Origin: Deltaproteobacteria bacterium
GTDB taxonomy: Bacteria > Desulfobacterota > Syntrophia > Syntrophales > UBA2192
NCBI GenBank assembly: GCA_012728915.1
Contig: JAAYEC010000061.1
Location: 1 to 58,872 of the forward strand
Length of the DNA: 58,872 nucleotides
Direction: 5' to 3'
Shown here: positions 1 to 58,872 of the stretch, piece after piece
How positions within the stretch are numbered: position 1 is the stretch's first letter
How the letters are laid out: the number at the start of each line of letters is the position of its first letter
The notes under the pieces: generated by a model
What the model saw: the letters and a program-made list of their open reading frames with translations, nothing else
Told to the model about the DNA's origin: nothing
Databases searched by the model: none
Program-made: the position numbers and the translations under genes

Positions 1-50
1 CGCGTTTGGTTCGCGGACTCATCGTCACGGCTCCCAGAGAAGGTCTCTCT

Positions 51-118
51 CCCGGTAACATGAATTATGAGTCAACGACCACTATGCATCGTCACCTCCG
101 GTAACATTTATTGTGAGG
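51..118. repeat. Imperfect direct repeat upstream of ctpA
   Basis: CCGGTAACAT occurs at 52-61 and again at 98-107, each followed by a related A/T-rich tail (AATTATGAG and TTATTGTGAG). The spacing is 46 bp. The first 211 bases of the window hold no convincing gene and are less GC-rich than the rest. The repeat may be a protein-binding site or a remnant of a longer upstream array; function unknown. Confidence 0.35.
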
Positions 119-211
119 CAATTCGCTCCCGGAAAATATTCATGGACATTTCATAAAAACGTGCTACCTTTACACACTAATCATTATGTTGGCGGTTTCA
201 TGGAGGTTTTA

Positions 212-1531
212 ATGAAAAGTGCCAAGAGCAGACTCTTCGCGACCCTCTGCCTTCTGACAACCCTGCTGGTGCTCTTCGGCCCCTACGGCGACAGCCGGGT
301 GTCGGCCGTCGACTCCTCCACCTACAAGAGCCTCAAGATATTCAACGAGGTCCTCGACATCGTCGAAAAGAACTACGTCGAGGAGGTCAAGCAGAAAAAG
401 CTCATCGACGAGGCGGTCAACGGGATGATCAAGTCCCTCGACCCCCACAGCGCCTACCTGACCCCCGACCAGTACAAGGAGCTGCAGGTGGACACCAGCG
501 GCACCTTCGGCGGGCTTGGGATCGTCATCTCCATGCAGAACGACCAGCTCACCGTCGTCTCCCCGATCGAGGACACGCCCGCCTTCAAGGCGGGACTCAA
601 GGCCGGGGACCGCATCATGAAAATCGACGGCCAGATCACGAAGGGCATGTCCATCCAGGACGCCGTCAAGAAGATGCGGGGCCCCGAGAACACCAGGGTG
701 ACGCTGACCATTCTGCGCAAGGACATGAAGGAGCCCAGGGACTACGAGATCACCCGGGCCGTGATCAAGATCAAGAGCGTCAAGCACAGCGTGTACGAGG
801 ACAGCATCGGCTACATCCGGATCTCGGCCTTCCAGGAATCGACGGCCGACGAGCTGAAGAAGGCCATGCAGCAGATCACCGGGAAATTCAAGGACCTCAA
901 GGGGATCGTCGTCGACGTCCGGAACAACCCCGGCGGGCTTCTCGATCAGGCCGTGAAGGCCTCCGATGCCTTCCTGAAGACCGGCACCATCGTCTCGACG
1001 AAGGGACGCGCCAAGGCCATCGAGAGCAAGTTCGTCGCCCGGGATGACGGCAACGAGCCCACGTGCCCCATGGTGGTGCTCGTCAACGAGGGGACGGCCA
1101 GCGCCTCGGAAATCCTCTCCGGCGCCCTCCAGGACAACGGCCGCGCCATCGTCCTCGGAATGCCGACATTCGGGAAAGGGTCGGTGCAGACCGTGATCCC
1201 CCTCGAGGACGGCTCGGCCCTGAAGCTGACGACAGCCAAGTACTACACCCCCAAGGGGCGCTCCATCCAGGCCGAGGGCATCAAGCCCGACATCGTGGTC
1301 GAGCCCATCCGTCAGGCCGAAGGCCCCGAAACAGCCGAGACCCATATGCTGAGGGAGAGGGACCTCAAGGGCCACATCCGGGGGGACCGCGAAGGCGAGC
1401 CAAAGCCCGCCGACGCCAGAGAAAAGGACGCGGGCAAGGAAAAGACCGATCTCCAGAAGGACAATCAGCTCAAGAGCGCCATCGACATCCTCAAGAGCTG
1501 GGAGGTCTTCAAGCGCATCGGGAAGAACTGA
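212..1531 (+). CDS. ctpA: S41 carboxy-terminal processing protease CtpA/Prc
   Basis: Periplasmic serine protease of 439 aa that trims or degrades envelope proteins. It has an N-terminal signal/anchor (about residues 7-24), a PDZ domain (about 95-175, with GLGI near 101) and the S41 catalytic domain. The Ser-Lys dyad is visible as Ser297 in GTASASE and Lys322 in FGKGS. ATG at 212 is chosen because GGAGG lies just upstream; an in-frame start at 113 would place non-conserved residues before the signal sequence. After the catalytic domain the C-terminus is charged and low-complexity (Lys/Glu/Asp-rich), typical of this family. A YibQ-type deacetylase gene follows, the common pairing with CtpA and EnvC in proteobacteria. 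Family assignment is secure; the substrate is unknown. Confidence 0.96.
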   Translation: MKSAKSRLFATLCLLTTLLVLFGPYGDSRVSAVDSSTYKSLKIFNEVLDIVEKNYVEEVKQKKLIDEAVNGMIKSLDPHSAYLTPDQYKELQVDTSGTFGGLGIVISMQNDQLTVVSPIEDTPAFKAGLKAGDRIMKIDGQITKGMSIQDAVKKMRGPENTRVTLTILRKDMKEPRDYEITRAVIKIKSVKHSVYEDSIGYIRISAFQESTADELKKAMQQITGKFKDLKGIVVDVRNNPGGLLDQAVKASDAFLKTGTIVSTKGRAKAIESKFVARDDGNEPTCPMVVLVNEGTASASEILSGALQDNGRAIVLGMPTFGKGSVQTVIPLEDGSALKLTTAKYYTPKGRSIQAEGIKPDIVVEPIRQAEGPETAETHMLRERDLKGHIRGDREGEPKPADAREKDAGKEKTDLQKDNQLKSAIDILKSWEVFKRIGKN

Positions 1532-1548
1532 GAAACGCGGATCGATCC

Positions 1549-2487
1549 TTGAAGCGGGGGAAGAAAAGACGGTCTCCTGGGGGCCCGGGGACGACGTGGT
1601 CCCTCATTCTCCTGGTCGCGGGCATAACGGGCCTGATCGCCCTGCTGCTGATCCCGGAGGGCGGGCGGAGGGGCGGGACCCCTGCTCCGCAGCCGCAGGA
1701 CACGGCCGGGAAGGCCCCGGTTTCGGCCGCCCCGGAGCGGGCCGGACCGGCTTCCGACGGCGGGCGGCATGCCGGGGCAAAGCGAGTCGCCATTCTCATC
1801 GACGACATCGGTTACGATCCCGAGGCGCTGAGGAGGCTGCTGGCCATCGAGGCCCCCCTGGCCTTCTCGGTCCTGCCGCACACCCCCCACGCCCGGTCCT
1901 CCGCCGAGGCGGCCCATCGGGCGGGCCGTGAGGTTCTTCTGCACCTTCCCATGGAACCCCACGGGTTCCCCGACCGGGATCCCGGCCGCGGAGCCCTCTT
2001 CTCCTCCATGACGGCGCAAGAGATTCGACGAACCCTGCTGGAGGACCTGAAGTCCGTTCCCCATGTGCGGGGGGTGAACAACCACATGGGCTCGAAGTTC
2101 ATGGAGGAGCGGGGCCCGGTCCGGGTCGTCTTCGGCGTGCTGCGCGAGAGGGGCCTGTACTTCGTGGACAGCCTGACGACGGAGGCCTCCGTGGCCCGGG
2201 AGCTGGCTTCCGAGGCATCCCTGCGGTTCGCCCAGCGGGACCGGTTCATCGACGATGCCGAGGACCGCAGCCGGGCCGCCGTCTACTTGGCGGAGCTCCT
2301 TCACGCCCGGGACACCCGGGGCGAGCTGCTGCTGATCGCGCACCCCTATCCGGAAACGATCAGCGCCCTGGAGGATGCGATTCCCCGATTCCCCGCCGCG
2401 GGGATTCGCCTCGTGCGATTGGCCGACCTGGTCGCGGCCAGGCGGACCTCCCCGGAGGACAGACAGAACAGGAAGCAGACACCATGA
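1549..2487 (+). CDS. Divergent polysaccharide deacetylase family protein (YibQ/DUF610-like)
   Basis: About 312 aa. A basic N-terminus and one membrane anchor (WSLILLVAGITGLIALLLI) are followed by a Pro/Ala-rich linker and a deacetylase-like domain opening with RVAILIDDIGYD. The motifs LPMEPHGFP and NNHMGSKFM are typical of the divergent polysaccharide deacetylase family. The frame has no ATG between the ctpA stop and the anchor, so TTG at 1549 is the likeliest start, without a strong Shine-Dalgarno. The stop overlaps the next ATG by 4 bp (ATGA), implying translational coupling. Members sit beside envC/ctpA and are thought to act in the periplasm on cell-wall or surface glycans; activity is not proven. 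Confidence 0.85.
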   Translation: MKRGKKRRSPGGPGTTWSLILLVAGITGLIALLLIPEGGRRGGTPAPQPQDTAGKAPVSAAPERAGPASDGGRHAGAKRVAILIDDIGYDPEALRRLLAIEAPLAFSVLPHTPHARSSAEAAHRAGREVLLHLPMEPHGFPDRDPGRGALFSSMTAQEIRRTLLEDLKSVPHVRGVNNHMGSKFMEERGPVRVVFGVLRERGLYFVDSLTTEASVARELASEASLRFAQRDRFIDDAEDRSRAAVYLAELLHARDTRGELLLIAHPYPETISALEDAIPRFPAAGIRLVRLADLVAARRTSPEDRQNRKQTP

Positions 2488-4187
2488 AGAATCTCCTTCG
2501 AACCGCAATCCTGCTGACCGCCGCGCTGGCGGCGCTCGGCGGGCCCGTCCCTACCTCGACGGCGCAGGAAACCGACCCGCCCTCCTCGCCAACGGACGCC
2601 GCCTATCACTATTCGCTCGGCACGATGCTCTCCCTGGACGGCAAGCTGAAGGAGGCGGCAAGGGAATACGAAAAGGCCCTCGAGCTGGACCCGAAGTCGG
2701 CTTTCCTCGCCACGGAGCTCGCCGGGCTGTACGTGAAGATGGGGGACCTGGACCGCGCCGCCAACGTCTGTGAGCAATCCCTGATCCACAACCCCGACAA
2801 CGCCGAGACCTTCGCGCTCCTGGGAAGCGTCTACCTCTTCAAGAAGGATTACGAAAAGGCCGTCGGGGCCTACCGGCGGGTCATCGCACTGGCCCCGAAG
2901 AGCTACGACACCTATCTCTACCTGAGCGTGATCTACGCAGAGCAGAAGCGCTACGACGAGGCGGTCGGCACGCTCAGATCGCTGCTCGCGGAAGACCCCA
3001 GGAACGTGATGGGTCACTACTACCTCGGCAAGATCTACGGCGAGATGAAGCTGTACAAGGAAGCCGTGGCGTGGATGGAAAAGGCCGTCTCGCTGAAGCC
3101 GGGCTTCGAGTCCGCCCTGTCCGACCTGGCGCTGCTGTACGAGATCCGCAACGAGACCGCCAGGGCCCGGGAGGTCTATGGACGGCTGATCGAGGAGCAC
3201 CCCCTGCGCATGGGATACCGTCTGCGCCTGGCAAAGCTCGAGATCCGGGAAAAGAAATACCCGGAGGCCATCCAGACCCTCGAGGAGGTCCTGAAACTCG
3301 ACAGCCGCAACCGGGAAGCCCGCCTCACCCTCGCGCTGGCCTTCCTGGAAACGCAGAAGACGGAGCGGGCCATCGACGAACTCAACACCCTGCTGGCAAG
3401 CGCCCCGAACGACCACGAGGCGCGGTATTTCCTCGGCGGGGCCTACGAGGAAAAGAAGATGAACGCCGAGGCGCTCGCGGAGTACGAGCGCATCCCGGAC
3501 GCATCGCCGTTCTACGGGAGCGCCCAGGTCCGCGCGGGCTACATTCTGAAAGGGCAGGGCCGGACGGCCGAGGCGGTCGGGCGGGCGGAAAAAGCCCTGG
3601 CCGCAAAGAAAAACGATGCGGCCCTCTACGGCCTGCTGGCCGCTCTCTACGAGGCCGACGGCAGGCTCCCCGAGGCCGAGAAAACGCTCAAGGACGGCAT
3701 CGGGGTCGCCCCGCAGAGCACGGATTTGCGCTACCGGCTCGGGATGCTCTACGACAGGACGGGGCGTCCCGACGACGGCATCCGCGAAATGGAGGAAATC
3801 CTGAAGCAGGAACCCGACAGCCCCGAGGCCCTCAACTTTATCGGCTACAGCTGGGCCGACCGCGGGATCCGGCTCGACGAGGCCGAGGCCATGATCAAAA
3901 AGGCCCTTGCCCTCAAGCCCGGTGACGGCTTCATCACCGACAGCCTCGGCTGGGTGTATTACAGGAAAAACCGCTTCGACGAGGCCGTCCGGTACCTGAA
4001 GGAAGCGGCCGCGATCCTTCCCGAGGACCCGGCCATCGCCGACCACCTGGGCGACGCCTGCGAGAAGGCAGGCAGGCCCGGGGAGGCCCTCGCGCAATAC
4101 GAAAAGGCCCTGAAGCTCAAGCCCGACATGAAGGGGCTGAAGGAAAAGATCGACAACCTGCGGGTTCGCCTGGGCACTCAGAAATAG
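2484..4187 (+). CDS. Secreted tetratricopeptide-repeat protein
   Basis: 567 aa with a cleavable signal peptide (about residues 1-28, ending near TSTAQ) followed by TPR units almost to the C-terminus. The repeats show the 34-residue TPR pattern, for example KEAAREYEKALELDPKS and DEAVRYLKEAAAILPEDP. Such proteins are periplasmic or membrane-associated scaffolds, often in envelope assembly or polysaccharide export. It is translationally coupled to the upstream deacetylase and followed by a lipoprotein gene, suggesting one envelope operon with ctpA. No enzymatic domain is visible and the partner is unknown. Confidence 0.9.
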   Translation: MKNLLRTAILLTAALAALGGPVPTSTAQETDPPSSPTDAAYHYSLGTMLSLDGKLKEAAREYEKALELDPKSAFLATELAGLYVKMGDLDRAANVCEQSLIHNPDNAETFALLGSVYLFKKDYEKAVGAYRRVIALAPKSYDTYLYLSVIYAEQKRYDEAVGTLRSLLAEDPRNVMGHYYLGKIYGEMKLYKEAVAWMEKAVSLKPGFESALSDLALLYEIRNETARAREVYGRLIEEHPLRMGYRLRLAKLEIREKKYPEAIQTLEEVLKLDSRNREARLTLALAFLETQKTERAIDELNTLLASAPNDHEARYFLGGAYEEKKMNAEALAEYERIPDASPFYGSAQVRAGYILKGQGRTAEAVGRAEKALAAKKNDAALYGLLAALYEADGRLPEAEKTLKDGIGVAPQSTDLRYRLGMLYDRTGRPDDGIREMEEILKQEPDSPEALNFIGYSWADRGIRLDEAEAMIKKALALKPGDGFITDSLGWVYYRKNRFDEAVRYLKEAAAILPEDPAIADHLGDACEKAGRPGEALAQYEKALKLKPDMKGLKEKIDNLRVRLGTQK

Positions 4188-4246
4188 CGGATCTGCCGGC
4201 GCAAGGTCTGCGGACAGGAGAAAGAAACGTCCCGATTTGCGATCAT

Positions 4247-4356
4247 GAAGTCAGGAAGGGAAGAAGGGCAGAAGAGCGGACAAGAAAGAAGCAGCCCCAT
4301 CGCTTCCTGTTGTTTTCTCGTCTGCTTTTCTTCGCTTCCGCTCTTCATAACTTCGT
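4247..4356. repeat. Intergenic inverted repeat, 'gaagagcgga' family, copy 1
   Basis: Low-complexity purine-rich left arm (GAAGTCAGGAAGG at 4247, GAAGAGCGGA at 4271-4280) and matching pyrimidine-rich right arm (TCCGCTCTTC at 4337-4346), so the transcript could fold into a long hairpin. The same words recur at 8293-8370 and 20961-21061, each time between genes. It lies just upstream of the lipoprotein start. Confidence 0.75.
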
Positions 4357-4369
4357 TGACATTCATCTG

Positions 4370-5164
4370 ATGATGCACTTGAAACCCAAACCAGGAATCA
4401 ACGGTAAATCCATCCTCGCTGTCGTCGCCTTCTGCTTGCTCGCCGGCTGCGCCCACCGGGAGGCGCCCGTCATCGCCGGGAAGGACATGCCCGCCCCGGA
4501 GGCCCTGTTCGAAAGACTCAGCGCCGATACCGCCCCCGGGAAAGTGCTCTCCGGGATTCTCCACGTTACGGCCCAGCTACCCCGCGAGCGGCTCGCATTC
4601 AAGATCGCCGCCGCGGCAAGGAGGCCCGACAGCCTGCGCCTCGAGGACCTCTCGGTCATCGGGCTTCCGGACTTCATGCTGACGGCCAGAGGGGACGAAA
4701 TCAGGATGTTCCTTCCCCGGTCGGGCGAATTCCTGATCGGGACGGAATCCTCGCCCGACATCCGGCGCATCTTCCCTCCCGGGGTAAAGCCGCTCGATCT
4801 CGTGTTCCTGCTGTTCGGGCAGCCCCCTGCCATTGGCGGCGCGAAATCCCTGAAGGGCTCCGTGGACGGAACCTGTTTTCGCCTGGACGTCTACGCGGGG
4901 GGGAACTGGGCCCAATCCATCTGGGTGGATTCGGCCACGGGCCGCGTCGACCGGCTCGAAATCGCCGACCCCCAGGGAAAGACGGCATACCGGGCCCGCT
5001 TCGAAGACTTCACGGACGCGGGGCCCATCGCCGTCCCGGGCCGGATCGAGATCGAAACGGGGGCGCCCGCAACCGTTCGTCTCTCGCTACGCAATCCCGA
5101 CCCGGAGCTGGCCGCCCGGGAAGACGACCCGGACCTGTTCCTGCTCAAGCCCCCCGCCAAATAA
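4370..5164 (+). CDS. LolA/LolB-like outer-membrane lipoprotein (DUF4292-type)
   Basis: About 264 aa. The N-terminus has a basic region, a hydrophobic stretch and a lipobox LLAGC, so it is a predicted lipoprotein. The rest is a beta-rich domain with LERLSADTAPGKVLSGILHV-type strands resembling the LolA/LolB fold of DUF4292-like proteins that handle lipoproteins or hydrophobic ligands. Start ATG 4370 (ATGATG) is chosen because it begins directly before the signal peptide; an earlier in-frame ATG at 4310 would fall inside the upstream repeat. It ends convergently to the tol operon with a hairpin over its stop codon. Function is inferred from fold resemblance only. Confidence 0.75.
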   Translation: MMHLKPKPGINGKSILAVVAFCLLAGCAHREAPVIAGKDMPAPEALFERLSADTAPGKVLSGILHVTAQLPRERLAFKIAAAARRPDSLRLEDLSVIGLPDFMLTARGDEIRMFLPRSGEFLIGTESSPDIRRIFPPGVKPLDLVFLLFGQPPAIGGAKSLKGSVDGTCFRLDVYAGGNWAQSIWVDSATGRVDRLEIADPQGKTAYRARFEDFTDAGPIAVPGRIEIETGAPATVRLSLRNPDPELAAREDDPDLFLLKPPAK

Positions 5165-5196
5165 GGAGCGCCATGCCCTTCGGCACGGCGCTCCTT
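5163..5196. terminator. Hairpin between convergent genes
   Basis: AAGGAGCGCC (5163-5172) pairs with GGCGCTCCTT (5187-5196), with TGCC/GGCA extending the stem around a CTTC loop. The stem starts inside the TAA stop codon of the lipoprotein gene. No long T tract follows on either strand, so it is a plausible but not ideal intrinsic terminator between convergent units. Confidence 0.55.
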
Positions 5197-5260
5197 GCCT
5201 GTCCGGTCTGCCTGTTTCGCAAGGGGGACATGGGGGGATTTCTTTCTTCCCCGCACCCCC

Positions 5261-6088
5261 TTACTTGAGTTCCGTCAGCTTTGCCTTTGCGACCCGGGCC
5301 TGATTGGTCTGCGGGTACTTCTTGATGACCTGGTTGTAGACGATCCTCGCGCTCGCCTTGTCCCCGAGCTTCTGGAAGGCCATCCCCTGCTTCAGAAGGG
5401 CGTAGGGGACCTTGTCGCCGTTGGGATAGTCCTTGACCACCTTCTGGTATTCCACGATGGCCCTCTCGAACTTGTCCTCCACGTACCAGGTCTCGCCGAT
5501 CCAGAACTGGGCGTTGTCCGAGTACGCCGTTTTCGGGTGCTGCTTCAGGAATTTCACGAACTCCTCGCGGGCCTTGACGTACTGGCCCTCCTTGAAGAGC
5601 TTGTAGCAGGCGTTGTAGGACGCCTCCACATCGTTTTTCGGATCCGCCGTCGCTTCGGCGGCCCCGACGCCTGCCCCCTCGACCTTCGCGTCGCCGCCCG
5701 ATTCCTTCCTGGCAATCCCGAGGAAGTTTTCGAGGTACCCGATCCGGAAAGACATGTCGTCCAGGCGGGTCTTGAGGTTCTGCCCCCTGCCCACGCCGGA
5801 GAACTCCTTGTGCATCTCCTCGACCTGCCCCCGCATGGTCTGGACGTTGTCCCGAACACTGCCGAAGTCGGCGCCGAGGTCGGCCTGGTTCTTCCGAAGG
5901 TCCCGCGTCGAGTCGGCCACGTTCTTTTCCAGCGCGTCGAGACGGGCCTGGAGCTTGTCCACGTCCGCGCGGATCGTCGAGAGCTTGCTGTCGTAGTCGC
6001 GCTGCGATTTCTTGAGATCGTCGGTCGTGGCGCAGCCCCCGACGACCATCAGCAGAACGGAAATCAGAAAGAGGATGATTTTTTTCAC
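5261..6088 (-). CDS. cpoB: Cell division coordinator CpoB (Tol-Pal system protein YbgF)
   Basis: 275 aa. A lipoprotein-like signal (GGCATT lipobox) is followed by an N-terminal coiled coil (about residues 30-125) and C-terminal TPR repeats (about 150-275; YNACYKLFKEGQY, DNAQFWIGETWY). In E. coli CpoB links Tol energisation to septal peptidoglycan synthesis by PBP1B. The start is GTG, preceded by GGGAGGG at good spacing. It is the last gene of tolQRAB-pal-cpoB and follows pal by 24 bp. The predicted lipidation differs from soluble E. coli CpoB. Confidence 0.93.
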   Translation of the reverse strand: MKKIILFLISVLLMVVGGCATTDDLKKSQRDYDSKLSTIRADVDKLQARLDALEKNVADSTRDLRKNQADLGADFGSVRDNVQTMRGQVEEMHKEFSGVGRGQNLKTRLDDMSFRIGYLENFLGIARKESGGDAKVEGAGVGAAEATADPKNDVEASYNACYKLFKEGQYVKAREEFVKFLKQHPKTAYSDNAQFWIGETWYVEDKFERAIVEYQKVVKDYPNGDKVPYALLKQGMAFQKLGDKASARIVYNQVIKKYPQTNQARVAKAKLTELK

Positions 6089-6112
6089 CGTGAGCCCTCC
6101 CGTGGCAAGACC

Positions 6113-6718
6113 CTACTTTCCGGAATAGACGAAGGTCGCGTTGCGGTTCTTGCGCCAGCAGGCCTCCGTCGCCTCCGGGCAGATCGGGCGCTCTTCCCCG
6201 TAGCTGATCGTCTTGATGCGTTTGCGCTCGACCCCGAGGGTCTGGAGGTAGCGGGCTGCCGCGTCGGCCCGCTGCTGGCCGAGGGCGAGGTTGTACTCGT
6301 TGGTCCCGCGGTCGTCGCAGTTGCCCTCGATCGTCAGGTTCTTCCCGGGGCTCGCCTTCATCAGCTGGGCCACCTTGCCCAGGATCTCGCGCGCCTCAGT
6401 GCTGAGCTCCGCGCGGTCAAAATCGAAATAGATCCGGCTCAGCTCCCCGAGACGGGCCGCCTCGGCGGCCGCCCTGTCGCGTTCCGCCCGCTCCCGGGCC
6501 TCCTGGTCCCGGATCGCCTGCTCGCGCAGTGCCCGGTCCCGCGCCTCCTGGTCGGCTTTCTGCCTGGCCAGCTCCTCCTCCGAGGGTCCCGCCGGCTTCG
6601 TCCCGGCCATCGTCACGTCCTCCTTCGTGGCCTTCTTCGGGGCGCTGCAGCCGCTCGTGAGCGAGAGCGCCAGCACGAACGCCATGGTGACCGCCAGAAG
6701 GGTCCCGTATCGCTTCAT
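6113..6718 (-). CDS. pal: Peptidoglycan-associated lipoprotein Pal
   Basis: 201 aa. A signal peptide with lipobox LTSGC precedes a long charged Arg/Glu/Ala-rich linker (about residues 40-90) and a C-terminal OmpA-like domain (about 90-201). The peptidoglycan-binding signature is visible: YFDFDRAEL, then NLTIEGNCDDRGTNEYNLAL and QQRADAAARYL. Pal anchors the outer membrane to peptidoglycan and binds TolB. The helical linker is longer than in E. coli Pal. It sits between tolB and cpoB as usual. Confidence 0.96.
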   Translation of the reverse strand: MKRYGTLLAVTMAFVLALSLTSGCSAPKKATKEDVTMAGTKPAGPSEEELARQKADQEARDRALREQAIRDQEARERAERDRAAAEAARLGELSRIYFDFDRAELSTEAREILGKVAQLMKASPGKNLTIEGNCDDRGTNEYNLALGQQRADAAARYLQTLGVERKRIKTISYGEERPICPEATEACWRKNRNATFVYSGK

Positions 6719-6815
6719 CGTCTTTCCTCCCTTGAACCCTGCGGACCCGGTGAGGCAAGTGCCCGTAAGGAAATTGCTTTTGACGGGATTGTCTTAAACC
6801 ATACCTCCCGCGCCG

Positions 6816-8135
6816 TCAATATAAATTTAGGTGCGGGGACCACGTGGGGGACACGTAGGCGTCGAGGCCCTCGTGGATGACCCGCACGTTGGTGCCGTTG
6901 GAGTTCATCACGCAGAGCCGGGACTTCCCGCCGAGGCGCGACACGAAGGCGATGTACCGGCCGTCGGGCGACCAGGCGGGGTTCTCGTTTCGGCCGCCGT
7001 TGGCGGAGACCTGCACGGGCATCCCCCCCTCGGTCTCGATGACCATGACCTGGAAGGTTCCGCCGGCGCGGCCTTCATAGGCGATGCGGTTGGAGCGGGG
7101 ATGCCAGGCGGGCGTCGTGTTGTATCCCCCTTCAAAGGTCAGCCGCCGCACGTTGCCGCCGCCCGCATCCATCAGGTAGATCTGGGGCGTGCCGCCGCGG
7201 TCGGAGACGAAGGCGATCTGCCTGCCGTCGGGCGACCAGGTCGGCGAGACATCGATGGCCGGGTCATTGGTCAGCCTCGTCATGCGGCCGTCGGCAAGGC
7301 TCAGGATGTAAATGTCCTCGCTGCCGTCCTTGCTCGAGGTCACGAGCATCCGCTTCGAGTCGGCCGACCAGCTGGCGGGCAGGTTCAGCCGTCCCGTGGA
7401 GAGGACCCTGCGCGCCGTCTTGCGGTTGAGATCCATGACGTGGATATCGGGGCTGCCGTCCTTGTAGGAAAGGAAGGACATCTGCCTGCCGTCGGGCGAC
7501 CACTTCGGCGAAAGCGTGATCGAGTTGTAGTTGGTCAGCTTCACCGGCTCCGTGCCGTCGTAATTGACGGTGTAGATCTCGGAGGAGCCCCCCCTCTTGC
7601 CGGAGAAGGCGATCTTCGTATCGAAGAGGCCCTTCTCGCCCGTCAGCGCGATGAGGATCTCCTGGGCAAACCGCACCACCATCTCCTTGCGTTCCTCGAT
7701 CCTTCCCGTGTACCGCTTGCCGACGAGGAGTTTGCCCTGCACGACGTCGAAGAGGCGGCACTCCAGGGTGAGGTCGCGGCCGCTGACGGCGAACCCGCCC
7801 GTCACGAGCGACTCGGCGCCGATGCCGGCCCAGGCCGGAAACTGGATGTGTTCCGTCGCAATCCCGAGCCTGGCCTGGTCGACGAGGAAGGCCTTGCGGT
7901 CGAGGATGTTGAAAAACCCCGTGATCTCGAGGGTCTTGCCCAGCGTGTCGGCAAACCAGGGGGAAAGGCTCTCCTGGCCGGCGGCGTCGTTCATGTTCCT
8001 GAAGGTCGTCACGGCGATGGGGAACTTCTGCGCCGAGGGGGAGTCGATGTTGATGTAGACCTTGGCCCCGGCCGCCGGCGCGGCGGCGAGCAGCAGAGCA
8101 GACACAAAAAAAAGAACGATGCGGTTTTTTCTCAT
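6816..8135 (-). CDS. tolB: Tol-Pal system periplasmic protein TolB
   Basis: About 439 aa with a signal peptide ([19 protein letters not shown]), an N-terminal TolB domain (about 25-160) and a C-terminal beta-propeller. At least five repeats of the form [15 protein letters not shown] / [19 protein letters not shown] are visible. TolB shuttles between Pal and TolA. ATG 8135 is chosen since it opens the signal peptide and has GGAGGG upstream. Unlike most tol operons there is a 295-bp gap to tolA, filled by an intergenic inverted repeat. Confidence 0.96.
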
Positions 8136-8292
8136 CGTGCCTTCAAACCCTCCCGAATCTGTTGTTGGTTCTGATTGCGAAGGGCCGGAACACCGGTTTG
8201 CCGGCCACGGACGCCTCAGTGCCGCTCCTCCCGGGCTGTTCATCCCTGCCCGGATGCAGGGCGCCCTGAACCGACGGCCGCCGGGAAGCCGC

Positions 8293-8370
8293 GAAGAGCG
8301 GAAGATCGGCGCGGATTGGAGATTTCCGTATCTTTTCCGCTCTTCCTCACTTCTGCCCTTCCTAACTTCG
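8293..8370. repeat. Intergenic inverted repeat, 'gaagagcgga' family, copy 2 (inside the tol operon)
   Basis: GAAGAGCGGAA at 8293-8303 and its complement TTCCGCTCTTC at 8335-8345, continued by CTCACTTCTGCCCTTCC. The words match the copies at 4247-4356 and 20961-21061. It occupies the tolA-tolB gap (8136-8430), where I see no gene. Confidence 0.75.
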
Positions 8371-8430
8371 CAAACGCCAGGCCGGTAGACGATCGCAGCG
8401 CAAAGCAGGGCTGCGCCCCCGGTCGGGAGC

Positions 8431-9159
8431 CTACCGCCGATAATCCGCCGAGCGGAACCGAATCCCCAGATCCACGCTCGAGTCCTGGATCCAGGACGGC
8501 AGCGGCGGGAAGGGGTCGGCCTTCCGGATCGCCCGGTAGGCCGACTGGTCGAAATAGCTGTTCCCTGAGCGCTTCTCGAAGCGGATTTCCGTCACCTGGC
8601 CGCTGCGCAGCACGCGCACGTCGAGGATGGCCTCGAGATTCCTGTCGGCCAGGATGCTCTGCGGCAGGGCCCAGTTCTGCCTCACCCTGGACCAGATCTG
8701 GGAGTAGTACTGGCTCATCAGCGAGGCCGCATTGACCTGCCCGGAGAAGGGCTGGCCTCCGGCATCGGCCGATTCGGCCTTTTTGCGCATCTCCTCGATG
8801 ACCTGGTTGAGCCGGGCCGCGTCCTGCTTTTTCGTCGGCGCATCCGACTTGAGCAGCGGCGTCGGCGTCTTCGTGACGATGCTCTTCTTGAGGACGATCG
8901 CGTTGTCCCGCACGCTTTCCCTGAGGGCCTCGCTCATGACCTCGCGCGACAGCGCCGCCGTCGCACTCCTGCCCGGGCCCGCCGGGGCGCTCACCAGGTC
9001 CACGGAGTAGGCGGGACCGAACGTCCATGTGCGCGACGGAAAAGCGGGGGAAAAGAACAGAACGGCGAGGGCGACGGCGTGGATGAGCAGCGACAGCAGG
9101 ACGGCCGTGTTCAGGCTTGAAAGGCCGTCCGGTCTCCATTTGAGGATATTGCCCGTCAT
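8431..9159 (-). CDS. tolA: TolA/TonB-type energy transducer
   Basis: 242 aa. A short cytoplasmic N-terminus, one transmembrane helix (about residues 20-38, LSLLIHAVALAVLFF), a moderately long linker and a TonB/TolA C-terminal domain (about 145-242; VRQNWALPQSI, VLRSGQVTEIRFEKRSGN) are visible. The His in the membrane helix is typical of energy transducers driven by TolQR. The domain II helix is much shorter than in E. coli TolA. It overlaps tolR by 4 bp and lies in the tolQ-R-A-B-pal order, which favours TolA over TonB. Confidence 0.9.
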   Translation of the reverse strand: MTGNILKWRPDGLSSLNTAVLLSLLIHAVALAVLFFSPAFPSRTWTFGPAYSVDLVSAPAGPGRSATAALSREVMSEALRESVRDNAIVLKKSIVTKTPTPLLKSDAPTKKQDAARLNQVIEEMRKKAESADAGGQPFSGQVNAASLMSQYYSQIWSRVRQNWALPQSILADRNLEAILDVRVLRSGQVTEIRFEKRSGNSYFDQSAYRAIRKADPFPPLPSWIQDSSVDLGIRFRSADYRR

Positions 9160-9581
9160 CTCGCATCCCTGGGCGGTTCCGTGATCATGCCCAGCTTGTC
9201 GATTCCGGCTTTCCGGACCTCGGACATGACCTGAACCACGACCCCGTAAGGAACCTCTTTGTCGGCGCGCATGAAGAGCTCACGGTCCGTTCGCGACTTG
9301 AAGATGCTCTCGAGCTTGGCGCCCAGGTCAGGGAGCGTCGTCTTGAACTCGTTGATGAAGATCTCCTGCCTGCCGTTGATCGTGAGCACGAGTTTCTCTT
9401 CGCTGACGTTGATGCTCTTGGCCTTCACCCGGGGCAGGTTCACGTCGATCCCCATCTGCAGCATGGGCGCCGTGACCATGAAGATGATCAGGAGCACGAG
9501 CACCACGTCCACGAGCGGCGTCACGTTGATCTCGGCGAGCGGCCTGTTGCCGTTGTCGTTCCTTCGTCTGAACCGGGCCAT
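9156..9581 (-). CDS. tolR: TolR/ExbD biopolymer transport protein
   Basis: 141 aa. N-terminal cytoplasmic segment, one transmembrane helix (about residues 20-40, LVDVVLVLLIIFMVTAPM) with the essential membrane Asp (PLVDV), and a periplasmic domain. With TolQ it forms the proton channel that energises TolA. It begins 3 bp after tolQ and overlaps tolA by 4 bp. ExbD is the alternative name, but the linked tolB and pal genes settle the role. Confidence 0.95.
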   Translation of the reverse strand: MARFRRRNDNGNRPLAEINVTPLVDVVLVLLIIFMVTAPMLQMGIDVNLPRVKAKSINVSEEKLVLTINGRQEIFINEFKTTLPDLGAKLESIFKSRTDRELFMRADKEVPYGVVVQVMSEVRKAGIDKLGMITEPPRDAR

Positions 9582-9584
9582 GGC

Positions 9585-10325
9585 CTATCTCTGCAGGTAG
9601 TGCCTCTCGACGATGTTGAGGAACTCGGAGGCGAAATTGTCCATCTCCAGGGAGATGGAGCGGATTCGGTTCAAGTAGTAATTATAAAATATCACCGCCG
9701 GGATGGCCGCCGCAAGGCCGAAGGCCGTGGCGATGAGGGCCTCGGAGATACCGGGCGCCACCACGGCCAGGGTGGCCGACCCGCGCGCCCCGATCCCGCG
9801 AAAGGCGTTCATGATGCCCCACACGGTGCCGAACAGGCCGATAAAGGGGCAGGCGCTGCCGGTTGTCGCCAGAAACCCGAGCAGGCTCTCGAGCTTGGAG
9901 GTCTCCGTGCCGCAGGCGCGGTGAAGGGCGCGCTCGACGTTGTCGAGCCCCCGCATCTCGATGCCCGACGCGTCCAGGAGATCCCCCGACGCCCCCTTAG
10001 GGGCGCGGCTGATCTTCCCCAGCTCGAGGTAGCCGGCCCGGAAGACCTCTGCAATGGTGGAGTTGGGATACCGCTTCGACTCGGGCAGAACGTCGGAGAG
10101 CTTGCTCGAGTTCATGTAGGCGTCGAGAAAGAGGTTGTTCTCCTTCTCCGTCTTCGTCACAAGGCGGTACTTCATCAGGATGACGGCCCAGGAAACGATA
10201 GAGAAGATCAGAAGCGCAAGCAGGACGAACTGCACCATCGGCCCCGCATCGACGACCATCTGGAGGAGATTTCCCCGAAATTCCCCCCCGAAGTCTACGG
10301 CGGATACCGCGAAGAGAGTGCCCAT
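9585..10325 (-). CDS. tolQ: TolQ/ExbB proton channel protein
   Basis: 246 aa with three transmembrane helices (about residues 25-50, 140-160 and 180-205) and the MotA/TolQ/ExbB signature in the C-terminal half (FIGLFGTVWGIMNAFRGIG and IATAFGLAAAIPAVIFYN). First gene of the operon. A TTGACA-17-TACATA promoter lies about 220 bp upstream on the same strand. TolQR converts the proton gradient to TolA motion during outer-membrane invagination. Confidence 0.96.
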   Translation of the reverse strand: MGTLFAVSAVDFGGEFRGNLLQMVVDAGPMVQFVLLALLIFSIVSWAVILMKYRLVTKTEKENNLFLDAYMNSSKLSDVLPESKRYPNSTIAEVFRAGYLELGKISRAPKGASGDLLDASGIEMRGLDNVERALHRACGTETSKLESLLGFLATTGSACPFIGLFGTVWGIMNAFRGIGARGSATLAVVAPGISEALIATAFGLAAAIPAVIFYNYYLNRIRSISLEMDNFASEFLNIVERHYLQR

Positions 10326-10507
10326 GATGACCTCCGGACCCGGTCGGACCGCCGCCCAGATACGATGAGACGATGGGCGGAGGTTCCGGCGCCATCGTCT
10401 GCGGGAAGCGACCCTGGTTTAGAATTCCCCGCGCCGAGGCGCCGGGAATCCGGACATGCAGGGAATGCCTTTTCCTGTCAGGATGCCCGCTGACCCGCAG
10501 CAGGCTG

Positions 10508-10564
10508 CGGGGACCCGGGCAACCGTTTTCGCATACGGTGCCTATGTAAAGGATATGGTCCCCG
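10508..10564. repeat. Nested palindrome in the tolQ/pyrR divergent region
   Basis: Outer arms CGGGGACC (10508-10515) and GGTCCCCG (10557-10564) enclose inner arms GGCAACCGT (10518-10526) and ACGGTGCC (10535-10542) with one bulged base. The structure overlaps the predicted -10 and spacer of the minus-strand promoter at 10543-10571. It could be an operator or a structured RNA; it matches no riboswitch class I recognise. Confidence 0.55.
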
Positions 10565-10571
10565 ATGTCAA
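10543..10571 (-). promoter_or_regulatory. Predicted sigma-70 promoter for the tol operon
   Basis: On the minus strand, -35 TTGACA (complement of 10566-10571) and a -10-like TACATA (10543-10548) are separated by 17 bp. The transcript would have a leader of about 210 nt with a strong hairpin around 10430-10460 and no evident U tract. The -10 matches only in part, so confidence is moderate. Confidence 0.5.
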
Positions 10572-10681
10572 CCCTCTTTTCCAATGCGTAGCGGGGCCGG
10601 CGCGCGGAGACCGGTGTCCGGGGGACGGGCTGTCTTCGTCACGGTGCCGGCCCGTTCCCGGGGGCGGTCTCCATGGATTTC

Positions 10682-10710
10682 TTGACTCCGGCCTCCACCG
10701 CTGCTATAAC
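10682..10710 (+). promoter_or_regulatory. Sigma-70 promoter of the pyr operon
   Basis: -35 TTGACT (10682-10687) and -10 TATAAC (10705-10710) with a 17-bp spacer. Predicted start is about A10717, only a few bases before the PyrR-binding hairpin, which is the arrangement expected for transcription attenuation. Confidence 0.78.
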
Positions 10711-10720
10711 CGTCCCACGC

Positions 10721-11415
<695 letters not shown>

Positions 11416-11516
11416 GAAGCGCGCCGGAGGGCACGGGATCCGGGGGCCGGGGGCGCAGGGAGGCCGGCGGGGCGCCCGCCCTGCAACCGATTGACTTCCA
11501 TCCACCGGGGTTTGAC

Positions 11517-12436
<920 letters not shown>

Positions 12437-12440
<4 letters not shown>

Positions 12441-13735
12441 CCACGCTGCTCAGGGGAGGACGGGTCATCGACCCCTCCCAGAAGATCGACGACGTGATGG
12501 ACGTGCTCATCGAGGGGAATCGAATCGCCGCAACGGGGCGCAACCTCGTCGAGGACGCAAAGGGCAGAAAGAAGGATCCGGGGCTGACGGTGATCGACGT
12601 CCGGGGGAAGCTCGTCGTCCCGGGGCTCATCGACATTCACACCCACCTGCGCGAGCCGGGCTACGAGTACAAGGAAACCGTCGAATCGGGATGCGAGGCG
12701 GCCGTGGCGGGCGGCTTCACCTCGATTGCCTGCATGCCCAACACGAATCCCGTCAACGACAACCGCTCGGTGACGGAGTTCATCCTACGGCAGGCCCAAA
12801 AGGCGGGCCTCGCGACCGTCTACCCGATCGCCGCCGTGAGCCGCGGCTCCGAGGGAAAGGCGCTCACCGAGTTCGGCGACCTGAAGGAAGCGGGCGCCGC
12901 GGGCTTCTCCGACGACGGCAGGCCCGTCATGCACGCGGGGCTCATGAAGCGGGCCCTCGAGTACGCCCACTCCCTGGACCTGCCCGTCGTCGCTCATTGC
13001 GAGGACTGGCAGCTCTCGAAGGGGGGCCTCATGAACGAGGGGCTTGTCTCGACGGAGCTCGGCATGCCGGGGATCCCCACCATCTCCGAGGACATCATGG
13101 TCATGCGGGACATCCTGATCGCCGAGTACGTAGGCACCTCCGTCCACATCTGCCACGTCAGCTCAGCCGGGGCCGTGCGCATCCTCCGGCAGGCCCGGGA
13201 GCGGGGCGTGCGGGTGACGGCCGAGACCGCCCCCCAGTACCTGCTGCTCACCGACGAGGCCCTGAAGGGCTTTGACACCTCCTGCAAGGTCAACCCGCCC
13301 CTGCGCAGCGCCGAGGACGTGGCCGCCGTGCGCGCGGGCCTGCGCGACGGCACGATCGAGGTCATCGCCAGCGACCACGCCCCCCACTCCGCCATCGAGA
13401 AGGAAGTGGAGTTCGAGTACGCCGCCAGCGGCATGGTCGGGCTCGAGACCTCGCTGGGGCTCTCCTGGAAGCTTGTCGAGGAGGGCGTGCTGACGCCCTC
13501 GGAGCTCATCGCCCGGATGACGGTGAATGCCGCCCGCGTGCTGCGGATCCCGAAGGGGACTCTGAAAAAGGGGGCCGATGCCGACGTGACCGTCATCGAC
13601 CCGAAGAAGACCTGGACGGTCGATGTGCGGGCGTTCCGCTCGAAGAGCCGCAACTCCCCCTTCAACGGCTGGAAGCTCCCGGTGAAGGCCGTGCTTACCA
13701 TCGTCGGCGGGGAAATCAAGTATAGCGAGCTGTAG
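12437..13735 (+). CDS. pyrC: Dihydroorotase
   Basis: 432 aa metal-dependent amidohydrolase that cyclises carbamoyl aspartate to dihydroorotate. Metal ligands appear as DIHTH (His68, His70) followed by LREPG, with later [14 protein letters not shown] and ASDHAPH motifs typical of the longer class I dihydroorotases found beside pyrB. It is coupled to pyrB by a 4-bp overlap; recO follows after 9 bp. Confidence 0.96.
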
Positions 13736-13744
13736 TCACCTTCC

Positions 13745-14521
13745 ATGACATCCAGATCCAGTCACAAGGTGCGGGCGATCGTCCTCCGCTCGCTCGACTA
13801 CGGCGAGTCGGACCGCATCCTTACCTTTCTCACCGACGAGTTCGGCAAGCTCAAGGGCATCGCCAAGGGGGCTCGGCGCAGCAGGAGGCGCTTCGCCAAC
13901 GCCCTGGAGCCGTTCTCGCTCACCACCCTTCTGTTTTCGCGAAGGGGGCGCGGGGGGCTTGCGCTCATCGAGGGCTCCGACGTGATCCGCCACTTCGCCG
14001 GGATCCGCGAGGACCTCGACCGGACTCTCGTCGCGGCCTGCGTCTCGGAGCTGGCCGAGCACTTCTCCGTGGAGGGGAAAAAGAACCTGCCGCTCTTCGA
14101 CCTGCTCGCCGATTTTCTCGACTTCATCGACACCGGCCGGATGACCGAGGCGTCGGAGCGCTTTTTCGAGCTGCGCCTGCTGAAGGCGGCCGGATTCGAG
14201 CCCGTGCTGGACCGCTGCGTCACCTGCGGCACCCTCCTGGAAGGCATCGAGGCGCCGCAGTTCGACTGTCGGGAGGGAGGCATCCGCTGCGCCCGGTGCG
14301 CCGTCAACGGGCCCGACTTCATCCCCGTCTCGGCAGGCACCCTGCGGACACTCCTGATGGGCCGGGACATCGACTTCGAGAGGATGCCCCGCGTGGGGCT
14401 CTCGGGCCTCATGGCCCGGGAGGGCCGGGAGATCCTCGGCTGCTTCATCCGTCACCTCACGGGCCGCGAGCTCAGGTCCGTAAGCGTCCTCGCGGAGATC
14501 CGGAAACGGTACACGCCGTGA
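13745..14521 (+). CDS. recO: DNA repair protein RecO
   Basis: 258 aa. N-terminal OB fold (about residues 5-80; AIVLRSLDYGESDRILTFLT), helical middle and a zinc ribbon with CVTCG (Cys158, Cys161) and CARC (Cys182, Cys185). RecO loads RecA onto SSB-coated DNA with RecR. It closely follows pyrC but probably owes this to operon packing rather than pathway. An inverted-repeat gap separates it from glyQ. Confidence 0.93.
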   Translation: MTSRSSHKVRAIVLRSLDYGESDRILTFLTDEFGKLKGIAKGARRSRRRFANALEPFSLTTLLFSRRGRGGLALIEGSDVIRHFAGIREDLDRTLVAACVSELAEHFSVEGKKNLPLFDLLADFLDFIDTGRMTEASERFFELRLLKAAGFEPVLDRCVTCGTLLEGIEAPQFDCREGGIRCARCAVNGPDFIPVSAGTLRTLLMGRDIDFERMPRVGLSGLMAREGREILGCFIRHLTGRELRSVSVLAEIRKRYTP

Positions 14522-14522
14522 A

Positions 14523-14635
14523 GAAGAGGTTGAGAGGGTGAGAACGTGAGAAGGTGGGAGAATCAGCCCTCCGGCATCAGGCTGCCAGCCGCTCCAGGCT
14601 TCTTACCTTCTTACCCTCTCACCCTCTCTTTTTGA
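14523..14635. repeat. Intergenic inverted repeat of short words (recO-glyQ gap)
   Basis: The left arm carries GAGAGGGTGAG, AACGTGAGAAGGTG words; the right arm has the complementary CTTCTTACC, CTTCTTACCCTCTCACCC words. The arms are degenerate repeats of 8-9-nt units rather than one exact sequence. It probably acts as a transcription-terminating or processing hairpin after recO; function is inferred. Confidence 0.65.
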
Positions 14636-14664
14636 TTGACAGGCCCCCCTCTAAATGCTAGTTG
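14636..14664 (+). promoter_or_regulatory. Possible promoter of glyQS
   Basis: Perfect -35 TTGACA (14636-14641); 17 bp later lies TAGTTG preceded by TGC, resembling an extended -10 but with a poor hexamer. The position, about 90 bp upstream of glyQ and just after the hairpin, is sensible. Confidence 0.35.
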
Positions 14665-14751
14665 TCCCGGCTGACACGAACATCCCCGGATTCAAAGGAT
14701 TTTTTATCACACCCGGCGGCCTCCGGGGCCGCGTGACGGGAGGTAACGGAC

Positions 14752-15630
14752 GTGACCTTTCAGGAACTGGTTCTTTCCCTCGACAAGTACTGGGCGGGCC
14801 AGGGCTGCATCCTCCAGCAGCCCTATGACCTCGAGGTCGGCGCCGGCACGTTCAACCCGGCGACGTTTCTGCGCTCCCTGGGCCCCGAGCCCTGGAACGT
14901 GGCCTACGTGGAGCCCTCGCGGCGGCCCACCGACGGCCGCTACGGCGAAAACCCCAACCGGCTCCAGCACTACTACCAGTACCAGGTCATCATGAAGCCC
15001 TCTCCCCTGGACATCCAGGAGCTCTACCTGAACTCGCTCAGGAGCTTCGGCATCAACCCCCTGGAGCACGACATCCGCTTCGTCGAGGACGACTGGGAAT
15101 CCCCCACGGTGGGCGCCTGGGGACTGGGCTGGGAGGTGTGGCTCGACGGGATGGAGATCACCCAGTTCACCTACTTCCAGAGGGTGGGCGGCATCGATCT
15201 CAACCCCGTCTGCGCCGAGATCACCTACGGCATCGAGCGCATCGCCATGTACCTCCAGGGCATCGACAACGTCTACGAACTCGAGTGGGCCCACGGGGTC
15301 AAGTACGGCGACATCCACCACCAGGGCGAGGTGGAGTGGTCGCACTACAACTTCGAGGAAGCCGACGTCGAGATGCTCCGCAGGGTCTTCGACATGTACG
15401 AGGCCGAGGGCGTGCGGATGGCCGAGCGGGAACGGGTGCTCCCCACCTACGACTGCTGCCTGAAGTGCTCCCACACGTTCAACCTGCTCGACGCCCGGGG
15501 GGCCATCAGCGTCGCCGAGCGGACCACCTACATTGGACGCGTTCGCAACCTCGCGCGCCTGAGCGCCGAAGGCTACCTCAAGCAGCGAGAGCGGATGGGC
15601 TTTCCGCTGATGGGAAAATTCAGAAAATAG
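14752..15630 (+). CDS. glyQ: Glycine--tRNA ligase alpha subunit
   Basis: 292 aa class II aminoacyl-tRNA synthetase subunit, carrying the catalytic core that activates glycine. Typical segments include [30 protein letters not shown] and [15 protein letters not shown]. The start is GTG with GGGAGG nine bases upstream. It acts as an alpha2beta2 enzyme with glyS, which follows after a 159-bp repeat-containing gap. Confidence 0.98.
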
Positions 15631-15780
15631 GCATCAGGCGTGAGGCACCAGGCGTCAGGAAAAGGACAAAGGAAGAAATAGGCTACAGGCTACAGGCTTC
15701 AGGCTTCAGGCCATGAGGGAAAATGCATTTTTCCTTCTATCCCGACGCCGGATGCCTGGCGCCCGGTGCCTGAAAATCGG
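15631..15780. repeat. Intergenic inverted repeat of 'caggc' words (glyQ-glyS gap)
   Basis: The left arm is a string of AGGCATCAGGC, GTGAGGCACCAGGC words, the middle holds tandem GGCTACA and GGCTTCA units, and the right arm is the complementary GCCTGGCGCCCGGTGCCTG. Arms pair imperfectly over some 30 nt. It lies within a two-gene operon, so it is not simply a terminator; it may set the glyQ:glyS ratio or RNA stability (inference). Confidence 0.7.
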
Positions 15781-15789
15781 AGATTTTCA

Positions 15790-17862
15790 ATGGCGAAGGA
15801 ACTGTTTCTCGAGATCGGGACGGAGGAGATCCCCGCGGCCTTTCTGCCGAAGGCGATCGCGGACATGGAGGAGATGATCCGGAAAGAGCTCGCCGCGAGC
15901 CGCATCGGGCACGGAACGGTGAAGGCCGTGGCCACCCCCCGGCGCCTCGCCCTCTGTGTCGCCCGCGTGGAGGAGCGCCAGGAAGACCAGCTCATCGAGA
16001 AGCTCGGGCCCGCCCGGAAGGTCGCCTACGACGGGCAGGGCAACCCCACGAAGGCCGCCCTGGGCTTTGCGAAGGGACAGGGCATCGACATCTCCGAGGT
16101 GGAGATCATCGCAACCGACAAGGGCGAATACATCGGCGCGCGCAAGAAACTCGAGGGCGAGAAGACGGCAACCCTGCTGCCGACGCTCCTGCCGAAGTTC
16201 ATCCTCTCGATCCCCTTCAAGAAATCCATGCGCTGGATGAACCTCGAGATCCGCTTCGCCCGGCCCATCCACTGGATCGTGGCCCTCTTCGGGGGCGAGG
16301 TCATCCCCTTCAGGATCGAGAACATCGCAAGCGGCGACGCCTCCCGCGGGCACCGCTTCATGAGCCCGAGACCCTTCAGGGTGAAGGGGTACAGGGACTA
16401 CCTCGTCAAGACGCGCAGGCGCTTCGTGCTGGTCGACCCCGAGGAGCGCCGGCGCATCCTGCTCGAGGAGGCCCGGAAGGCCGCGGCGGCCGTGGGAGGA
16501 AAGATTCTCGAAAACGAGGAGCTCATCGGCGAGGTCTCCTTCCTCGTCGAGTACCCCTCGGCGGTGCTGGGCAACTTCGAGAAGGACTACCTGAAGCTCC
16601 CGAAGGACGTCCTCACCACGACGATGATCTCGCACCAGAAGTACTTCCCCGTCGTCGACGCGTCGGGCCGCCTCATGCCCCACTTCGTGACGATCAACAA
16701 CACCGTGGCGAAGGATCCCGCCGTCGTGGCCCGGGGCAACGAGAAGGTCATCCGGGCGCGCCTGGCCGACGCGGAATTCTTCTTCGAGGAGGACCAGAAG
16801 ATCCCCCTCATGACCCACTTCGAGGAGCTGAAGAAGGTCGTCTTCCACTCGGCCCTCGGAACCTCCTACGACAAGGTCATGCAGTTCCGCGAGCTGGCGG
16901 CCTGGATCGCCGACCGGGTCAACCCGGCCCTGAAGGACACGGTGGACCGCACGGCCCTGCTGGCCAAGGCCGACCTGGAGACGAAGATGGTCTACGAGTT
17001 CCCCGAGCTGCAGGGCATCATGGGGCGCGAGTACGCCCTCATCCAGGGGGAATCCCCCACCGTGGCCCGTGCCGTCTACGAGCACTACCTGCCCACCTCG
17101 GGCGGCGGTGACCTGCCGGAAACCGAGGAAGGCGCCATCGTGAGCATCGCCGACAAGACGGACACCGTCGTGGGCTTCTTCGGGATCAACGTGATCCCCA
17201 CGGGGACGGCCGACCCCTACGCCCTGCGCCGCCAGGCCCTGGGCATCATCAACATCATCCTCGACAAGGGCTACCCCCTCGAGCTTCCCGAACTCGTGGA
17301 CCGCAGCATCGCCATCCTTTCGAAGAAGTTCAGACGCAGCCCCGAGGACATCCGGCGCGATGTCCTGGAATTCTTCAAGGGCCGCTTCTCCAACCAGCTC
17401 GTCTCCCAGGGGCGCCCCTACGACGTGGTCGAGGCCGTGCTGGCCACGGGCCTGACGAGCCTCGTCCAGGCGATCCGGAAGATCGAGGCCGTCGAGGCCA
17501 CCAAGGGCGACCCCGACTTCGAGCCCCTGGCCGTGGCCTTCAAGCGGGTGAGCAACATCCTCAAGGACTTCCGGGACGGCTGCGTCGACCCCGTGCTCTT
17601 CGAACACGAGGCCGAGGGAGCCCTCCACAACGCCTACATCGAAATCCGGAAGAAGGCCGAGGCCCTCATCGAGGCGGGCAACTACAGGGAGGCCCTGCTC
17701 GAGATGGTCCGCCTGCGAAAGCCCGTGGATGCCTTCTTCGAGGCCGTCCTCGTCATGGCCAGGGACGAGAAGGTGAAGTTCAACCGCCTCTCGCTGCTCG
17801 AGGCCGTGGCGAAGCTCTTCCACAGGGTGGCGGACTTCTCGAAGATCGTGACGGAGAAATAG
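15790..17862 (+). CDS. glyS: Glycine--tRNA ligase beta subunit
   Basis: 690 aa. The N-terminus MAKELFLEIGTEEIPAAFLP is characteristic of GlyS; an HD-like region (about 300-500) and a C-terminal DALR anticodon-binding domain follow. It binds tRNA-Gly and completes the alpha2beta2 enzyme with glyQ. ATG 15790 is preferred to 15766 because it opens the conserved N-terminus. A strong bidirectional terminator follows at 17906-17946. Confidence 0.97.
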   Translation: MAKELFLEIGTEEIPAAFLPKAIADMEEMIRKELAASRIGHGTVKAVATPRRLALCVARVEERQEDQLIEKLGPARKVAYDGQGNPTKAALGFAKGQGIDISEVEIIATDKGEYIGARKKLEGEKTATLLPTLLPKFILSIPFKKSMRWMNLEIRFARPIHWIVALFGGEVIPFRIENIASGDASRGHRFMSPRPFRVKGYRDYLVKTRRRFVLVDPEERRRILLEEARKAAAAVGGKILENEELIGEVSFLVEYPSAVLGNFEKDYLKLPKDVLTTTMISHQKYFPVVDASGRLMPHFVTINNTVAKDPAVVARGNEKVIRARLADAEFFFEEDQKIPLMTHFEELKKVVFHSALGTSYDKVMQFRELAAWIADRVNPALKDTVDRTALLAKADLETKMVYEFPELQGIMGREYALIQGESPTVARAVYEHYLPTSGGGDLPETEEGAIVSIADKTDTVVGFFGINVIPTGTADPYALRRQALGIINIILDKGYPLELPELVDRSIAILSKKFRRSPEDIRRDVLEFFKGRFSNQLVSQGRPYDVVEAVLATGLTSLVQAIRKIEAVEATKGDPDFEPLAVAFKRVSNILKDFRDGCVDPVLFEHEAEGALHNAYIEIRKKAEALIEAGNYREALLEMVRLRKPVDAFFEAVLVMARDEKVKFNRLSLLEAVAKLFHRVADFSKIVTEK

Positions 17863-17905
17863 GGGCCCGGGGTTCGGGTACAGGGCTCAGAAAACGATCA
17901 GGACG

Positions 17906-17946
17906 CAAAAAAGGATCGGGACGATCATGTCTCCGATCCTTTTTTG
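17906..17946. terminator. Bidirectional intrinsic terminator between glyS and the PAS gene
   Basis: CAAAAAAGGATCGG (17906-17919) pairs exactly with CCGATCCTTTTTTG (17933-17946), loop of 13 nt. It has an A tract on one side and a T tract on the other, so it serves both converging genes. It is flanked by short complementary words (GGGGTTCGGG near 17868 and CCCCTGAACC near 17966), another degenerate outer inverted repeat. Confidence 0.9.
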
Positions 17947-17977
17947 TCGGTTTGTGTTTGCCTGGCCCCTGAACCTT

Positions 17978-18496
17978 TTACCCCGGACCCTGTCCGTCTG
18001 CCTCCCGCACGTCGTGGATCGTCAGGCGCACGAAGGCATTCACCTTCTCCGTCTCGATCAGGAAGCGGACCCGCCTGTCCCCGTTGAAGATGCCGATGTC
18101 CGCGTAGGCCGTCTTTCGGCAGGGCTCCCCCGTCTCCAGGGTGTGCGTCACGCACTGCCGGATTGCGCAGCTCCTGCAATGCTTCGTGCTGCCGCAGCCC
18201 CCGGGCTCCCTCGAATGCCGGCAGCCGATGACCTCCCCGGCCAGGTCGCCGCAGATCTCGACCTCTTCCCTGCTCATCAGCTTCCGGGCGGCCGCGTTCG
18301 CGGAGATCACCCGGGCGTTGTCCTGCACGACGAGCACGGGGGCTTCCATCTCGTCGAGGTAGTCCTGCATGGGCTGTCCGAGCTCCCGGACCATGAGCGG
18401 CAGGCAGGCCTCGCAGACGCCGTGCGACACGCCGTCGAGCTCTGAGGGCTTTGTCCGGATTTCCTTCCCGCAATAACAGCAGATGACGCGCAGCAT
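17978..18496 (-). CDS. Cysteine-rich PAS-domain protein
   Basis: 172 aa, soluble. An N-terminal zinc-ribbon-like module (CCYC at residues 6-9, CEAC at 28-31) is followed by a single PAS domain (about 42-160; PVLVVQDNARVISANAAARKLM). Inside the PAS region is a Cys cluster: Cys92, Cys101, Cys107, Cys110 (GCGSTKHCRSCAIR), plus Cys82, Cys115 and Cys126. No kinase, GGDEF or helix-turn-helix output domain is present. The Cys set could bind a metal or Fe-S centre, suggesting redox or gas sensing (inference). It is monocistronic, between a terminator and the EPS locus. ATG 18496 is chosen because conserved-looking sequence starts there. Confidence 0.82.
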   Translation of the reverse strand: MLRVICCYCGKEIRTKPSELDGVSHGVCEACLPLMVRELGQPMQDYLDEMEAPVLVVQDNARVISANAAARKLMSREEVEICGDLAGEVIGCRHSREPGGCGSTKHCRSCAIRQCVTHTLETGEPCRKTAYADIGIFNGDRRVRFLIETEKVNAFVRLTIHDVREADGQGPG

Positions 18497-18638
18497 GATC
18501 CGGCATCCTTTCCTGTCGGGGGGCGCACGCCGGCATCCCGTTCCGATCGGAACGCGCCGAAGGCGTTCCACCCGGCGCCGGAGCCTATAAACCACAGGGC
18601 GGGAAAAGATTCAAGAGGGAACTGCCGGCGGGGAATCG

Positions 18639-19790
18639 CTAATGATGCCGCCTGCCCGAGTACTCGATGATCGAGATGATCCCGGTGATCAGGAAGGCCT
18701 GGCCCACCAGCAGGATGCTGTCGATCGTTCGGGCGTTGCGCAGGGCGATGGCGCTGATCCCCAGGGTGGCGGACAGGATGTAGATAAAGAAGACGACCTT
18801 GCGCTTGTCCTTGAGCAGTTCGTAGAGCCGGTGGTGCAGGTGGTCCTTGCCGACGTAGTCGATCCATTCGCGGAAGCTGCGGACCTTGCCGGTCATGATC
18901 CGCTCGACGGTGATGTAGGTCATGTCGAAAATGAGGACCCAGAAGATGAGCACGGGCGCCGAGAAGGATACGATCTCGTTGTCCGTGACGGCCCACTCCC
19001 CCTTGACGGCGATCGCCGCCAGGACGAATCCGACGAAGGTGCTCCCCGTGTCGCCCAGGAAGATGCCCGCATCGCGCTTCATGTTGAAGTTGTAGGGAAG
19101 AAAGCCCATGCAGCTTCCGAGCATGGCGATGGCGATCCACCCCATGGTGGGCTGCTCCGTCTGGTAGGCCACGATCCCGAGAAACAGGGAGATGATGGCG
19201 GCCACCCCGGCCGCCAGGCCGTCCATCCCGTCGATGAAGTTCATGGAGTTCGTGATCCCCACGACCCACAACACCGTCAGGAGCGAGTCCAGGGCAAACC
19301 CCCAGGCCGTCTCGTTGGGGAAGAGGTCGAGGAGGATCCCCTCCCGGATCATGACCGCCACGACCAGGAGCTGGACGAGGAGCTTCCAGCGCGCCGGGAT
19401 GTCTCGCCAGTCGTCGATGACGCTGACGATCGCCACGACGATGCCCCCCGCAAGCACGACGAGCATCTGGTGATCGAGGATCATGTTGGCGAACAGTGAG
19501 GCGTTGAAGGCCAGGATGATCGCCAGCCCGCCCAGCAGCGGCGTGCTGCGCCTGTGAATCTTCCGACCCCCCGGGACATCCACGATGTCGAGCCGCGTAG
19601 CGACCCACATGATGAACGGGGTGAGCGCCCCCGCGAGACTGCACGACAGCAGCAGGATGTAGAGCCAGCGCTTGCCGATCTCGAAGAAGTACCCGCTGAA
19701 GTGCGGGATGACGAGCAGGCACGAGGCGGCCGTCGCCACGGACCAGAAGATCCGCCGCGGGAGGTTCTGCCTGAACGGAGCGCTCAACAT
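18639..19790 (-). CDS. WecA/MraY-family undecaprenyl-phosphate sugar-1-phosphate transferase
   Basis: 383 aa polytopic membrane protein with about ten helices. Glycosyltransferase family 4 (PNPT) motifs are clear: SVIDDWRD (Asp126-Asp127), NSMNFIDGMDGLAAG (184-195) and FLGDTGSTF. Such enzymes transfer GlcNAc-1-P or a related sugar phosphate to undecaprenyl phosphate and start O-antigen or EPS units. WecA-type rather than MraY is favoured by the glycan-locus context. Its start overlaps the upstream aminotransferase by 7 bp, and it is the last gene of that run. Confidence 0.92.
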   Translation of the reverse strand: MLSAPFRQNLPRRIFWSVATAASCLLVIPHFSGYFFEIGKRWLYILLLSCSLAGALTPFIMWVATRLDIVDVPGGRKIHRRSTPLLGGLAIILAFNASLFANMILDHQMLVVLAGGIVVAIVSVIDDWRDIPARWKLLVQLLVVAVMIREGILLDLFPNETAWGFALDSLLTVLWVVGITNSMNFIDGMDGLAAGVAAIISLFLGIVAYQTEQPTMGWIAIAMLGSCMGFLPYNFNMKRDAGIFLGDTGSTFVGFVLAAIAVKGEWAVTDNEIVSFSAPVLIFWVLIFDMTYITVERIMTGKVRSFREWIDYVGKDHLHHRLYELLKDKRKVVFFIYILSATLGISAIALRNARTIDSILLVGQAFLITGIISIIEYSGRRHH

Positions 19791-20884
19791 GCCCGGCTCG
19801 CCTGCCCCAGGGTCCCTGCTTCATGCCCGCGGCCCGTGCAGTGTTTCGGCAGCGCCAGCCGCAGCGCCTTCAGAATGGTTTCGATCTCGGCGCCGGTGAG
19901 CGCCGGGTACAGCGGAATCGACACGGCCCGGCGCCAGGCCCGCTCGGAGGTCTCGTACCCCGGCAGCCGCAGGTAGCGGTGCAGGGGTTTGTAGACGGGC
20001 CTGCGGCACTCCACACCGCGGCGTTTCATCTCGTCGATAAAGGGGTCCGCGTCGCCGTCGAGCATCAGCACGTAGCGGTACCAGGCGGGTTCGCACTCGG
20101 CCGGCTCGTGGGGAGCGGGAAGCCCCAGCCTGCGCAGCGTGTCGCCGTAGAGATCGGCGATCTCCCTTCGCCGGGCGACGAATCCCGCGAGCTTTCGCAG
20201 CTGGCTCAGGCCGAGGGCCGCCTGCAGGTCCGTCATCTTGCAGTTGAAGCGGACCCGGAACTCCTCCTTTTCGTCCATGGCGCGCAGATCGCGGACCTCC
20301 GCCAGCAGCGCCTCGTCGCCGGACAGCACCATCCCCCCCTCGCCCGTGGCCATCATCTTCGTCGCGTAGAAGGAACAGACGGCAAGCGACCCGAAGCTCC
20401 CCGCGCGTTTCCCCCTCCGGCGGCTCCCCAGCGACATGGCCAGGTCCTCCAAGAGCGGAACACCCAGCGCCCCCAGAGCGTCGAGGTCGGCGGGGACCCC
20501 GAACATGTGGGGGACGATGACGGCGCGCGTTCTCGGGGTGATCCTCCGCGCCGCGTCGTCGGCCGAGAGGTTGAACGTCGCGGGTTCGATGTCGGCCACC
20601 ACGGGAGCCGCCCCCGTCTGCAGCACGGCGTTCAGCACGGCCGCGCAGGTGTAGCTCGGCACGATGACCTCGTCCCCGGGGCCCGCCTCGAGGGCCAGCA
20701 GCGCCAGGTGAAGCGCCGCGGAGCCGGAGCTCACCGCCACGGCCCCCCGGACGCCGACAAAGGAGGCCATGCGGCTCTCGAACCGGGCCACCTCCCCGTC
20801 CTGGGCGAGCTGCCCCGAGCGCAGCACACGCTGCACTTCGCGGACGTCTTCGTCGTCGATGAGGGGCCTGGAGTGGGGGATCAT
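19784..20884 (-). CDS. DegT/DnrJ/EryC1/StrS sugar aminotransferase
   Basis: 366 aa PLP-dependent aminotransferase making an amino sugar nucleotide. The N-terminus (IPHSRPLIDDEDVREV), the SSGSAALHLAL PLP-phosphate region, LLEDLAMSLGS and the PLP lysine in SFYATKMMATGEGG (Lys176) match the family. ATG 20884 has GGGGAGG upstream; the preceding in-frame codons are not conserved-looking. It lies between the initiating transferase and PIG-L/WbqC genes, which suggests that an aminated sugar enters the repeat unit. Confidence 0.93.
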   Translation of the reverse strand: MIPHSRPLIDDEDVREVQRVLRSGQLAQDGEVARFESRMASFVGVRGAVAVSSGSAALHLALLALEAGPGDEVIVPSYTCAAVLNAVLQTGAAPVVADIEPATFNLSADDAARRITPRTRAVIVPHMFGVPADLDALGALGVPLLEDLAMSLGSRRRGKRAGSFGSLAVCSFYATKMMATGEGGMVLSGDEALLAEVRDLRAMDEKEEFRVRFNCKMTDLQAALGLSQLRKLAGFVARRREIADLYGDTLRRLGLPAPHEPAECEPAWYRYVLMLDGDADPFIDEMKRRGVECRRPVYKPLHRYLRLPGYETSERAWRRAVSIPLYPALTGAEIETILKALRLALPKHCTGRGHEAGTLGQASRAC

Positions 20885-20960
20885 GCGGCCTCCCCGGGCG
20901 GGGGGCATGCCGGCTGCACCGACCCGCGAGCGGCCCGGCGCTTCAATTCCGCGAGCCTCG

Positions 20961-21061
20961 GAAGAGCGGAAGCGAGGAAGAGCGGAAAATGAAATGCGCC
21001 CGTGCTCTGGTTCGTCTTCATCTGTTCTGCTCTTCCGCTCTTCTTCACTTCCTGACTTCCC
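20961..21061. repeat. Intergenic inverted repeat, 'gaagagcgga' family, copy 3
   Basis: GAAGAGCGGA at 20961-20970 and again at 20977-20986; the complement TCCGCTCTTC at 21034-21043 followed by TTCACTTCCTGACTTCCC. It shares words with 4247-4356 and 8293-8370. It fills the gap between the PIG-L and DegT genes (20885-21103), where no gene is seen. Confidence 0.75.
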
Positions 21062-21103
21062 TTTCGCGAACCGAGGCCGAACATCCGGCCATGTCCGGAC
21101 AAT

Positions 21104-21727
21104 CTACATATTGACAAACAAACGGAGAGGGACAAACCCCTCGGCATACTGCACCCGCCCCTGGATGCCCCGGAAGACGGCCGTCGAGGTCGCCACGTCC
21201 ACGATCGTCAGGCCCTCGATGTTGGTCTTCATCACCTGCGACCGGTGAGCCAGCAGGGCGTCGATCTTCTTCGGGAGGGTCTCCTTGATGTCGACGAAGA
21301 CCAGGGGGCTGAAGTTCACCGTCGTGGGAACCTCGTAGAACAGGACGTTCTTCACGTAGCGCGTGGCCGAGACGGTGGCCTTGTTGAGCGAACGGTGATC
21401 CTGGTGGGTGTCGTTTCCGCAGTTGACGAAGATGAAGTCGGGGCGGATCTTGCGGATCAGCACCTCGATGTCGCTCACCATCCGGTTCATGTGCGGGGTG
21501 AGTTCCGTGTCGTCGTAGCCCCCCCAGATCAGGTCCTTCGCTCCCAGCAGCGCCGCCGAGCGCTCCTGTTCCTGCCGCCGCACCTCCTCCTGGCCGCCCC
21601 GTGCCCCGCCCGACATGACGAGCAGGTAGATCTCATGGCGGCAGCCCGCCTGGGCGTACTTCAGCAGATTGCCGGCGCAGCCGACCTCGATGTCGTCGGG
21701 ATGGGCGCCGATGGCCAGTATCTTCAC
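21104..21727 (-). CDS. PIG-L/LmbE family deacetylase
   Basis: 207 aa zinc-dependent N-deacetylase family protein. The metal motif AHPDDIEVG (residues 8-16) and the downstream HQDHRSLN are visible. Members deacetylate GlcNAc-type sugars on lipids, sugar nucleotides or secondary metabolites. The start is GTG, overlapping the WbqC stop by 4 bp (GTGA), so the two are translationally coupled. With the neighbouring aminotransferase it may shape an amino sugar residue; the exact substrate is unknown. Confidence 0.92.
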   Translation of the reverse strand: MKILAIGAHPDDIEVGCAGNLLKYAQAGCRHEIYLLVMSGGARGGQEEVRRQEQERSAALLGAKDLIWGGYDDTELTPHMNRMVSDIEVLIRKIRPDFIFVNCGNDTHQDHRSLNKATVSATRYVKNVLFYEVPTTVNFSPLVFVDIKETLPKKIDALLAHRSQVMKTNIEGLTIVDVATSTAVFRGIQGRVQYAEGFVPLRLFVNM

Positions 21728-22407
21728 GACAGTCCCCTCAGGATGGGGAGGCTCGCCTCCCCGTGGTTGTAGATCAGGTCGATGACGGACAGGTGGGATT
21801 CGAACTCTCCGAAGAGCTGGTCATACCGGGGATGCCGGTAGTCCTGGAAAACTACCTCGATACCCGCCCGCTCGTACTTCGACAGGTCCATGTAATCGCG
21901 ACCCCCGCTTCCGGCCAGGTAGGTCCTCGCGCCGAAGCGCTTCGTCAGCGCGATGAGGCGCTCGTCGGGCTCCTCGGGGAGAGGCCCCAGCCCGGAGGCC
22001 ACGTGGATCGGGGTCGTGATCCCGAGGATGGCGGCCAGGCGCTTGACGACGTGGATGTTGAGCGCGGCGACCGACTCCCAGCCCCTCGAGAAGAGGTCCC
22101 CGAAGAAACCCTCAAGGCTCTCCCAGTGGGGCGCCCTGCGGTAATTCGTCACCAGGGCCTGCCGCTGCCGGTGCTGCCAGCGCTCGCAGCCGTTGACCCC
22201 CACCTCGCAGATGAGCTGCGGGAAGCGGTATGTGACGGGCACCGTCAACCACTGCGCGCCCTGGGCCGTCTTGATCCGGTTGCGGTTCTGCCACTCGTTC
22301 TTCTTGTACTGCACCGTGTCGAGCAGGACAAAGACGTCCGCCCGGTCGATCTTGTCGAAATAGCCCAGCCAGGGAAGGTACTGCGGCTGGTGTACGGAAA
22401 CGATCAT
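21724..22407 (-). CDS. WbqC-family protein
   Basis: 227 aa. Begins MIVSVHQPQYLPWLGYFDKI and continues with DVFVLLDTVQYKKNEWQNRN, the signature of WbqC-like proteins encoded in O-antigen loci. The biochemical role is uncertain; an acyl or amino-acid transfer role on an amino sugar has been considered, fitting the coupled PIG-L and DegT genes. The gap to the upstream PHP gene is 25 bp. Confidence 0.9.
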   Translation of the reverse strand: MIVSVHQPQYLPWLGYFDKIDRADVFVLLDTVQYKKNEWQNRNRIKTAQGAQWLTVPVTYRFPQLICEVGVNGCERWQHRQRQALVTNYRRAPHWESLEGFFGDLFSRGWESVAALNIHVVKRLAAILGITTPIHVASGLGPLPEEPDERLIALTKRFGARTYLAGSGGRDYMDLSKYERAGIEVVFQDYRHPRYDQLFGEFESHLSVIDLIYNHGEASLPILRGLS

Positions 22408-22432
22408 CGCAACGCCCCTCTGGCCGGATGGC

Positions 22433-23944
22433 TCATCCTCCCGTGGCCTGTTTCACCTCGAGATTCATGCGGTAGTCGACAAAAATGGGATTCGACACCA
22501 GGGTCCCGTGCCCCTGCATGTCCATCCGGTAGTAGGCGCGCTCGCCGGGCCTGAAATACTCGTCCTCGTAGCTGACCTCCAGGGGCAGCGGCCCCTCGAA
22601 GACCCTCACGAGCTCGCCCGAGCGGATCAGCCGGACGCTGACGGAAGCCGGGGATTCGGCGTCCCCGGAGACCCGGATCCGGATGACGGGGTTTCCCTTC
22701 AGGACGATCTGCTCTCCCGAGATGGCCCGCTTGCCGCCGTCCGCCGGGGAGACGGAGAACTCGTCGAGGCGGGCGTATTTCGGAAACGAACCCCGGTAGG
22801 CGTAGGTCTTGCCCGTCCGCAGGGCCTCCAGGACGTCCCTGCGGGAGAGCTTCTCGACAAAGAAGCCTGTCTGGAAATTCCCGAGCTGCTCGCCGGCCTC
22901 GCCCTCCCGGTGGTAGTGCGCCGTGGCGATGCCCCAGGCGGGATGCTCGCGGTACCCCCGGCAGTAGTCCGACAGCACCCGGTCCCACAGTCCGCCGGGC
23001 TCGGAGACCGTCACGGTGTCTCCGTACAGGACGGCAAAGCCCGTGTAGCGCGTCGACTCGTCCAGGACCTCGGGGTGGGGGGCCGTGTGGACCTTGACGG
23101 GCCCCATGTCCCGCACGCCCGACTGCGTCTCCACGTGATTCCAGAAGGTGAGACCGCCCTTGCCGTGCACGTCGTCGATCAGCAGCTGCCAGGGGGCGAT
23201 CCCCTGGTCCCCGCTGTAGGGGTCAAAGGGAGAACTGCGGAAGGGATCGCTGTTGACGAGGAACACAAGGCTCACCGCGACCACGCCGATGCCGGCGATG
23301 CGGTAAAGGCCCTTCCAGCGGATCATCACCGCCCCCGCCGCGAGGGCCGCCAGAAACGCGAAGATGCCCGGAAGGGCCATGCCCATCCAGCGCGTCGTGA
23401 ATCCGTTGTGGAGCACGGGAAGGCTCTGGTAATCCTCGGCGCTGTCCAGGCCGATCGTCAGGATGCGCCGCTCGTGGTTCCAGGCAGTGAGATCGCCCCT
23501 GACCGGGCTGCCCGTCCAGTGGTAGAAGGGCGCCGATTCGGTGCCCGGGATGACGACCATGTCGGGGTGCTTCTTCTCCGCCTCCCGGATCGCCTGCAGC
23601 CAGGCCGAAGCGCCCCAGCGGTTGACGGAGCCCTTTTCCTCGCGTTTCTTGACGACGTTGCGAAGAGGGGCGAGGCCGTACTCCATGGCCGCCCGGTCGT
23701 GATCGTTGATGATAACGACGGAGAACCCCCTGTCCTTCGCCATCCGGACGAGGGTCTCCACGTCGTACGCACCGTCGCTGAAGTTCGACCGCAGATCGAT
23801 GAGCCCCCGCGCCGGCAGTCCCTCGGATCGTTCGACCGGCACGGCCTCCGTCCGGGCGTCGGCCGCCGCGACGGGGCATGCCGCGAAAATCGCCGGCAGG
23901 AGGATTGCGAACATCAGCAGGACGGGTCCTTTCTTCAGGCCCAT
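22433..23944 (-). CDS. Membrane-anchored PHP-domain protein with a degenerate first metal motif
   Basis: 503 aa. Signal peptide or anchor (about 8-27), then a PHP-like domain: IDLRSNFSDG (49-58), INDHD (79-83), IPGTE (132-136), WNH (155-157) and a later TFWNH (266-270). Two further hydrophobic segments (about 188-208 and 214-231) sit in the middle of the domain, followed by a beta-rich C-terminal part. In canonical PHP proteins the first motif is DLHxHSxxSDG; here both His residues are missing, apparently through a 2-residue deletion and a His-to-Arg change. Predicted extracytoplasmic. Role in the glycan locus unknown; it may be a phosphoesterase that lost a metal site or a binding protein. 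Confidence 0.78.
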   Translation of the reverse strand: MGLKKGPVLLMFAILLPAIFAACPVAAADARTEAVPVERSEGLPARGLIDLRSNFSDGAYDVETLVRMAKDRGFSVVIINDHDRAAMEYGLAPLRNVVKKREEKGSVNRWGASAWLQAIREAEKKHPDMVVIPGTESAPFYHWTGSPVRGDLTAWNHERRILTIGLDSAEDYQSLPVLHNGFTTRWMGMALPGIFAFLAALAAGAVMIRWKGLYRIAGIGVVAVSLVFLVNSDPFRSSPFDPYSGDQGIAPWQLLIDDVHGKGGLTFWNHVETQSGVRDMGPVKVHTAPHPEVLDESTRYTGFAVLYGDTVTVSEPGGLWDRVLSDYCRGYREHPAWGIATAHYHREGEAGEQLGNFQTGFFVEKLSRRDVLEALRTGKTYAYRGSFPKYARLDEFSVSPADGGKRAISGEQIVLKGNPVIRIRVSGDAESPASVSVRLIRSGELVRVFEGPLPLEVSYEDEYFRPGERAYYRMDMQGHGTLVSNPIFVDYRMNLEVKQATGG

Positions 23945-23989
23945 GGGACGCTCCCCCCGAAGAGGAATTTTCTCCTTCGCCCCTGAATG

Positions 23990-24005
23990 AGCAAAACCCT
24001 TGCCA
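23990..24005 (-). promoter_or_regulatory. Sigma-54-type -24/-12 promoter before the PHP gene
   Basis: Minus strand TGGCAAGGGTTTTGCT: GG and GC are 10 bp apart as required, close to the consensus TGGCACG-N4-TTGCW. Predicted start is some 35 bp before the ATG at 23944. It would serve the PHP-WbqC-PIG-L-DegT-WecA run. Confidence 0.6.
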
Positions 24006-24071
24006 GATTGGCACGTTAAGTAGAAAAAAATACGGGGATCCCCCGGCGGGAAACGGGGGCATCGGGGGGGA

Positions 24072-25295
24072 TCAGCGGTCGGCGAGGCAGCGCTCGGGAA
24101 CCTTGCGGTCTGCCGGGTGCGGGGCGAATTCGGCGTAGAGGGCCTCGATTTTCCGGACCATGGCCGCGGCCCCGTAGTCGCCGGCCGTCGCGGCGGCCCT
24201 TGCGGCCATGCGGCGGGCCGCCTGCGGGTTTTCCAGCAGGAAGAGGATCCGGTCGGCCAGCGCCTGCGGGTCGGCGGGCGGAACGAGGAACCCGCTCACC
24301 CCGTCGTCGACGAGGTCGATCAGGCCGCCCACGCGGCTTGCGACGACGGGTTTCTCCAGGGCCATGGCCTCCACGAGGGCCTTGCCCATCCCCTCGTTGA
24401 TGGACGGAAAGGCGAAGCAGTCGAAGGCGCTCGTCATGCGGGCCGCGTCGGGGCGCCACCCGGGAAAGCGGATGTGGGAGCCGATCCCCAGCGCCGCAGC
24501 CTGCGCCCGCAGCGGCTCGAGCATCTCGCCCGCCCCCAGGAAGACGAACACGCACTGCGGACAGCGGTCTATCACCTGCCGCGCCGCGGCCATCAGGACC
24601 CCGGGGCCCTTGATGGCGGTGAGCCGCCCCACGGTGCCCACGGCGAAAGACCCTTCCGGGATGCCGAGGCTCCGGCGCGCCTCGTCCCTGGCGGCCTTCG
24701 CCGCCGCGAAGGGAGCCAGGTCGACGCCGCTGTGGATCGTGACGAACATCTCCGCGGGCGCGATGCCGACGCGAAGGTGATCGATCCGCTCCTGCTCCGT
24801 CAGCATCACGAGCCGGTCCGTGACCAGGGCGGAGAGCTTCTCGAGGAGCACGAAGAAACGGGTCGCGGCGGGCCCGAAGTACCCCCAGAAGACGTGGCCG
24901 TGAGGGGTATGGAGGATGACCGGCACCCCCGCCAGCCAGGCCGCCCAGCGGCCGACGATCCCCGCCTTGGAGGTATGCGTGTGGACGATCCGGGGCCGTT
25001 CGCGACGGAAGAGCCGCCAGAGGCGGAACAGGGCGGTCAGATCGTTGACGGGGCTGACCCGCCTGACCAGTTCCGCCAGGGTCAGGATTTTGACTCCCCG
25101 GGCCCGGAGGCGTGCCAGGTTCTCCTCGACACAGGCCCGCTCTTCCGGGCCCATGTCGGATTCCTCCGATGCCCCGACGACCAGCTGGATCTCGTAGGAT
25201 CCCGGGTCGAGGCCGAGCGCCGTGAGGCAGGTGTTCTCGGCGGAACCGCCCTTGTCGAAACGGGTGATGACGTGGATGACGCGAATCCTGCTCAT
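24072..25295 (-). CDS. Glycosyltransferase family 4
   Basis: About 407 aa GT-B enzyme. N-terminal acceptor domain begins RVIHVITRFDKGGSAENT; the C-terminal nucleotide-sugar domain holds VGTVGRLTAIKGP, RFPGWRPDA and PSINEGMGKALVEAMALEKPVV, with the conserved E-x7-E. HTHTSKAG is also typical. ATG 25295 is coupled to asnB by a 4-bp overlap. It probably adds one sugar to the lipid-linked unit at the cytoplasmic face. Confidence 0.93.
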   Translation of the reverse strand: MSRIRVIHVITRFDKGGSAENTCLTALGLDPGSYEIQLVVGASEESDMGPEERACVEENLARLRARGVKILTLAELVRRVSPVNDLTALFRLWRLFRRERPRIVHTHTSKAGIVGRWAAWLAGVPVILHTPHGHVFWGYFGPAATRFFVLLEKLSALVTDRLVMLTEQERIDHLRVGIAPAEMFVTIHSGVDLAPFAAAKAARDEARRSLGIPEGSFAVGTVGRLTAIKGPGVLMAAARQVIDRCPQCVFVFLGAGEMLEPLRAQAAALGIGSHIRFPGWRPDAARMTSAFDCFAFPSINEGMGKALVEAMALEKPVVASRVGGLIDLVDDGVSGFLVPPADPQALADRILFLLENPQAARRMAARAAATAGDYGAAAMVRKIEALYAEFAPHPADRKVPERCLADR

Positions 25296-27208
25296 GCGCT
25301 TCCTACCATGTAGTTTTCGTGCCAGACCTGGAAGGCCACGAGGTTCCAGAGCTGCCAGGAGGGGTCCCGGCGCCGCTGGCGGAAGTCCTCGACGAGGCGC
25401 GCGACGGCCCGGGCGTCGAAGATCCCCTGGCGGCTGAGCCGCCCCGCCTCGAGCGTCTCGTCGATCAGTCCGCCCAGCTCGTTGCGCAGCCAGGCCGAGA
25501 CGGGCATTTCGAAGCCCCATTTCGGGCGGTTGTGCAGCAGGGGCGGCAGCAGGTCCTTGAAGGTCTCCACGAGGATGACCTTCCCCCGGCCGTTGCGCAG
25601 CTTCCGGTCCCCGCTGATGGAGAAGGCCAGCTCGCAGACCCGGTGGTCGAGGAAGGGCACGCGGACCTCCAGGGAGTTCAGCATGCTTGCGTGGTCGACC
25701 TTCCTGAGCATGTCGCCGGGAAGCGATTCCTTCACGTCGGCGTAGAGCATCCGGTTGATGTTGTCGTCGTCCCGCTCCCGGAGCCTGTCCCGGACAATCG
25801 CCTCGCCCAGGTCCATGCGCACCTCGGGCCGCTCACGGAGGAGTTCCTCCCTTGCGGCGCGGTCGAAGATCTCATTCCAGGCCAGGAACCGCCGCTCGAA
25901 GGGCTGCCCCGCCCCCCGGATGAACTTCTTCATGCGGCGCGCATAGTCGGTCCGCAGGGTCTCCCGGGAATCTGGAAGCCTTTCGGCCAGGGGCTCGATG
26001 AGGACCCGGCGCAGGAAGCCCGGGATGAGGCGGTAGAGCGAGGCCCAGCGCTCGCCGGCATACATCCGGTAACCGGCAAACAGCTCGTCGCCGCCGTCGC
26101 CCGAGAGGGCCACCTTGACGCTCCTCGCCGTCTCGCGGGCCACGATGTAGGTGGGCAGCGCGGAGGAGTCGGCGAAGGGCTCGTCGAAGGACTCGAGAAC
26201 CGCGGGGACGGCCTCCAGGACGTCGCGGGCGGTTAGGGCGATCTCCCGGTGCTCGGTGCCGTGAAACCGGGCCGCCTCGCGGGCGTAGGAGCGCTCGTCG
26301 AAGAGCGGCATGTCCGCAAAGCCGATCGTGAAGGTCTGCACGGGCCGCGGGGAGTGCCTCGCCATGAGGCCCACGACGATGCTCGAGTCAATGCCGCCAC
26401 TGAGGAAGGCCCCCACGGGAACGTCGGCGGCCATGTGGCGCCGAACGGCGGCGTCAAGGGCCTCGAACAGGAGCGCCTTCTGCTCCTCACGATCCGCCTC
26501 GCCGGAAGCCGCATCACGCCTGCGGTCGATGTTCCAGTATTCGGTCACGCTCAGGGCCCCGCCCCGAAAGCAGAGGGTCTGCCCCGGCAGGAGCTTCCGG
26601 ATGCCCTGGAAGATGCTCCAGGGGGCGGGGATGTAGTTGAACGTGAGGTAAAGCCCGAGGGCCTCCCAGTCGATCCGCCTCTCCACGCCGGGGTGCTGCA
26701 GGATCGACCGGATCTCCGAGGCGAAGAGCAGCGTGCCGCCGTCGTGCCGGTAGACGAGGGGCTTGATGCCGATGCGGTCGCGGCTCAACACGAGCGCCCC
26801 CGTCCTTTCGTCCCAGAGGGCGAAGGCGAACATGCCCGCGAGCCGCCTCGCGCAGGCTTCCCCCTCTTCCTCGTAGAGATGGACGATGACCTCGCTGTCG
26901 GTATGAGAGCGGAAGCGGTGGCCCCTGTCCTCCATCTCCCTGCGGAGCTCGGCGTGGTTGTAGATCTCGCCGTTGAAGACGAGCCACACGGTGCCGTCTT
27001 CGTTGGAAAGCGGCTGGCGGCCGGTCTCGGTCAGATCGATGATGGAGAGCCGGCGATGCCCAAGCCCCACGGACGGCCCGGAGCCCGGGCGCAGGTACAG
27101 GCCGGACCCGTCGGGGCCCCGGTGGGTCATGACGTCCGTCATGCGCCGCAGGACCGCCTCGTCGACCCCGCCGCCGTTTGTCGTGATGACTCCGCAGATC
27201 CCGCACAT
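25292..27208 (-). CDS. asnB: Glutamine-hydrolysing asparagine synthetase (AsnB-like)
   Basis: 638 aa. Ntn-type glutaminase domain with the nucleophile Cys2 (MCGICGV) and RLSIIDL, FNGEIYN motifs, then an ATP-pyrophosphatase synthetase domain with SGGIDSS (270-276) and SGDGGDELFAGY. AsnB paralogues are frequent in EPS loci, especially XrtA-type ones, where they may amidate a sugar acid rather than make free asparagine (inference). ATG 27208 is fixed by the catalytic Cys2. It lies 5 bp after the methyltransferase and overlaps the GT4 gene. Confidence 0.94.
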   Translation of the reverse strand: MCGICGVITTNGGGVDEAVLRRMTDVMTHRGPDGSGLYLRPGSGPSVGLGHRRLSIIDLTETGRQPLSNEDGTVWLVFNGEIYNHAELRREMEDRGHRFRSHTDSEVIVHLYEEEGEACARRLAGMFAFALWDERTGALVLSRDRIGIKPLVYRHDGGTLLFASEIRSILQHPGVERRIDWEALGLYLTFNYIPAPWSIFQGIRKLLPGQTLCFRGGALSVTEYWNIDRRRDAASGEADREEQKALLFEALDAAVRRHMAADVPVGAFLSGGIDSSIVVGLMARHSPRPVQTFTIGFADMPLFDERSYAREAARFHGTEHREIALTARDVLEAVPAVLESFDEPFADSSALPTYIVARETARSVKVALSGDGGDELFAGYRMYAGERWASLYRLIPGFLRRVLIEPLAERLPDSRETLRTDYARRMKKFIRGAGQPFERRFLAWNEIFDRAAREELLRERPEVRMDLGEAIVRDRLRERDDDNINRMLYADVKESLPGDMLRKVDHASMLNSLEVRVPFLDHRVCELAFSISGDRKLRNGRGKVILVETFKDLLPPLLHNRPKWGFEMPVSAWLRNELGGLIDETLEAGRLSRQGIFDARAVARLVEDFRQRRRDPSWQLWNLVAFQVWHENYMVGSA

Positions 27209-27213
27209 ACCCT

Positions 27214-28110
27214 TCAGCCCGTTTTCCCTGCTTTTCGCGCCGTCACCTCCAGGGAGGGTCCCCAGAGGAGCCGGCCGGCACTGAGACGCTCGGCGGATTT
27301 CGCCCCGCACCACACCGCCCGACGCAACGCATGCAGGACCTTTGTCCGCCCCGTGTGCCGGCGATACCCGCTGAATCCGGAAAGGCCGGCATTGCGGATC
27401 TCGATCCGTGAGAACCCCCGGTCGGAAAGAACCCTCGTCAGCCAGGCCGCGGACAGGACGTAGTTGTGGAAGACCACGACCCGCCCGGTGCTTCCGTTCA
27501 GGCCGCAGGACGCCAGGAGCCGGCAGAGGGCCATGTGAAACGGACCGTTGGGCACCCGCACGTAAAGCACGCCCCCGTCCCTCAGCAGAGACGCCGCTCT
27601 CGTCGCGTCTTTCCAGGGTTCGGCGAGGTGATCGAGCACGTTGATCATCGTGACGGCGTCATACCGCGTTCCCGGGTCGAAGTCCTCCAGGGTCCCCTGG
27701 ATGCCCGCATCTCCGATCGTCGCGTGGAGATACTCGATCGATTCCCTGGAGGGGTCGATCCCCTTCGCGTCCCAGCCCCGCTTCAGCGCCTCGCGCAGGA
27801 AGAGCCCGCAGCCGCAGCCCACGTCGAGCAGCCGCCCGCGGCGCCCCTCCTGCCCCTCGATCCGGTCGAGCGCCTCGCGGTAGATCCCGTCGCGGTAGCC
27901 CTCCAGCTGATCCCAGGCCAGTTCCCGGTAATACTCGTCCTCGTAATAACGGCGTTCCTCGGCGGCGGCTTCCGGCGCATCGAGGCCGTCGCGGAACACG
28001 AGCCGGCAGCTCGAGCAGTGGAAAAACCGCCGCCTGCCCGCGGCGAGGCCGGGGAAGGCCTGTTCCAGGCAGTAGGGACACCGGCGGGACTCGACGGACT
28101 GGTTCATCAT
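27214..28110 (-). CDS. Class I SAM-dependent methyltransferase with N-terminal zinc-ribbon-like motif
   Basis: About 298 aa. CPYC and CSSC pairs near residues 10-35 resemble a zinc ribbon; the Rossmann core follows with LLDVGCGCGLFLREA (SAM motif I) and YDAVTMINVLDHLAEP. It likely methylates a sugar or terminal residue of the glycan. The start is ATG 28110 (ATGATG), overlapping the upstream GT2 stop by one base (TGATG). One of three methyltransferases of this layout in the locus (also 30962-31885 and 42164-43201). Confidence 0.88.
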   Translation of the reverse strand: MMNQSVESRRCPYCLEQAFPGLAAGRRRFFHCSSCRLVFRDGLDAPEAAAEERRYYEDEYYRELAWDQLEGYRDGIYREALDRIEGQEGRRGRLLDVGCGCGLFLREALKRGWDAKGIDPSRESIEYLHATIGDAGIQGTLEDFDPGTRYDAVTMINVLDHLAEPWKDATRAASLLRDGGVLYVRVPNGPFHMALCRLLASCGLNGSTGRVVVFHNYVLSAAWLTRVLSDRGFSRIEIRNAGLSGFSGYRRHTGRTKVLHALRRAVWCGAKSAERLSAGRLLWGPSLEVTARKAGKTG

Positions 28111-28994
28111 CAGGCCCCCGGGAGCCACGGCGTCGATCCGGCCAGTGTCGCAGCAGGCTGATACTCCGCACGCTTGCCGAGTCTCGACCGGAAACCGTCG
28201 TGCAAGCCTCGCAGGATCGCCTGCACCCTTCCGCTCTCGCTCCCGCGGACGAATGACAGCAGGAGGGCCATCTTCGCGGCATAGGCCAAGGTGCGTCGCA
28301 GTTCAGCCCGTCGCCCGTGCAAGCGGTAAGCATGAACGGAGTTTCGCACGGCGTAGTAGAACCGGTACGCCTCGGCATAGCAAGACACCTCGCGGCCGAA
28401 GACACGTATCCGCTGTTTGTCGTCCTTCCGCGCCTCCACGATCAGACTCCCCGGGACCCAGAAAAAGCGCCAGCCCCGAGCGGCCATGCGCAGCGAGTAC
28501 TCCGCGTCGTCGGCATATAGAAAGTATTCCGTCCGGGGAAGCCCCGCCTGCCTCACGGCCTCGGCCCTCATGAGCGTCCCCCGCCAGGCGAAACACGCAA
28601 TCGGGGTGGGGCCGGCATCGGGATGGTCCGGGCCGACTGCACGCACGGCGCCCACGCAACCTTCACTCGCCTCGAGATCCCGGAGACCCCGGCAGAGGGT
28701 CTCCAGCGCATCGACGGGCATCCGTACGTCGTCGTCGAGGGTCAGAATGGCATCGCCCCTCCCTTCCAGAGCCCGTTGCAATCCTGCATGGAAGCCGCCG
28801 GCGGACCCCTCGTTGGCCGCCATCCTCACGGTCTCGAGCCCCGGAAGCGTCGCGGCAAGGCGATCCGCCCAGGGCCTGGTTGAGTTGTCCACCACGATGA
28901 TGCGCTCCGGCACGAGGCTCTGACCCTGAAGGTCCCTCAAGAGATCCCGGAGCATCGCGGGATTGTTGAAGGTGACGATGACGGCGGTGATCAT
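28110..28994 (-). CDS. Glycosyltransferase family 2 (GlfT2/rhamnosyl-like)
   Basis: 294 aa GT-A enzyme. It opens with ITAVIVTFNNPAMLRDLL, then VVDNST, ANEGSAGGFHAGL and the DxD-like LDDDVRMP. These features resemble galactofuranosyl- and rhamnosyltransferases (inference by resemblance). GTG 28997 lies one codon upstream of ATG 28994; the ATG is preferred. The downstream methyltransferase is overlap-coupled. Confidence 0.9.
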   Translation of the reverse strand: MITAVIVTFNNPAMLRDLLRDLQGQSLVPERIIVVDNSTRPWADRLAATLPGLETVRMAANEGSAGGFHAGLQRALEGRGDAILTLDDDVRMPVDALETLCRGLRDLEASEGCVGAVRAVGPDHPDAGPTPIACFAWRGTLMRAEAVRQAGLPRTEYFLYADDAEYSLRMAARGWRFFWVPGSLIVEARKDDKQRIRVFGREVSCYAEAYRFYYAVRNSVHAYRLHGRRAELRRTLAYAAKMALLLSFVRGSESGRVQAILRGLHDGFRSRLGKRAEYQPAATLAGSTPWLPGA

Positions 28995-29018
28995 CACGCG
29001 GCGGCCCCTGGCGTTGTG

Positions 29019-29762
29019 TCAATGCGTTGCAGGTTGATACGGCCGGATCAGGCCAATTCCGCCGAATTGAGACCGCCGGTCTTCCACGAGCTCGACAGAA
29101 TCAAAGGAGCCGCGGATCTCGTTCCAGAACCGGTTTACCTCGCAGCCGCTCTCGGCGGAATGGGGCACGATGTCGTGCAAGCCGATCATGCCACCGGGAC
29201 GGACGAGCGTCCGGTAGATCTCGAAATCCCTTTTGACCCCGTCGTAGCTGTGGTCCCCGTCGATGAACAGGAAATCGACCTTCCGGCCCCCGAGAACATC
29301 CAGCAGTGCCTTCAGGGTGGACGGGTCGTGCGAGTCCCTGCGCAGCAGGTGGATCCGCTGGCCGGGCCTGGCAAAGGATCGGTACAGAGGGATCCGCCAC
29401 ACCGGGTAACCGCCCCCGAACCCCCCCCCGGGAAGGTCGATGCTGACGAGCACCGCATCGGCGGAAGCGGCCCGGGTCAGCATGAAGAGCGTCCCCCCGG
29501 AGGCCGTGCCGATCTCCACCACCGTCGATGGGTTGAGCCGCCGGACTTCCCCGAGCAACGCCTCGAGCTCCAACCGGCTTTGCAGAGGCCGGATGAACCG
29601 CATGGCCGGGGAGAAGACTTTCGTCAGGGCGGTCTCGAAGCCCGGGGCTCCCCGGAGCTGCCGGATCGCATTTCGGCACGCCAGGTAGGACACCGCTTTC
29701 ATCGGCAGTTCGATGAAGGTCCGCTCGAAACCGGCACGGACGGCCGGGCTGCTCGTGCTCAT
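29019..29762 (-). CDS. Class I methyltransferase (Methyltransf_24/CmcI-like)
   Basis: 247 aa. Core motifs VVEIGTASGGTLFMLTRA (SAM site), VDFLFIDGDHSYDGVKRDF and GGMIGLHDIVPH fit the cephalosporin-hydroxylase/macrocin-type methyltransferases acting on O atoms of sugars or small molecules, usually metal-dependent. The first about 60 residues form a helical extension. It overlaps the upstream GT9 gene by 4 bp. Confidence 0.88.
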   Translation of the reverse strand: MSTSSPAVRAGFERTFIELPMKAVSYLACRNAIRQLRGAPGFETALTKVFSPAMRFIRPLQSRLELEALLGEVRRLNPSTVVEIGTASGGTLFMLTRAASADAVLVSIDLPGGGFGGGYPVWRIPLYRSFARPGQRIHLLRRDSHDPSTLKALLDVLGGRKVDFLFIDGDHSYDGVKRDFEIYRTLVRPGGMIGLHDIVPHSAESGCEVNRFWNEIRGSFDSVELVEDRRSQFGGIGLIRPYQPATH

Positions 29763-30856
29763 GAATGCCCCCTGACTGTGATGATCTCTTTCCTGTGCGG
29801 CCGGGTCTCAAGCAGGCTGCGGCAGCCTTCAAGGACCTCCTCGGCCGTGATCATGTCCATGCAGCGCGGTTGCGGGCAGCCGCCCTGCGGGCAGGGGCGA
29901 CAATCGATTTCGCGCCAGATGAGCCTGCTGCCTGCGGGCGGGGCGCAGGGACCGAACTGTCCGGGCAGGGTGGGCCCGAACAGCGCCACCAATGGCGTGC
30001 CGGCCGCGGCACCGATGTGCATGGGCCCGCTGTCGTTGGTCACAAGCAGGTTCAGACGGCTGATGACGTAGACCAGGTCATCGAGGCTCAGCTTCCCCGA
30101 CAGGTTGACGACCGGGTAGCGCATCCCCCGCTCGACGGCACCGGCAACTCCCGTCTCAGAAGGGCCGCCCAGGAGGATGATTCTGGCCCCCTCGCTCTCG
30201 ATGAGCCGGTCTGCCACGCGACTGTACCGCCCGGGATCCCATCGCTTGAGCAATTGATCGCTTCCCGGGTTGATGCCCACGATAGGGTTGCCCGATCCCT
30301 GGGGAAGATCCGAGAAGAACCCTTCCCAGCGGCACTCGACGGCACGATCCCAAAAAACATCGACCCCCGCGTCGTCGGGAACCCCACCGGCCGCCACGGC
30401 CACCTTCAGGATGGCCTCGGCAAAATGACAGTCTGCAAAGGTTCCCCGCGCGATCCGTTCCGTGAGAAAAAGGCCGAAGCCGTGCTGGTCATGGCCGGCG
30501 CGATGCCGTGCCCGGATCGCCTGGAACAGCAGCCCCATCTTGAGGGCCCCGGCGACAGATTCGACGCTGTAGAGATTCACCGCTGCCCGAAATCGGAAAT
30601 GACGAAGCCGGCGGATGAGACCCAGCATGGCAAGGGCATACGCCTTGTCCCCGCGGAGCTCACGGATCGGGAACGGCCATACTCGGTCGACATAGGGGTA
30701 GTGCCGGGCGAGCGGCGCCGCATCGGTGCTGGTGAGCAGGTGGATCTCCGCCTCCGGGTATCCGTTCCGGATCGCGCGGATACCCTTCGAGGCGAGGATC
30801 AGGTCGCCGATCCCGGCGACGAGTACGATGAGGATACATTCCCGTTGCACTGGCAT
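29759..30856 (-). CDS. Glycosyltransferase family 9 (heptosyltransferase-like)
   Basis: 365 aa GT-B enzyme. N-terminal ILIVLVAGIGDLILASKGI and C-terminal GINPGSDQLLKRWDPGRY, ILLGGPSETG and LVTNDSGPMHIGAAAGTPLVALFGPTLPGQFGP are GT9 hallmarks. A Cys-rich C-terminal segment (DCRPCPQGGCPQPRCMD) resembles that of several LPS heptosyltransferases. ATG 30856 is preferred to an in-frame TTG at 30865. A sigma-54-like element lies at 30914-30929. Confidence 0.92.
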   Translation of the reverse strand: MPVQRECILIVLVAGIGDLILASKGIRAIRNGYPEAEIHLLTSTDAAPLARHYPYVDRVWPFPIRELRGDKAYALAMLGLIRRLRHFRFRAAVNLYSVESVAGALKMGLLFQAIRARHRAGHDQHGFGLFLTERIARGTFADCHFAEAILKVAVAAGGVPDDAGVDVFWDRAVECRWEGFFSDLPQGSGNPIVGINPGSDQLLKRWDPGRYSRVADRLIESEGARIILLGGPSETGVAGAVERGMRYPVVNLSGKLSLDDLVYVISRLNLLVTNDSGPMHIGAAAGTPLVALFGPTLPGQFGPCAPPAGSRLIWREIDCRPCPQGGCPQPRCMDMITAEEVLEGCRSLLETRPHRKEIITVRGHS

Positions 30857-30913
30857 GGGCCGCAAAGGGTTCCTGACCTTTCCGCGAATATTCCGTCAAT
30901 CTCAACAGTTTTG

Positions 30914-30929
30914 AGCAAGAAACATACCA
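30914..30929 (-). promoter_or_regulatory. Sigma-54-type element before the GT9 gene
   Basis: Minus strand TGGTATGTTTCTTGCT with GG-N10-GC spacing and a perfect TTGCT. Predicted start is some 47 bp before ATG 30856. The sequence ATGTTTCTTGC is shared with 31927-31942. Confidence 0.5.
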
Positions 30930-30961
30930 CAGGCGGTTCGGATCGCCGAGGCGGCGCAGGC

Positions 30962-31885
30962 TCAGGATCCGCTTTCCGGTACGGCGTAGACGGTGATTTC
31001 CTTGTGCAGGTTGACGGCGGAGCGCACGTGCTGGAGAATTCTTTTCAGCGGCCACAACAGGTTCACGTGACGGGCAATCAAGCTTCGGGGGTCGCGTATG
31101 CCCGCTTTCTTCATCAGGGCCGCCCCTCCCGTTCCGCCTCCTTTGCGTGTCTGGATCGGTCGGAATCCCGACTGCCGAAGAGCCCTGGCGAGTGTCGTCT
31201 CGTTGAAATAGAACAAATGAAGGGGAACAGCCTGGAAGACATAGTCCGGCGCGCTGATCGGGGTCGGAACGGCAATAACGGTCAGCCCGTCCGGTTTGAG
31301 GATTCTGCGGATTTCGACAAGGGTCGCCAGGGGGGCGGGAATGTGCTCGAAGACGTGCCAGAGCGTCACCACGTCAAAATGCCGATCGGGGAACCCGGCG
31401 TCCCCGAGCGGTCCGGTGAAGACCTCGACTCCGAAGCGCTGTCGGGCGTAACGCGCTTCAACGGACGACAATTCCACGCCCTGCGCCTCCCAACCCCGCC
31501 GTTTGCACCGATCGAGGAAAAACCCCCAGGCACAGCCGATATCGAGGATCCTTCCCCTCCGGGCGAACCACTCGATCCGGTCAAGTTCCTCGTCGAAGCG
31601 GACCCGATGAACGGGGAGTTCGCGGCTCGGATCGTCAGCCGGATGAACAGGTGAGTGGGCCCGATCGTCATAGCAGGAAAGCAGATCCGCGGTCTCGGGG
31701 AACGGGTGCACGACGAGCAGGCCGCAATGTTCGCAGCGGACATAGCCGAAGCGGCCGCCGGGCAGGACGGGCCGGTGCAGCACATACCCGCAGAGCCGGC
31801 AGGAATTCGGCGCCGATCCACGGACCGGCCGCAGGACGCCGGGTTCCCGAGCATCTTCCTCACGGCCCCGCAACAGCATATCCAT
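30962..31885 (-). CDS. Class I SAM-dependent methyltransferase with zinc-ribbon-like N-terminus
   Basis: 307 aa. CRLCGY and CEHCGL pairs (about residues 34-58) precede a methyltransferase core with ILDIGCAWGFFLDRCKRRGW (motif I) and FDVVTLWHVFEHIPAP. Architecture matches 27214-28110 and 42164-43201. GGAGGG lies at good distance upstream of ATG 31885. Likely acts on a glycan residue; regiospecificity unknown. Confidence 0.88.
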   Translation of the reverse strand: MDMLLRGREEDAREPGVLRPVRGSAPNSCRLCGYVLHRPVLPGGRFGYVRCEHCGLLVVHPFPETADLLSCYDDRAHSPVHPADDPSRELPVHRVRFDEELDRIEWFARRGRILDIGCAWGFFLDRCKRRGWEAQGVELSSVEARYARQRFGVEVFTGPLGDAGFPDRHFDVVTLWHVFEHIPAPLATLVEIRRILKPDGLTVIAVPTPISAPDYVFQAVPLHLFYFNETTLARALRQSGFRPIQTRKGGGTGGAALMKKAGIRDPRSLIARHVNLLWPLKRILQHVRSAVNLHKEITVYAVPESGS

Positions 31886-31926
31886 CCTCGTCCCTCCTTC
31901 TCGTCGTCCTGATCTCTCTCGGTCTT

Positions 31927-31942
31927 TGCAAGAAACATGCGG
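31927..31942 (-). promoter_or_regulatory. Weak sigma-54-like element before a methyltransferase
   Basis: Minus strand CCGCATGTTTCTTGCA. The -12 half (TTGCA) is perfect and CATG fits, but the key GG is CG. It is listed because it shares ATGTTTCTTGC with the better site at 30914-30929 and lies about 40 bp before the start. Confidence 0.3.
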
Positions 31943-31957
31943 TACCGTGATCGTGTA

Positions 31958-33571
31958 TCAGCGAACGCGGTAGATTCGGAGACCCTCGAGACCGGCAACC
32001 TCCAGCGAACGAAGATCCCGTGCCGGCGGACAGGTTCCCCCGCCCCAGCAGAGGAAGTAATCGCAGCGATGCCGCAACAGGTCGGCATGCACCTGGTTGC
32101 CATCCATGTCCGGACGCGGGATGCCGAGGAAAGTCACCCCTTCCTTCCCGCCCGACAGGAAATACGCCGTATGCAGGGACCGGTCGTAATCGACATCCGC
32201 TGCGATGCGCCCCCGGACTCCCGCATCGGCAAGTACGGAGGCTATGCGGGGGACGTCTTCGTTGAACCCCGCGTTGGCTCGCAGATCCCGCAGCGGCACA
32301 AAGGCAAATGACAGGCACAGAAGGATCACGGCGGCCTTTTTCTGCATCGCCGACCAGGACGATGTGTGCATGACAAGGCTCCCCCCCAGCGCATAGATCA
32401 GCAGGATGCCGAAATAAAGGTAGCGCCGGTCCACGAGGAGCATCCAGTAACCTGCGGGCAGGAGCAGCAGGGCCAGCAACATGTGAAAGTGCGCATTCGC
32501 CAGCAACGCGCGAAAGGAAAGCCCGGCCAGTCCGACCGCTGCGCCCGCGAGGATCGCCGTGGAGAAGACGGAACCTGCCTGGTAGGCCGCGAGGGTTGCC
32601 ACAGCGTTCCGGCCGATGCGCTCCGCCGTCTCCCGGATGCCGGGCGGCCCGGCTGACCGGCTTGCGCGCTGCTGCGCCAGGCGCAGGGGATCATCCCAAG
32701 CACTCAGGGAGCGGGCATGCGGTGGCTCAGTCAACCCCTCCCAGGGTTTGTGCCCGGAATCGTTGTAAACCAGCATGTAATTGTAAGCCCCCGCGTCTCC
32801 CAAGGTCAGCCGCCCGTATTTCCCGCAGAGAGCCGCCATCCAGGCCGACGAAAGCAGCAGAAAGGCCGCCAGCCCCAGCCCAAGGGATCGTCGCAGGGTT
32901 CTACGCCTCAGGAGGTCGCGTTCGGCCGCATGGCGGCAAAGGATCACAAGCGGGAAGTGCACCAGGAAAAACAGGAAGGCGTAGGTCTTGGCCAGGTAGG
33001 CCGCAGCACCCAGCACCCCGCAGGCGAGTCCGAACCTCGGATCCTCCGTGCAGCGCGGCGAAAGCAGAAGCCGCATGTAAAAAAGGAGCAAGACGGCCAC
33101 CAGCAGATCCGGGTTGGGGTTGGTCAGTGAAAACGCGAGAAACACAGGAATCAGCCCCAGGAGAAGCCAACCACGGATGTCCATCGGGATCCCGCAATCT
33201 GTCAACAGCCCTCGGCACGCCGTCAACCCGGCTAGACCCGTTGCCAAGGCAAGGGCGTGCAGCGCATCGAGGGGATCTGCGCCTGCCCGGATCAGGGGTG
33301 CCGCAAGCCAGGAGACCAAGGGAGGCCAGTAGGGGTTGATCGCATCGTACCAGCGGCCCTCCGCGTAACCTTGCGCGATGCCGAGGTAAGACGGACTGTC
33401 CGTCTTCAGCAGAGACGAGTAGAGCGGTCTCATCAGGAGGAAGCTGCAAGCCTGGACCATCGCCGTGATGGGGAAGAAGTCACCCCGGGCGATAAGCGTC
33501 CAGAGGGCCGCGCCCGAAAGCGTTTTCTGGCTCCTCGCCTGGACGCATGAGGGTCCAAACCGTTGCTCCAT
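31958..33571 (-). CDS. Polytopic membrane glycosyltransferase (GT39/ArnT-like)
   Basis: About 537 aa with ten or more hydrophobic helices. The first periplasmic loop has the acidic motif SLLKTDSPSYLGIAQGYAEG and YWPPLVSWL, resembling GT-C enzymes that use polyprenyl-phosphate sugars (PMT, ArnT, GT39). A soluble C-terminal part follows the last helix. ATG 33571 is preferred to TTG 33577. It probably adds a sugar on the periplasmic side, unlike the cytoplasmic GTs around it. Confidence 0.82.
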   Translation of the reverse strand: MEQRFGPSCVQARSQKTLSGAALWTLIARGDFFPITAMVQACSFLLMRPLYSSLLKTDSPSYLGIAQGYAEGRWYDAINPYWPPLVSWLAAPLIRAGADPLDALHALALATGLAGLTACRGLLTDCGIPMDIRGWLLLGLIPVFLAFSLTNPNPDLLVAVLLLFYMRLLLSPRCTEDPRFGLACGVLGAAAYLAKTYAFLFFLVHFPLVILCRHAAERDLLRRRTLRRSLGLGLAAFLLLSSAWMAALCGKYGRLTLGDAGAYNYMLVYNDSGHKPWEGLTEPPHARSLSAWDDPLRLAQQRASRSAGPPGIRETAERIGRNAVATLAAYQAGSVFSTAILAGAAVGLAGLSFRALLANAHFHMLLALLLLPAGYWMLLVDRRYLYFGILLIYALGGSLVMHTSSWSAMQKKAAVILLCLSFAFVPLRDLRANAGFNEDVPRIASVLADAGVRGRIAADVDYDRSLHTAYFLSGGKEGVTFLGIPRPDMDGNQVHADLLRHRCDYFLCWGGGTCPPARDLRSLEVAGLEGLRIYRVR

Positions 33572-33613
33572 GATCAATGCCCCCTTTCCTCCCCGGTCCG
33601 GTTCCGCGGCTTC

Positions 33614-34729
33614 TCAAGCCGGCACGCTCCCGGCAAGAACATCCATGACCCGTTCCGGCTGGATTCCGCGCATACAGTCGTGTGTTCCCCTGCGGCATGT
33701 TCCGTCATTGCATCCGATGCAGGGCAGATCGTCGAGCCGGAGTACCGTGTGGCCGTTGCCAAGGGGGTACCAGCGACAGGGATCTGTGGGACCCATGAAG
33801 GAAAGCGTGGGGATGCCTAGGGCGCAGGCTACGTGGAGGGGCCCCGAGTTGTTGCACACGAGCATGCAGCAGCACGACAGGAGGGCCGCAAACCGTCGGA
33901 GGTCGGGCGTGATCACCGTGAGCACGCCCCCGGGGATCCCGGAGCGGATTCGCTCCACGAGACCCGCGTCCGTCGGACCGCCGAAGAGGATCACGTCAAA
34001 GCGCGCTCGCAGCCTTCCGGCGAGAGTCGCATAATGTTCCGCCGGCCAGCGCTGGGTTTCGTAGTGGGCCCCGGGGTGGATCCCTACGAGCGGCTTTCCA
34101 ATACTGCACCGTTCTGCGATCCAGCCCGATGCCCGGTCCCGTTCATCCTGCGAAAGGTACACACGGGGCTGCGGTGCCAACCCGTCGATGCCCAAGGGTT
34201 TGAGCGCTCCCAGGATCACATCGACCATGTGGGTGCTCCCTTCGGGGAGTTCAGCAGTCGCCGTGAAAAAGGCCTCCCTCCCCCCGCATGGGTATCCGAC
34301 CCGCACCCGCGCCCCGCTGGCCCACGCGACTAGGGCCGGTGCAAGCTCCCAGTCGAGGCAGGGGTCCACGGCGAGGTCGAACCGGCGGCGGCGCAGCCCC
34401 CCGAGGATCCGGACCCTTTCGGCCGGGGATGCCCCGGGGCCCAACACCACGCAACGGTCCACGTCCGGGTTGTTCTCGAGAAGGGCCACTGTCTGCGGCC
34501 GCGCCAGCACCGTGAGTTCGGCAAGAGGGAAGCGCTTTTTGAGCACCTCGATCGCAGGCGTCGACAGGACGACATCGCCGACCCGGTCGAGCCGGATGAA
34601 GAGAATACGCCGTACGGCTTCGATGGGCACAAGCGGGGCAGGATCCGCCCCGCCGGTGATGGGCCTCGCTCGGAGAACGACCCCGCGGGACTGCAGGTAG
34701 AGGTTCTTGATGTGTTGCCTGGCCTTCAT
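33614..34729 (-). CDS. Glycosyltransferase family 9 (heptosyltransferase-like)
   Basis: 371 aa GT-B enzyme. Motifs ILFIRLDRVGDVVLSTPAIEVLKKRFP, LVGIHPGAHYETQRWPAEHYATL, VILFGGPTDAG and VCNNSGPLHVACALGIPTLSFMGPTDPCRWYP are typical of LPS heptosyltransferases. A Cys-rich stretch (LPCIGCNDGTCRRGTHDCM) lies near the C-terminus, as in the other GT9 of this locus. ATG 34729 opens a basic N-terminus (MKARQHIKNLYL) and lies 10 bp from the upstream gene. Confidence 0.92.
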   Translation of the reverse strand: MKARQHIKNLYLQSRGVVLRARPITGGADPAPLVPIEAVRRILFIRLDRVGDVVLSTPAIEVLKKRFPLAELTVLARPQTVALLENNPDVDRCVVLGPGASPAERVRILGGLRRRRFDLAVDPCLDWELAPALVAWASGARVRVGYPCGGREAFFTATAELPEGSTHMVDVILGALKPLGIDGLAPQPRVYLSQDERDRASGWIAERCSIGKPLVGIHPGAHYETQRWPAEHYATLAGRLRARFDVILFGGPTDAGLVERIRSGIPGGVLTVITPDLRRFAALLSCCCMLVCNNSGPLHVACALGIPTLSFMGPTDPCRWYPLGNGHTVLRLDDLPCIGCNDGTCRRGTHDCMRGIQPERVMDVLAGSVPA

Positions 34730-34739
34730 GCTCCGCTCG

Positions 34740-35582
34740 TCACTCCTCCACAGTTTTTCTCCAGTAGGCGCTGCAGGAATCGATGATCCTGATCTCCTCA
34801 TCGATGCCGTGGGCCAACCGGTACTCTTCCACGGCCAGGCGGCAGGGTCCCAGGAAAAAGTCGTCGATGATGCAGAACCCTCCCGGCGAGAGCTTCGGAT
34901 AGAGATTCTCCAGCGCATCCATCGTCGATCCATACATATCGCCGTCGAGCCGCAGGATGGCCAGCTTGCCGATCGGTGCCGTCGGGAGCGTGTCCCTGAA
35001 CCACCCCTGCAGGAAGATCACCCGGTCATCGAGGAGACCGTACTTCGCGAAATTCCTCTCCACCTCCTCCCGGGACACTGCGAGATACGGGATCCGGTGA
35101 AAGATGGAATCGCGGTCCGCTGGACAGGCCCGGGAGTCCGGCTCGGGCAGACCCGCGAATGAATCAGCAACGAAAACGCTCCGGTCTTCGTCCCCGTAGG
35201 CCGCCAGAGCGGCGCGCATGAAGATGCAGGCCCCTCCCCTCCAGACACCCGTCTCGATGAAATCCCCCTCGATTCCCTCGGCCAGGACCGTCTCCACGGC
35301 CGACTGAAGCTGATCGAGGCGCCTCATCCCGATCATGGTGTCGGCGTAAAGGGGCCAGATCTGCCCGTTGCTTCTCTGGTAATCGGTAAGGTGTCTTCGC
35401 TTCATGACGACAAGGTCTCGCGTCGCGAGCGCCCGTGACAGCATGAGAACGGCTGCCCGCTTGAACAGGCTCCGCGTCTCGTTGAACAGGGTGATGGGGA
35501 CCGGCGGCTCCTGCCAGAGACTGTAGGACAGAGTCTTTTTCAGCAGATCCAGGTAGAGTTTCACGGACTCCGGTTTCATCAT
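34740..35582 (-). CDS. TylF/MycF-family sugar O-methyltransferase
   Basis: 280 aa. The TylF pattern is visible: TMIGMRRLDQLQSAVETVL, GDFIETGVWRGGACIFMRA (SAM site), VADSFAGLPEPD, LAILRLDGDMYGSTMDALENLYPKL and FCIIDDF (metal-binding acidic residues). Family members O-methylate deoxysugars on macrolides with Mg2+. Here the likely acceptor is a sugar of the EPS unit. AGGGAGG is seven bases before ATG 35582. Confidence 0.92.
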   Translation of the reverse strand: MMKPESVKLYLDLLKKTLSYSLWQEPPVPITLFNETRSLFKRAAVLMLSRALATRDLVVMKRRHLTDYQRSNGQIWPLYADTMIGMRRLDQLQSAVETVLAEGIEGDFIETGVWRGGACIFMRAALAAYGDEDRSVFVADSFAGLPEPDSRACPADRDSIFHRIPYLAVSREEVERNFAKYGLLDDRVIFLQGWFRDTLPTAPIGKLAILRLDGDMYGSTMDALENLYPKLSPGGFCIIDDFFLGPCRLAVEEYRLAHGIDEEIRIIDSCSAYWRKTVEE

Positions 35583-35585
35583 ACA

Positions 35586-36737
35586 TTACCTCCCTTTGCG
35601 GTGGCCGTATCCGGCGCGGTCGCCGTTCATCATTTCCCGGTAAAGCTTCTCCGTGGTCCGCACATTGGCCTCGATGCTAAAGAACTTCTCAGCTCGGTGC
35701 CTGGCCGTTTTTCCCATGGATGCCCGCAGCGCATCGCTTGCAGCAAGCCGCTCGATCCGTTCGGCAAGGGCTCCGGAGTCTCCGGGCGGGACGATATATC
35801 CCGTCACGCCCTCGTCGATGGCTTCCCGGGTACCGCCCACGTCAGTGGCCACGACGGGCTTGCCGAGGGCCATGGCCTCGATGACCACTCTCGGGAACGC
35901 CTCGCCGGAAAGGGACGGCAGCACGACGAGGTCGGCCGCAGACAGGACCCCGGCAATATCCGGGCGGTGACCGAGAAACTGCACCCGGTCGGCAACACCG
36001 TGACGCCGAGCGGTCTCTTCGCAGCGCCATCTGTATCCCTCGTCGGCGATCTCCCCGCATAGCAGCAGTCCCAAGGTTCGACGGCCCTTCCCGAGCCTTC
36101 CCAGGGCTTCCACGAGGCGGTCCTGGCCCTTCTGGGGTTCAACCCGTGCTGCGCAGGCAAGGACCACTTCAGCACCTCTCCGTTCAAGCCCCGCCGGGGG
36201 AGACGGCACGCCATGGGGTCGAAATTCTTCCAGGTCGACGCCGTTGTGAATCGTGAGGCACTTCCCGCGGGCCGCCGCGAAATCGAATCGTTCGCGCAGC
36301 GCGTCGGCCACGAGAATGAGCCTGGAGCAGAGTCTGCAGAGCAGACGATCATAACGGTCCCGATCGGAGGAGCGGATGTGCCAGACCAGGGGGATCCCTT
36401 CAAGGGATGCCGCAAGGCCTGCGTAGAGGGTGTTTCGCGGCCCGTCGGTGTGGACGAGATCGAAGTCTCCTTCGCGGAGGATCGAATGTATGCGCCGCAC
36501 GGCGCGCCCGCAGACAAGGGCCCTGCCGGGCTCAGCCTTCGGCAGGTCGAGCGGGCTGACCGCAACCCCCCGGGCGCGCAGCCTCTCGGCCAACTCCCCC
36601 TCGGCCGGGACGATGACGTGCGGAATGAAGGCCGTCCGACCAAGATTGCAGACCAGGTGGTAGAGGCTCCGCTGCCCGCCATAGCGGAAGTTGGCAAAGC
36701 TCGAAAAGTACAGGACCCGGATCGGTTCAGATCGCAT
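35586..36737 (-). CDS. Glycosyltransferase family 4
   Basis: 383 aa GT-B enzyme. N-terminal VLYFSSFANFRYGGQRSLYHLV, then TIHNGVDLEEFRP, ACAARVEPQKGQDRLVEAL, VQFLGHRPDI and LPSLSGEAFPRVVIEAMALGKPVVATDVGGT with the conserved E-x7-E. It ends 3 bp before the TylF gene and overlaps the next GT4 gene by 11 bp. Donor sugar not predictable. Confidence 0.93.
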   Translation of the reverse strand: MRSEPIRVLYFSSFANFRYGGQRSLYHLVCNLGRTAFIPHVIVPAEGELAERLRARGVAVSPLDLPKAEPGRALVCGRAVRRIHSILREGDFDLVHTDGPRNTLYAGLAASLEGIPLVWHIRSSDRDRYDRLLCRLCSRLILVADALRERFDFAAARGKCLTIHNGVDLEEFRPHGVPSPPAGLERRGAEVVLACAARVEPQKGQDRLVEALGRLGKGRRTLGLLLCGEIADEGYRWRCEETARRHGVADRVQFLGHRPDIAGVLSAADLVVLPSLSGEAFPRVVIEAMALGKPVVATDVGGTREAIDEGVTGYIVPPGDSGALAERIERLAASDALRASMGKTARHRAEKFFSIEANVRTTEKLYREMMNGDRAGYGHRKGR

Positions 36738-37872
36738 TGGCTCTCCCCTGCAGAACGTCGTCGTACATCCGCTCGATCCGTCCGATCATGACCTGCCGCG
36801 AGAAGCGGTTGTCGTAAAGGATCCGGCTTCTCTGCCCCATGCAACGGCGCATCCCGGGGGCGGCGATAAGCCGCTCCAGGGCATGGGCGAGTTCCCGAGA
36901 ACCGCCCGGCCTGAAGAGAAAGCCGTTCGCCTCGTGTTCGACGACCTCGGGAATCCCGCCGAGGTCGGATCCGACCAGGGGCAGCCCCGCCGCCGCCCCT
37001 TCGATCAGGGCGACACTCAACCCTTCACGGGCGACCGTGCACAGGACCAGGACATCGGCGCGCTCGAGGAACGGCAGGATGTTCTGCCGCATGCCTGCCA
37101 GCAGAACGCATCCGCCGAGGCCCAGCTCGCTGATCCTCGACTCCAGAAATCGCCGCTCCGGCCCCTCGCCGACAAGGATACTCTTGACGCTGCCATGGCG
37201 CAGAGCAAGTTCTCTCATGGCCAGCAGCAGGACGTCGTGCCCCTTGTTCCGGGTCAGTGAGGCGACCGACAGGATCACGAAATCCCCCGGCGACAACCGC
37301 GAGAGGATATCCTGTCCCTCCTCGCGCGGAGCGGCGCGCTGCCCTGAGTCGGCAAAAGCCGTGTTGTAGACGACTTCGATTTTCCGGGGGTGCACCCCGA
37401 GGCTCTCCATGGCGAATTGGCTCACGGCCCGCGAGACACAGATGACCCGGTCGGAGCAGAGAGACAGGAGCGACTCGATCCTCCGGTTCCGGGCCTTGAA
37501 GTTCAGGTCGGTCGTGTGGAGGTGATGGACGACGGCGGGCCCCCGCGCCAGCATGAGCGCCAGCCGCGCGAAGGTGCCCGCAAAGTAGCCGTGCGTGTGA
37601 ACGATGTCGAACCTCTCGCGTTCGAAGACCCGGGCCAGGTCTCCGACCCGGGCCGGGTTGTAGTAGGACGTGAGCCCGAGGGTCTTTACAGGCACCCCGG
37701 CGCCGAGGAGCTCCTCGGCAATGACTCCGCCCCGGGCCAGGCACCAGACCTCCGCGGCGTACCGCCGCGGGTCGATACCGAGCACGATCGTCTGGATAAC
37801 ACGCTCCAGGCCGCCCATCTTCAGGTCCTCCACGATGTGAAGGACTCGCTTCTGTCTCTCAGGCTCTGCCAT
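36727..37872 (-). CDS. Glycosyltransferase family 4
   Basis: 381 aa GT-B enzyme. It opens VLHIVEDLKMGGLERVIQTI and has HTHGYFAGTFARL, LSVASLTRNKGHDVLLLAMREL and CTVAREGLSVALIEGAAAGLPLVGSDLGG (E-x7-E). ATG 37872 begins just before the Rossmann strand and overlaps the upstream CgeB-like gene by 14 bp, suggesting tight coupling. Similar to but clearly distinct from the adjacent GT4. Confidence 0.93.
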   Translation of the reverse strand: MAEPERQKRVLHIVEDLKMGGLERVIQTIVLGIDPRRYAAEVWCLARGGVIAEELLGAGVPVKTLGLTSYYNPARVGDLARVFERERFDIVHTHGYFAGTFARLALMLARGPAVVHHLHTTDLNFKARNRRIESLLSLCSDRVICVSRAVSQFAMESLGVHPRKIEVVYNTAFADSGQRAAPREEGQDILSRLSPGDFVILSVASLTRNKGHDVLLLAMRELALRHGSVKSILVGEGPERRFLESRISELGLGGCVLLAGMRQNILPFLERADVLVLCTVAREGLSVALIEGAAAGLPLVGSDLGGIPEVVEHEANGFLFRPGGSRELAHALERLIAAPGMRRCMGQRSRILYDNRFSRQVMIGRIERMYDDVLQGRANAI

Positions 37873-38884
37873 GACCCTGCCCGTTGATCGCCGCAACCAG
37901 TTCTGTGAGACGGTGAACGTAGGTGTGGCGTGCAAGGACCTCCGCACGACCCCTTTCGGCGATCGCCCGTCTTTCCCGCGGGCGATCAAGATAGTGGCGG
38001 ATCTTCCTACGCAGGTCGTCCGCGTCGTCGAAACCGACGAGATGCCTCCCGTCCTGGAAGAGGCTGAACGTGTCGCGCTGCCGGTCCGTCACCAGGAAGG
38101 CCCCGCAGGCCATGACCTCGAAGACACGGGGGCTCGCCTGGTGCACGGCGTAGCGCCCGCCGGGATCCCGGTAGTGCGTGGCCAGCACGATTCGGCTGGC
38201 ACTGTAGATCCGGAGCCAGTCGGACGGGACCGTGTGGGCCTTGCGGATCCGGCCCTGGAGGGGGGAGCCATCGCGGAGATTCCCCCAGCCCGGCCCCCAC
38301 AGGGCAAGATCGAAATCCGCCAGCGCCTCGAACAGGGCCTCCCTCTCTGGGTAGTGGGAGCCGACGAAGACGACGTCGCTGCCCCATAGGCGCCGTTCCT
38401 CCTCCGTCAGCTCGATGGGGTGATGGCTTGCTGGCTCGCAGCCTACGGGCAGCCATCGCGCCCTGTCGGTGCCGGTTTCGCGCAGCAGCTCGACGAATTC
38501 CGAGCCCTGGCAGAAGATGTGGTCGTAGCGCGGGGCGACCTTCAGGTGGGGCACGTGTCCCTTCGGCGGGTCCGTGGTCCACAGCGCCGTGACGATTCCC
38601 ATGGCGCGGATCCGGTCGACGGTTTCCGGAAGGATGCGATCGCCCCCTGTCACCACGACGGCGTCCACTGCACCCCGCCGGGCCGCCTCAGCGAGCCGGC
38701 GGTTGATGCAGGCGAGGTCGAGCCGATGGAGCCAGCCGACGCGGCTTCGGATGCGGCCGGGAATGACGTGCCGGCGGTCGTCGTAGACAATTACCTCGTG
38801 GCCGAGCGCCCGCAGCGCCCGCTCCATATACTCCGTAACCGTCTCGTAGTGAGGGTTGTGGTACCCGGAAAACAGAATTTTCAT
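37859..38884 (-). CDS. CgeB-like glycosyltransferase, paralogue 1
   Basis: About 341 aa. The N-terminus MKILFSGYHNPHY with TVTEYMERALRALGHEVIVYDD, then FCQGSEFVELLRETG, VVFVGSHYPEREALFEALAD, LALWGPGW, SPRVFEVMACGAFLVTDRQRD and AERGRAEVLARHTYVHRL, resembles CgeB/DUF3880-type family 1 glycosyltransferases. The gene at 39954-40997 is a close paralogue with the same motifs in the same order. Both flank a WalW-type deacetylase. Confidence 0.85.
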   Translation of the reverse strand: MKILFSGYHNPHYETVTEYMERALRALGHEVIVYDDRRHVIPGRIRSRVGWLHRLDLACINRRLAEAARRGAVDAVVVTGGDRILPETVDRIRAMGIVTALWTTDPPKGHVPHLKVAPRYDHIFCQGSEFVELLRETGTDRARWLPVGCEPASHHPIELTEEERRLWGSDVVFVGSHYPEREALFEALADFDLALWGPGWGNLRDGSPLQGRIRKAHTVPSDWLRIYSASRIVLATHYRDPGGRYAVHQASPRVFEVMACGAFLVTDRQRDTFSLFQDGRHLVGFDDADDLRRKIRHYLDRPRERRAIAERGRAEVLARHTYVHRLTELVAAINGQGHGRA

Positions 38885-38895
38885 GCGCCCGCCCT

Positions 38896-39957
38896 TCATC
38901 GTACCCGCCCGCCCTCGGCTGTTCCCATCTTCGAGCCGCATGCAGCCCCCGGATCCTCTTCCCCCCTACCCCTGAGCCGGGATTCCTGTTCCGCAACGGC
39001 CAGTGCGCCCAGCGTGCAGCCTTCCACGCCGAGACCCCTGTACTCGCCGAACATCTCCTCCAGGTGCCGGAACACACCTTCCGCCTCTTTTTCCGTCGGC
39101 GTCAGCGGGCTTGTCCCCGGGGCAAGCTCGGAGGAGTGGATCATGAATTCCAGCACATCGATACCGTTGCGCACCGCTGCGCGGTGGATCGCCCGCCAGT
39201 CCTCGTGGCGGCTCTCCGGGCTGATGCGGAGCCACTTCTTCCGGAATACGATCCGGTTGAGGAGCCGCTTTGCGGAAGACTCCGGCAGCAGGGAAAAGCG
39301 CCGCGCCGCCCTGGATCTCTCGCGAACCAGCGGTCCCGTGTAGAGGACGGTCATGGGCGCTTCCAGAAGCCCCGAGTCGCCGGGTAGGCACACGTCCTTC
39401 CCCGAGAGCCAATAGGGCGCCGCCTGTGCGCGCCTGTAATCGGGCCCCTTCGAAGAGGAACCTCCTCGTTCCGCCGTCCACGACGTCTTCGGCGTAATCG
39501 AGCAGTCGACCCGGTACCCCTGCCGGGCCAGAATGCCGACCATGGGGGCGCTGAAACCCCAGCGCGCCGCGCGGAAACTTCGCGGCGGCAACCCGAAGCG
39601 CGTCGCAATGTCTTGCGTGAGAGTTCGCAGCTTCCGTTCAAACCAGGGCGCAGGCAGTTCCGACGGGAACATTTGCAGCGCAGGGTTTTCCCTCTCGATT
39701 GCCATGAAGGGCGGTGTCGTCCATGGCTCCAGGTGTGCCCCCACTTCGGCAACCCCCTCTCGCTGCCAGCAGTGCAACTGCTGCACGGTCTCGAGGTCCT
39801 GCAGAACCTCCGAGGCCAGCAGATATGTCGCAGGGAACCGAAACCGCTCGCACAGGGCTTGAAAGCGGGGCAGGCAACGCAGGTTGGAGAGGCTGACCTT
39901 CCCGTCGTAGTCCCACTGGTTGTCCGCCTCGGTGTCCACGGTAACGATCAGTTTCAT
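38896..39957 (-). CDS. WalW-type polysaccharide deacetylase family protein
   Basis: 353 aa. It starts KLIVTVDTEADNQWDYDG, the DTE-type first motif of the family, then FPATYLLASEVL, VAEVGAHLEPWTTPPF and SFRAARWGFSAPMVGILARQGYRVD. Such proteins occur in surface glycan loci and may N- or O-deacetylate sugars. Family members I recall have GAHLHPW where this protein has GAHLEPW, so a metal ligand may be changed. The start overlaps the upstream CgeB-like gene by 4 bp. Confidence 0.82.
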   Translation of the reverse strand: MKLIVTVDTEADNQWDYDGKVSLSNLRCLPRFQALCERFRFPATYLLASEVLQDLETVQQLHCWQREGVAEVGAHLEPWTTPPFMAIERENPALQMFPSELPAPWFERKLRTLTQDIATRFGLPPRSFRAARWGFSAPMVGILARQGYRVDCSITPKTSWTAERGGSSSKGPDYRRAQAAPYWLSGKDVCLPGDSGLLEAPMTVLYTGPLVRERSRAARRFSLLPESSAKRLLNRIVFRKKWLRISPESRHEDWRAIHRAAVRNGIDVLEFMIHSSELAPGTSPLTPTEKEAEGVFRHLEEMFGEYRGLGVEGCTLGALAVAEQESRLRGRGEEDPGAACGSKMGTAEGGRVR

Positions 39958-40997
39958 GACGCCGCTCCCGCCGCGATACCACCCCGCCCGCATCGCTCGG
40001 CTTCTTCGAGGAGTTCCCGGAGCCGGCCTACGTAGGTGTGATCTCGCAGGACCGCATCCTGACCCCGCCGCGCGATGTGCTCCCGCTCGCCGGGGTTGCC
40101 GACGTAATGGCGGACCTTCTCCGCCAGCTCCGCGGCATCACCGAAGCAGGCCAGGTGCTCACCCTCTCGAAACAGGGCAAGCACATCCCGCTGGCGATCG
40201 GACAGGACGAAAGACCCGCAGGCCATGGCCTCGAAAACCCGGGGGCTCGCCTGATGGCAGGGTATCCGGCCCCGGGGATCGCGGTAGTGCGCGGCCAGGA
40301 CGATCTTTGAAGCGTGATAGATCCGCGTCCATGCCGCCGGCGCCGTATGAGCCCCTTTCAGATGCATCCTCAGCGGCGAGGTCATCGGAAGCTGTTCCCA
40401 ACCCGGCCCCCATATGGCAAAGTCACTGCCGGCAAGCCCGGCAAAGAGCTGCTCTCTCACCGGGTAGTGGGACCCCACGAACACGACGTCGTGCCCCCGG
40501 CCTCCCTCCGCCCCACCGGGGCGACGGCGGTGGCTTTCTGGGTCGCAGGCCATGGGGAGCCACCGGACCCCGGCGATGCCAGATCCGCACAGGATCTCGA
40601 CAGCCTCCGTGCCTTGGCAGAAGATGCGATCGTACGCCGGGGCCGCCCGAAGGATGGATTCGAAATTCCATGGAGCGTCGATGGTCCACAGCAAGGCGAC
40701 CGCCCCCCCCGTCCTGGCGCGATGAATCGTTTTCGGATCGACGAGTTCGCCGCCCAGCACGATCAGCACTTCCGGCCGGACCGAACCCGCCCTGGCCTGC
40801 AGGCGACGGTTGAGCCAGGAGCGGTCCGCGCGTTCGAACCACCGGTTGCACTCTCGGAATCGGCCCGGGATGCGACACGTGCCGTCGTCGAAGACCACAA
40901 GCTCGTGCCCGAGGGCGCGAATGGCCCGTTCGATGTATTCCGTCACCGTCCAGTAGTGCGGGTTATGGTATCCGCTCAGCAGGATCCTCATCGTCAT
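39954..40997 (-). CDS. CgeB-like glycosyltransferase, paralogue 2
   Basis: 347 aa. Shares with 37859-38884 the opening SGYHNPHY-TVTEY, RALGHELVVFDD, DRIFCQGTEAVEIL, VVFVGSHYPVREQLFAGLAG, FAIWGPGWEQL, SPRVFEAMACGSFVLSDRQRD and a C-terminal DHTYVGRL. ATG 40997 is coupled to the upstream GT2 by ATGA overlap. The pair may have arisen by duplication around the deacetylase; acceptor or donor could differ. Confidence 0.85.
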   Translation of the reverse strand: MTMRILLSGYHNPHYWTVTEYIERAIRALGHELVVFDDGTCRIPGRFRECNRWFERADRSWLNRRLQARAGSVRPEVLIVLGGELVDPKTIHRARTGGAVALLWTIDAPWNFESILRAAPAYDRIFCQGTEAVEILCGSGIAGVRWLPMACDPESHRRRPGGAEGGRGHDVVFVGSHYPVREQLFAGLAGSDFAIWGPGWEQLPMTSPLRMHLKGAHTAPAAWTRIYHASKIVLAAHYRDPRGRIPCHQASPRVFEAMACGSFVLSDRQRDVLALFREGEHLACFGDAAELAEKVRHYVGNPGEREHIARRGQDAVLRDHTYVGRLRELLEEAERCGRGGIAAGAAS

Positions 40998-41971
40998 GAA
41001 TGGCGCGACGGTTTTTTTCGGACCCGTGACACGCCGGTCCGTTCCCCCGAAGCGGGCTCGAGGCTCGACAGCCAGGACTTCAGGAACAGGTAGTACGTGT
41101 TGGGAAAGAAGGGGTAGCTCCGGAGGGCCCGCCGGAACTCAGGGAGCGCCTCCCTTCGCCTGTCGTTTTCCAGAAAGTAGATGCCTCTCATGTAGTGCAC
41201 GTCGTGGGTGAAGCGCCCGAGGATGTCCCTGACCTCCCGATGCCTGCCGGCCAGCCTGCGCAGATGTTCGAGAAGAACAAGCCGGGCTTCCTGGAACTGC
41301 TCGCTCTGCGAGTAGTTGCGGTCGTGCCGGACCCATTGCTGAACTGCCCCCGGTTCGTAGTGAAGGGCCGCACCGGACACGAAAAGCCTCGTGAAGAATT
41401 CTGCGTCGTCGAGGCCCGTCAGCAAGGGGTCTTCAGAAAAGCCGCCGATGCGGAAAAAGGCCTCCCTGCGGATCATGATCGTCTGCATGGTCACGAGCGC
41501 GAGGTCCGTCGCCATGGCCTTGAGGCACTCGGGGCCGGAAGCCTGGCGGCTCACGAACCGGTCGATGAACCGACCGTCGTCATGAACTCGCTCGTAATCC
41601 GAATAGACGGCATCGACGAAGCGGTTCGAGCACATGGCCCGGACCTGCCGCTCCAACCGGCCGGGAAGCATGATGTCGTCCTGGTCGATGAAACACAGCA
41701 GGTCGGCTCTGGCCCGGGCGGCACCCGCATTGAGCGCAGCGCCCTTGCCCGCGTGATCGATGCGAAGGCACCGGAGCCGATCGTCGCGCAGACCGTGAAC
41801 GTGCGGTTCGGCAGGTTCTGTCGATCCGTCGTCGACAAGGATGAGTTCAAATGGAATCCCCTGCTGACCCAGAGCACTGGCCGCGGAACGGCCGATCCAC
41901 CGCGGCCCCTCGTAGTAGGGCAGGATGATCGACACGCGCGGATCCGCCGTGATGTCCCATTTCCCGGTCAC
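40994..41971 (-). CDS. Glycosyltransferase family 2
   Basis: About 325 aa GT-A enzyme: RVSIILPYYEGPRWIGRSAASAL, ILVDDGST, NAGAARARADLLCFIDQDDIMLPGRLERQ with a DQDD metal motif, and a C-terminal region of about 100 residues. No ATG lies before the first strand; GTG 41971 is chosen, and GTG 41935 (opening VSIILPYY) is the alternative. A sigma-54-like element ends only 11 bp before GTG 41971, which would favour the later start. Reading frame upstream of 41971 continues but looks non-coding. Confidence 0.85.
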   Translation of the reverse strand: MTGKWDITADPRVSIILPYYEGPRWIGRSAASALGQQGIPFELILVDDGSTEPAEPHVHGLRDDRLRCLRIDHAGKGAALNAGAARARADLLCFIDQDDIMLPGRLERQVRAMCSNRFVDAVYSDYERVHDDGRFIDRFVSRQASGPECLKAMATDLALVTMQTIMIRREAFFRIGGFSEDPLLTGLDDAEFFTRLFVSGAALHYEPGAVQQWVRHDRNYSQSEQFQEARLVLLEHLRRLAGRHREVRDILGRFTHDVHYMRGIYFLENDRRREALPEFRRALRSYPFFPNTYYLFLKSWLSSLEPASGERTGVSRVRKKPSRHS

Positions 41972-41982
41972 GGAATGTGGAA

Positions 41983-41999
41983 ATGCAAAAACCTCACCA
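41983..41999 (-). promoter_or_regulatory. Sigma-54-like element before the GT2 gene
   Basis: Minus strand TGGTGAGGTTTTTGCAT: GG-N10-GC spacing, perfect TTGCA, weaker -24 half. The predicted start falls at or just after GTG 41971. Confidence 0.4.
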
Positions 42000-42163
42000 G
42001 AGCGGCCGGTTATGTCCGTCCTTTGCACCCGGCGGTCCCCGCGAGCGTGCGCCGCACGCGGCTTGGTCCCTGCCGCGCCGGAACGATTCTTGTACGCTTT
42101 TCTCTTCAACAGAGCCGGGGCAGCCTGGCGGCCGACCCCAAAGGGCCGGAGGAGACAGCGGCG

Positions 42164-43201
42164 ATGGAACATCTCGAAGTTTGTCCGATCTGCAGGGAGC
42201 AAGGACTCCCCCTTTACCGGGGCCTGACGGACGCCATCTACGGCGCCCCGGGACAGTACCATTTCAGCCGGTGCCCCCGTTGCCGCCTGATCTGGCTCGA
42301 AAACCGACCCGATGAGAGGGTACGACTCATCAGCTACGAGCATTACTACACCCACGCGCCATCCTCGGAAGCGCCGTCGCATTCTCCCGGGCGCCGTTTC
42401 GGAAGTTTCCGGGACACCTTGCGCACCGCAATCCTCTGCGGCCACTTCGGCTACCGGAACGGCCATTGCGACCACCGGTTCTGTCTCCTGGGCGCCTGGC
42501 TGGCCCGAGTGCGATTCCTTCGCCTCCGGGCCCCCTATGACGATCTTGCAGAACGATTCCCCGTATTCTCCGATCGCCCCGACAATCTGCTCGTCGATGT
42601 GGGGTGCGGCCGGGGAGACTTCCTAGTGCGCATGAAGGCGCTCGGATGGAATGTGCTCGGGATCGAACCGGACTCCATCGCTTCGGGGCTGGCCCGCGCG
42701 CGCGGGATCGCCGTCTTCACCGGCCGCCTCGAAGAGGCGAGACTGGCCGACGGCATCGTCGACCAGATTACCCTCAATCACGTCCTGGAGCACACCGACG
42801 ATCCTGCCGGCCTTCTGAGGGAGTGCCGCCGCGTGCTGCGGCCCGGCGGGAGGCTCGTCATCTACACGCCCAACGCGGAAAGCCTCGGACACCAGTGGTT
42901 CGGAAAGGACTGGCGAGGTCTGGAGCCGCCCAGGCACCCCTTTGTCTTTTCCCCGCAGTCCCTGCGGGCCATGCTTCACGCGTCCCGGCTTCATTCCTTC
43001 CGCATGACCACGCGGCCCACCCTTGCCGGTGGGATCTACGATGACAGCGTCCGGATCCGCCGCAATGGCACGACTCCGGTCTGCCACGGAAGGCGAGAAC
43101 GGGGAAGAGCCTTCTTCATGCTGATGGAGCGTCTGCTCTGCCTGGCCGGCCGGGAGCGCGGCGAGGAAATGGAAGGGGTCGTCTTCAGGCAACACCGGTG
43201 A
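42164..43201 (+). CDS. Class I SAM-dependent methyltransferase with zinc-ribbon N-terminus
   Basis: 345 aa. CPIC and CPRC pairs (about residues 7-41) are followed by a methyltransferase core: LLVDVGCGRGDFLVRMKALGW (motif I), VDQITLNHVLEHTDDPAGLLRECRRVLRPGGRLVIYTPN. GGAGGAG precedes ATG 42164. It is the only plus-strand gene inside the main glycan run, divergent from the GT2 at 40994 and convergent with the flippase (gap 20 bp). Probably methylates a glycan residue. Confidence 0.9.
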   Translation: MEHLEVCPICREQGLPLYRGLTDAIYGAPGQYHFSRCPRCRLIWLENRPDERVRLISYEHYYTHAPSSEAPSHSPGRRFGSFRDTLRTAILCGHFGYRNGHCDHRFCLLGAWLARVRFLRLRAPYDDLAERFPVFSDRPDNLLVDVGCGRGDFLVRMKALGWNVLGIEPDSIASGLARARGIAVFTGRLEEARLADGIVDQITLNHVLEHTDDPAGLLRECRRVLRPGGRLVIYTPNAESLGHQWFGKDWRGLEPPRHPFVFSPQSLRAMLHASRLHSFRMTTRPTLAGGIYDDSVRIRRNGTTPVCHGRRERGRAFFMLMERLLCLAGRERGEEMEGVVFRQHR

Positions 43202-43221
43202 TGCCCGCGGGCATCCCGTAA

Positions 43222-44775
43222 TCACCGCGGACGCTTCTCCGCAGACAGGACCGCTGCGGCCTCGCCGACCATCGGGGGCGCAGGATCGGCGCCGCGGGCC
43301 TCCGAATGCAGCAGCCCTCCCGCCAGCGCGATAAGAAGCCGCCTGTAGCTGCCGGCTGTGACCGCGGCGTCGGTGAGAAGCAGGAAGGCTCCATACAGGA
43401 CGACTCCCGCTGCAACGAGCGACAGGAACGCGACGAGACTCGAGGGCGTGGCCACGTGTTTCAGCGCCGTCACGGCTGCGGCCATCGCAGCCGAGGCGAC
43501 AAGCGGAACGGCGACCAGCGTCGCGACGCGAACGGGCTGAATCTGCGTGACCCGGCAGGACGCTCGGAGAGCAGCGACCACGGCGACGAGACCCGTTCCC
43601 GCCATCGTGACGGCGGCTCCGTGCAGCCCCCACCGCGAGATGCACGGGTAAAGCGCCGCGACCAGGACCGCCAGTTGAATCGCTGAGAGACCCGTCACGA
43701 TCCCCGGCCGTCCCACGGCCATCATCAGGGAATTCATGGGGCCCTCCAGGGCCTTGGCGATCCCCATGATGCTCAGCGCCTGCATGACCATGGCGATCCC
43801 CAGCCACCGCTCTCCGAGGACAATGCGGACGAACTCGGGAGCCACGGCACAAATTCCGAACGCGATGGGCATGCAGACCATCGAAGAGACCTGGAGAACC
43901 TTTTCGAAGGATTCCCTCAGGCGGACAGGCTGGCCCTGGAGCATCGAAAACGATGGAAACAATACCATGGAAAAGGCAATGGCCACCTCCGACGAGGGGA
44001 TCACCGCCGTCAGGTAGGCCATCTGGTAAAAGCCGAGTTCCTCGGCACCGAGCAGCCTGCCGATGAGGATGTTGTCCATCTGGTATGCGGCGAAGAGCAG
44101 AACGGTGTACCCCGTGACCCATTTGCCGAAGCTCATCAACTCGCGAAAGCTCTCCGGATGAAACCGGAAGGCGGGCCGGTAGGGATGCAGTACGTAGGAC
44201 AGGGCAACCCGCATGAGATTTCCCGCTAGCCCTCCCCAGACAAGCGCCCAGACGTCCCTCAGGGTCCAGGCGAGCCAGACGGTCAGCGCGAATTCCAGCA
44301 CCGAGGCCCACCACTCGAAGTTGAACTGCTTACGGAATTCAAGATCTTTCTGAAAAAAGACAATGCCGATATTAGCGAACCCACTGAGAAGAACCGACAG
44401 GGAGACGACCCGGATGATGCCAGTGAGCCGAGGCGAAGCGAAGAAATCCGACACGAAGGGCGCGCACAGCACGAGCAGGAAGCACAGGACGCAACTCCGG
44501 ACCAGGGCAACCGCCCAGGCGGTGTCGAGGCATTGCTCGGCCCCCCGTTTTTTCTGGATCAGCGCCTGCGGAAATCCTGTCTGACTGACGCTGTCCAATC
44601 CCGTCACGACGACCATCGCCATGGCGATGAGTCCAAAATCGGCCGGAAACAGGAGCCGCGCGAGCACGATCGTGCGCACGAAACCCAGCGCCCGGCTGGA
44701 GAGACGCAGACCCAGCGTCCAGAGTCCGCTGAGAAGAACTTGCCTGAAGATCGATTCCTTGCGGTTTGGGTTCAT
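43222..44775 (-). CDS. Wzx-type lipid-linked oligosaccharide flippase (MOP/WzxC family)
   Basis: 517 aa polytopic protein with about 12-14 helices. The N-terminal FVRTIVLARLLFPADFGLIAMAMVV and the SQTGFPQALIQKKR segment are typical of WzxC/RfbX-type flippases of the MOP superfamily. It would move undecaprenyl-diphosphate-linked units across the inner membrane. Its start is 60 bp downstream of the wzy-like stop, in the same orientation. Confidence 0.92.
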   Translation of the reverse strand: MNPNRKESIFRQVLLSGLWTLGLRLSSRALGFVRTIVLARLLFPADFGLIAMAMVVVTGLDSVSQTGFPQALIQKKRGAEQCLDTAWAVALVRSCVLCFLLVLCAPFVSDFFASPRLTGIIRVVSLSVLLSGFANIGIVFFQKDLEFRKQFNFEWWASVLEFALTVWLAWTLRDVWALVWGGLAGNLMRVALSYVLHPYRPAFRFHPESFRELMSFGKWVTGYTVLLFAAYQMDNILIGRLLGAEELGFYQMAYLTAVIPSSEVAIAFSMVLFPSFSMLQGQPVRLRESFEKVLQVSSMVCMPIAFGICAVAPEFVRIVLGERWLGIAMVMQALSIMGIAKALEGPMNSLMMAVGRPGIVTGLSAIQLAVLVAALYPCISRWGLHGAAVTMAGTGLVAVVAALRASCRVTQIQPVRVATLVAVPLVASAAMAAAVTALKHVATPSSLVAFLSLVAAGVVLYGAFLLLTDAAVTAGSYRRLLIALAGGLLHSEARGADPAPPMVGEAAAVLSAEKRPR

Positions 44776-44834
44776 GCGCTGTCCGTTCCTGATCAGGGGC
44801 GCACCCGGGCGTACACCGGCCGGAGACGCGTGAT

Positions 44835-46241
44835 CTAGCGGCCCCAGCCGCGTTCCGGGACTCCGTCGACGCCTTCGAACTTCGGGATCATGACGACCAG
44901 GGCCGTCAGGAACCAGAAGGGTTCCATGATCCGCACGATGATGAAGGTGTTGGCGCCGACGCTGTGGACGAGAAGTCCTGCGAGACCGGCAAGATAACCC
45001 AAAGAGATCGCCTCGAAGAGGGGATCCCGGCTCGCGCGGAGCGCCCGCAGACCATGCCGGAAGAGGAGCGCGATGAGGGCGAAGAAAGCCGTCAGACCCA
45101 GCAGCCCCGTTTCGACGAGGACCCTCGGGATCTGGGCGTCAACGAAGGAATGGCCCGTCACGCCCCAGCCGATGATCGGGTGATGAACGAAGTCCTCCGT
45201 GAGGATCACCTTCCAGGAGATCAGGCGGGCCGATGTCGACGAGTCGACCTTAACCCGCCCGATCTTGAGCTGTTCGTCGTTTTCAGGCTGATTGAAGGTG
45301 TAGTTGACCCGGTCGGTGACGCCCTTGGGAAGCAGGTAGGGCAAGAAGGCGAGTACGATGACCAGCGGGATCACGATGAGCAGCCGGTGGCGGCTCAGCG
45401 CAATGAGAGTCAGGAACACAAGGGGCAAGGCAAGCCAGGAACCGCGCGACAAGGTGGCTGCCAGGGACACGATCATCAAGCCGAGAAGGATCAGCAAAAG
45501 CGGCTTTTTCCTGATTGCGTTAGGCGTCACGAGGAGGCTCACGACCAGGGAGAGCATGAGCACAAGATATCCGCCCAGCGTGTTGGGCTCCCCCTCCTCT
45601 CCTTCGAAGGGCGCGGATACACGCTCCACGTAGGGAATCTGGGAAATGGCATACACGCAGACGCAGAAGCAGACGATCAGCATGGCAACGATGAACCGCC
45701 GGATCTGGTCTTTCTCCCGCAGGTGGTTGACGGCCATGAAGTAGATCAGGAAGTACTCGAAGTACTTCAGGATGAAGAAGAAGCCGACCACGGGGTTGAG
45801 GCGCCGCATCAGGTAGTAGCCGTGAACCGTGGCGACGATGCAGATGATAAAGTAGGCGGCGATGGGGATGTTAAGGGGCGTCCGCAGGAAGAAACCAAGT
45901 TCCTTATTGATGGCGACCCGCATGAACCAGCTCAAGCCGATGGTGGCCACAAGGATGTCATCTGCCCTCAGGGCGATGCCGCGGCCGCGCACCGCCGTGA
46001 TCTCGTCCCCGCCTCCGACGGTGAGCTGGGGCCCCAGGAGCATGGAAAAGATGAGCATGTACAGGGCAATCTCGGTGCTGACAAAGCTGAAGGTAAAGAT
46101 GATGACGGCAAGCACGGAGGCAACGGCGATCCCCAGCGAGAGCTTGTTGGCCAGCATGGCCCCGCACAAGGCAATGGCAACTGCCACGAGCAGAAAGACG
46201 GCCGCCCGCGTATTTCCCTCCAGCTGTTGAGTCTCGATCAT
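44835..46241 (-). CDS. O-antigen ligase/polymerase family membrane protein (Wzy/WaaL-like)
   Basis: 468 aa with about 12 transmembrane helices and the Wzy_C-type region in the second half (TLSRGSWLALPLVFL, then a large periplasmic loop and ITEDFVHHPIIGWGVTGHSFVD). Members polymerise or ligate lipid-linked glycans. Wzy is favoured by adjacency to Wzx and Wzz-BYK. ATG 46241 opens a short polar N-terminus. A sigma-54-like element lies at 46331-46347. Confidence 0.88.
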   Translation of the reverse strand: MIETQQLEGNTRAAVFLLVAVAIALCGAMLANKLSLGIAVASVLAVIIFTFSFVSTEIALYMLIFSMLLGPQLTVGGGDEITAVRGRGIALRADDILVATIGLSWFMRVAINKELGFFLRTPLNIPIAAYFIICIVATVHGYYLMRRLNPVVGFFFILKYFEYFLIYFMAVNHLREKDQIRRFIVAMLIVCFCVCVYAISQIPYVERVSAPFEGEEGEPNTLGGYLVLMLSLVVSLLVTPNAIRKKPLLLILLGLMIVSLAATLSRGSWLALPLVFLTLIALSRHRLLIVIPLVIVLAFLPYLLPKGVTDRVNYTFNQPENDEQLKIGRVKVDSSTSARLISWKVILTEDFVHHPIIGWGVTGHSFVDAQIPRVLVETGLLGLTAFFALIALLFRHGLRALRASRDPLFEAISLGYLAGLAGLLVHSVGANTFIIVRIMEPFWFLTALVVMIPKFEGVDGVPERGWGR

Positions 46242-46330
46242 CCGTCTCGTCTCGACCCTTCGATTTCCCGCCCTCCCTGCCGACCGTTGCAGAGCGGGCG
46301 AAGGAAGCGGGGTTCCACCCCTGTCAGACG

Positions 46331-46347
46331 ATGCAAAAACCAAACCA
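46331..46347 (-). promoter_or_regulatory. Sigma-54-type element before the wzy-like gene
   Basis: Minus strand TGGTTTGGTTTTTGCAT with GG-N10-GC spacing and perfect TTGCA. About 90 bp before ATG 46241, within a 187-bp gap that otherwise shows nothing. Confidence 0.5.
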
Positions 46348-46428
46348 CGGCGCGATTGGCGTCTTCCGACAGGGAGTCACCGGATGAGGCGGGGATACGC
46401 TGTTGCGGGGAAGCGTGCGGCGGGGCGG

Positions 46429-46707
46429 CTATCGACCGCTCGATGAGTACGTTTGCTTTTCGGCGGCCTCCTTCATCCGCTGCATCTCATGATACTTGCG
46501 TTCGATGTCCTTCGGCCGGTAGGAACGGTCCTCGAGGTTCTCGAAAATCCCCGCAAAGCAAACAAGGATCAGAGAGGTGAGGGCAGCGGCAGCGAGGATG
46601 ACGAGAAACCACTTCCACGTGATCCCCCTTCCTTTCGCCCGGACCCGTCGCCTCTTTCGCACCAGCCCGGAAGAAGCGGCTCTTTCGTCGGCCCTGGTCT
46701 CATCCAT
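46429..46707 (-). CDS. Small single-pass membrane protein next to the Wzz-BY-kinase
   Basis: 92 aa. A basic cytoplasmic N-terminus (RKRRRVRAKGR, 17-27), one transmembrane helix (about 31-53) and a charged, probably helical periplasmic tail (RPKDIERKYHEMQRMKEAAEK). Starts 6 bp after the BY-kinase stop, so it belongs to that operon. I recognise no family. The topology and the tail after the helix resemble the C-terminal extension of the neighbouring kinase (its residues 790-845), hinting at a related or interacting element. Confidence 0.7.
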   Translation of the reverse strand: MDETRADERAASSGLVRKRRRVRAKGRGITWKWFLVILAAAALTSLILVCFAGIFENLEDRSYRPKDIERKYHEMQRMKEAAEKQTYSSSGR

Positions 46708-46713
46708 CTCCCG

Positions 46714-49386
46714 CTACTCTTTGCGCTCCGGCGTCGCGGCAGCGGCGACGACGGGTTTGGGTGACCCTTCGGTGGCCCAAGGCGTCGAGGGTTCCTGTTG
46801 TCCCTCAGCTTGCCCGACTGCGGGAACATCCACCCCGAGTCCCGTTGCGGCCGCTGCAATCCGGTTCTCCCGTTGCATCGACTCCCCCCGGTGCTGGATC
46901 TTCCGGGCATCGAGGGGAGGCATGGCGAAATGGAGAACCCCCATCTGGTAGAGAATCCCGGCGATCAGGCAGGTGACGGCAATGAAAAACACGCTTGCCC
47001 GGACAATCGATGCCTTCTTCCCCTCGGCAGGGTCAGGCACGATGGAGGGGGGGGGGTTCCCTCCTCTCCGGAATCGATCCCGCAGTGACCGGAAGGCCAT
47101 CGACGTCCCGGATTTTTGCGCCGCTTCCCTTTCGGGCCAGCCCCTGACGAGCCCGAGGCGGGACTTCAGCAGCTCCGGGATGGCCCGGATTCTGTCAGAG
47201 GGCGTTTCAGGCGTGCCGTCCGCCTTCTTGGAGGAAAAGTAGTAGTAGTACTTGTACTTGTAGTCGGCATAATCGGTGCTCAATTCCGCCTTCAGGCCGT
47301 TGAGGATGACGCCGATCACGTTGGCCTTGACGTTGTCGAGCTGTGCCTTGGCGCGCTTGAGCACCCCGCGGGGAATCCGGCCGACGCGATACACCATCAC
47401 CACGGCGTCGGCCTTGGCGGACAGAAGCGCCGCGTCGGTGGCGGCCAGCAGCGGGGGCGCGTCAATGAGCACGTAGTCGTAGGCTGCACGCACCTCCGCG
47501 ATGAACTCGCCGATCGCCTTCGAGTAGATCAGCTCCGCCGGGTTCGGCGGGATCGTCCCCGACGAGAGGATGTGGAGATTCTCGATGCCGGGGGTCTGCA
47601 GGATGTCCTCGGTACTGAGCGCGCCCGTCATGATATCCGAGATGGTCCGGACGACCTTCCGCCACTCGTAGCTTCCCAAAAGCACGTCAGAGAGTCCGGG
47701 CACGTAGTCCATGCCGAACATCCGGGAGATCATCGGCTTGCGCAGGTCGCCTTCGATGAGCAGGACACGGTTCCCCCCCTGCGCCATGGTGATGGCGAGG
47801 TTGACGATGGATGTCGTCTTGCCCTCCTCGGGCGAGGAGCTTGTCAGGACGATCGTCTTGATGTCCTTGTCGAGACAGGCGAAGGCCAGATTCGTCCGGA
47901 TGGCGCGGTAGCTCTCCGCGAGGCGCGACTTGGGCGCGAAGTGCGAGACGAGACGTGCTCCACGTTCGGCAACCTCCGTGTCCACGTCATCCGCATATTT
48001 TTCCCGGAGCGTCTCCTTGATCTCCTGCTGGCTCACGTGGGGGATGAGGCCCAGGACGTGGGCGCCCAGAAGGCTCTCGATCTCTTCGATGGCCCCCAGC
48101 GAGGTGTCGAACATCTCGACGAGGAAGGCCAGGGCGATGCCGAGAATCAGGCCGATCAGGAATCCCGCGAAGGCTTTCTCCTTGATCTTGGGGGCATTCG
48201 ACGGGACCCGCGACTCCAGGGCGGGCCGGATGACTTGGACGGTCTCCACCCGCTCGGCGTTCGTGATCTGGGCCTCCTGGTGCTTGCGCTCCAGCATGTT
48301 GAACAGTTCCTGGTTCAACTGGATCTGCCGCTCGAGCCGCGAGAGCTCCAGTCGCTTCTCCGGGAACATCTTGACCTGGGTGCTCGTCTCGTCGATCTTC
48401 CCCTTGAGGTCTCGGATGTCCTCGCGCAGTCCCGCTTCATAGGCGGACATCTGCCCCTTCATGGTGACGAGGATCTCTTCGATCTGCTTGCGGATCTCGG
48501 CCACCTGGGGGTAGAGCTCCGTGTAGGTCTTCAGGAGGGTGTCGCGCTCGAGCATGAGCTGGACGAGCTTGTCGTTGAAGGACTTGTACGCTGCGGGGGC
48601 GTCTTCAAAATAGAAGCTTGTCTTGGAGCCGAGGAGCGTCGACCCGGCGCGGTCGAGCAGGCGCCGGGTGTCGGCCGCCTTCTGCGCGTTGGCCACGGCC
48701 TTGTCGTGGGCTGCCTGCAAGGACTGCAGCTTCGTGACCATGGCATTGCTCTCGGCGTCGATGGAGACGAGTTGGTTCTGCTCCCGGTAGGCCTTGGCTG
48801 CCTCCTCGGAGGCTTTGAGCTTTTCCCGGGCCTGGTTGAGCTGTGTCTCGATGAAGCTCTTCTGGCTCACGGCGCGCCGGTTGCTGTCGTTGATGCGCTC
48901 CTCCCGGTAGACCTCGGCCAGCGTATTGGCCAACCGCATCGCCAGGCGGGAGTCCTGGGATTGCACGTGGATGTTGAGGACCCCGATCTGCTGCTCGAAG
49001 TCCGACTCCACCATGCTGCGGAGGCTCAGAACCGTGGCCAGGTATTCCTTGTTGGCCCGCACCTCCTCGGAGGTCAGGTTGGCGGGAATCATGCCGAGTT
49101 TTTTCGCAGCCTTTTCGACGATCCCGTGGCTCCGTGCCACGGCGGCCTGCGCCGTCAGCATGTCCGCGTTGTTCCACGGCATCGATTCCTGGTAGATGCC
49201 CCCGCCCGAAAGCATGACCCGCTCGAGCCTCACGCTTGCCGTGGACTTGTACAGCGGCACAGGCTTGTTCAGCAGGGCAAAGAGCGTGCTGAAGGTGCCC
49301 GTCAGCAGGAGCGTGACGAGGATGATCCAGCGCCGCTTCTTGATGATCCGCCAGTATTCGCGCAGGTTGAGATCGTATTGGGCCAT
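46714..49386 (-). CDS. Fused Wzz/GumC chain-length protein and BY-type tyrosine kinase with extra C-terminal membrane tail
   Basis: 890 aa. Wzz domain with TM1 (20-40), long periplasmic coiled coil (about 165-385), TM2 (405-425) and a cytoplasmic kinase: Walker A SSPEEGKTTS (517-526), Walker A' VLLIEGDLRKP (541-551) and Walker B VLIDAPP (639-645). A Tyr cluster (TDYADYKYKYYYYF, 704-717) is the expected autophosphorylation site. Unusually, about 170 residues follow it, including a third hydrophobic helix (about 794-816) and an Ala/Pro-rich tail predicted periplasmic. Walker A' has Glu where Asp is usual. It controls EPS polymerisation and export with Wza, 1 bp upstream. Confidence 0.93.
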   Translation of the reverse strand: MAQYDLNLREYWRIIKKRRWIILVTLLLTGTFSTLFALLNKPVPLYKSTASVRLERVMLSGGGIYQESMPWNNADMLTAQAAVARSHGIVEKAAKKLGMIPANLTSEEVRANKEYLATVLSLRSMVESDFEQQIGVLNIHVQSQDSRLAMRLANTLAEVYREERINDSNRRAVSQKSFIETQLNQAREKLKASEEAAKAYREQNQLVSIDAESNAMVTKLQSLQAAHDKAVANAQKAADTRRLLDRAGSTLLGSKTSFYFEDAPAAYKSFNDKLVQLMLERDTLLKTYTELYPQVAEIRKQIEEILVTMKGQMSAYEAGLREDIRDLKGKIDETSTQVKMFPEKRLELSRLERQIQLNQELFNMLERKHQEAQITNAERVETVQVIRPALESRVPSNAPKIKEKAFAGFLIGLILGIALAFLVEMFDTSLGAIEEIESLLGAHVLGLIPHVSQQEIKETLREKYADDVDTEVAERGARLVSHFAPKSRLAESYRAIRTNLAFACLDKDIKTIVLTSSSPEEGKTTSIVNLAITMAQGGNRVLLIEGDLRKPMISRMFGMDYVPGLSDVLLGSYEWRKVVRTISDIMTGALSTEDILQTPGIENLHILSSGTIPPNPAELIYSKAIGEFIAEVRAAYDYVLIDAPPLLAATDAALLSAKADAVVMVYRVGRIPRGVLKRAKAQLDNVKANVIGVILNGLKAELSTDYADYKYKYYYYFSSKKADGTPETPSDRIRAIPELLKSRLGLVRGWPEREAAQKSGTSMAFRSLRDRFRRGGNPPPSIVPDPAEGKKASIVRASVFFIAVTCLIAGILYQMGVLHFAMPPLDARKIQHRGESMQRENRIAAAATGLGVDVPAVGQAEGQQEPSTPWATEGSPKPVVAAAATPERKE

Positions 49387-49387
49387 A

Positions 49388-50590
49388 TCAGTATTTCAGG
49401 AATCGCAGGTTCTGGTTGTCCCCGTACGCGTCGCGGTACGATGCGGGCTTCAGCAGGTAATCGAGAAGCGGCAGGGTGTTCGTGATCCACTCGTTGACGT
49501 CGCCGATGAGGATCCGCGGCACCCAGACGATGTCGCCGTTTCTGAGCGCCACGTTCTGGGCGATGTCGCCCCTCTTCGTGATGTCGTCGTAGCTGGCCGA
49601 CAGGATCTGGGGATCGCCCTTCCGTTCCTGGTATTCGCGGATGATCTTGATGTCCGACTTCACGGCCAGCCGTGTCGGCCCGCCGGCCAGGGACAGAGAG
49701 GCCAGGAGGTCGCTGGCGTCCTTCAGCCGGTAGATGCCCTGCGCGTTCACTTCCCCGAGCACGTAGACCCGTTCGCCGAAGACGGGAAGCTCGGGCACGG
49801 TCACCATGTCCCCCGCGTCGAGGATCACGTTCTGGCCGACGTCGCCCTTGAACATGACGTCGTAGAGGTTGAGCGTGTAGCGCCTGCCCCTGCGCAGCAG
49901 CTCTACGTTGCGCAGGTCCGCGTTGCCCCCCTCGTCCCCCACGACGACCTGCGTCTGGCCGGTTCCCGTATAGGCGCCGCCTCGGCCCGTGACGGGGCCG
50001 CCCGCCGAGACGATGAGGTCCAGCACGGTCGTCTTCCCCTTCAGGGGATATTTCCCCGGCCCGGAGGGCCCGGGGGAGATCTTGTTGATCTGGCCAAAGA
50101 GCAGGACCGTTTTGCTCCGGTATTCCTTGACGACGACCTCGAGCCTCGGGGCCCGGATGTACTGCTTGAGGCCCTCCATGAGTGCCTCGTGAAGCTCGCC
50201 GACCGTGCGGCCGCTCACGGGCACGTCGTCCATGAAAGCGTAGGAGATCTTGCCGTCGGCGCGAACCTCCGCGAGGTGCTCCGTGCTCTTGGCCCCCTCC
50301 CAGTAGGTGATCTTCAGCACGTCGCCGGGGCCGATCAGGTATTCCGGTGTCCCCCGCCGCTCCGTGAAGGCGAGGTTGCCCGTGACGGAGGCCATGGCCG
50401 CGATGTCCTTTTCCTGCTGAAGGCGGGCTTTCTCGGCCGCGGCCACATCCTCGGCCGTCGGCTTGAGCGTCTTGACGGGCACACCCCTGGCCTCGAAGAC
50501 ATGCGGGACGTAGCTGCTGCACCCGGAAAGGCAGACTGCGACCGCACCGAGCAATGTTGCAAGGATTGCATTCGCCAATCGACTGGACAT
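49388..50590 (-). CDS. Polysaccharide export lipoprotein (Wza/PES family, SLBB domains)
   Basis: 400 aa. Signal peptide with lipobox LSGCSS, then a Poly_export domain (about 95-185; YLIGPGDVLKITYWEG) and SLBB-type domains (about 190-350; VLDAGDMVTVPELPVFGERVYVLGEV). It forms the periplasm-spanning outer-membrane channel for EPS. ATG 50590 has AGGAG upstream. Unusually for the family the C-terminus lacks an obvious long amphipathic helix. First gene of the wza-wzz/BYK-small protein run, with a sigma-54-like element at 50628-50643. Confidence 0.94.
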   Translation of the reverse strand: MSSRLANAILATLLGAVAVCLSGCSSYVPHVFEARGVPVKTLKPTAEDVAAAEKARLQQEKDIAAMASVTGNLAFTERRGTPEYLIGPGDVLKITYWEGAKSTEHLAEVRADGKISYAFMDDVPVSGRTVGELHEALMEGLKQYIRAPRLEVVVKEYRSKTVLLFGQINKISPGPSGPGKYPLKGKTTVLDLIVSAGGPVTGRGGAYTGTGQTQVVVGDEGGNADLRNVELLRRGRRYTLNLYDVMFKGDVGQNVILDAGDMVTVPELPVFGERVYVLGEVNAQGIYRLKDASDLLASLSLAGGPTRLAVKSDIKIIREYQERKGDPQILSASYDDITKRGDIAQNVALRNGDIVWVPRILIGDVNEWITNTLPLLDYLLKPASYRDAYGDNQNLRFLKY

Positions 50591-50627
50591 TACGACTCTC
50601 CTGCGCAGGATGAACGGAATCATGACA

Positions 50628-50643
50628 TGCCAACATCATGCCA
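50628..50643 (-). promoter_or_regulatory. Sigma-54-type -24/-12 promoter before wza
   Basis: Minus strand TGGCATGATGTTGGCA: good -24 half (TGGCATG), GG-N10-GC spacing, one mismatch in the -12 half. It sits some 40 bp before ATG 50590. A short palindrome GGAAATGTTTCC (50651-50662) lies just upstream and could be an activator site. Confidence 0.55.
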
Positions 50644-50776
50644 AATAACGGGAAATGTTTCCGTGTACGGTTCTTGCATTACTTGGGCTGGACCCCCTGT
50701 GTCCGGGAGCCGAGCCGCTCGTCTCGGCCGATGGCGCAACGGAGGCCCCACTACACAGGAAAGAGGCGGACGTCCC

Positions 50777-51799
50777 ATGGTACGATACGTCGACCTGATC
50801 ACAGATGCCGTGCAGAGCGGCAGAAAAGACGACGCGGCCCAGTCGCCCGCGTCGGCGATCCCCGAATCCTTTTTTTCCCGGGCCGCGCAGGCGCCCGCCG
50901 TGAAGGAGCCCGATTCCGACAGGGACGTCTACCTCGCCCTGTGGAAGCAGATGCAGTCCATCAAGGCTGGCATCCGGGAAAAGACGGGGTTCGACATCCT
51001 GCCCCTGAAGGAGCAGGTCCGAGCGATTGCGGGCAGCCCCGACCTGCTCGACCGCCTCTACCACTACACGACCCGGTTCGGAAACGAGGAGGACTACACC
51101 GCCTCCCATTCGATCAACACGATGATCTACGCCCTGAAGATCGCCCTGCGGCTGGAGTACGCCCCGGAGGATCTCGAGGCGCTGGGGCTGGCCGCCCTCC
51201 TGCACGATGTGGGCATGTTCGCCGTCCCCGACTCGATCCTCCTCAAGCCCGAGCCCCTTTCCCCCGGGGAAGCGGAGGCTGTCCGCAGGCACCCCGAGGC
51301 CGGCCGCGACACGCTCGCCCCCTGGAGCGGCGAGATGCCCTGGCTCGCCCAGACGGCCTTCGAGCATCACGAGCTCGAGGACGGAAGCGGGTATCCCCGT
51401 GGGATTCGGGGCGAGCAGATCTCCGAGTTTGCGAAGATCGTCGGCCTGGCGAGCACCTACGAGGCCATGACACACGACAGGCCCCATCGGCGATGCGTGT
51501 CGGTCCGGGAGCTGATCGACACGAAAAACCGATCCTTCTCCCCGCGCGTGATGCGGGCGTTCCTGGAGCAGATCTCCCTCTATCCCCTCGGGAGTCTCGT
51601 CCGGCTCAATAACCGGACCCTCGGCAGGGTCGTCCGGACCCATGCCGGGCAGCCGCTCCGGCCGGTTGTGCAGATCATGGAAGACGCAGACGGCAACCGG
51701 GTCGCGGAAGACAGGACCGTCAACCTGCTGGGCAACCCGATCCTGTGGGTGACGGGGGCCGTCTCGGAGGAGGAGCTGGCGCGCCTCACGAAAGAATAG
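50777..51799 (+). CDS. HD-GYP domain protein (probable c-di-GMP phosphodiesterase)
   Basis: 340 aa. The HD-GYP core runs from about residue 105 to 240: His111, HDVGMF (His143-Asp144), RHPE (His172), HHE (197-199) and GSGYP (203-207). The residues for metal and c-di-GMP hydrolysis appear intact. The N-terminal about 100 residues are not a recognisable sensor and the C-terminal about 80 residues form a beta-rich add-on. It is divergent from wza across a 186-bp gap, implying that EPS output responds to c-di-GMP. ATG 50777 is preceded by a GA-rich stretch. Confidence 0.9.
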   Translation: MVRYVDLITDAVQSGRKDDAAQSPASAIPESFFSRAAQAPAVKEPDSDRDVYLALWKQMQSIKAGIREKTGFDILPLKEQVRAIAGSPDLLDRLYHYTTRFGNEEDYTASHSINTMIYALKIALRLEYAPEDLEALGLAALLHDVGMFAVPDSILLKPEPLSPGEAEAVRRHPEAGRDTLAPWSGEMPWLAQTAFEHHELEDGSGYPRGIRGEQISEFAKIVGLASTYEAMTHDRPHRRCVSVRELIDTKNRSFSPRVMRAFLEQISLYPLGSLVRLNNRTLGRVVRTHAGQPLRPVVQIMEDADGNRVAEDRTVNLLGNPILWVTGAVSEEELARLTKE

Positions 51800-51876
51800 A
51801 CGTCGGAAAGGCCAGGGGATTCGGAACGTTGGAGAAACGGGCGGAATGCGGCGCGCCGCGAGCCCGTCCAGGCCTC

Positions 51877-52731
51877 TCAGCCTCCCGGCTTCGCGGCTTC
51901 CTGCGCCGGTTCTGAGTCCGTGGGATCATCGCCCGGCATGGCCGTGTCCTCGATGGCGGTCCGGGCGACCGCCGCGTCGATTCGTTCGGCCTGCATCCCG
52001 AACCCGATCAGCAGGCACATGTCGCAGAGGTTGTTCACCCTGCGGTGCACGCCCCGGGTCTGGCGGTGAATCTCCTCGAGGGCATCGCGCGTGAAGATCT
52101 CGCGCTTCGCCCCGGCCCGGCCGAGCCGGAAATGGACGTACTGTATCATCTCGTCGATCCCGAGCGGCCCCAGGTGGTAGCGGATGGCGATCCGCGAGTC
52201 GAGCTGTTCGATGCGCCTGACGATGCCCCGCAGCTCCGGCTGGCCGATGAGCAGCAGGTTCAGCAGGAACCGGTCGTTGAACTGGTAGTTCAGCAGCAGG
52301 CGCACCTCCTCGAAGTTCGTCGGCGAGAGCAGCTGCGCCTCGTCGATCACGAGGACCGTCGACCGGCCATCCTTGAAGTCCTTCATCATCATCTCGCCCA
52401 GCGTGTTCAGCAGCTCGTGCTTGGAGTGCGAGGCCGGGTCGAGGCCGAACTGGTAGAGGATCTCCCGGATGAACTCGATGGGCTCGAGCATGGGGTTCGT
52501 AATGAGCCCCACGTGGTGCTCCTTCTGCCCGAGGCTCCGGATGAAGGCGCGCGACAGGGTCGTCTTGCCGCAGCCCACGTCTCCCGTGAGCAGGGCGGCC
52601 CCCTTGCGGCGCTGGACGGCGTAGGCGAGCCGAGTCATCCCCTCGCGGTAGTCGCCCGAGTTGTAGATAAATTTCAGATCCGGAACGATCTCGTAGGGGA
52701 AGACGTCCAGGCCCCAGTACTCTAGATACAT
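51877..52731 (-). CDS. ExeA/XrtA-associated-type AAA ATPase
   Basis: 284 aa. It begins with the family-typical MYLEYWGLDVFPYEIVPDLKFIY; Walker A is GDVGCGKT (50-57), Walker B VLVIDEAQ (126-133), with an arginine-finger region near RIEQLDSRIAIRY. Members are GspA/ExeA and the putative secretion ATPase of PEP-CTERM/exosortase EPS loci; they lack the peptidoglycan-binding domain of ExeA, as here. Its start overlaps the phosphatase stop by 10 bp. Position close to wza and BYK fits the EPS-associated subtype (inference). Confidence 0.9.
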   Translation of the reverse strand: MYLEYWGLDVFPYEIVPDLKFIYNSGDYREGMTRLAYAVQRRKGAALLTGDVGCGKTTLSRAFIRSLGQKEHHVGLITNPMLEPIEFIREILYQFGLDPASHSKHELLNTLGEMMMKDFKDGRSTVLVIDEAQLLSPTNFEEVRLLLNYQFNDRFLLNLLLIGQPELRGIVRRIEQLDSRIAIRYHLGPLGIDEMIQYVHFRLGRAGAKREIFTRDALEEIHRQTRGVHRRVNNLCDMCLLIGFGMQAERIDAAVARTAIEDTAMPGDDPTDSEPAQEAAKPGG

Positions 52732-53195
52732 CGAAGCAACCCTTCCAGCGAGAAGTAGATCTCCGCAAAACAGGTCCGGTAGTGATAGGGCGTCTTCCCG
52801 TAGGGGTCCCGGATGTCCGGATCGGCCCCGCCGCCGCCCTGTGCGGAAAAGGATTTCAGGAGTCGGACCTTGCCCGCCGATCCGGGGTGCCGCCTGAGCA
52901 CCTCGTCCCGCTGGGCCTCCTCCATGACGAGGACCCAGTCGGCCCGTTCGACCATGTCGGCCGTCAGGGCGCGCGACCGGTGACGGCCGGCCTCCATGCC
53001 TTTTTCCCGGAGAGCCGCGGCGGCCTGCGGATCGGCTTCCGCGCCCCCGAGATCGAGCAGCCCGGCCGATGCCGCCTCAGGGCCGGACAGCCCCGCCTGC
53101 CTCGCGAGCTTGCGAAACGCCTGCTCGGCCATGAAGCTCCGGCACAGGTTTCCCGAGCAGACAAAGAGGATCATCTTCGGCGCCGGCTTCGTCAT
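52722..53195 (-). CDS. Low-molecular-weight protein-tyrosine phosphatase (Wzb-type)
   Basis: 157 aa. The P-loop CSGNLCRS (Cys13-x5-Arg19) and the acid loop DIRDPYGK are intact. Such phosphatases dephosphorylate the Tyr cluster of BY-kinases during EPS export cycles; the partner kinase is at 46714-49386. ATG 53195 starts just before the first beta strand. A good sigma-54-like element (53244-53259) precedes it, and the ATPase gene is coupled downstream. Confidence 0.93.
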   Translation of the reverse strand: MTKPAPKMILFVCSGNLCRSFMAEQAFRKLARQAGLSGPEAASAGLLDLGGAEADPQAAAALREKGMEAGRHRSRALTADMVERADWVLVMEEAQRDEVLRRHPGSAGKVRLLKSFSAQGGGGADPDIRDPYGKTPYHYRTCFAEIYFSLEGLLRCI

Positions 53196-53243
53196 CACGG
53201 ACTCCGTTTCCCGCCCCGAGGTCGAGGCATCGCAGACACAGGG

Positions 53244-53259
53244 TGCAAAACCCATGCCC
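53244..53259 (-). promoter_or_regulatory. Sigma-54-type -24/-12 promoter before the phosphatase gene
   Basis: Minus strand GGGCATGGGTTTTGCA: matches TGGCACG-N4-TTGCA except for two bases, with GG-N10-GC spacing. The predicted start lies about 38 bp before ATG 53195. It resembles the site at 23990-24005. Confidence 0.6.
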
Positions 53260-53319
53260 TGCCGCGACAGCCATGGGAAGGCCTTGCCGCCGGGCGGGCG
53301 CCTCCGGCCGCGGATCGAT

Positions 53320-53335
53320 TGGCACATTTCCTGTA
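53320..53335 (+). promoter_or_regulatory. Possible sigma-54 promoter before the GAF-GspE gene
   Basis: TGGCACATTTCCTGTA: perfect TGGCAC -24 half but GT in place of GC at -12. About 65 bp before the chosen start at 53401. Confidence 0.35.
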
Positions 53336-53400
53336 TTAAAGAGCGTGGCCTCCATGACGATATGGAAACAAGAAAAACCGAGAAGGAACGGATTCCCGCG

Positions 53401-55710
53401 ATGGACACGGCAAAGATGATGGAGAGGCTCGACATCTCCTCCATAACGGCCCTCTCCGAGAAGCTCAACCAGCGCAAGAAACTGCTCGACATCACCAACC
53501 AGATCCACGCCGCGCAGAACATCAAGGACATCCTCGTCGAGCACAAGGAAGGGATCCTCGCGCTCTTCAATGCCCTGCTGATCACGATCTACGTGGCGGA
53601 CAAGCCGCGGAGCGAGCTCTACTCCCTCTACCTGGCAGGCTCCCAGCTCAAGGAGATCCGCCTGCCCATCAACAACCGCAGCATCGCCGGATTCGTGGCC
53701 AACACGGGCCGGGGCGTCAGCATCGCGGATGTCTACGACAAGGAGGAGCTCAAGAAGATCGACAAGGCCCTCTTCTTCGATGAGGCCTGGGACAGGCAGT
53801 CGGGCTACCGAACCGCCCAGGTGCTCGCCCTGCCCGTCATGCACGAAAACACCCTTATGGGGGTCATCCAGATCGTCAACCGCAAGGGCGGCGGCCGGTT
53901 CACCGACGACGAGCGGGCCCTCCTGGAGGAGATCGCCGAGGTCCTCGGCATCGCCCTGTACAACCAGCATCGTGTCTCGTCGCGGCGCAAGACCCGATTC
54001 GACTACCTCGTCAACCACAACCTCATGAAGGACGCCGACCTCGAGACGGCCTTCACGGAGGCGCGCCGCAGCAACGAACCCATCGAGGAGATCCTCATGA
54101 AGCGGTTCCGGATCTCCCGCGATGACATCGGCCGCTCCCTCGAGGACTTTTACCGCTGCCGGTTCATCCACTACAACGCAAAGCACTCCATCCCCGAGGA
54201 CCTTCTCAAGAGCCTCAAGCGCGAGTACCTCCGCCGCGAGCTCTGGGTGCCCCTGGAAAAAGGGGCCGACGGGAAGATCCGCGTCGTCGTCGACGACCCC
54301 AACAACATCCTGAAGAAGGACATGATCGAGAACCTCCTGAGGACGAAGTCCGTCGAGTACTGCGTCTCGCTCAAGGAGGACATCATCAAGTTCATCAACC
54401 ACTTCTATCAGACGCCGGAGGGGGAAAAGTCCTTCAGCGACCTGCTGGGCGGCGAGGGCCAGCTGGTCGAGGACCAGGACGAGTTCGAGGAGAACGGCGT
54501 CTCTGAGTCCGACAGCGTGATCATGCAGCTGGTCAACCGCATCATCAACGACGGGGTCGCCCAGCGTGCCTCGGACATCCACATCGAGCCCAACCTCGGC
54601 CGCAAGAATGTGGAGATCCGATACCGTGTCGACGGCGGCTGCTCGCTCTACCAGACCGTTCCCTACAGCTACCGGGCGGCCATCGTCTCGCGCATCAAGA
54701 TCATGTCCAACCTCGATATCACGGAACGGCGTCTCCCCCAGGACGGCAAGATCAAGTTCCGGCGCGGCAACGGCGAGGAGATGGAGCTCCGCGTGGCCAC
54801 GCTGCCCACGGCGGGCAACCTCGAGGACGTGGTGCTCCGAATCCTCCAGAAAGGGGAGATGATGCACCTCGAGGAGATGGCCCTGTCACCCTGGAATTAC
54901 CAGAACCTCGTCAAGCTGCTCGAGAAGCCCTACGGGATCATCCTGTGCGTGGGCCCCACGGGATCGGGCAAGACGACGACTCTGCACGCCGGCATCGCCC
55001 GCATCAACACGCCGGAACGCAAGATCTGGACGATCGAGGACCCCGTCGAAATCACCCAGTACGGGATCCGGCAGGTCCAGGTGAACCCCAAGATCGGCCT
55101 CGATTTCGCCCGCGCGTTGAGGGCCTTCCTGCGCGCCGATCCCGATGTGATCATGGTCGGCGAGATGCGCGACTTCGAGACGGCCAAGATCGGCATCGAG
55201 GCCTCGCTCACGGGGCACCTCGTGTTCACGACGCTGCACACCAACAGCGCTCCCGAGACGATCATCCGCCTGCTCGACATGGGCGTCGACCCGCTGAACT
55301 TCGCCGACTCGCTTCTGGGGATCCTGGCCCAGCGGCTCGCGCGAACGCTCTGCCGCCACTGCAAGCAGGCCTACACGCCCGACAGGGAAGAGTACGACTA
55401 CCTGGCCTTCACCTACGGCGAGGAGCAGTTCGCCAGGCTCAACGTCCCCTACTCGAAGGACCTCAAGTTTTACCAGCCCCGCGGCTGCAATGAATGCAAC
55501 CAGACGGGATACCGCGGGCGCGTGGGCATCCACGAGCTCCTCGTGGCCAGCGACAACATCAAGCGCCTCATCGCGAAAAAGGCAACCGTCGAGGACCTGC
55601 GCAATGCCGCGATCAACGACGGGATGTCGACGCTGCTGCAGGACGGCATCAAGAAGGTCATCGAGGGCATCACGGACTTCGAGCAGGTCCGCAGGGTGTG
55701 TATCAAATAG
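53401..55710 (+). CDS. GspE/PilB-family secretion ATPase with N-terminal GAF domain
   Basis: 769 aa. A GAF domain (about 28-188; LLDITNQIHAAQNIKDIL to LLEEIAEVLGIALYNQH) precedes a T2SS-E N-terminal domain (about 200-335) and the hexameric ATPase: Walker A GPTGSGKT (518-525), Asp box WTIEDPVE, Walker B DPDVIMVGEMRD, His box TGHLVFTTLHTN. The zinc-binding pairs CRHC (651-654) and CNEC (696-699) are present. It would power a type II secretion or type IV pilus-like machine, with GAF giving ligand control. No other gsp/pil gene is adjacent. Start 53401 is favoured by AGAAGGAA upstream; ATG 53362 is possible. Confidence 0.9.
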   Translation: MDTAKMMERLDISSITALSEKLNQRKKLLDITNQIHAAQNIKDILVEHKEGILALFNALLITIYVADKPRSELYSLYLAGSQLKEIRLPINNRSIAGFVANTGRGVSIADVYDKEELKKIDKALFFDEAWDRQSGYRTAQVLALPVMHENTLMGVIQIVNRKGGGRFTDDERALLEEIAEVLGIALYNQHRVSSRRKTRFDYLVNHNLMKDADLETAFTEARRSNEPIEEILMKRFRISRDDIGRSLEDFYRCRFIHYNAKHSIPEDLLKSLKREYLRRELWVPLEKGADGKIRVVVDDPNNILKKDMIENLLRTKSVEYCVSLKEDIIKFINHFYQTPEGEKSFSDLLGGEGQLVEDQDEFEENGVSESDSVIMQLVNRIINDGVAQRASDIHIEPNLGRKNVEIRYRVDGGCSLYQTVPYSYRAAIVSRIKIMSNLDITERRLPQDGKIKFRRGNGEEMELRVATLPTAGNLEDVVLRILQKGEMMHLEEMALSPWNYQNLVKLLEKPYGIILCVGPTGSGKTTTLHAGIARINTPERKIWTIEDPVEITQYGIRQVQVNPKIGLDFARALRAFLRADPDVIMVGEMRDFETAKIGIEASLTGHLVFTTLHTNSAPETIIRLLDMGVDPLNFADSLLGILAQRLARTLCRHCKQAYTPDREEYDYLAFTYGEEQFARLNVPYSKDLKFYQPRGCNECNQTGYRGRVGIHELLVASDNIKRLIAKKATVEDLRNAAINDGMSTLLQDGIKKVIEGITDFEQVRRVCIK

Positions 55711-55742
55711 GACAGGCGAAAGGCCAGGGGTCGACCCGGGGT

Positions 55743-55777
55743 AAAAAAAGCGACGGTGACCGCACCGTCGCTTTTTC
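55743..55777. terminator. Bidirectional intrinsic terminator after the GAF-GspE gene
   Basis: AAAAAAAGCGACGGTG pairs with CACCGTCGCTTTTT around an ACCG loop, with a T run on the + side and an A run on the other. Located 33 bp after the stop codon. Confidence 0.92.
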
Positions 55778-55781
55778 TTGT

Positions 55782-55909
55782 GAGCCCCGGACCCCGTTTG
55801 GAAACGCGGTTATCGACGAAAGAAACCGTGCCGATCCGTCATTGCGAGCCACGGACCCCGGTTGGGAACGGGGTTATCGATAGAATAAACAGAGCCGATC
55901 CGTCATTGC
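55782..55909. repeat. Tandem duplication of a 64-bp unit
   Basis: Two adjacent copies, 55782-55845 and 55846-55909, each starting GAGCCxCGGACCCCG and ending GCCGATCCGTCATTGC, with scattered substitutions between. It lies in the 428-bp gap between the GAF-GspE gene and mutS, which contains no gene that I can support. Confidence 0.8.
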
Positions 55910-56070
55910 GAGGAGGCCGTCAGGCCGACGCGGCAATCCACTAAAATGACTGAGATTGCTTCGCTTTGCTCGCAATGACCCTCAAAGTTGTTCATTAGGA
56001 GGAAGGCGTAAGCCCGACGCGGCAATCCCGTGAACCGGTTGAGATTGCCTCGCTGCGCCCGCAATGACCC
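55903..56070. repeat. Two copies of the 'cattgcgag...gcaatga' intergenic palindrome
   Basis: Copy 1 (about 55903-55979) runs from TCATTGCGAGGAGGC to TGCTCGCAATGACC, with inner GACGCGGCAATCC and GAGATTGCTTCGC. Copy 2 (about 55997-56069) repeats GACGCGGCAATCCCG, GAGATTGCCTCGC and GCCCGCAATGACC but lacks the full left end. Both fold as imperfect hairpins. This resembles a widely seen bacterial intergenic repeat (from memory). Confidence 0.8.
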
Positions 56071-56138
56071 CGACGGGCTGTTTCCTGGGAGGCTTCTCTC
56101 TTTCGTTTCCCCTTCCCCTTTGGCCTTTTGCCCTGCGC

Positions 56139-58760
56139 CTATTTTTTTGTCAGCCTCTCCCTCCATTCCGCGATCCGGTTCATCGCCTCGATCGGCGTGA
56201 GCGTGTCGACCTCCGTCGAGGCGATCTCCTCGAGGACGAGGCTCTCGTCGTCGGCGAAAAGGCTGAGTTGACCTGCCTGCGGCCGCTTCTCCCCTTTGCG
56301 GCGGCGCGCGAGCCTCGGCATCCCGACCTCGTCGAGCTCGCCCTTCTCGAGATTCCCGAGCACCTCCTTGGCCCGCGCCACGACTTCGTCGGGCACGCCG
56401 GCCAGCCGCGCCACCTGGATGCCGTAGCTTCGGTTCGTCGCCCCCTTCATGATCTTGCGCAGGAAGATGATCCGCTCGCCCCACTCCTTGACGGCGATGT
56501 AGTAGTTGGCCACCCCCTCCCGCGTGAGCGCCAGGTCCGTGAGCGGGTGGTAGTGCGTAGCAAACAGGGTGCGCGCCCCGAGGTGCGGCGCGTCATGAAT
56601 GTGCTCGGCAACGGCCCAGGCGATGCTCAGCCCGTCGAAGGTGCTCGTCCCCCGCCCGACCTCATCGAGCAGGATGAGGCTGCGTGGGGTCGCATTGCGC
56701 AGGATGTGGGCCACCTCCGTCATTTCGACCATGAAGGTGCTCTGCCCCCTGGCCAGGATGTCGGCGGCGCCCACGCGCGTGAAGATCCGGTCCACGAGCC
56801 CGATCCGGGCCGCTACGGCCGGCACGAAGCTTCCCATCTGGGCCAGGATGACGATGTGGGCGACCTGGCGGATGAAGGTGGACTTGCCCGCCATGTTGGG
56901 TCCCGTGATCACGAGCAGGCGGTTGGCCCCGCGGTCCATGAGCGTGTCGTTGGGCACGAAGCCCTCGGACAGGGGCATGCGTTCCACCACGGGGTGGCGA
57001 CCGTCACGGATCTCGATGGTGTCGCCGTCGTCGACGACGGGGCAGACGTAATTGCATTTTTCGGCCACCTCGGCCAGCGAGGCCAGGGCGTCGAGATCGG
57101 CCAGCGCCGCGGCGCTTTTCTGGATACGCCGGATTTCCGCCGCCGTGCGCCCGCGGATCTCCGTGAAGAGATCGTACTCCCTCTCGCGGCGCTTTTCCTC
57201 GGCGTGGAGAACCGTCTGCTCGTACTCCTTGAGCTCCCCGTTGATGTAGCGCTCGGCGTTGACGAGGGTCTGCTTCCGGATGTAATCGGCGGGAACGGAG
57301 GCCGCCTGGGACCGGGTCACCTCGATGTAGTAGCCGAAGACATTGTTGAAGCCCACGCGGAGGTTGGCGATGCCCGTGCGCCGCCGCTCCTTCTCCTCGA
57401 GGGCGGCGATCCACGACTTCCCGTCGCGCGAGGTGGAGACGATCCGGTCGAGCTCGGCATCCCAGCCCTCCCGGATGATTCCCCCCTCGCGAAGCGCCGG
57501 GGGCGGGTCGTCGACGATGGCCCGCTCGAGCATCTCGAGGGTCTCGGGCATCTCGTCGATCCCCTCGCGGATCGCGACGAGCGCCGGGGCCCGGAACGTG
57601 GCCAGGATCTCCCTAACCCCCGGGAGCGCGCGCAGCGAGGCCCGCAGGGCCGCAAGGTCCCGGCCGTTTGCCGCCCCGAGGGAAATCCGCGCCCCGAGGC
57701 GCTCCATGTCGTAGAGCCCCGACAGGGCCCTGCGCAGGTCCTGTCGAGCGAGGTGTCCCTCGCGGATCTCGCCGACAGCGGCAAGGCGCTCCCGGATCCG
57801 GTGCGGGTCGAGCAGGGGGTAGGCAAGCCACCATCGGAGCCTCCGGCCCCCCATGGCCGTCATCGTTTCGTCGAGAACGTGAAAGAGGGTCCCCTCCTTC
57901 GCACCGCCCTGGGTCGTGGCGAAGAGCTCCAGGTTGCGCTTCGCCGTCTCGTCGAGGACAAGAAAACTCTCCGAGCGGTAGGCGGTAATCTCGTTGATGT
58001 GCCCGAGATGCTCCTTCTGGGTCTCCCGGACATAGCGCATCACCGCCCCCGCGGCGGCGATCATGGCGGGACGGCGTTCCGGATCGAGCCGGGCAAGGGA
58101 GTCGGCGACGACGTGCTCTCCCAGGATCGCGAGGGCGGCCCCGTGATCGAACCAGTCCCGCGGAAAGCGGTTGATCACGCAGCCCTCCAGCTCGCGTGCA
58201 AGGACCGCCTCGAGCAGGGGATCCCGGAAGCCCTCCTCCAGGACGATCTCGCGGAACCCGTGGCGGATCACCTCGTCGAGAAAGAAGGAGCGGTCCACAA
58301 TCTCCGTGACCCGGAACTCGCCTGTCGAGACGTCCAGGAAGGCGAGCCCGAAGGCCTCGCCGCGCAGGGCGATCCCGGCGAGGAAGTTGTTCTGCTTGGC
58401 CTCCAGGTTGTCGGGGTCGAGAACGAGCCCGGGAGTGACGACGCGGACCACCTCGCGCTTCACGACGCCCCTGGCGAAGCGCGGGTCCTCCATCTGCTCG
58501 CAGACGGCCACCTTGTAGCCCTTCGAGATGAGCCTGGCGATGTAGGTCGACGCGGCGTGCCAGGGAAAGCCGCAGAGCGGGACGCTGTCCTCCTTCCCCT
58601 TGTCACGGGAGGTGAGGGTGATCTCGAGCAGCCTGGACGCCAGCACGGCGTCCTCGAAGAACATCTCGTAGAAATCGCCCATGCGGAAAAAAAGGATGCA
58701 GTCGGGGTACCGGGACTTGATCTCCAGGTACTGCCGCATGGCGGGCGTGAGCGAGCTCAT
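56139..58760 (-). CDS. mutS: DNA mismatch repair protein MutS
   Basis: 873 aa, normal for MutS. The mismatch-binding domain begins [15 protein letters not shown] (the Phe-x-Glu motif is GDFYEM's neighbour near residue 30), and connector, lever, clamp and ATPase domains follow. Walker [26 protein letters not shown] (Walker B and signature) and [10 protein letters not shown] are intact. The C-terminal tail has the LSLFADDE segment typical of the beta-clamp or MutL-contact region. The start overlaps the upstream gene's stop (ATGA). Confidence 0.98.
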
Positions 58761-58872
58761 TCCCAGCGGTCCCCCTTCTTCTCGAGGTCGATGGCCCCCG
58801 AGCCCCCGCGCCCCGGCATGGCCGGGTTGCCGCGCTTCCCCGCCGCTGCCCGATCGGACACGAGGGCGCTCA
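58757..58872 (-). CDS. 3' end of an unidentified gene upstream of mutS
   Basis: Partial; continues beyond the window. The frame ending at 58757 encodes about 37 residues rich in Gly, Ala and Lys, ending [11 protein letters not shown], with its TGA overlapping the mutS ATG by 4 bp. The overlap pattern matches operon neighbours elsewhere in the window. Too short to name a family. Confidence 0.5.

Follow-up and report, generated by a model that had tools for sequence, protein, structure and literature searches.

The EPS locus analysed here raises the question of how its genes are switched on. The original prediction was that sigma-54-like (-24/-12) elements precede its transcription units and could belong to a regulon of the XrtA/PEP-CTERM type, controlled by the PrsK/PrsR pair. 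The locus lies in a stretch of 58,872 nucleotides (the window), part of contig C55 of a 2.79 Mb draft assembly with 81 contigs. The nearest named relatives of the window are Syntrophales/Syntrophaceae MAGs.

The EPS locus and its -24/-12 elements

Genes cover 93% of the window, as determined with a home-made codon-usage gene caller. According to Pfam and NCBIfam searches, the minus strand of the EPS locus encodes proteins of export and assembly (a Wzx-like flippase, a Wzy/ligase protein of the ligase/polymerase kind, a Wzc-like tyrosine kinase, and an SLBB export protein) and transferases and modifying enzymes (GT4s, GT9s, a GT2, an amidotransferase, methyltransferases, and a metallohydrolase). 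An XrtA-ATPase-like protein and a low-molecular-weight tyrosine phosphatase (LMW-PTP) are encoded on the same strand. The genes that frame the elements are:

22433..53195, minus strand: EPS locus (Pfam and NCBIfam family searches, gene calls)
22433-23944, minus strand: CehA/McbA-like metallohydrolase gene, behind the 23990 element
42164-43201, plus strand: methyltransferase gene inside the EPS locus
44835-46241, minus strand: O-antigen ligase/polymerase-like gene, behind the 46332 element
46714-49386, minus strand: tyrosine-autokinase gene, after the SLBB/Poly_export gene (domain matches)
50777-51799, plus strand: HD-GYP-like gene inside the EPS locus (gene caller and Pfam)
51877-52731, minus strand: XrtA-ATPase-like gene, after the LMW tyrosine phosphatase gene
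53401-55710, plus strand: GAF-MshEN-PilB-like ATPase gene, start 53401 (supported by the protein of genus mate G004)

The gene caller placed the start of the PilB-like gene too far upstream, at 53131, and the 53244 element was thereby counted as coding in the background-density sample described below. The MshEN domain of the PilB-like ATPase belongs to a c-di-GMP-binding family; its gene borders the EPS locus, with the HD-GYP-like gene nearby. This arrangement suggests c-di-GMP input. A gene for a 92-residue protein at 46429-46707, between the Wzc-like kinase and ligase genes, is conserved at 50-69% identity within the genus and has no match in Pfam.

The elements were scored with a sigma-54 prior matrix, which was written from general knowledge and is an approximation; the six main sites score 8.5-11.8.

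23990..24005, minus strand: -24/-12 element TGGCAAGGGTTTTGCT; score 11.8; 46 nt upstream of the start at 23944
30914..30929, minus strand: -24/-12 element TGGTATGTTTCTTGCT; score 10.3; 58 nt upstream of the GT9 glycosyltransferase gene 29759-30856
31927..31942, minus strand: weak candidate CCGCATGTTTCTTGCA; score 5.5; precedes the methyltransferase gene 30962-31885
41984..41999, minus strand: -24/-12 element TGGTGAGGTTTTTGCA; score 8.5; 24 nt upstream of the GT2 glycosyltransferase start at 41960
46332..46347, minus strand: -24/-12 element TGGTTTGGTTTTTGCA; score 8.9; 91 nt upstream of 44835-46241
50628..50643, minus strand: -24/-12 element TGGCATGATGTTGGCA; score 10.1; 38 nt upstream of the SLBB/Poly_export start at 50590
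50663..50678, plus strand: divergent block GTGTACGGTTCTTGCA; score 3.8; precedes the HD-GYP-like gene 50777-51799
53244..53259, minus strand: -24/-12 element GGGCATGGGTTTTGCA; score 10.0; 49 nt upstream of the LMW tyrosine phosphatase start at 53195
53320..53335, plus strand: divergent -24/-12 element TGGCACATTTCCTGTA; score 7.3; 66 nt upstream of the PilB-like ATPase start at 53401

In the consensus TGGCACG-N4-TTGCW, GG and GC are spaced by 10 bp; the six minus-strand sites carry both dinucleotides, and the 53320+ element carries GG and GT, its -12 half being TGTA. Same-strand genes start 24-91 nt downstream of all seven. The coordinates first reported for the elements are right to within one base (41984 and 46332 here, 41983 and 46331 there). 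The TTGC[AT] form of the -12 half, also part of the original description, is found at most main minus-strand sites and fails at 50628, where the half reads TGGCA.

Five EPS-locus sites fit the core GGNNNGKKTYTTGCW, which has one further match in the genome of the window, so that five of six matches lie in the locus; the core was derived from these very sites, and its rarity elsewhere is descriptive and partly circular. None of the 28 noncoding sigma-54 sites of the background sample contains it. Each genus mate has 7-15 matches, the orthologous EPS sites among them, which is somewhat more than in a reversed control.

Placement and conservation of the elements

The number of matches in the window carries little information. 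With the prior matrix and a Markov null, seven matches scoring at least 8 are observed in the whole window (4.2 +/- 1.8 expected) and four scoring at least 9 (1.25 expected). Scores no better than those of shuffled sequence had been named in advance as grounds for rejecting the elements; read literally, this is close to what the match count gives, little above the null as it is, while the placement of the matches is strongly non-random. Because the counts barely exceed the null, they were dropped as evidence, and the signal was sought in placement and footprints. A second matrix was trained on PATSER scores from the literature (PMC3224663) and likewise set aside: it fits its training set but is under-determined, gives no excess in the window, and orders the sites less clearly.

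In the interval 22401-53700, gaps on the correct strand account for 2.5% of positions, yet every one of the six matches scoring at least 8.4 falls into them (binomial P about 2e-10, for gaps curated by hand after the originally proposed sites were known). The best score of each of the six gaps has a P value of 0.0005-0.0065 against simulated gaps. An element occupies every gap of 100 bp or more before a minus-strand gene (six in all), gaps of 42 and 59 bp have none, and a 72-bp gap holds the weak 31927 candidate alone. The placement test thus bears out, for the six main minus-strand sites, the claim that the elements sit in real gaps, each before a minus-strand gene.

Orthologous loci were collected from five genus mates, and further contigs were found by pattern; the counts given here include the window. 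The 23990 element is present in five genomes, 30914 in three, 41984 in five, 46332 in six, 50628 in five, and 53244 and 53320+ in seven each, G004 included for both. In diverged gaps, the -24/-12 blocks have identities of 0.88-1.00, compared with 0.40-0.70 elsewhere. The GG and G-C/T of the two halves are constant at every site, with a spacing of exactly 10 bp. The block TGGCAAGGGTTTTGCTCATTCAGG at the 23990 site is identical in 5/5 genomes, and TGGTTTGGTTYTTGCAT at the 46332 site is present in 6/6. Among the 16-mers of their gaps, the 30914 element (compared in three genomes) and the 41984 element rank first in conservation, and the 53320+ element is the most conserved block of its gap, with 99% identity in six genomes. 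The contrast is weaker in the 53244 and 23990 gaps, in which 18/120 and 7/81 other 16-mers reach the value of the site.

Two rearranged loci preserve the elements. At the 23990 site of genus mate G002, coding sequence runs directly up to the TGG in place of the upstream spacer, yet neither the element nor the downstream leader has changed. In G004 (L173, 3850-5300), the EPS genes beside 53244 have been replaced by other sequence, and both divergent elements (53244 and 53320+) remain. The replacement sequence, read by eye, includes an apparent radical-SAM open frame.

Of the weaker relatives proposed originally, the 53320+ element is thus upheld. The 31927 candidate lacks the -25 G, has a gap P of 0.02 against simulated gaps, and shows no conservation in the loci of the genus mates, where the flanking gene differs; it is probably not a functional element. 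The 50663+ block, low-scoring and without the -25 G (the first G of the -24 half), has a gap P of 0.24, yet is kept in 5/5 genomes. Its -24 half may be defective or non-canonical, and we regard it as an uncertain candidate only.

Outside the genus, 19 related loci that passed a filter have no such sites: the more distant Syntrophales and Desulfobacterota loci among them have none, and the one exception is a separate sigma-54 site in three Sedimenticola loci. The Sedimenticola ATPase operons (L117, L118, and L119, at ~9880) have their own strong sigma-54 site about 100 nt upstream. Conservation of the EPS-locus elements, as judged from these sequences, appears limited to the genus.

Probable sigma-54 in the genome and competing readings of the elements

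Absence of rpoN had been named as a further ground for rejection. The draft assembly yielded no RpoN domain, but the neighbourhood of the gene is also missing, and rpoN is present in 6/6 genus mates. In G005, it lies in the context kdsA-kdsC-lptC-lptA-lptB-rpoN-hpf-ptsN-rapZ-dfp (gene names assigned by us from translated sequences). Searched against the draft, the whole 10-kb stretch of G005 from kdsA to dfp yields nothing beyond short ABC-ATPase-like matches. The absence of rpoN reads as an assembly gap, with a contig missing, because the joint loss of kdsA, lptB, and dfp is not biologically credible; in a draft genome with 20 sigma-54 activators, it should be read in this way. The draft lacks the kdsA-lptB-rpoN-rapZ-dfp segment although it is rated 100% complete.

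The 20 activators were identified as full domains, 18 of them with a GAFTGA-type loop. The suggested comparison with the genomic background is in favour of sigma-54 control: across 399 kb sampled from this genome, the density of sites with scores of 9 or more is 0.388 per kb in upstream noncoding DNA and 0.004 per kb in coding DNA, an about 90-fold difference, although part of the sample was chosen for holding activators, which may raise the site density.

We consider it highly likely that the elements are RpoN promoters that split the EPS locus into separate units, with a divergent promoter for the PilB-like gene. Six or more transcription units of one locus would each begin at their own RpoN promoter, and the 53320+ element would serve the PilB-like ATPase gene. 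On each element, the sigma-54 form of RNA polymerase would wait as a closed complex for an enhancer-binding protein to open it by ATP hydrolysis. A single signal could then turn on every part of the locus, from export and assembly to the transferases and the phosphatase. Placement, phylogenetic footprints, the 20 activators, and the rpoN genes of six genus mates agree with this part of the original prediction; the elements themselves and how well they are conserved are observed, while sigma-54 dependence and co-activation are inferred.

Chance matches in GC-rich DNA would account for a match number near the Markov null and are extremely improbable as the source of the elements, given the placement and the footprints in up to seven genomes; for the six main sites this reading is refuted, and for 31927 it is possible. 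Another reading takes the blocks for a different kind of control element in polysaccharide loci: an ops-like antitermination site, for example, or the operator of a repressor. They share the spacer KKTYTTGCW beyond what sigma-54 needs, and the subtype is nearly confined to the locus, a rarity weakened by the circularity noted above. The GG and G-C/T with their fixed spacing are kept everywhere, and the 50628 and 53320+ elements lack the shared spacer, which makes a non-promoter function very unlikely.

The remaining alternative is that PrsR binds upstream of the EPS promoters and activates sigma-54 there, as predicted at PEP-CTERM genes. A search for prsK and prsR elsewhere in the genome, as originally proposed, found both in tandem on contig C75 (14063-17649), above the NCBI curated cut-offs (PrsR 615.6 bits, cut-off 502.6; PrsK 387.5, cut-off 300). 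PrsR carries a GAYTGA loop. The cluster (C75, 11000-17700) continues downstream, on the same strand, with three genes whose products have the VPEP...RR tail of PEP-CTERM proteins; a sigma-54 site and a TTTACA box precede each of them. In the published arrangement, a motif 1 ending in TTTACA precedes a motif 2 (-24/-12) with a spacer of 32-92 bp at PEP-CTERM genes, which are predicted PrsR targets (Haft 2006, PMC1569441). Only one box on C75, at 54 bp, lies inside this range; for the other two promoters, the closest boxes are 118 and 132 bp away. A classical PEP-CTERM regulon beside prsK/prsR on C75 is plausible from these sequences.

The EPS locus lacks these marks. TTTACA is absent from the 160 bp upstream of all nine EPS-locus sites, as against its presence at 3/3 PEP-CTERM promoters. 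Four EPS-locus proteins fall below the XrtA-system cut-offs: the ATPase (228.9 bits, cut-off 324.5), the amidotransferase (580.6, cut-off 816.9), the chain-length protein (121.4, cut-off 278.85), and the kinase (126.2, cut-off 230.65). No match to the exosortase families TIGR02602 or PF09721 was found in the assembly, an incomplete draft; exosortases occur elsewhere in the genomes of G005 and G006. The PrsK/PrsR-type XrtA/PEP-CTERM regulon proposed for this locus is not borne out, and we judge control of the EPS promoters by PrsR unlikely. Because the TTTACA box is missing there, PrsR seems a poor candidate and the less likely activator of the locus.

As the original prediction stated, the part of the EPS locus in the window contains no activator gene. 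Among the neighbours listed for the genome's own activators, no EPS genes are obvious. An activator gene adjoining related EPS loci was considered and rejected, with one case only, beside a paralogous ATPase. Within 350 bp upstream, no 8-mer is shared by three or more promoters, and no dyad recurs. Some Desulfovibrio EPS promoters are likewise reported to have no recognisable activator site (PMC4641369). We speculate, with low confidence, that the whole EPS locus forms one regulon under a dedicated sigma-54 activator, distinct from the PrsR/PEP-CTERM regulon, and that its mark is the core GGNNNGKKTYTTGCW and not a box conserved farther upstream.

Comparison with known sigma-54 systems

The locus offers a clear comparative-genomic case of an EPS locus of Syntrophales, which are uncultured syntrophs, under probable sigma-54 control. 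It also sets apart two sigma-54 circuits that are easily merged: PrsR with PEP-CTERM genes, and another putative activator with the EPS locus. The PEP-CTERM/EpsH regulon with PrsK/PrsR (PMC1569441; Aquincola pepA, PMC9850573) has sigma-54 sites and a polysaccharide context in common with it, and another contig of this genome holds PrsK, PrsR, and PEP-CTERM genes with TTTACA and sigma-54 sites. In contrast to that regulon, the EPS promoters described here lack motif 1 and serve EPS biosynthesis units instead of single PEP-CTERM genes, and exosortase was not found in the draft.

Sigma-54 control of the bacterial exterior has been described (Francke 2011, PMC3162934), and EPS and biofilm operons of Desulfovibrio vulgaris are under DVU0110 and DVUA0057 (PMC4641369). 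Sigma-54 promoters precede the EPS and biofilm operons there as well, whereas the gene set and organism differ, and in the Syntrophales locus the promoters tile the whole locus, and five share one core subtype. This locus is a new example of an established theme, the control of EPS genes by sigma-54.
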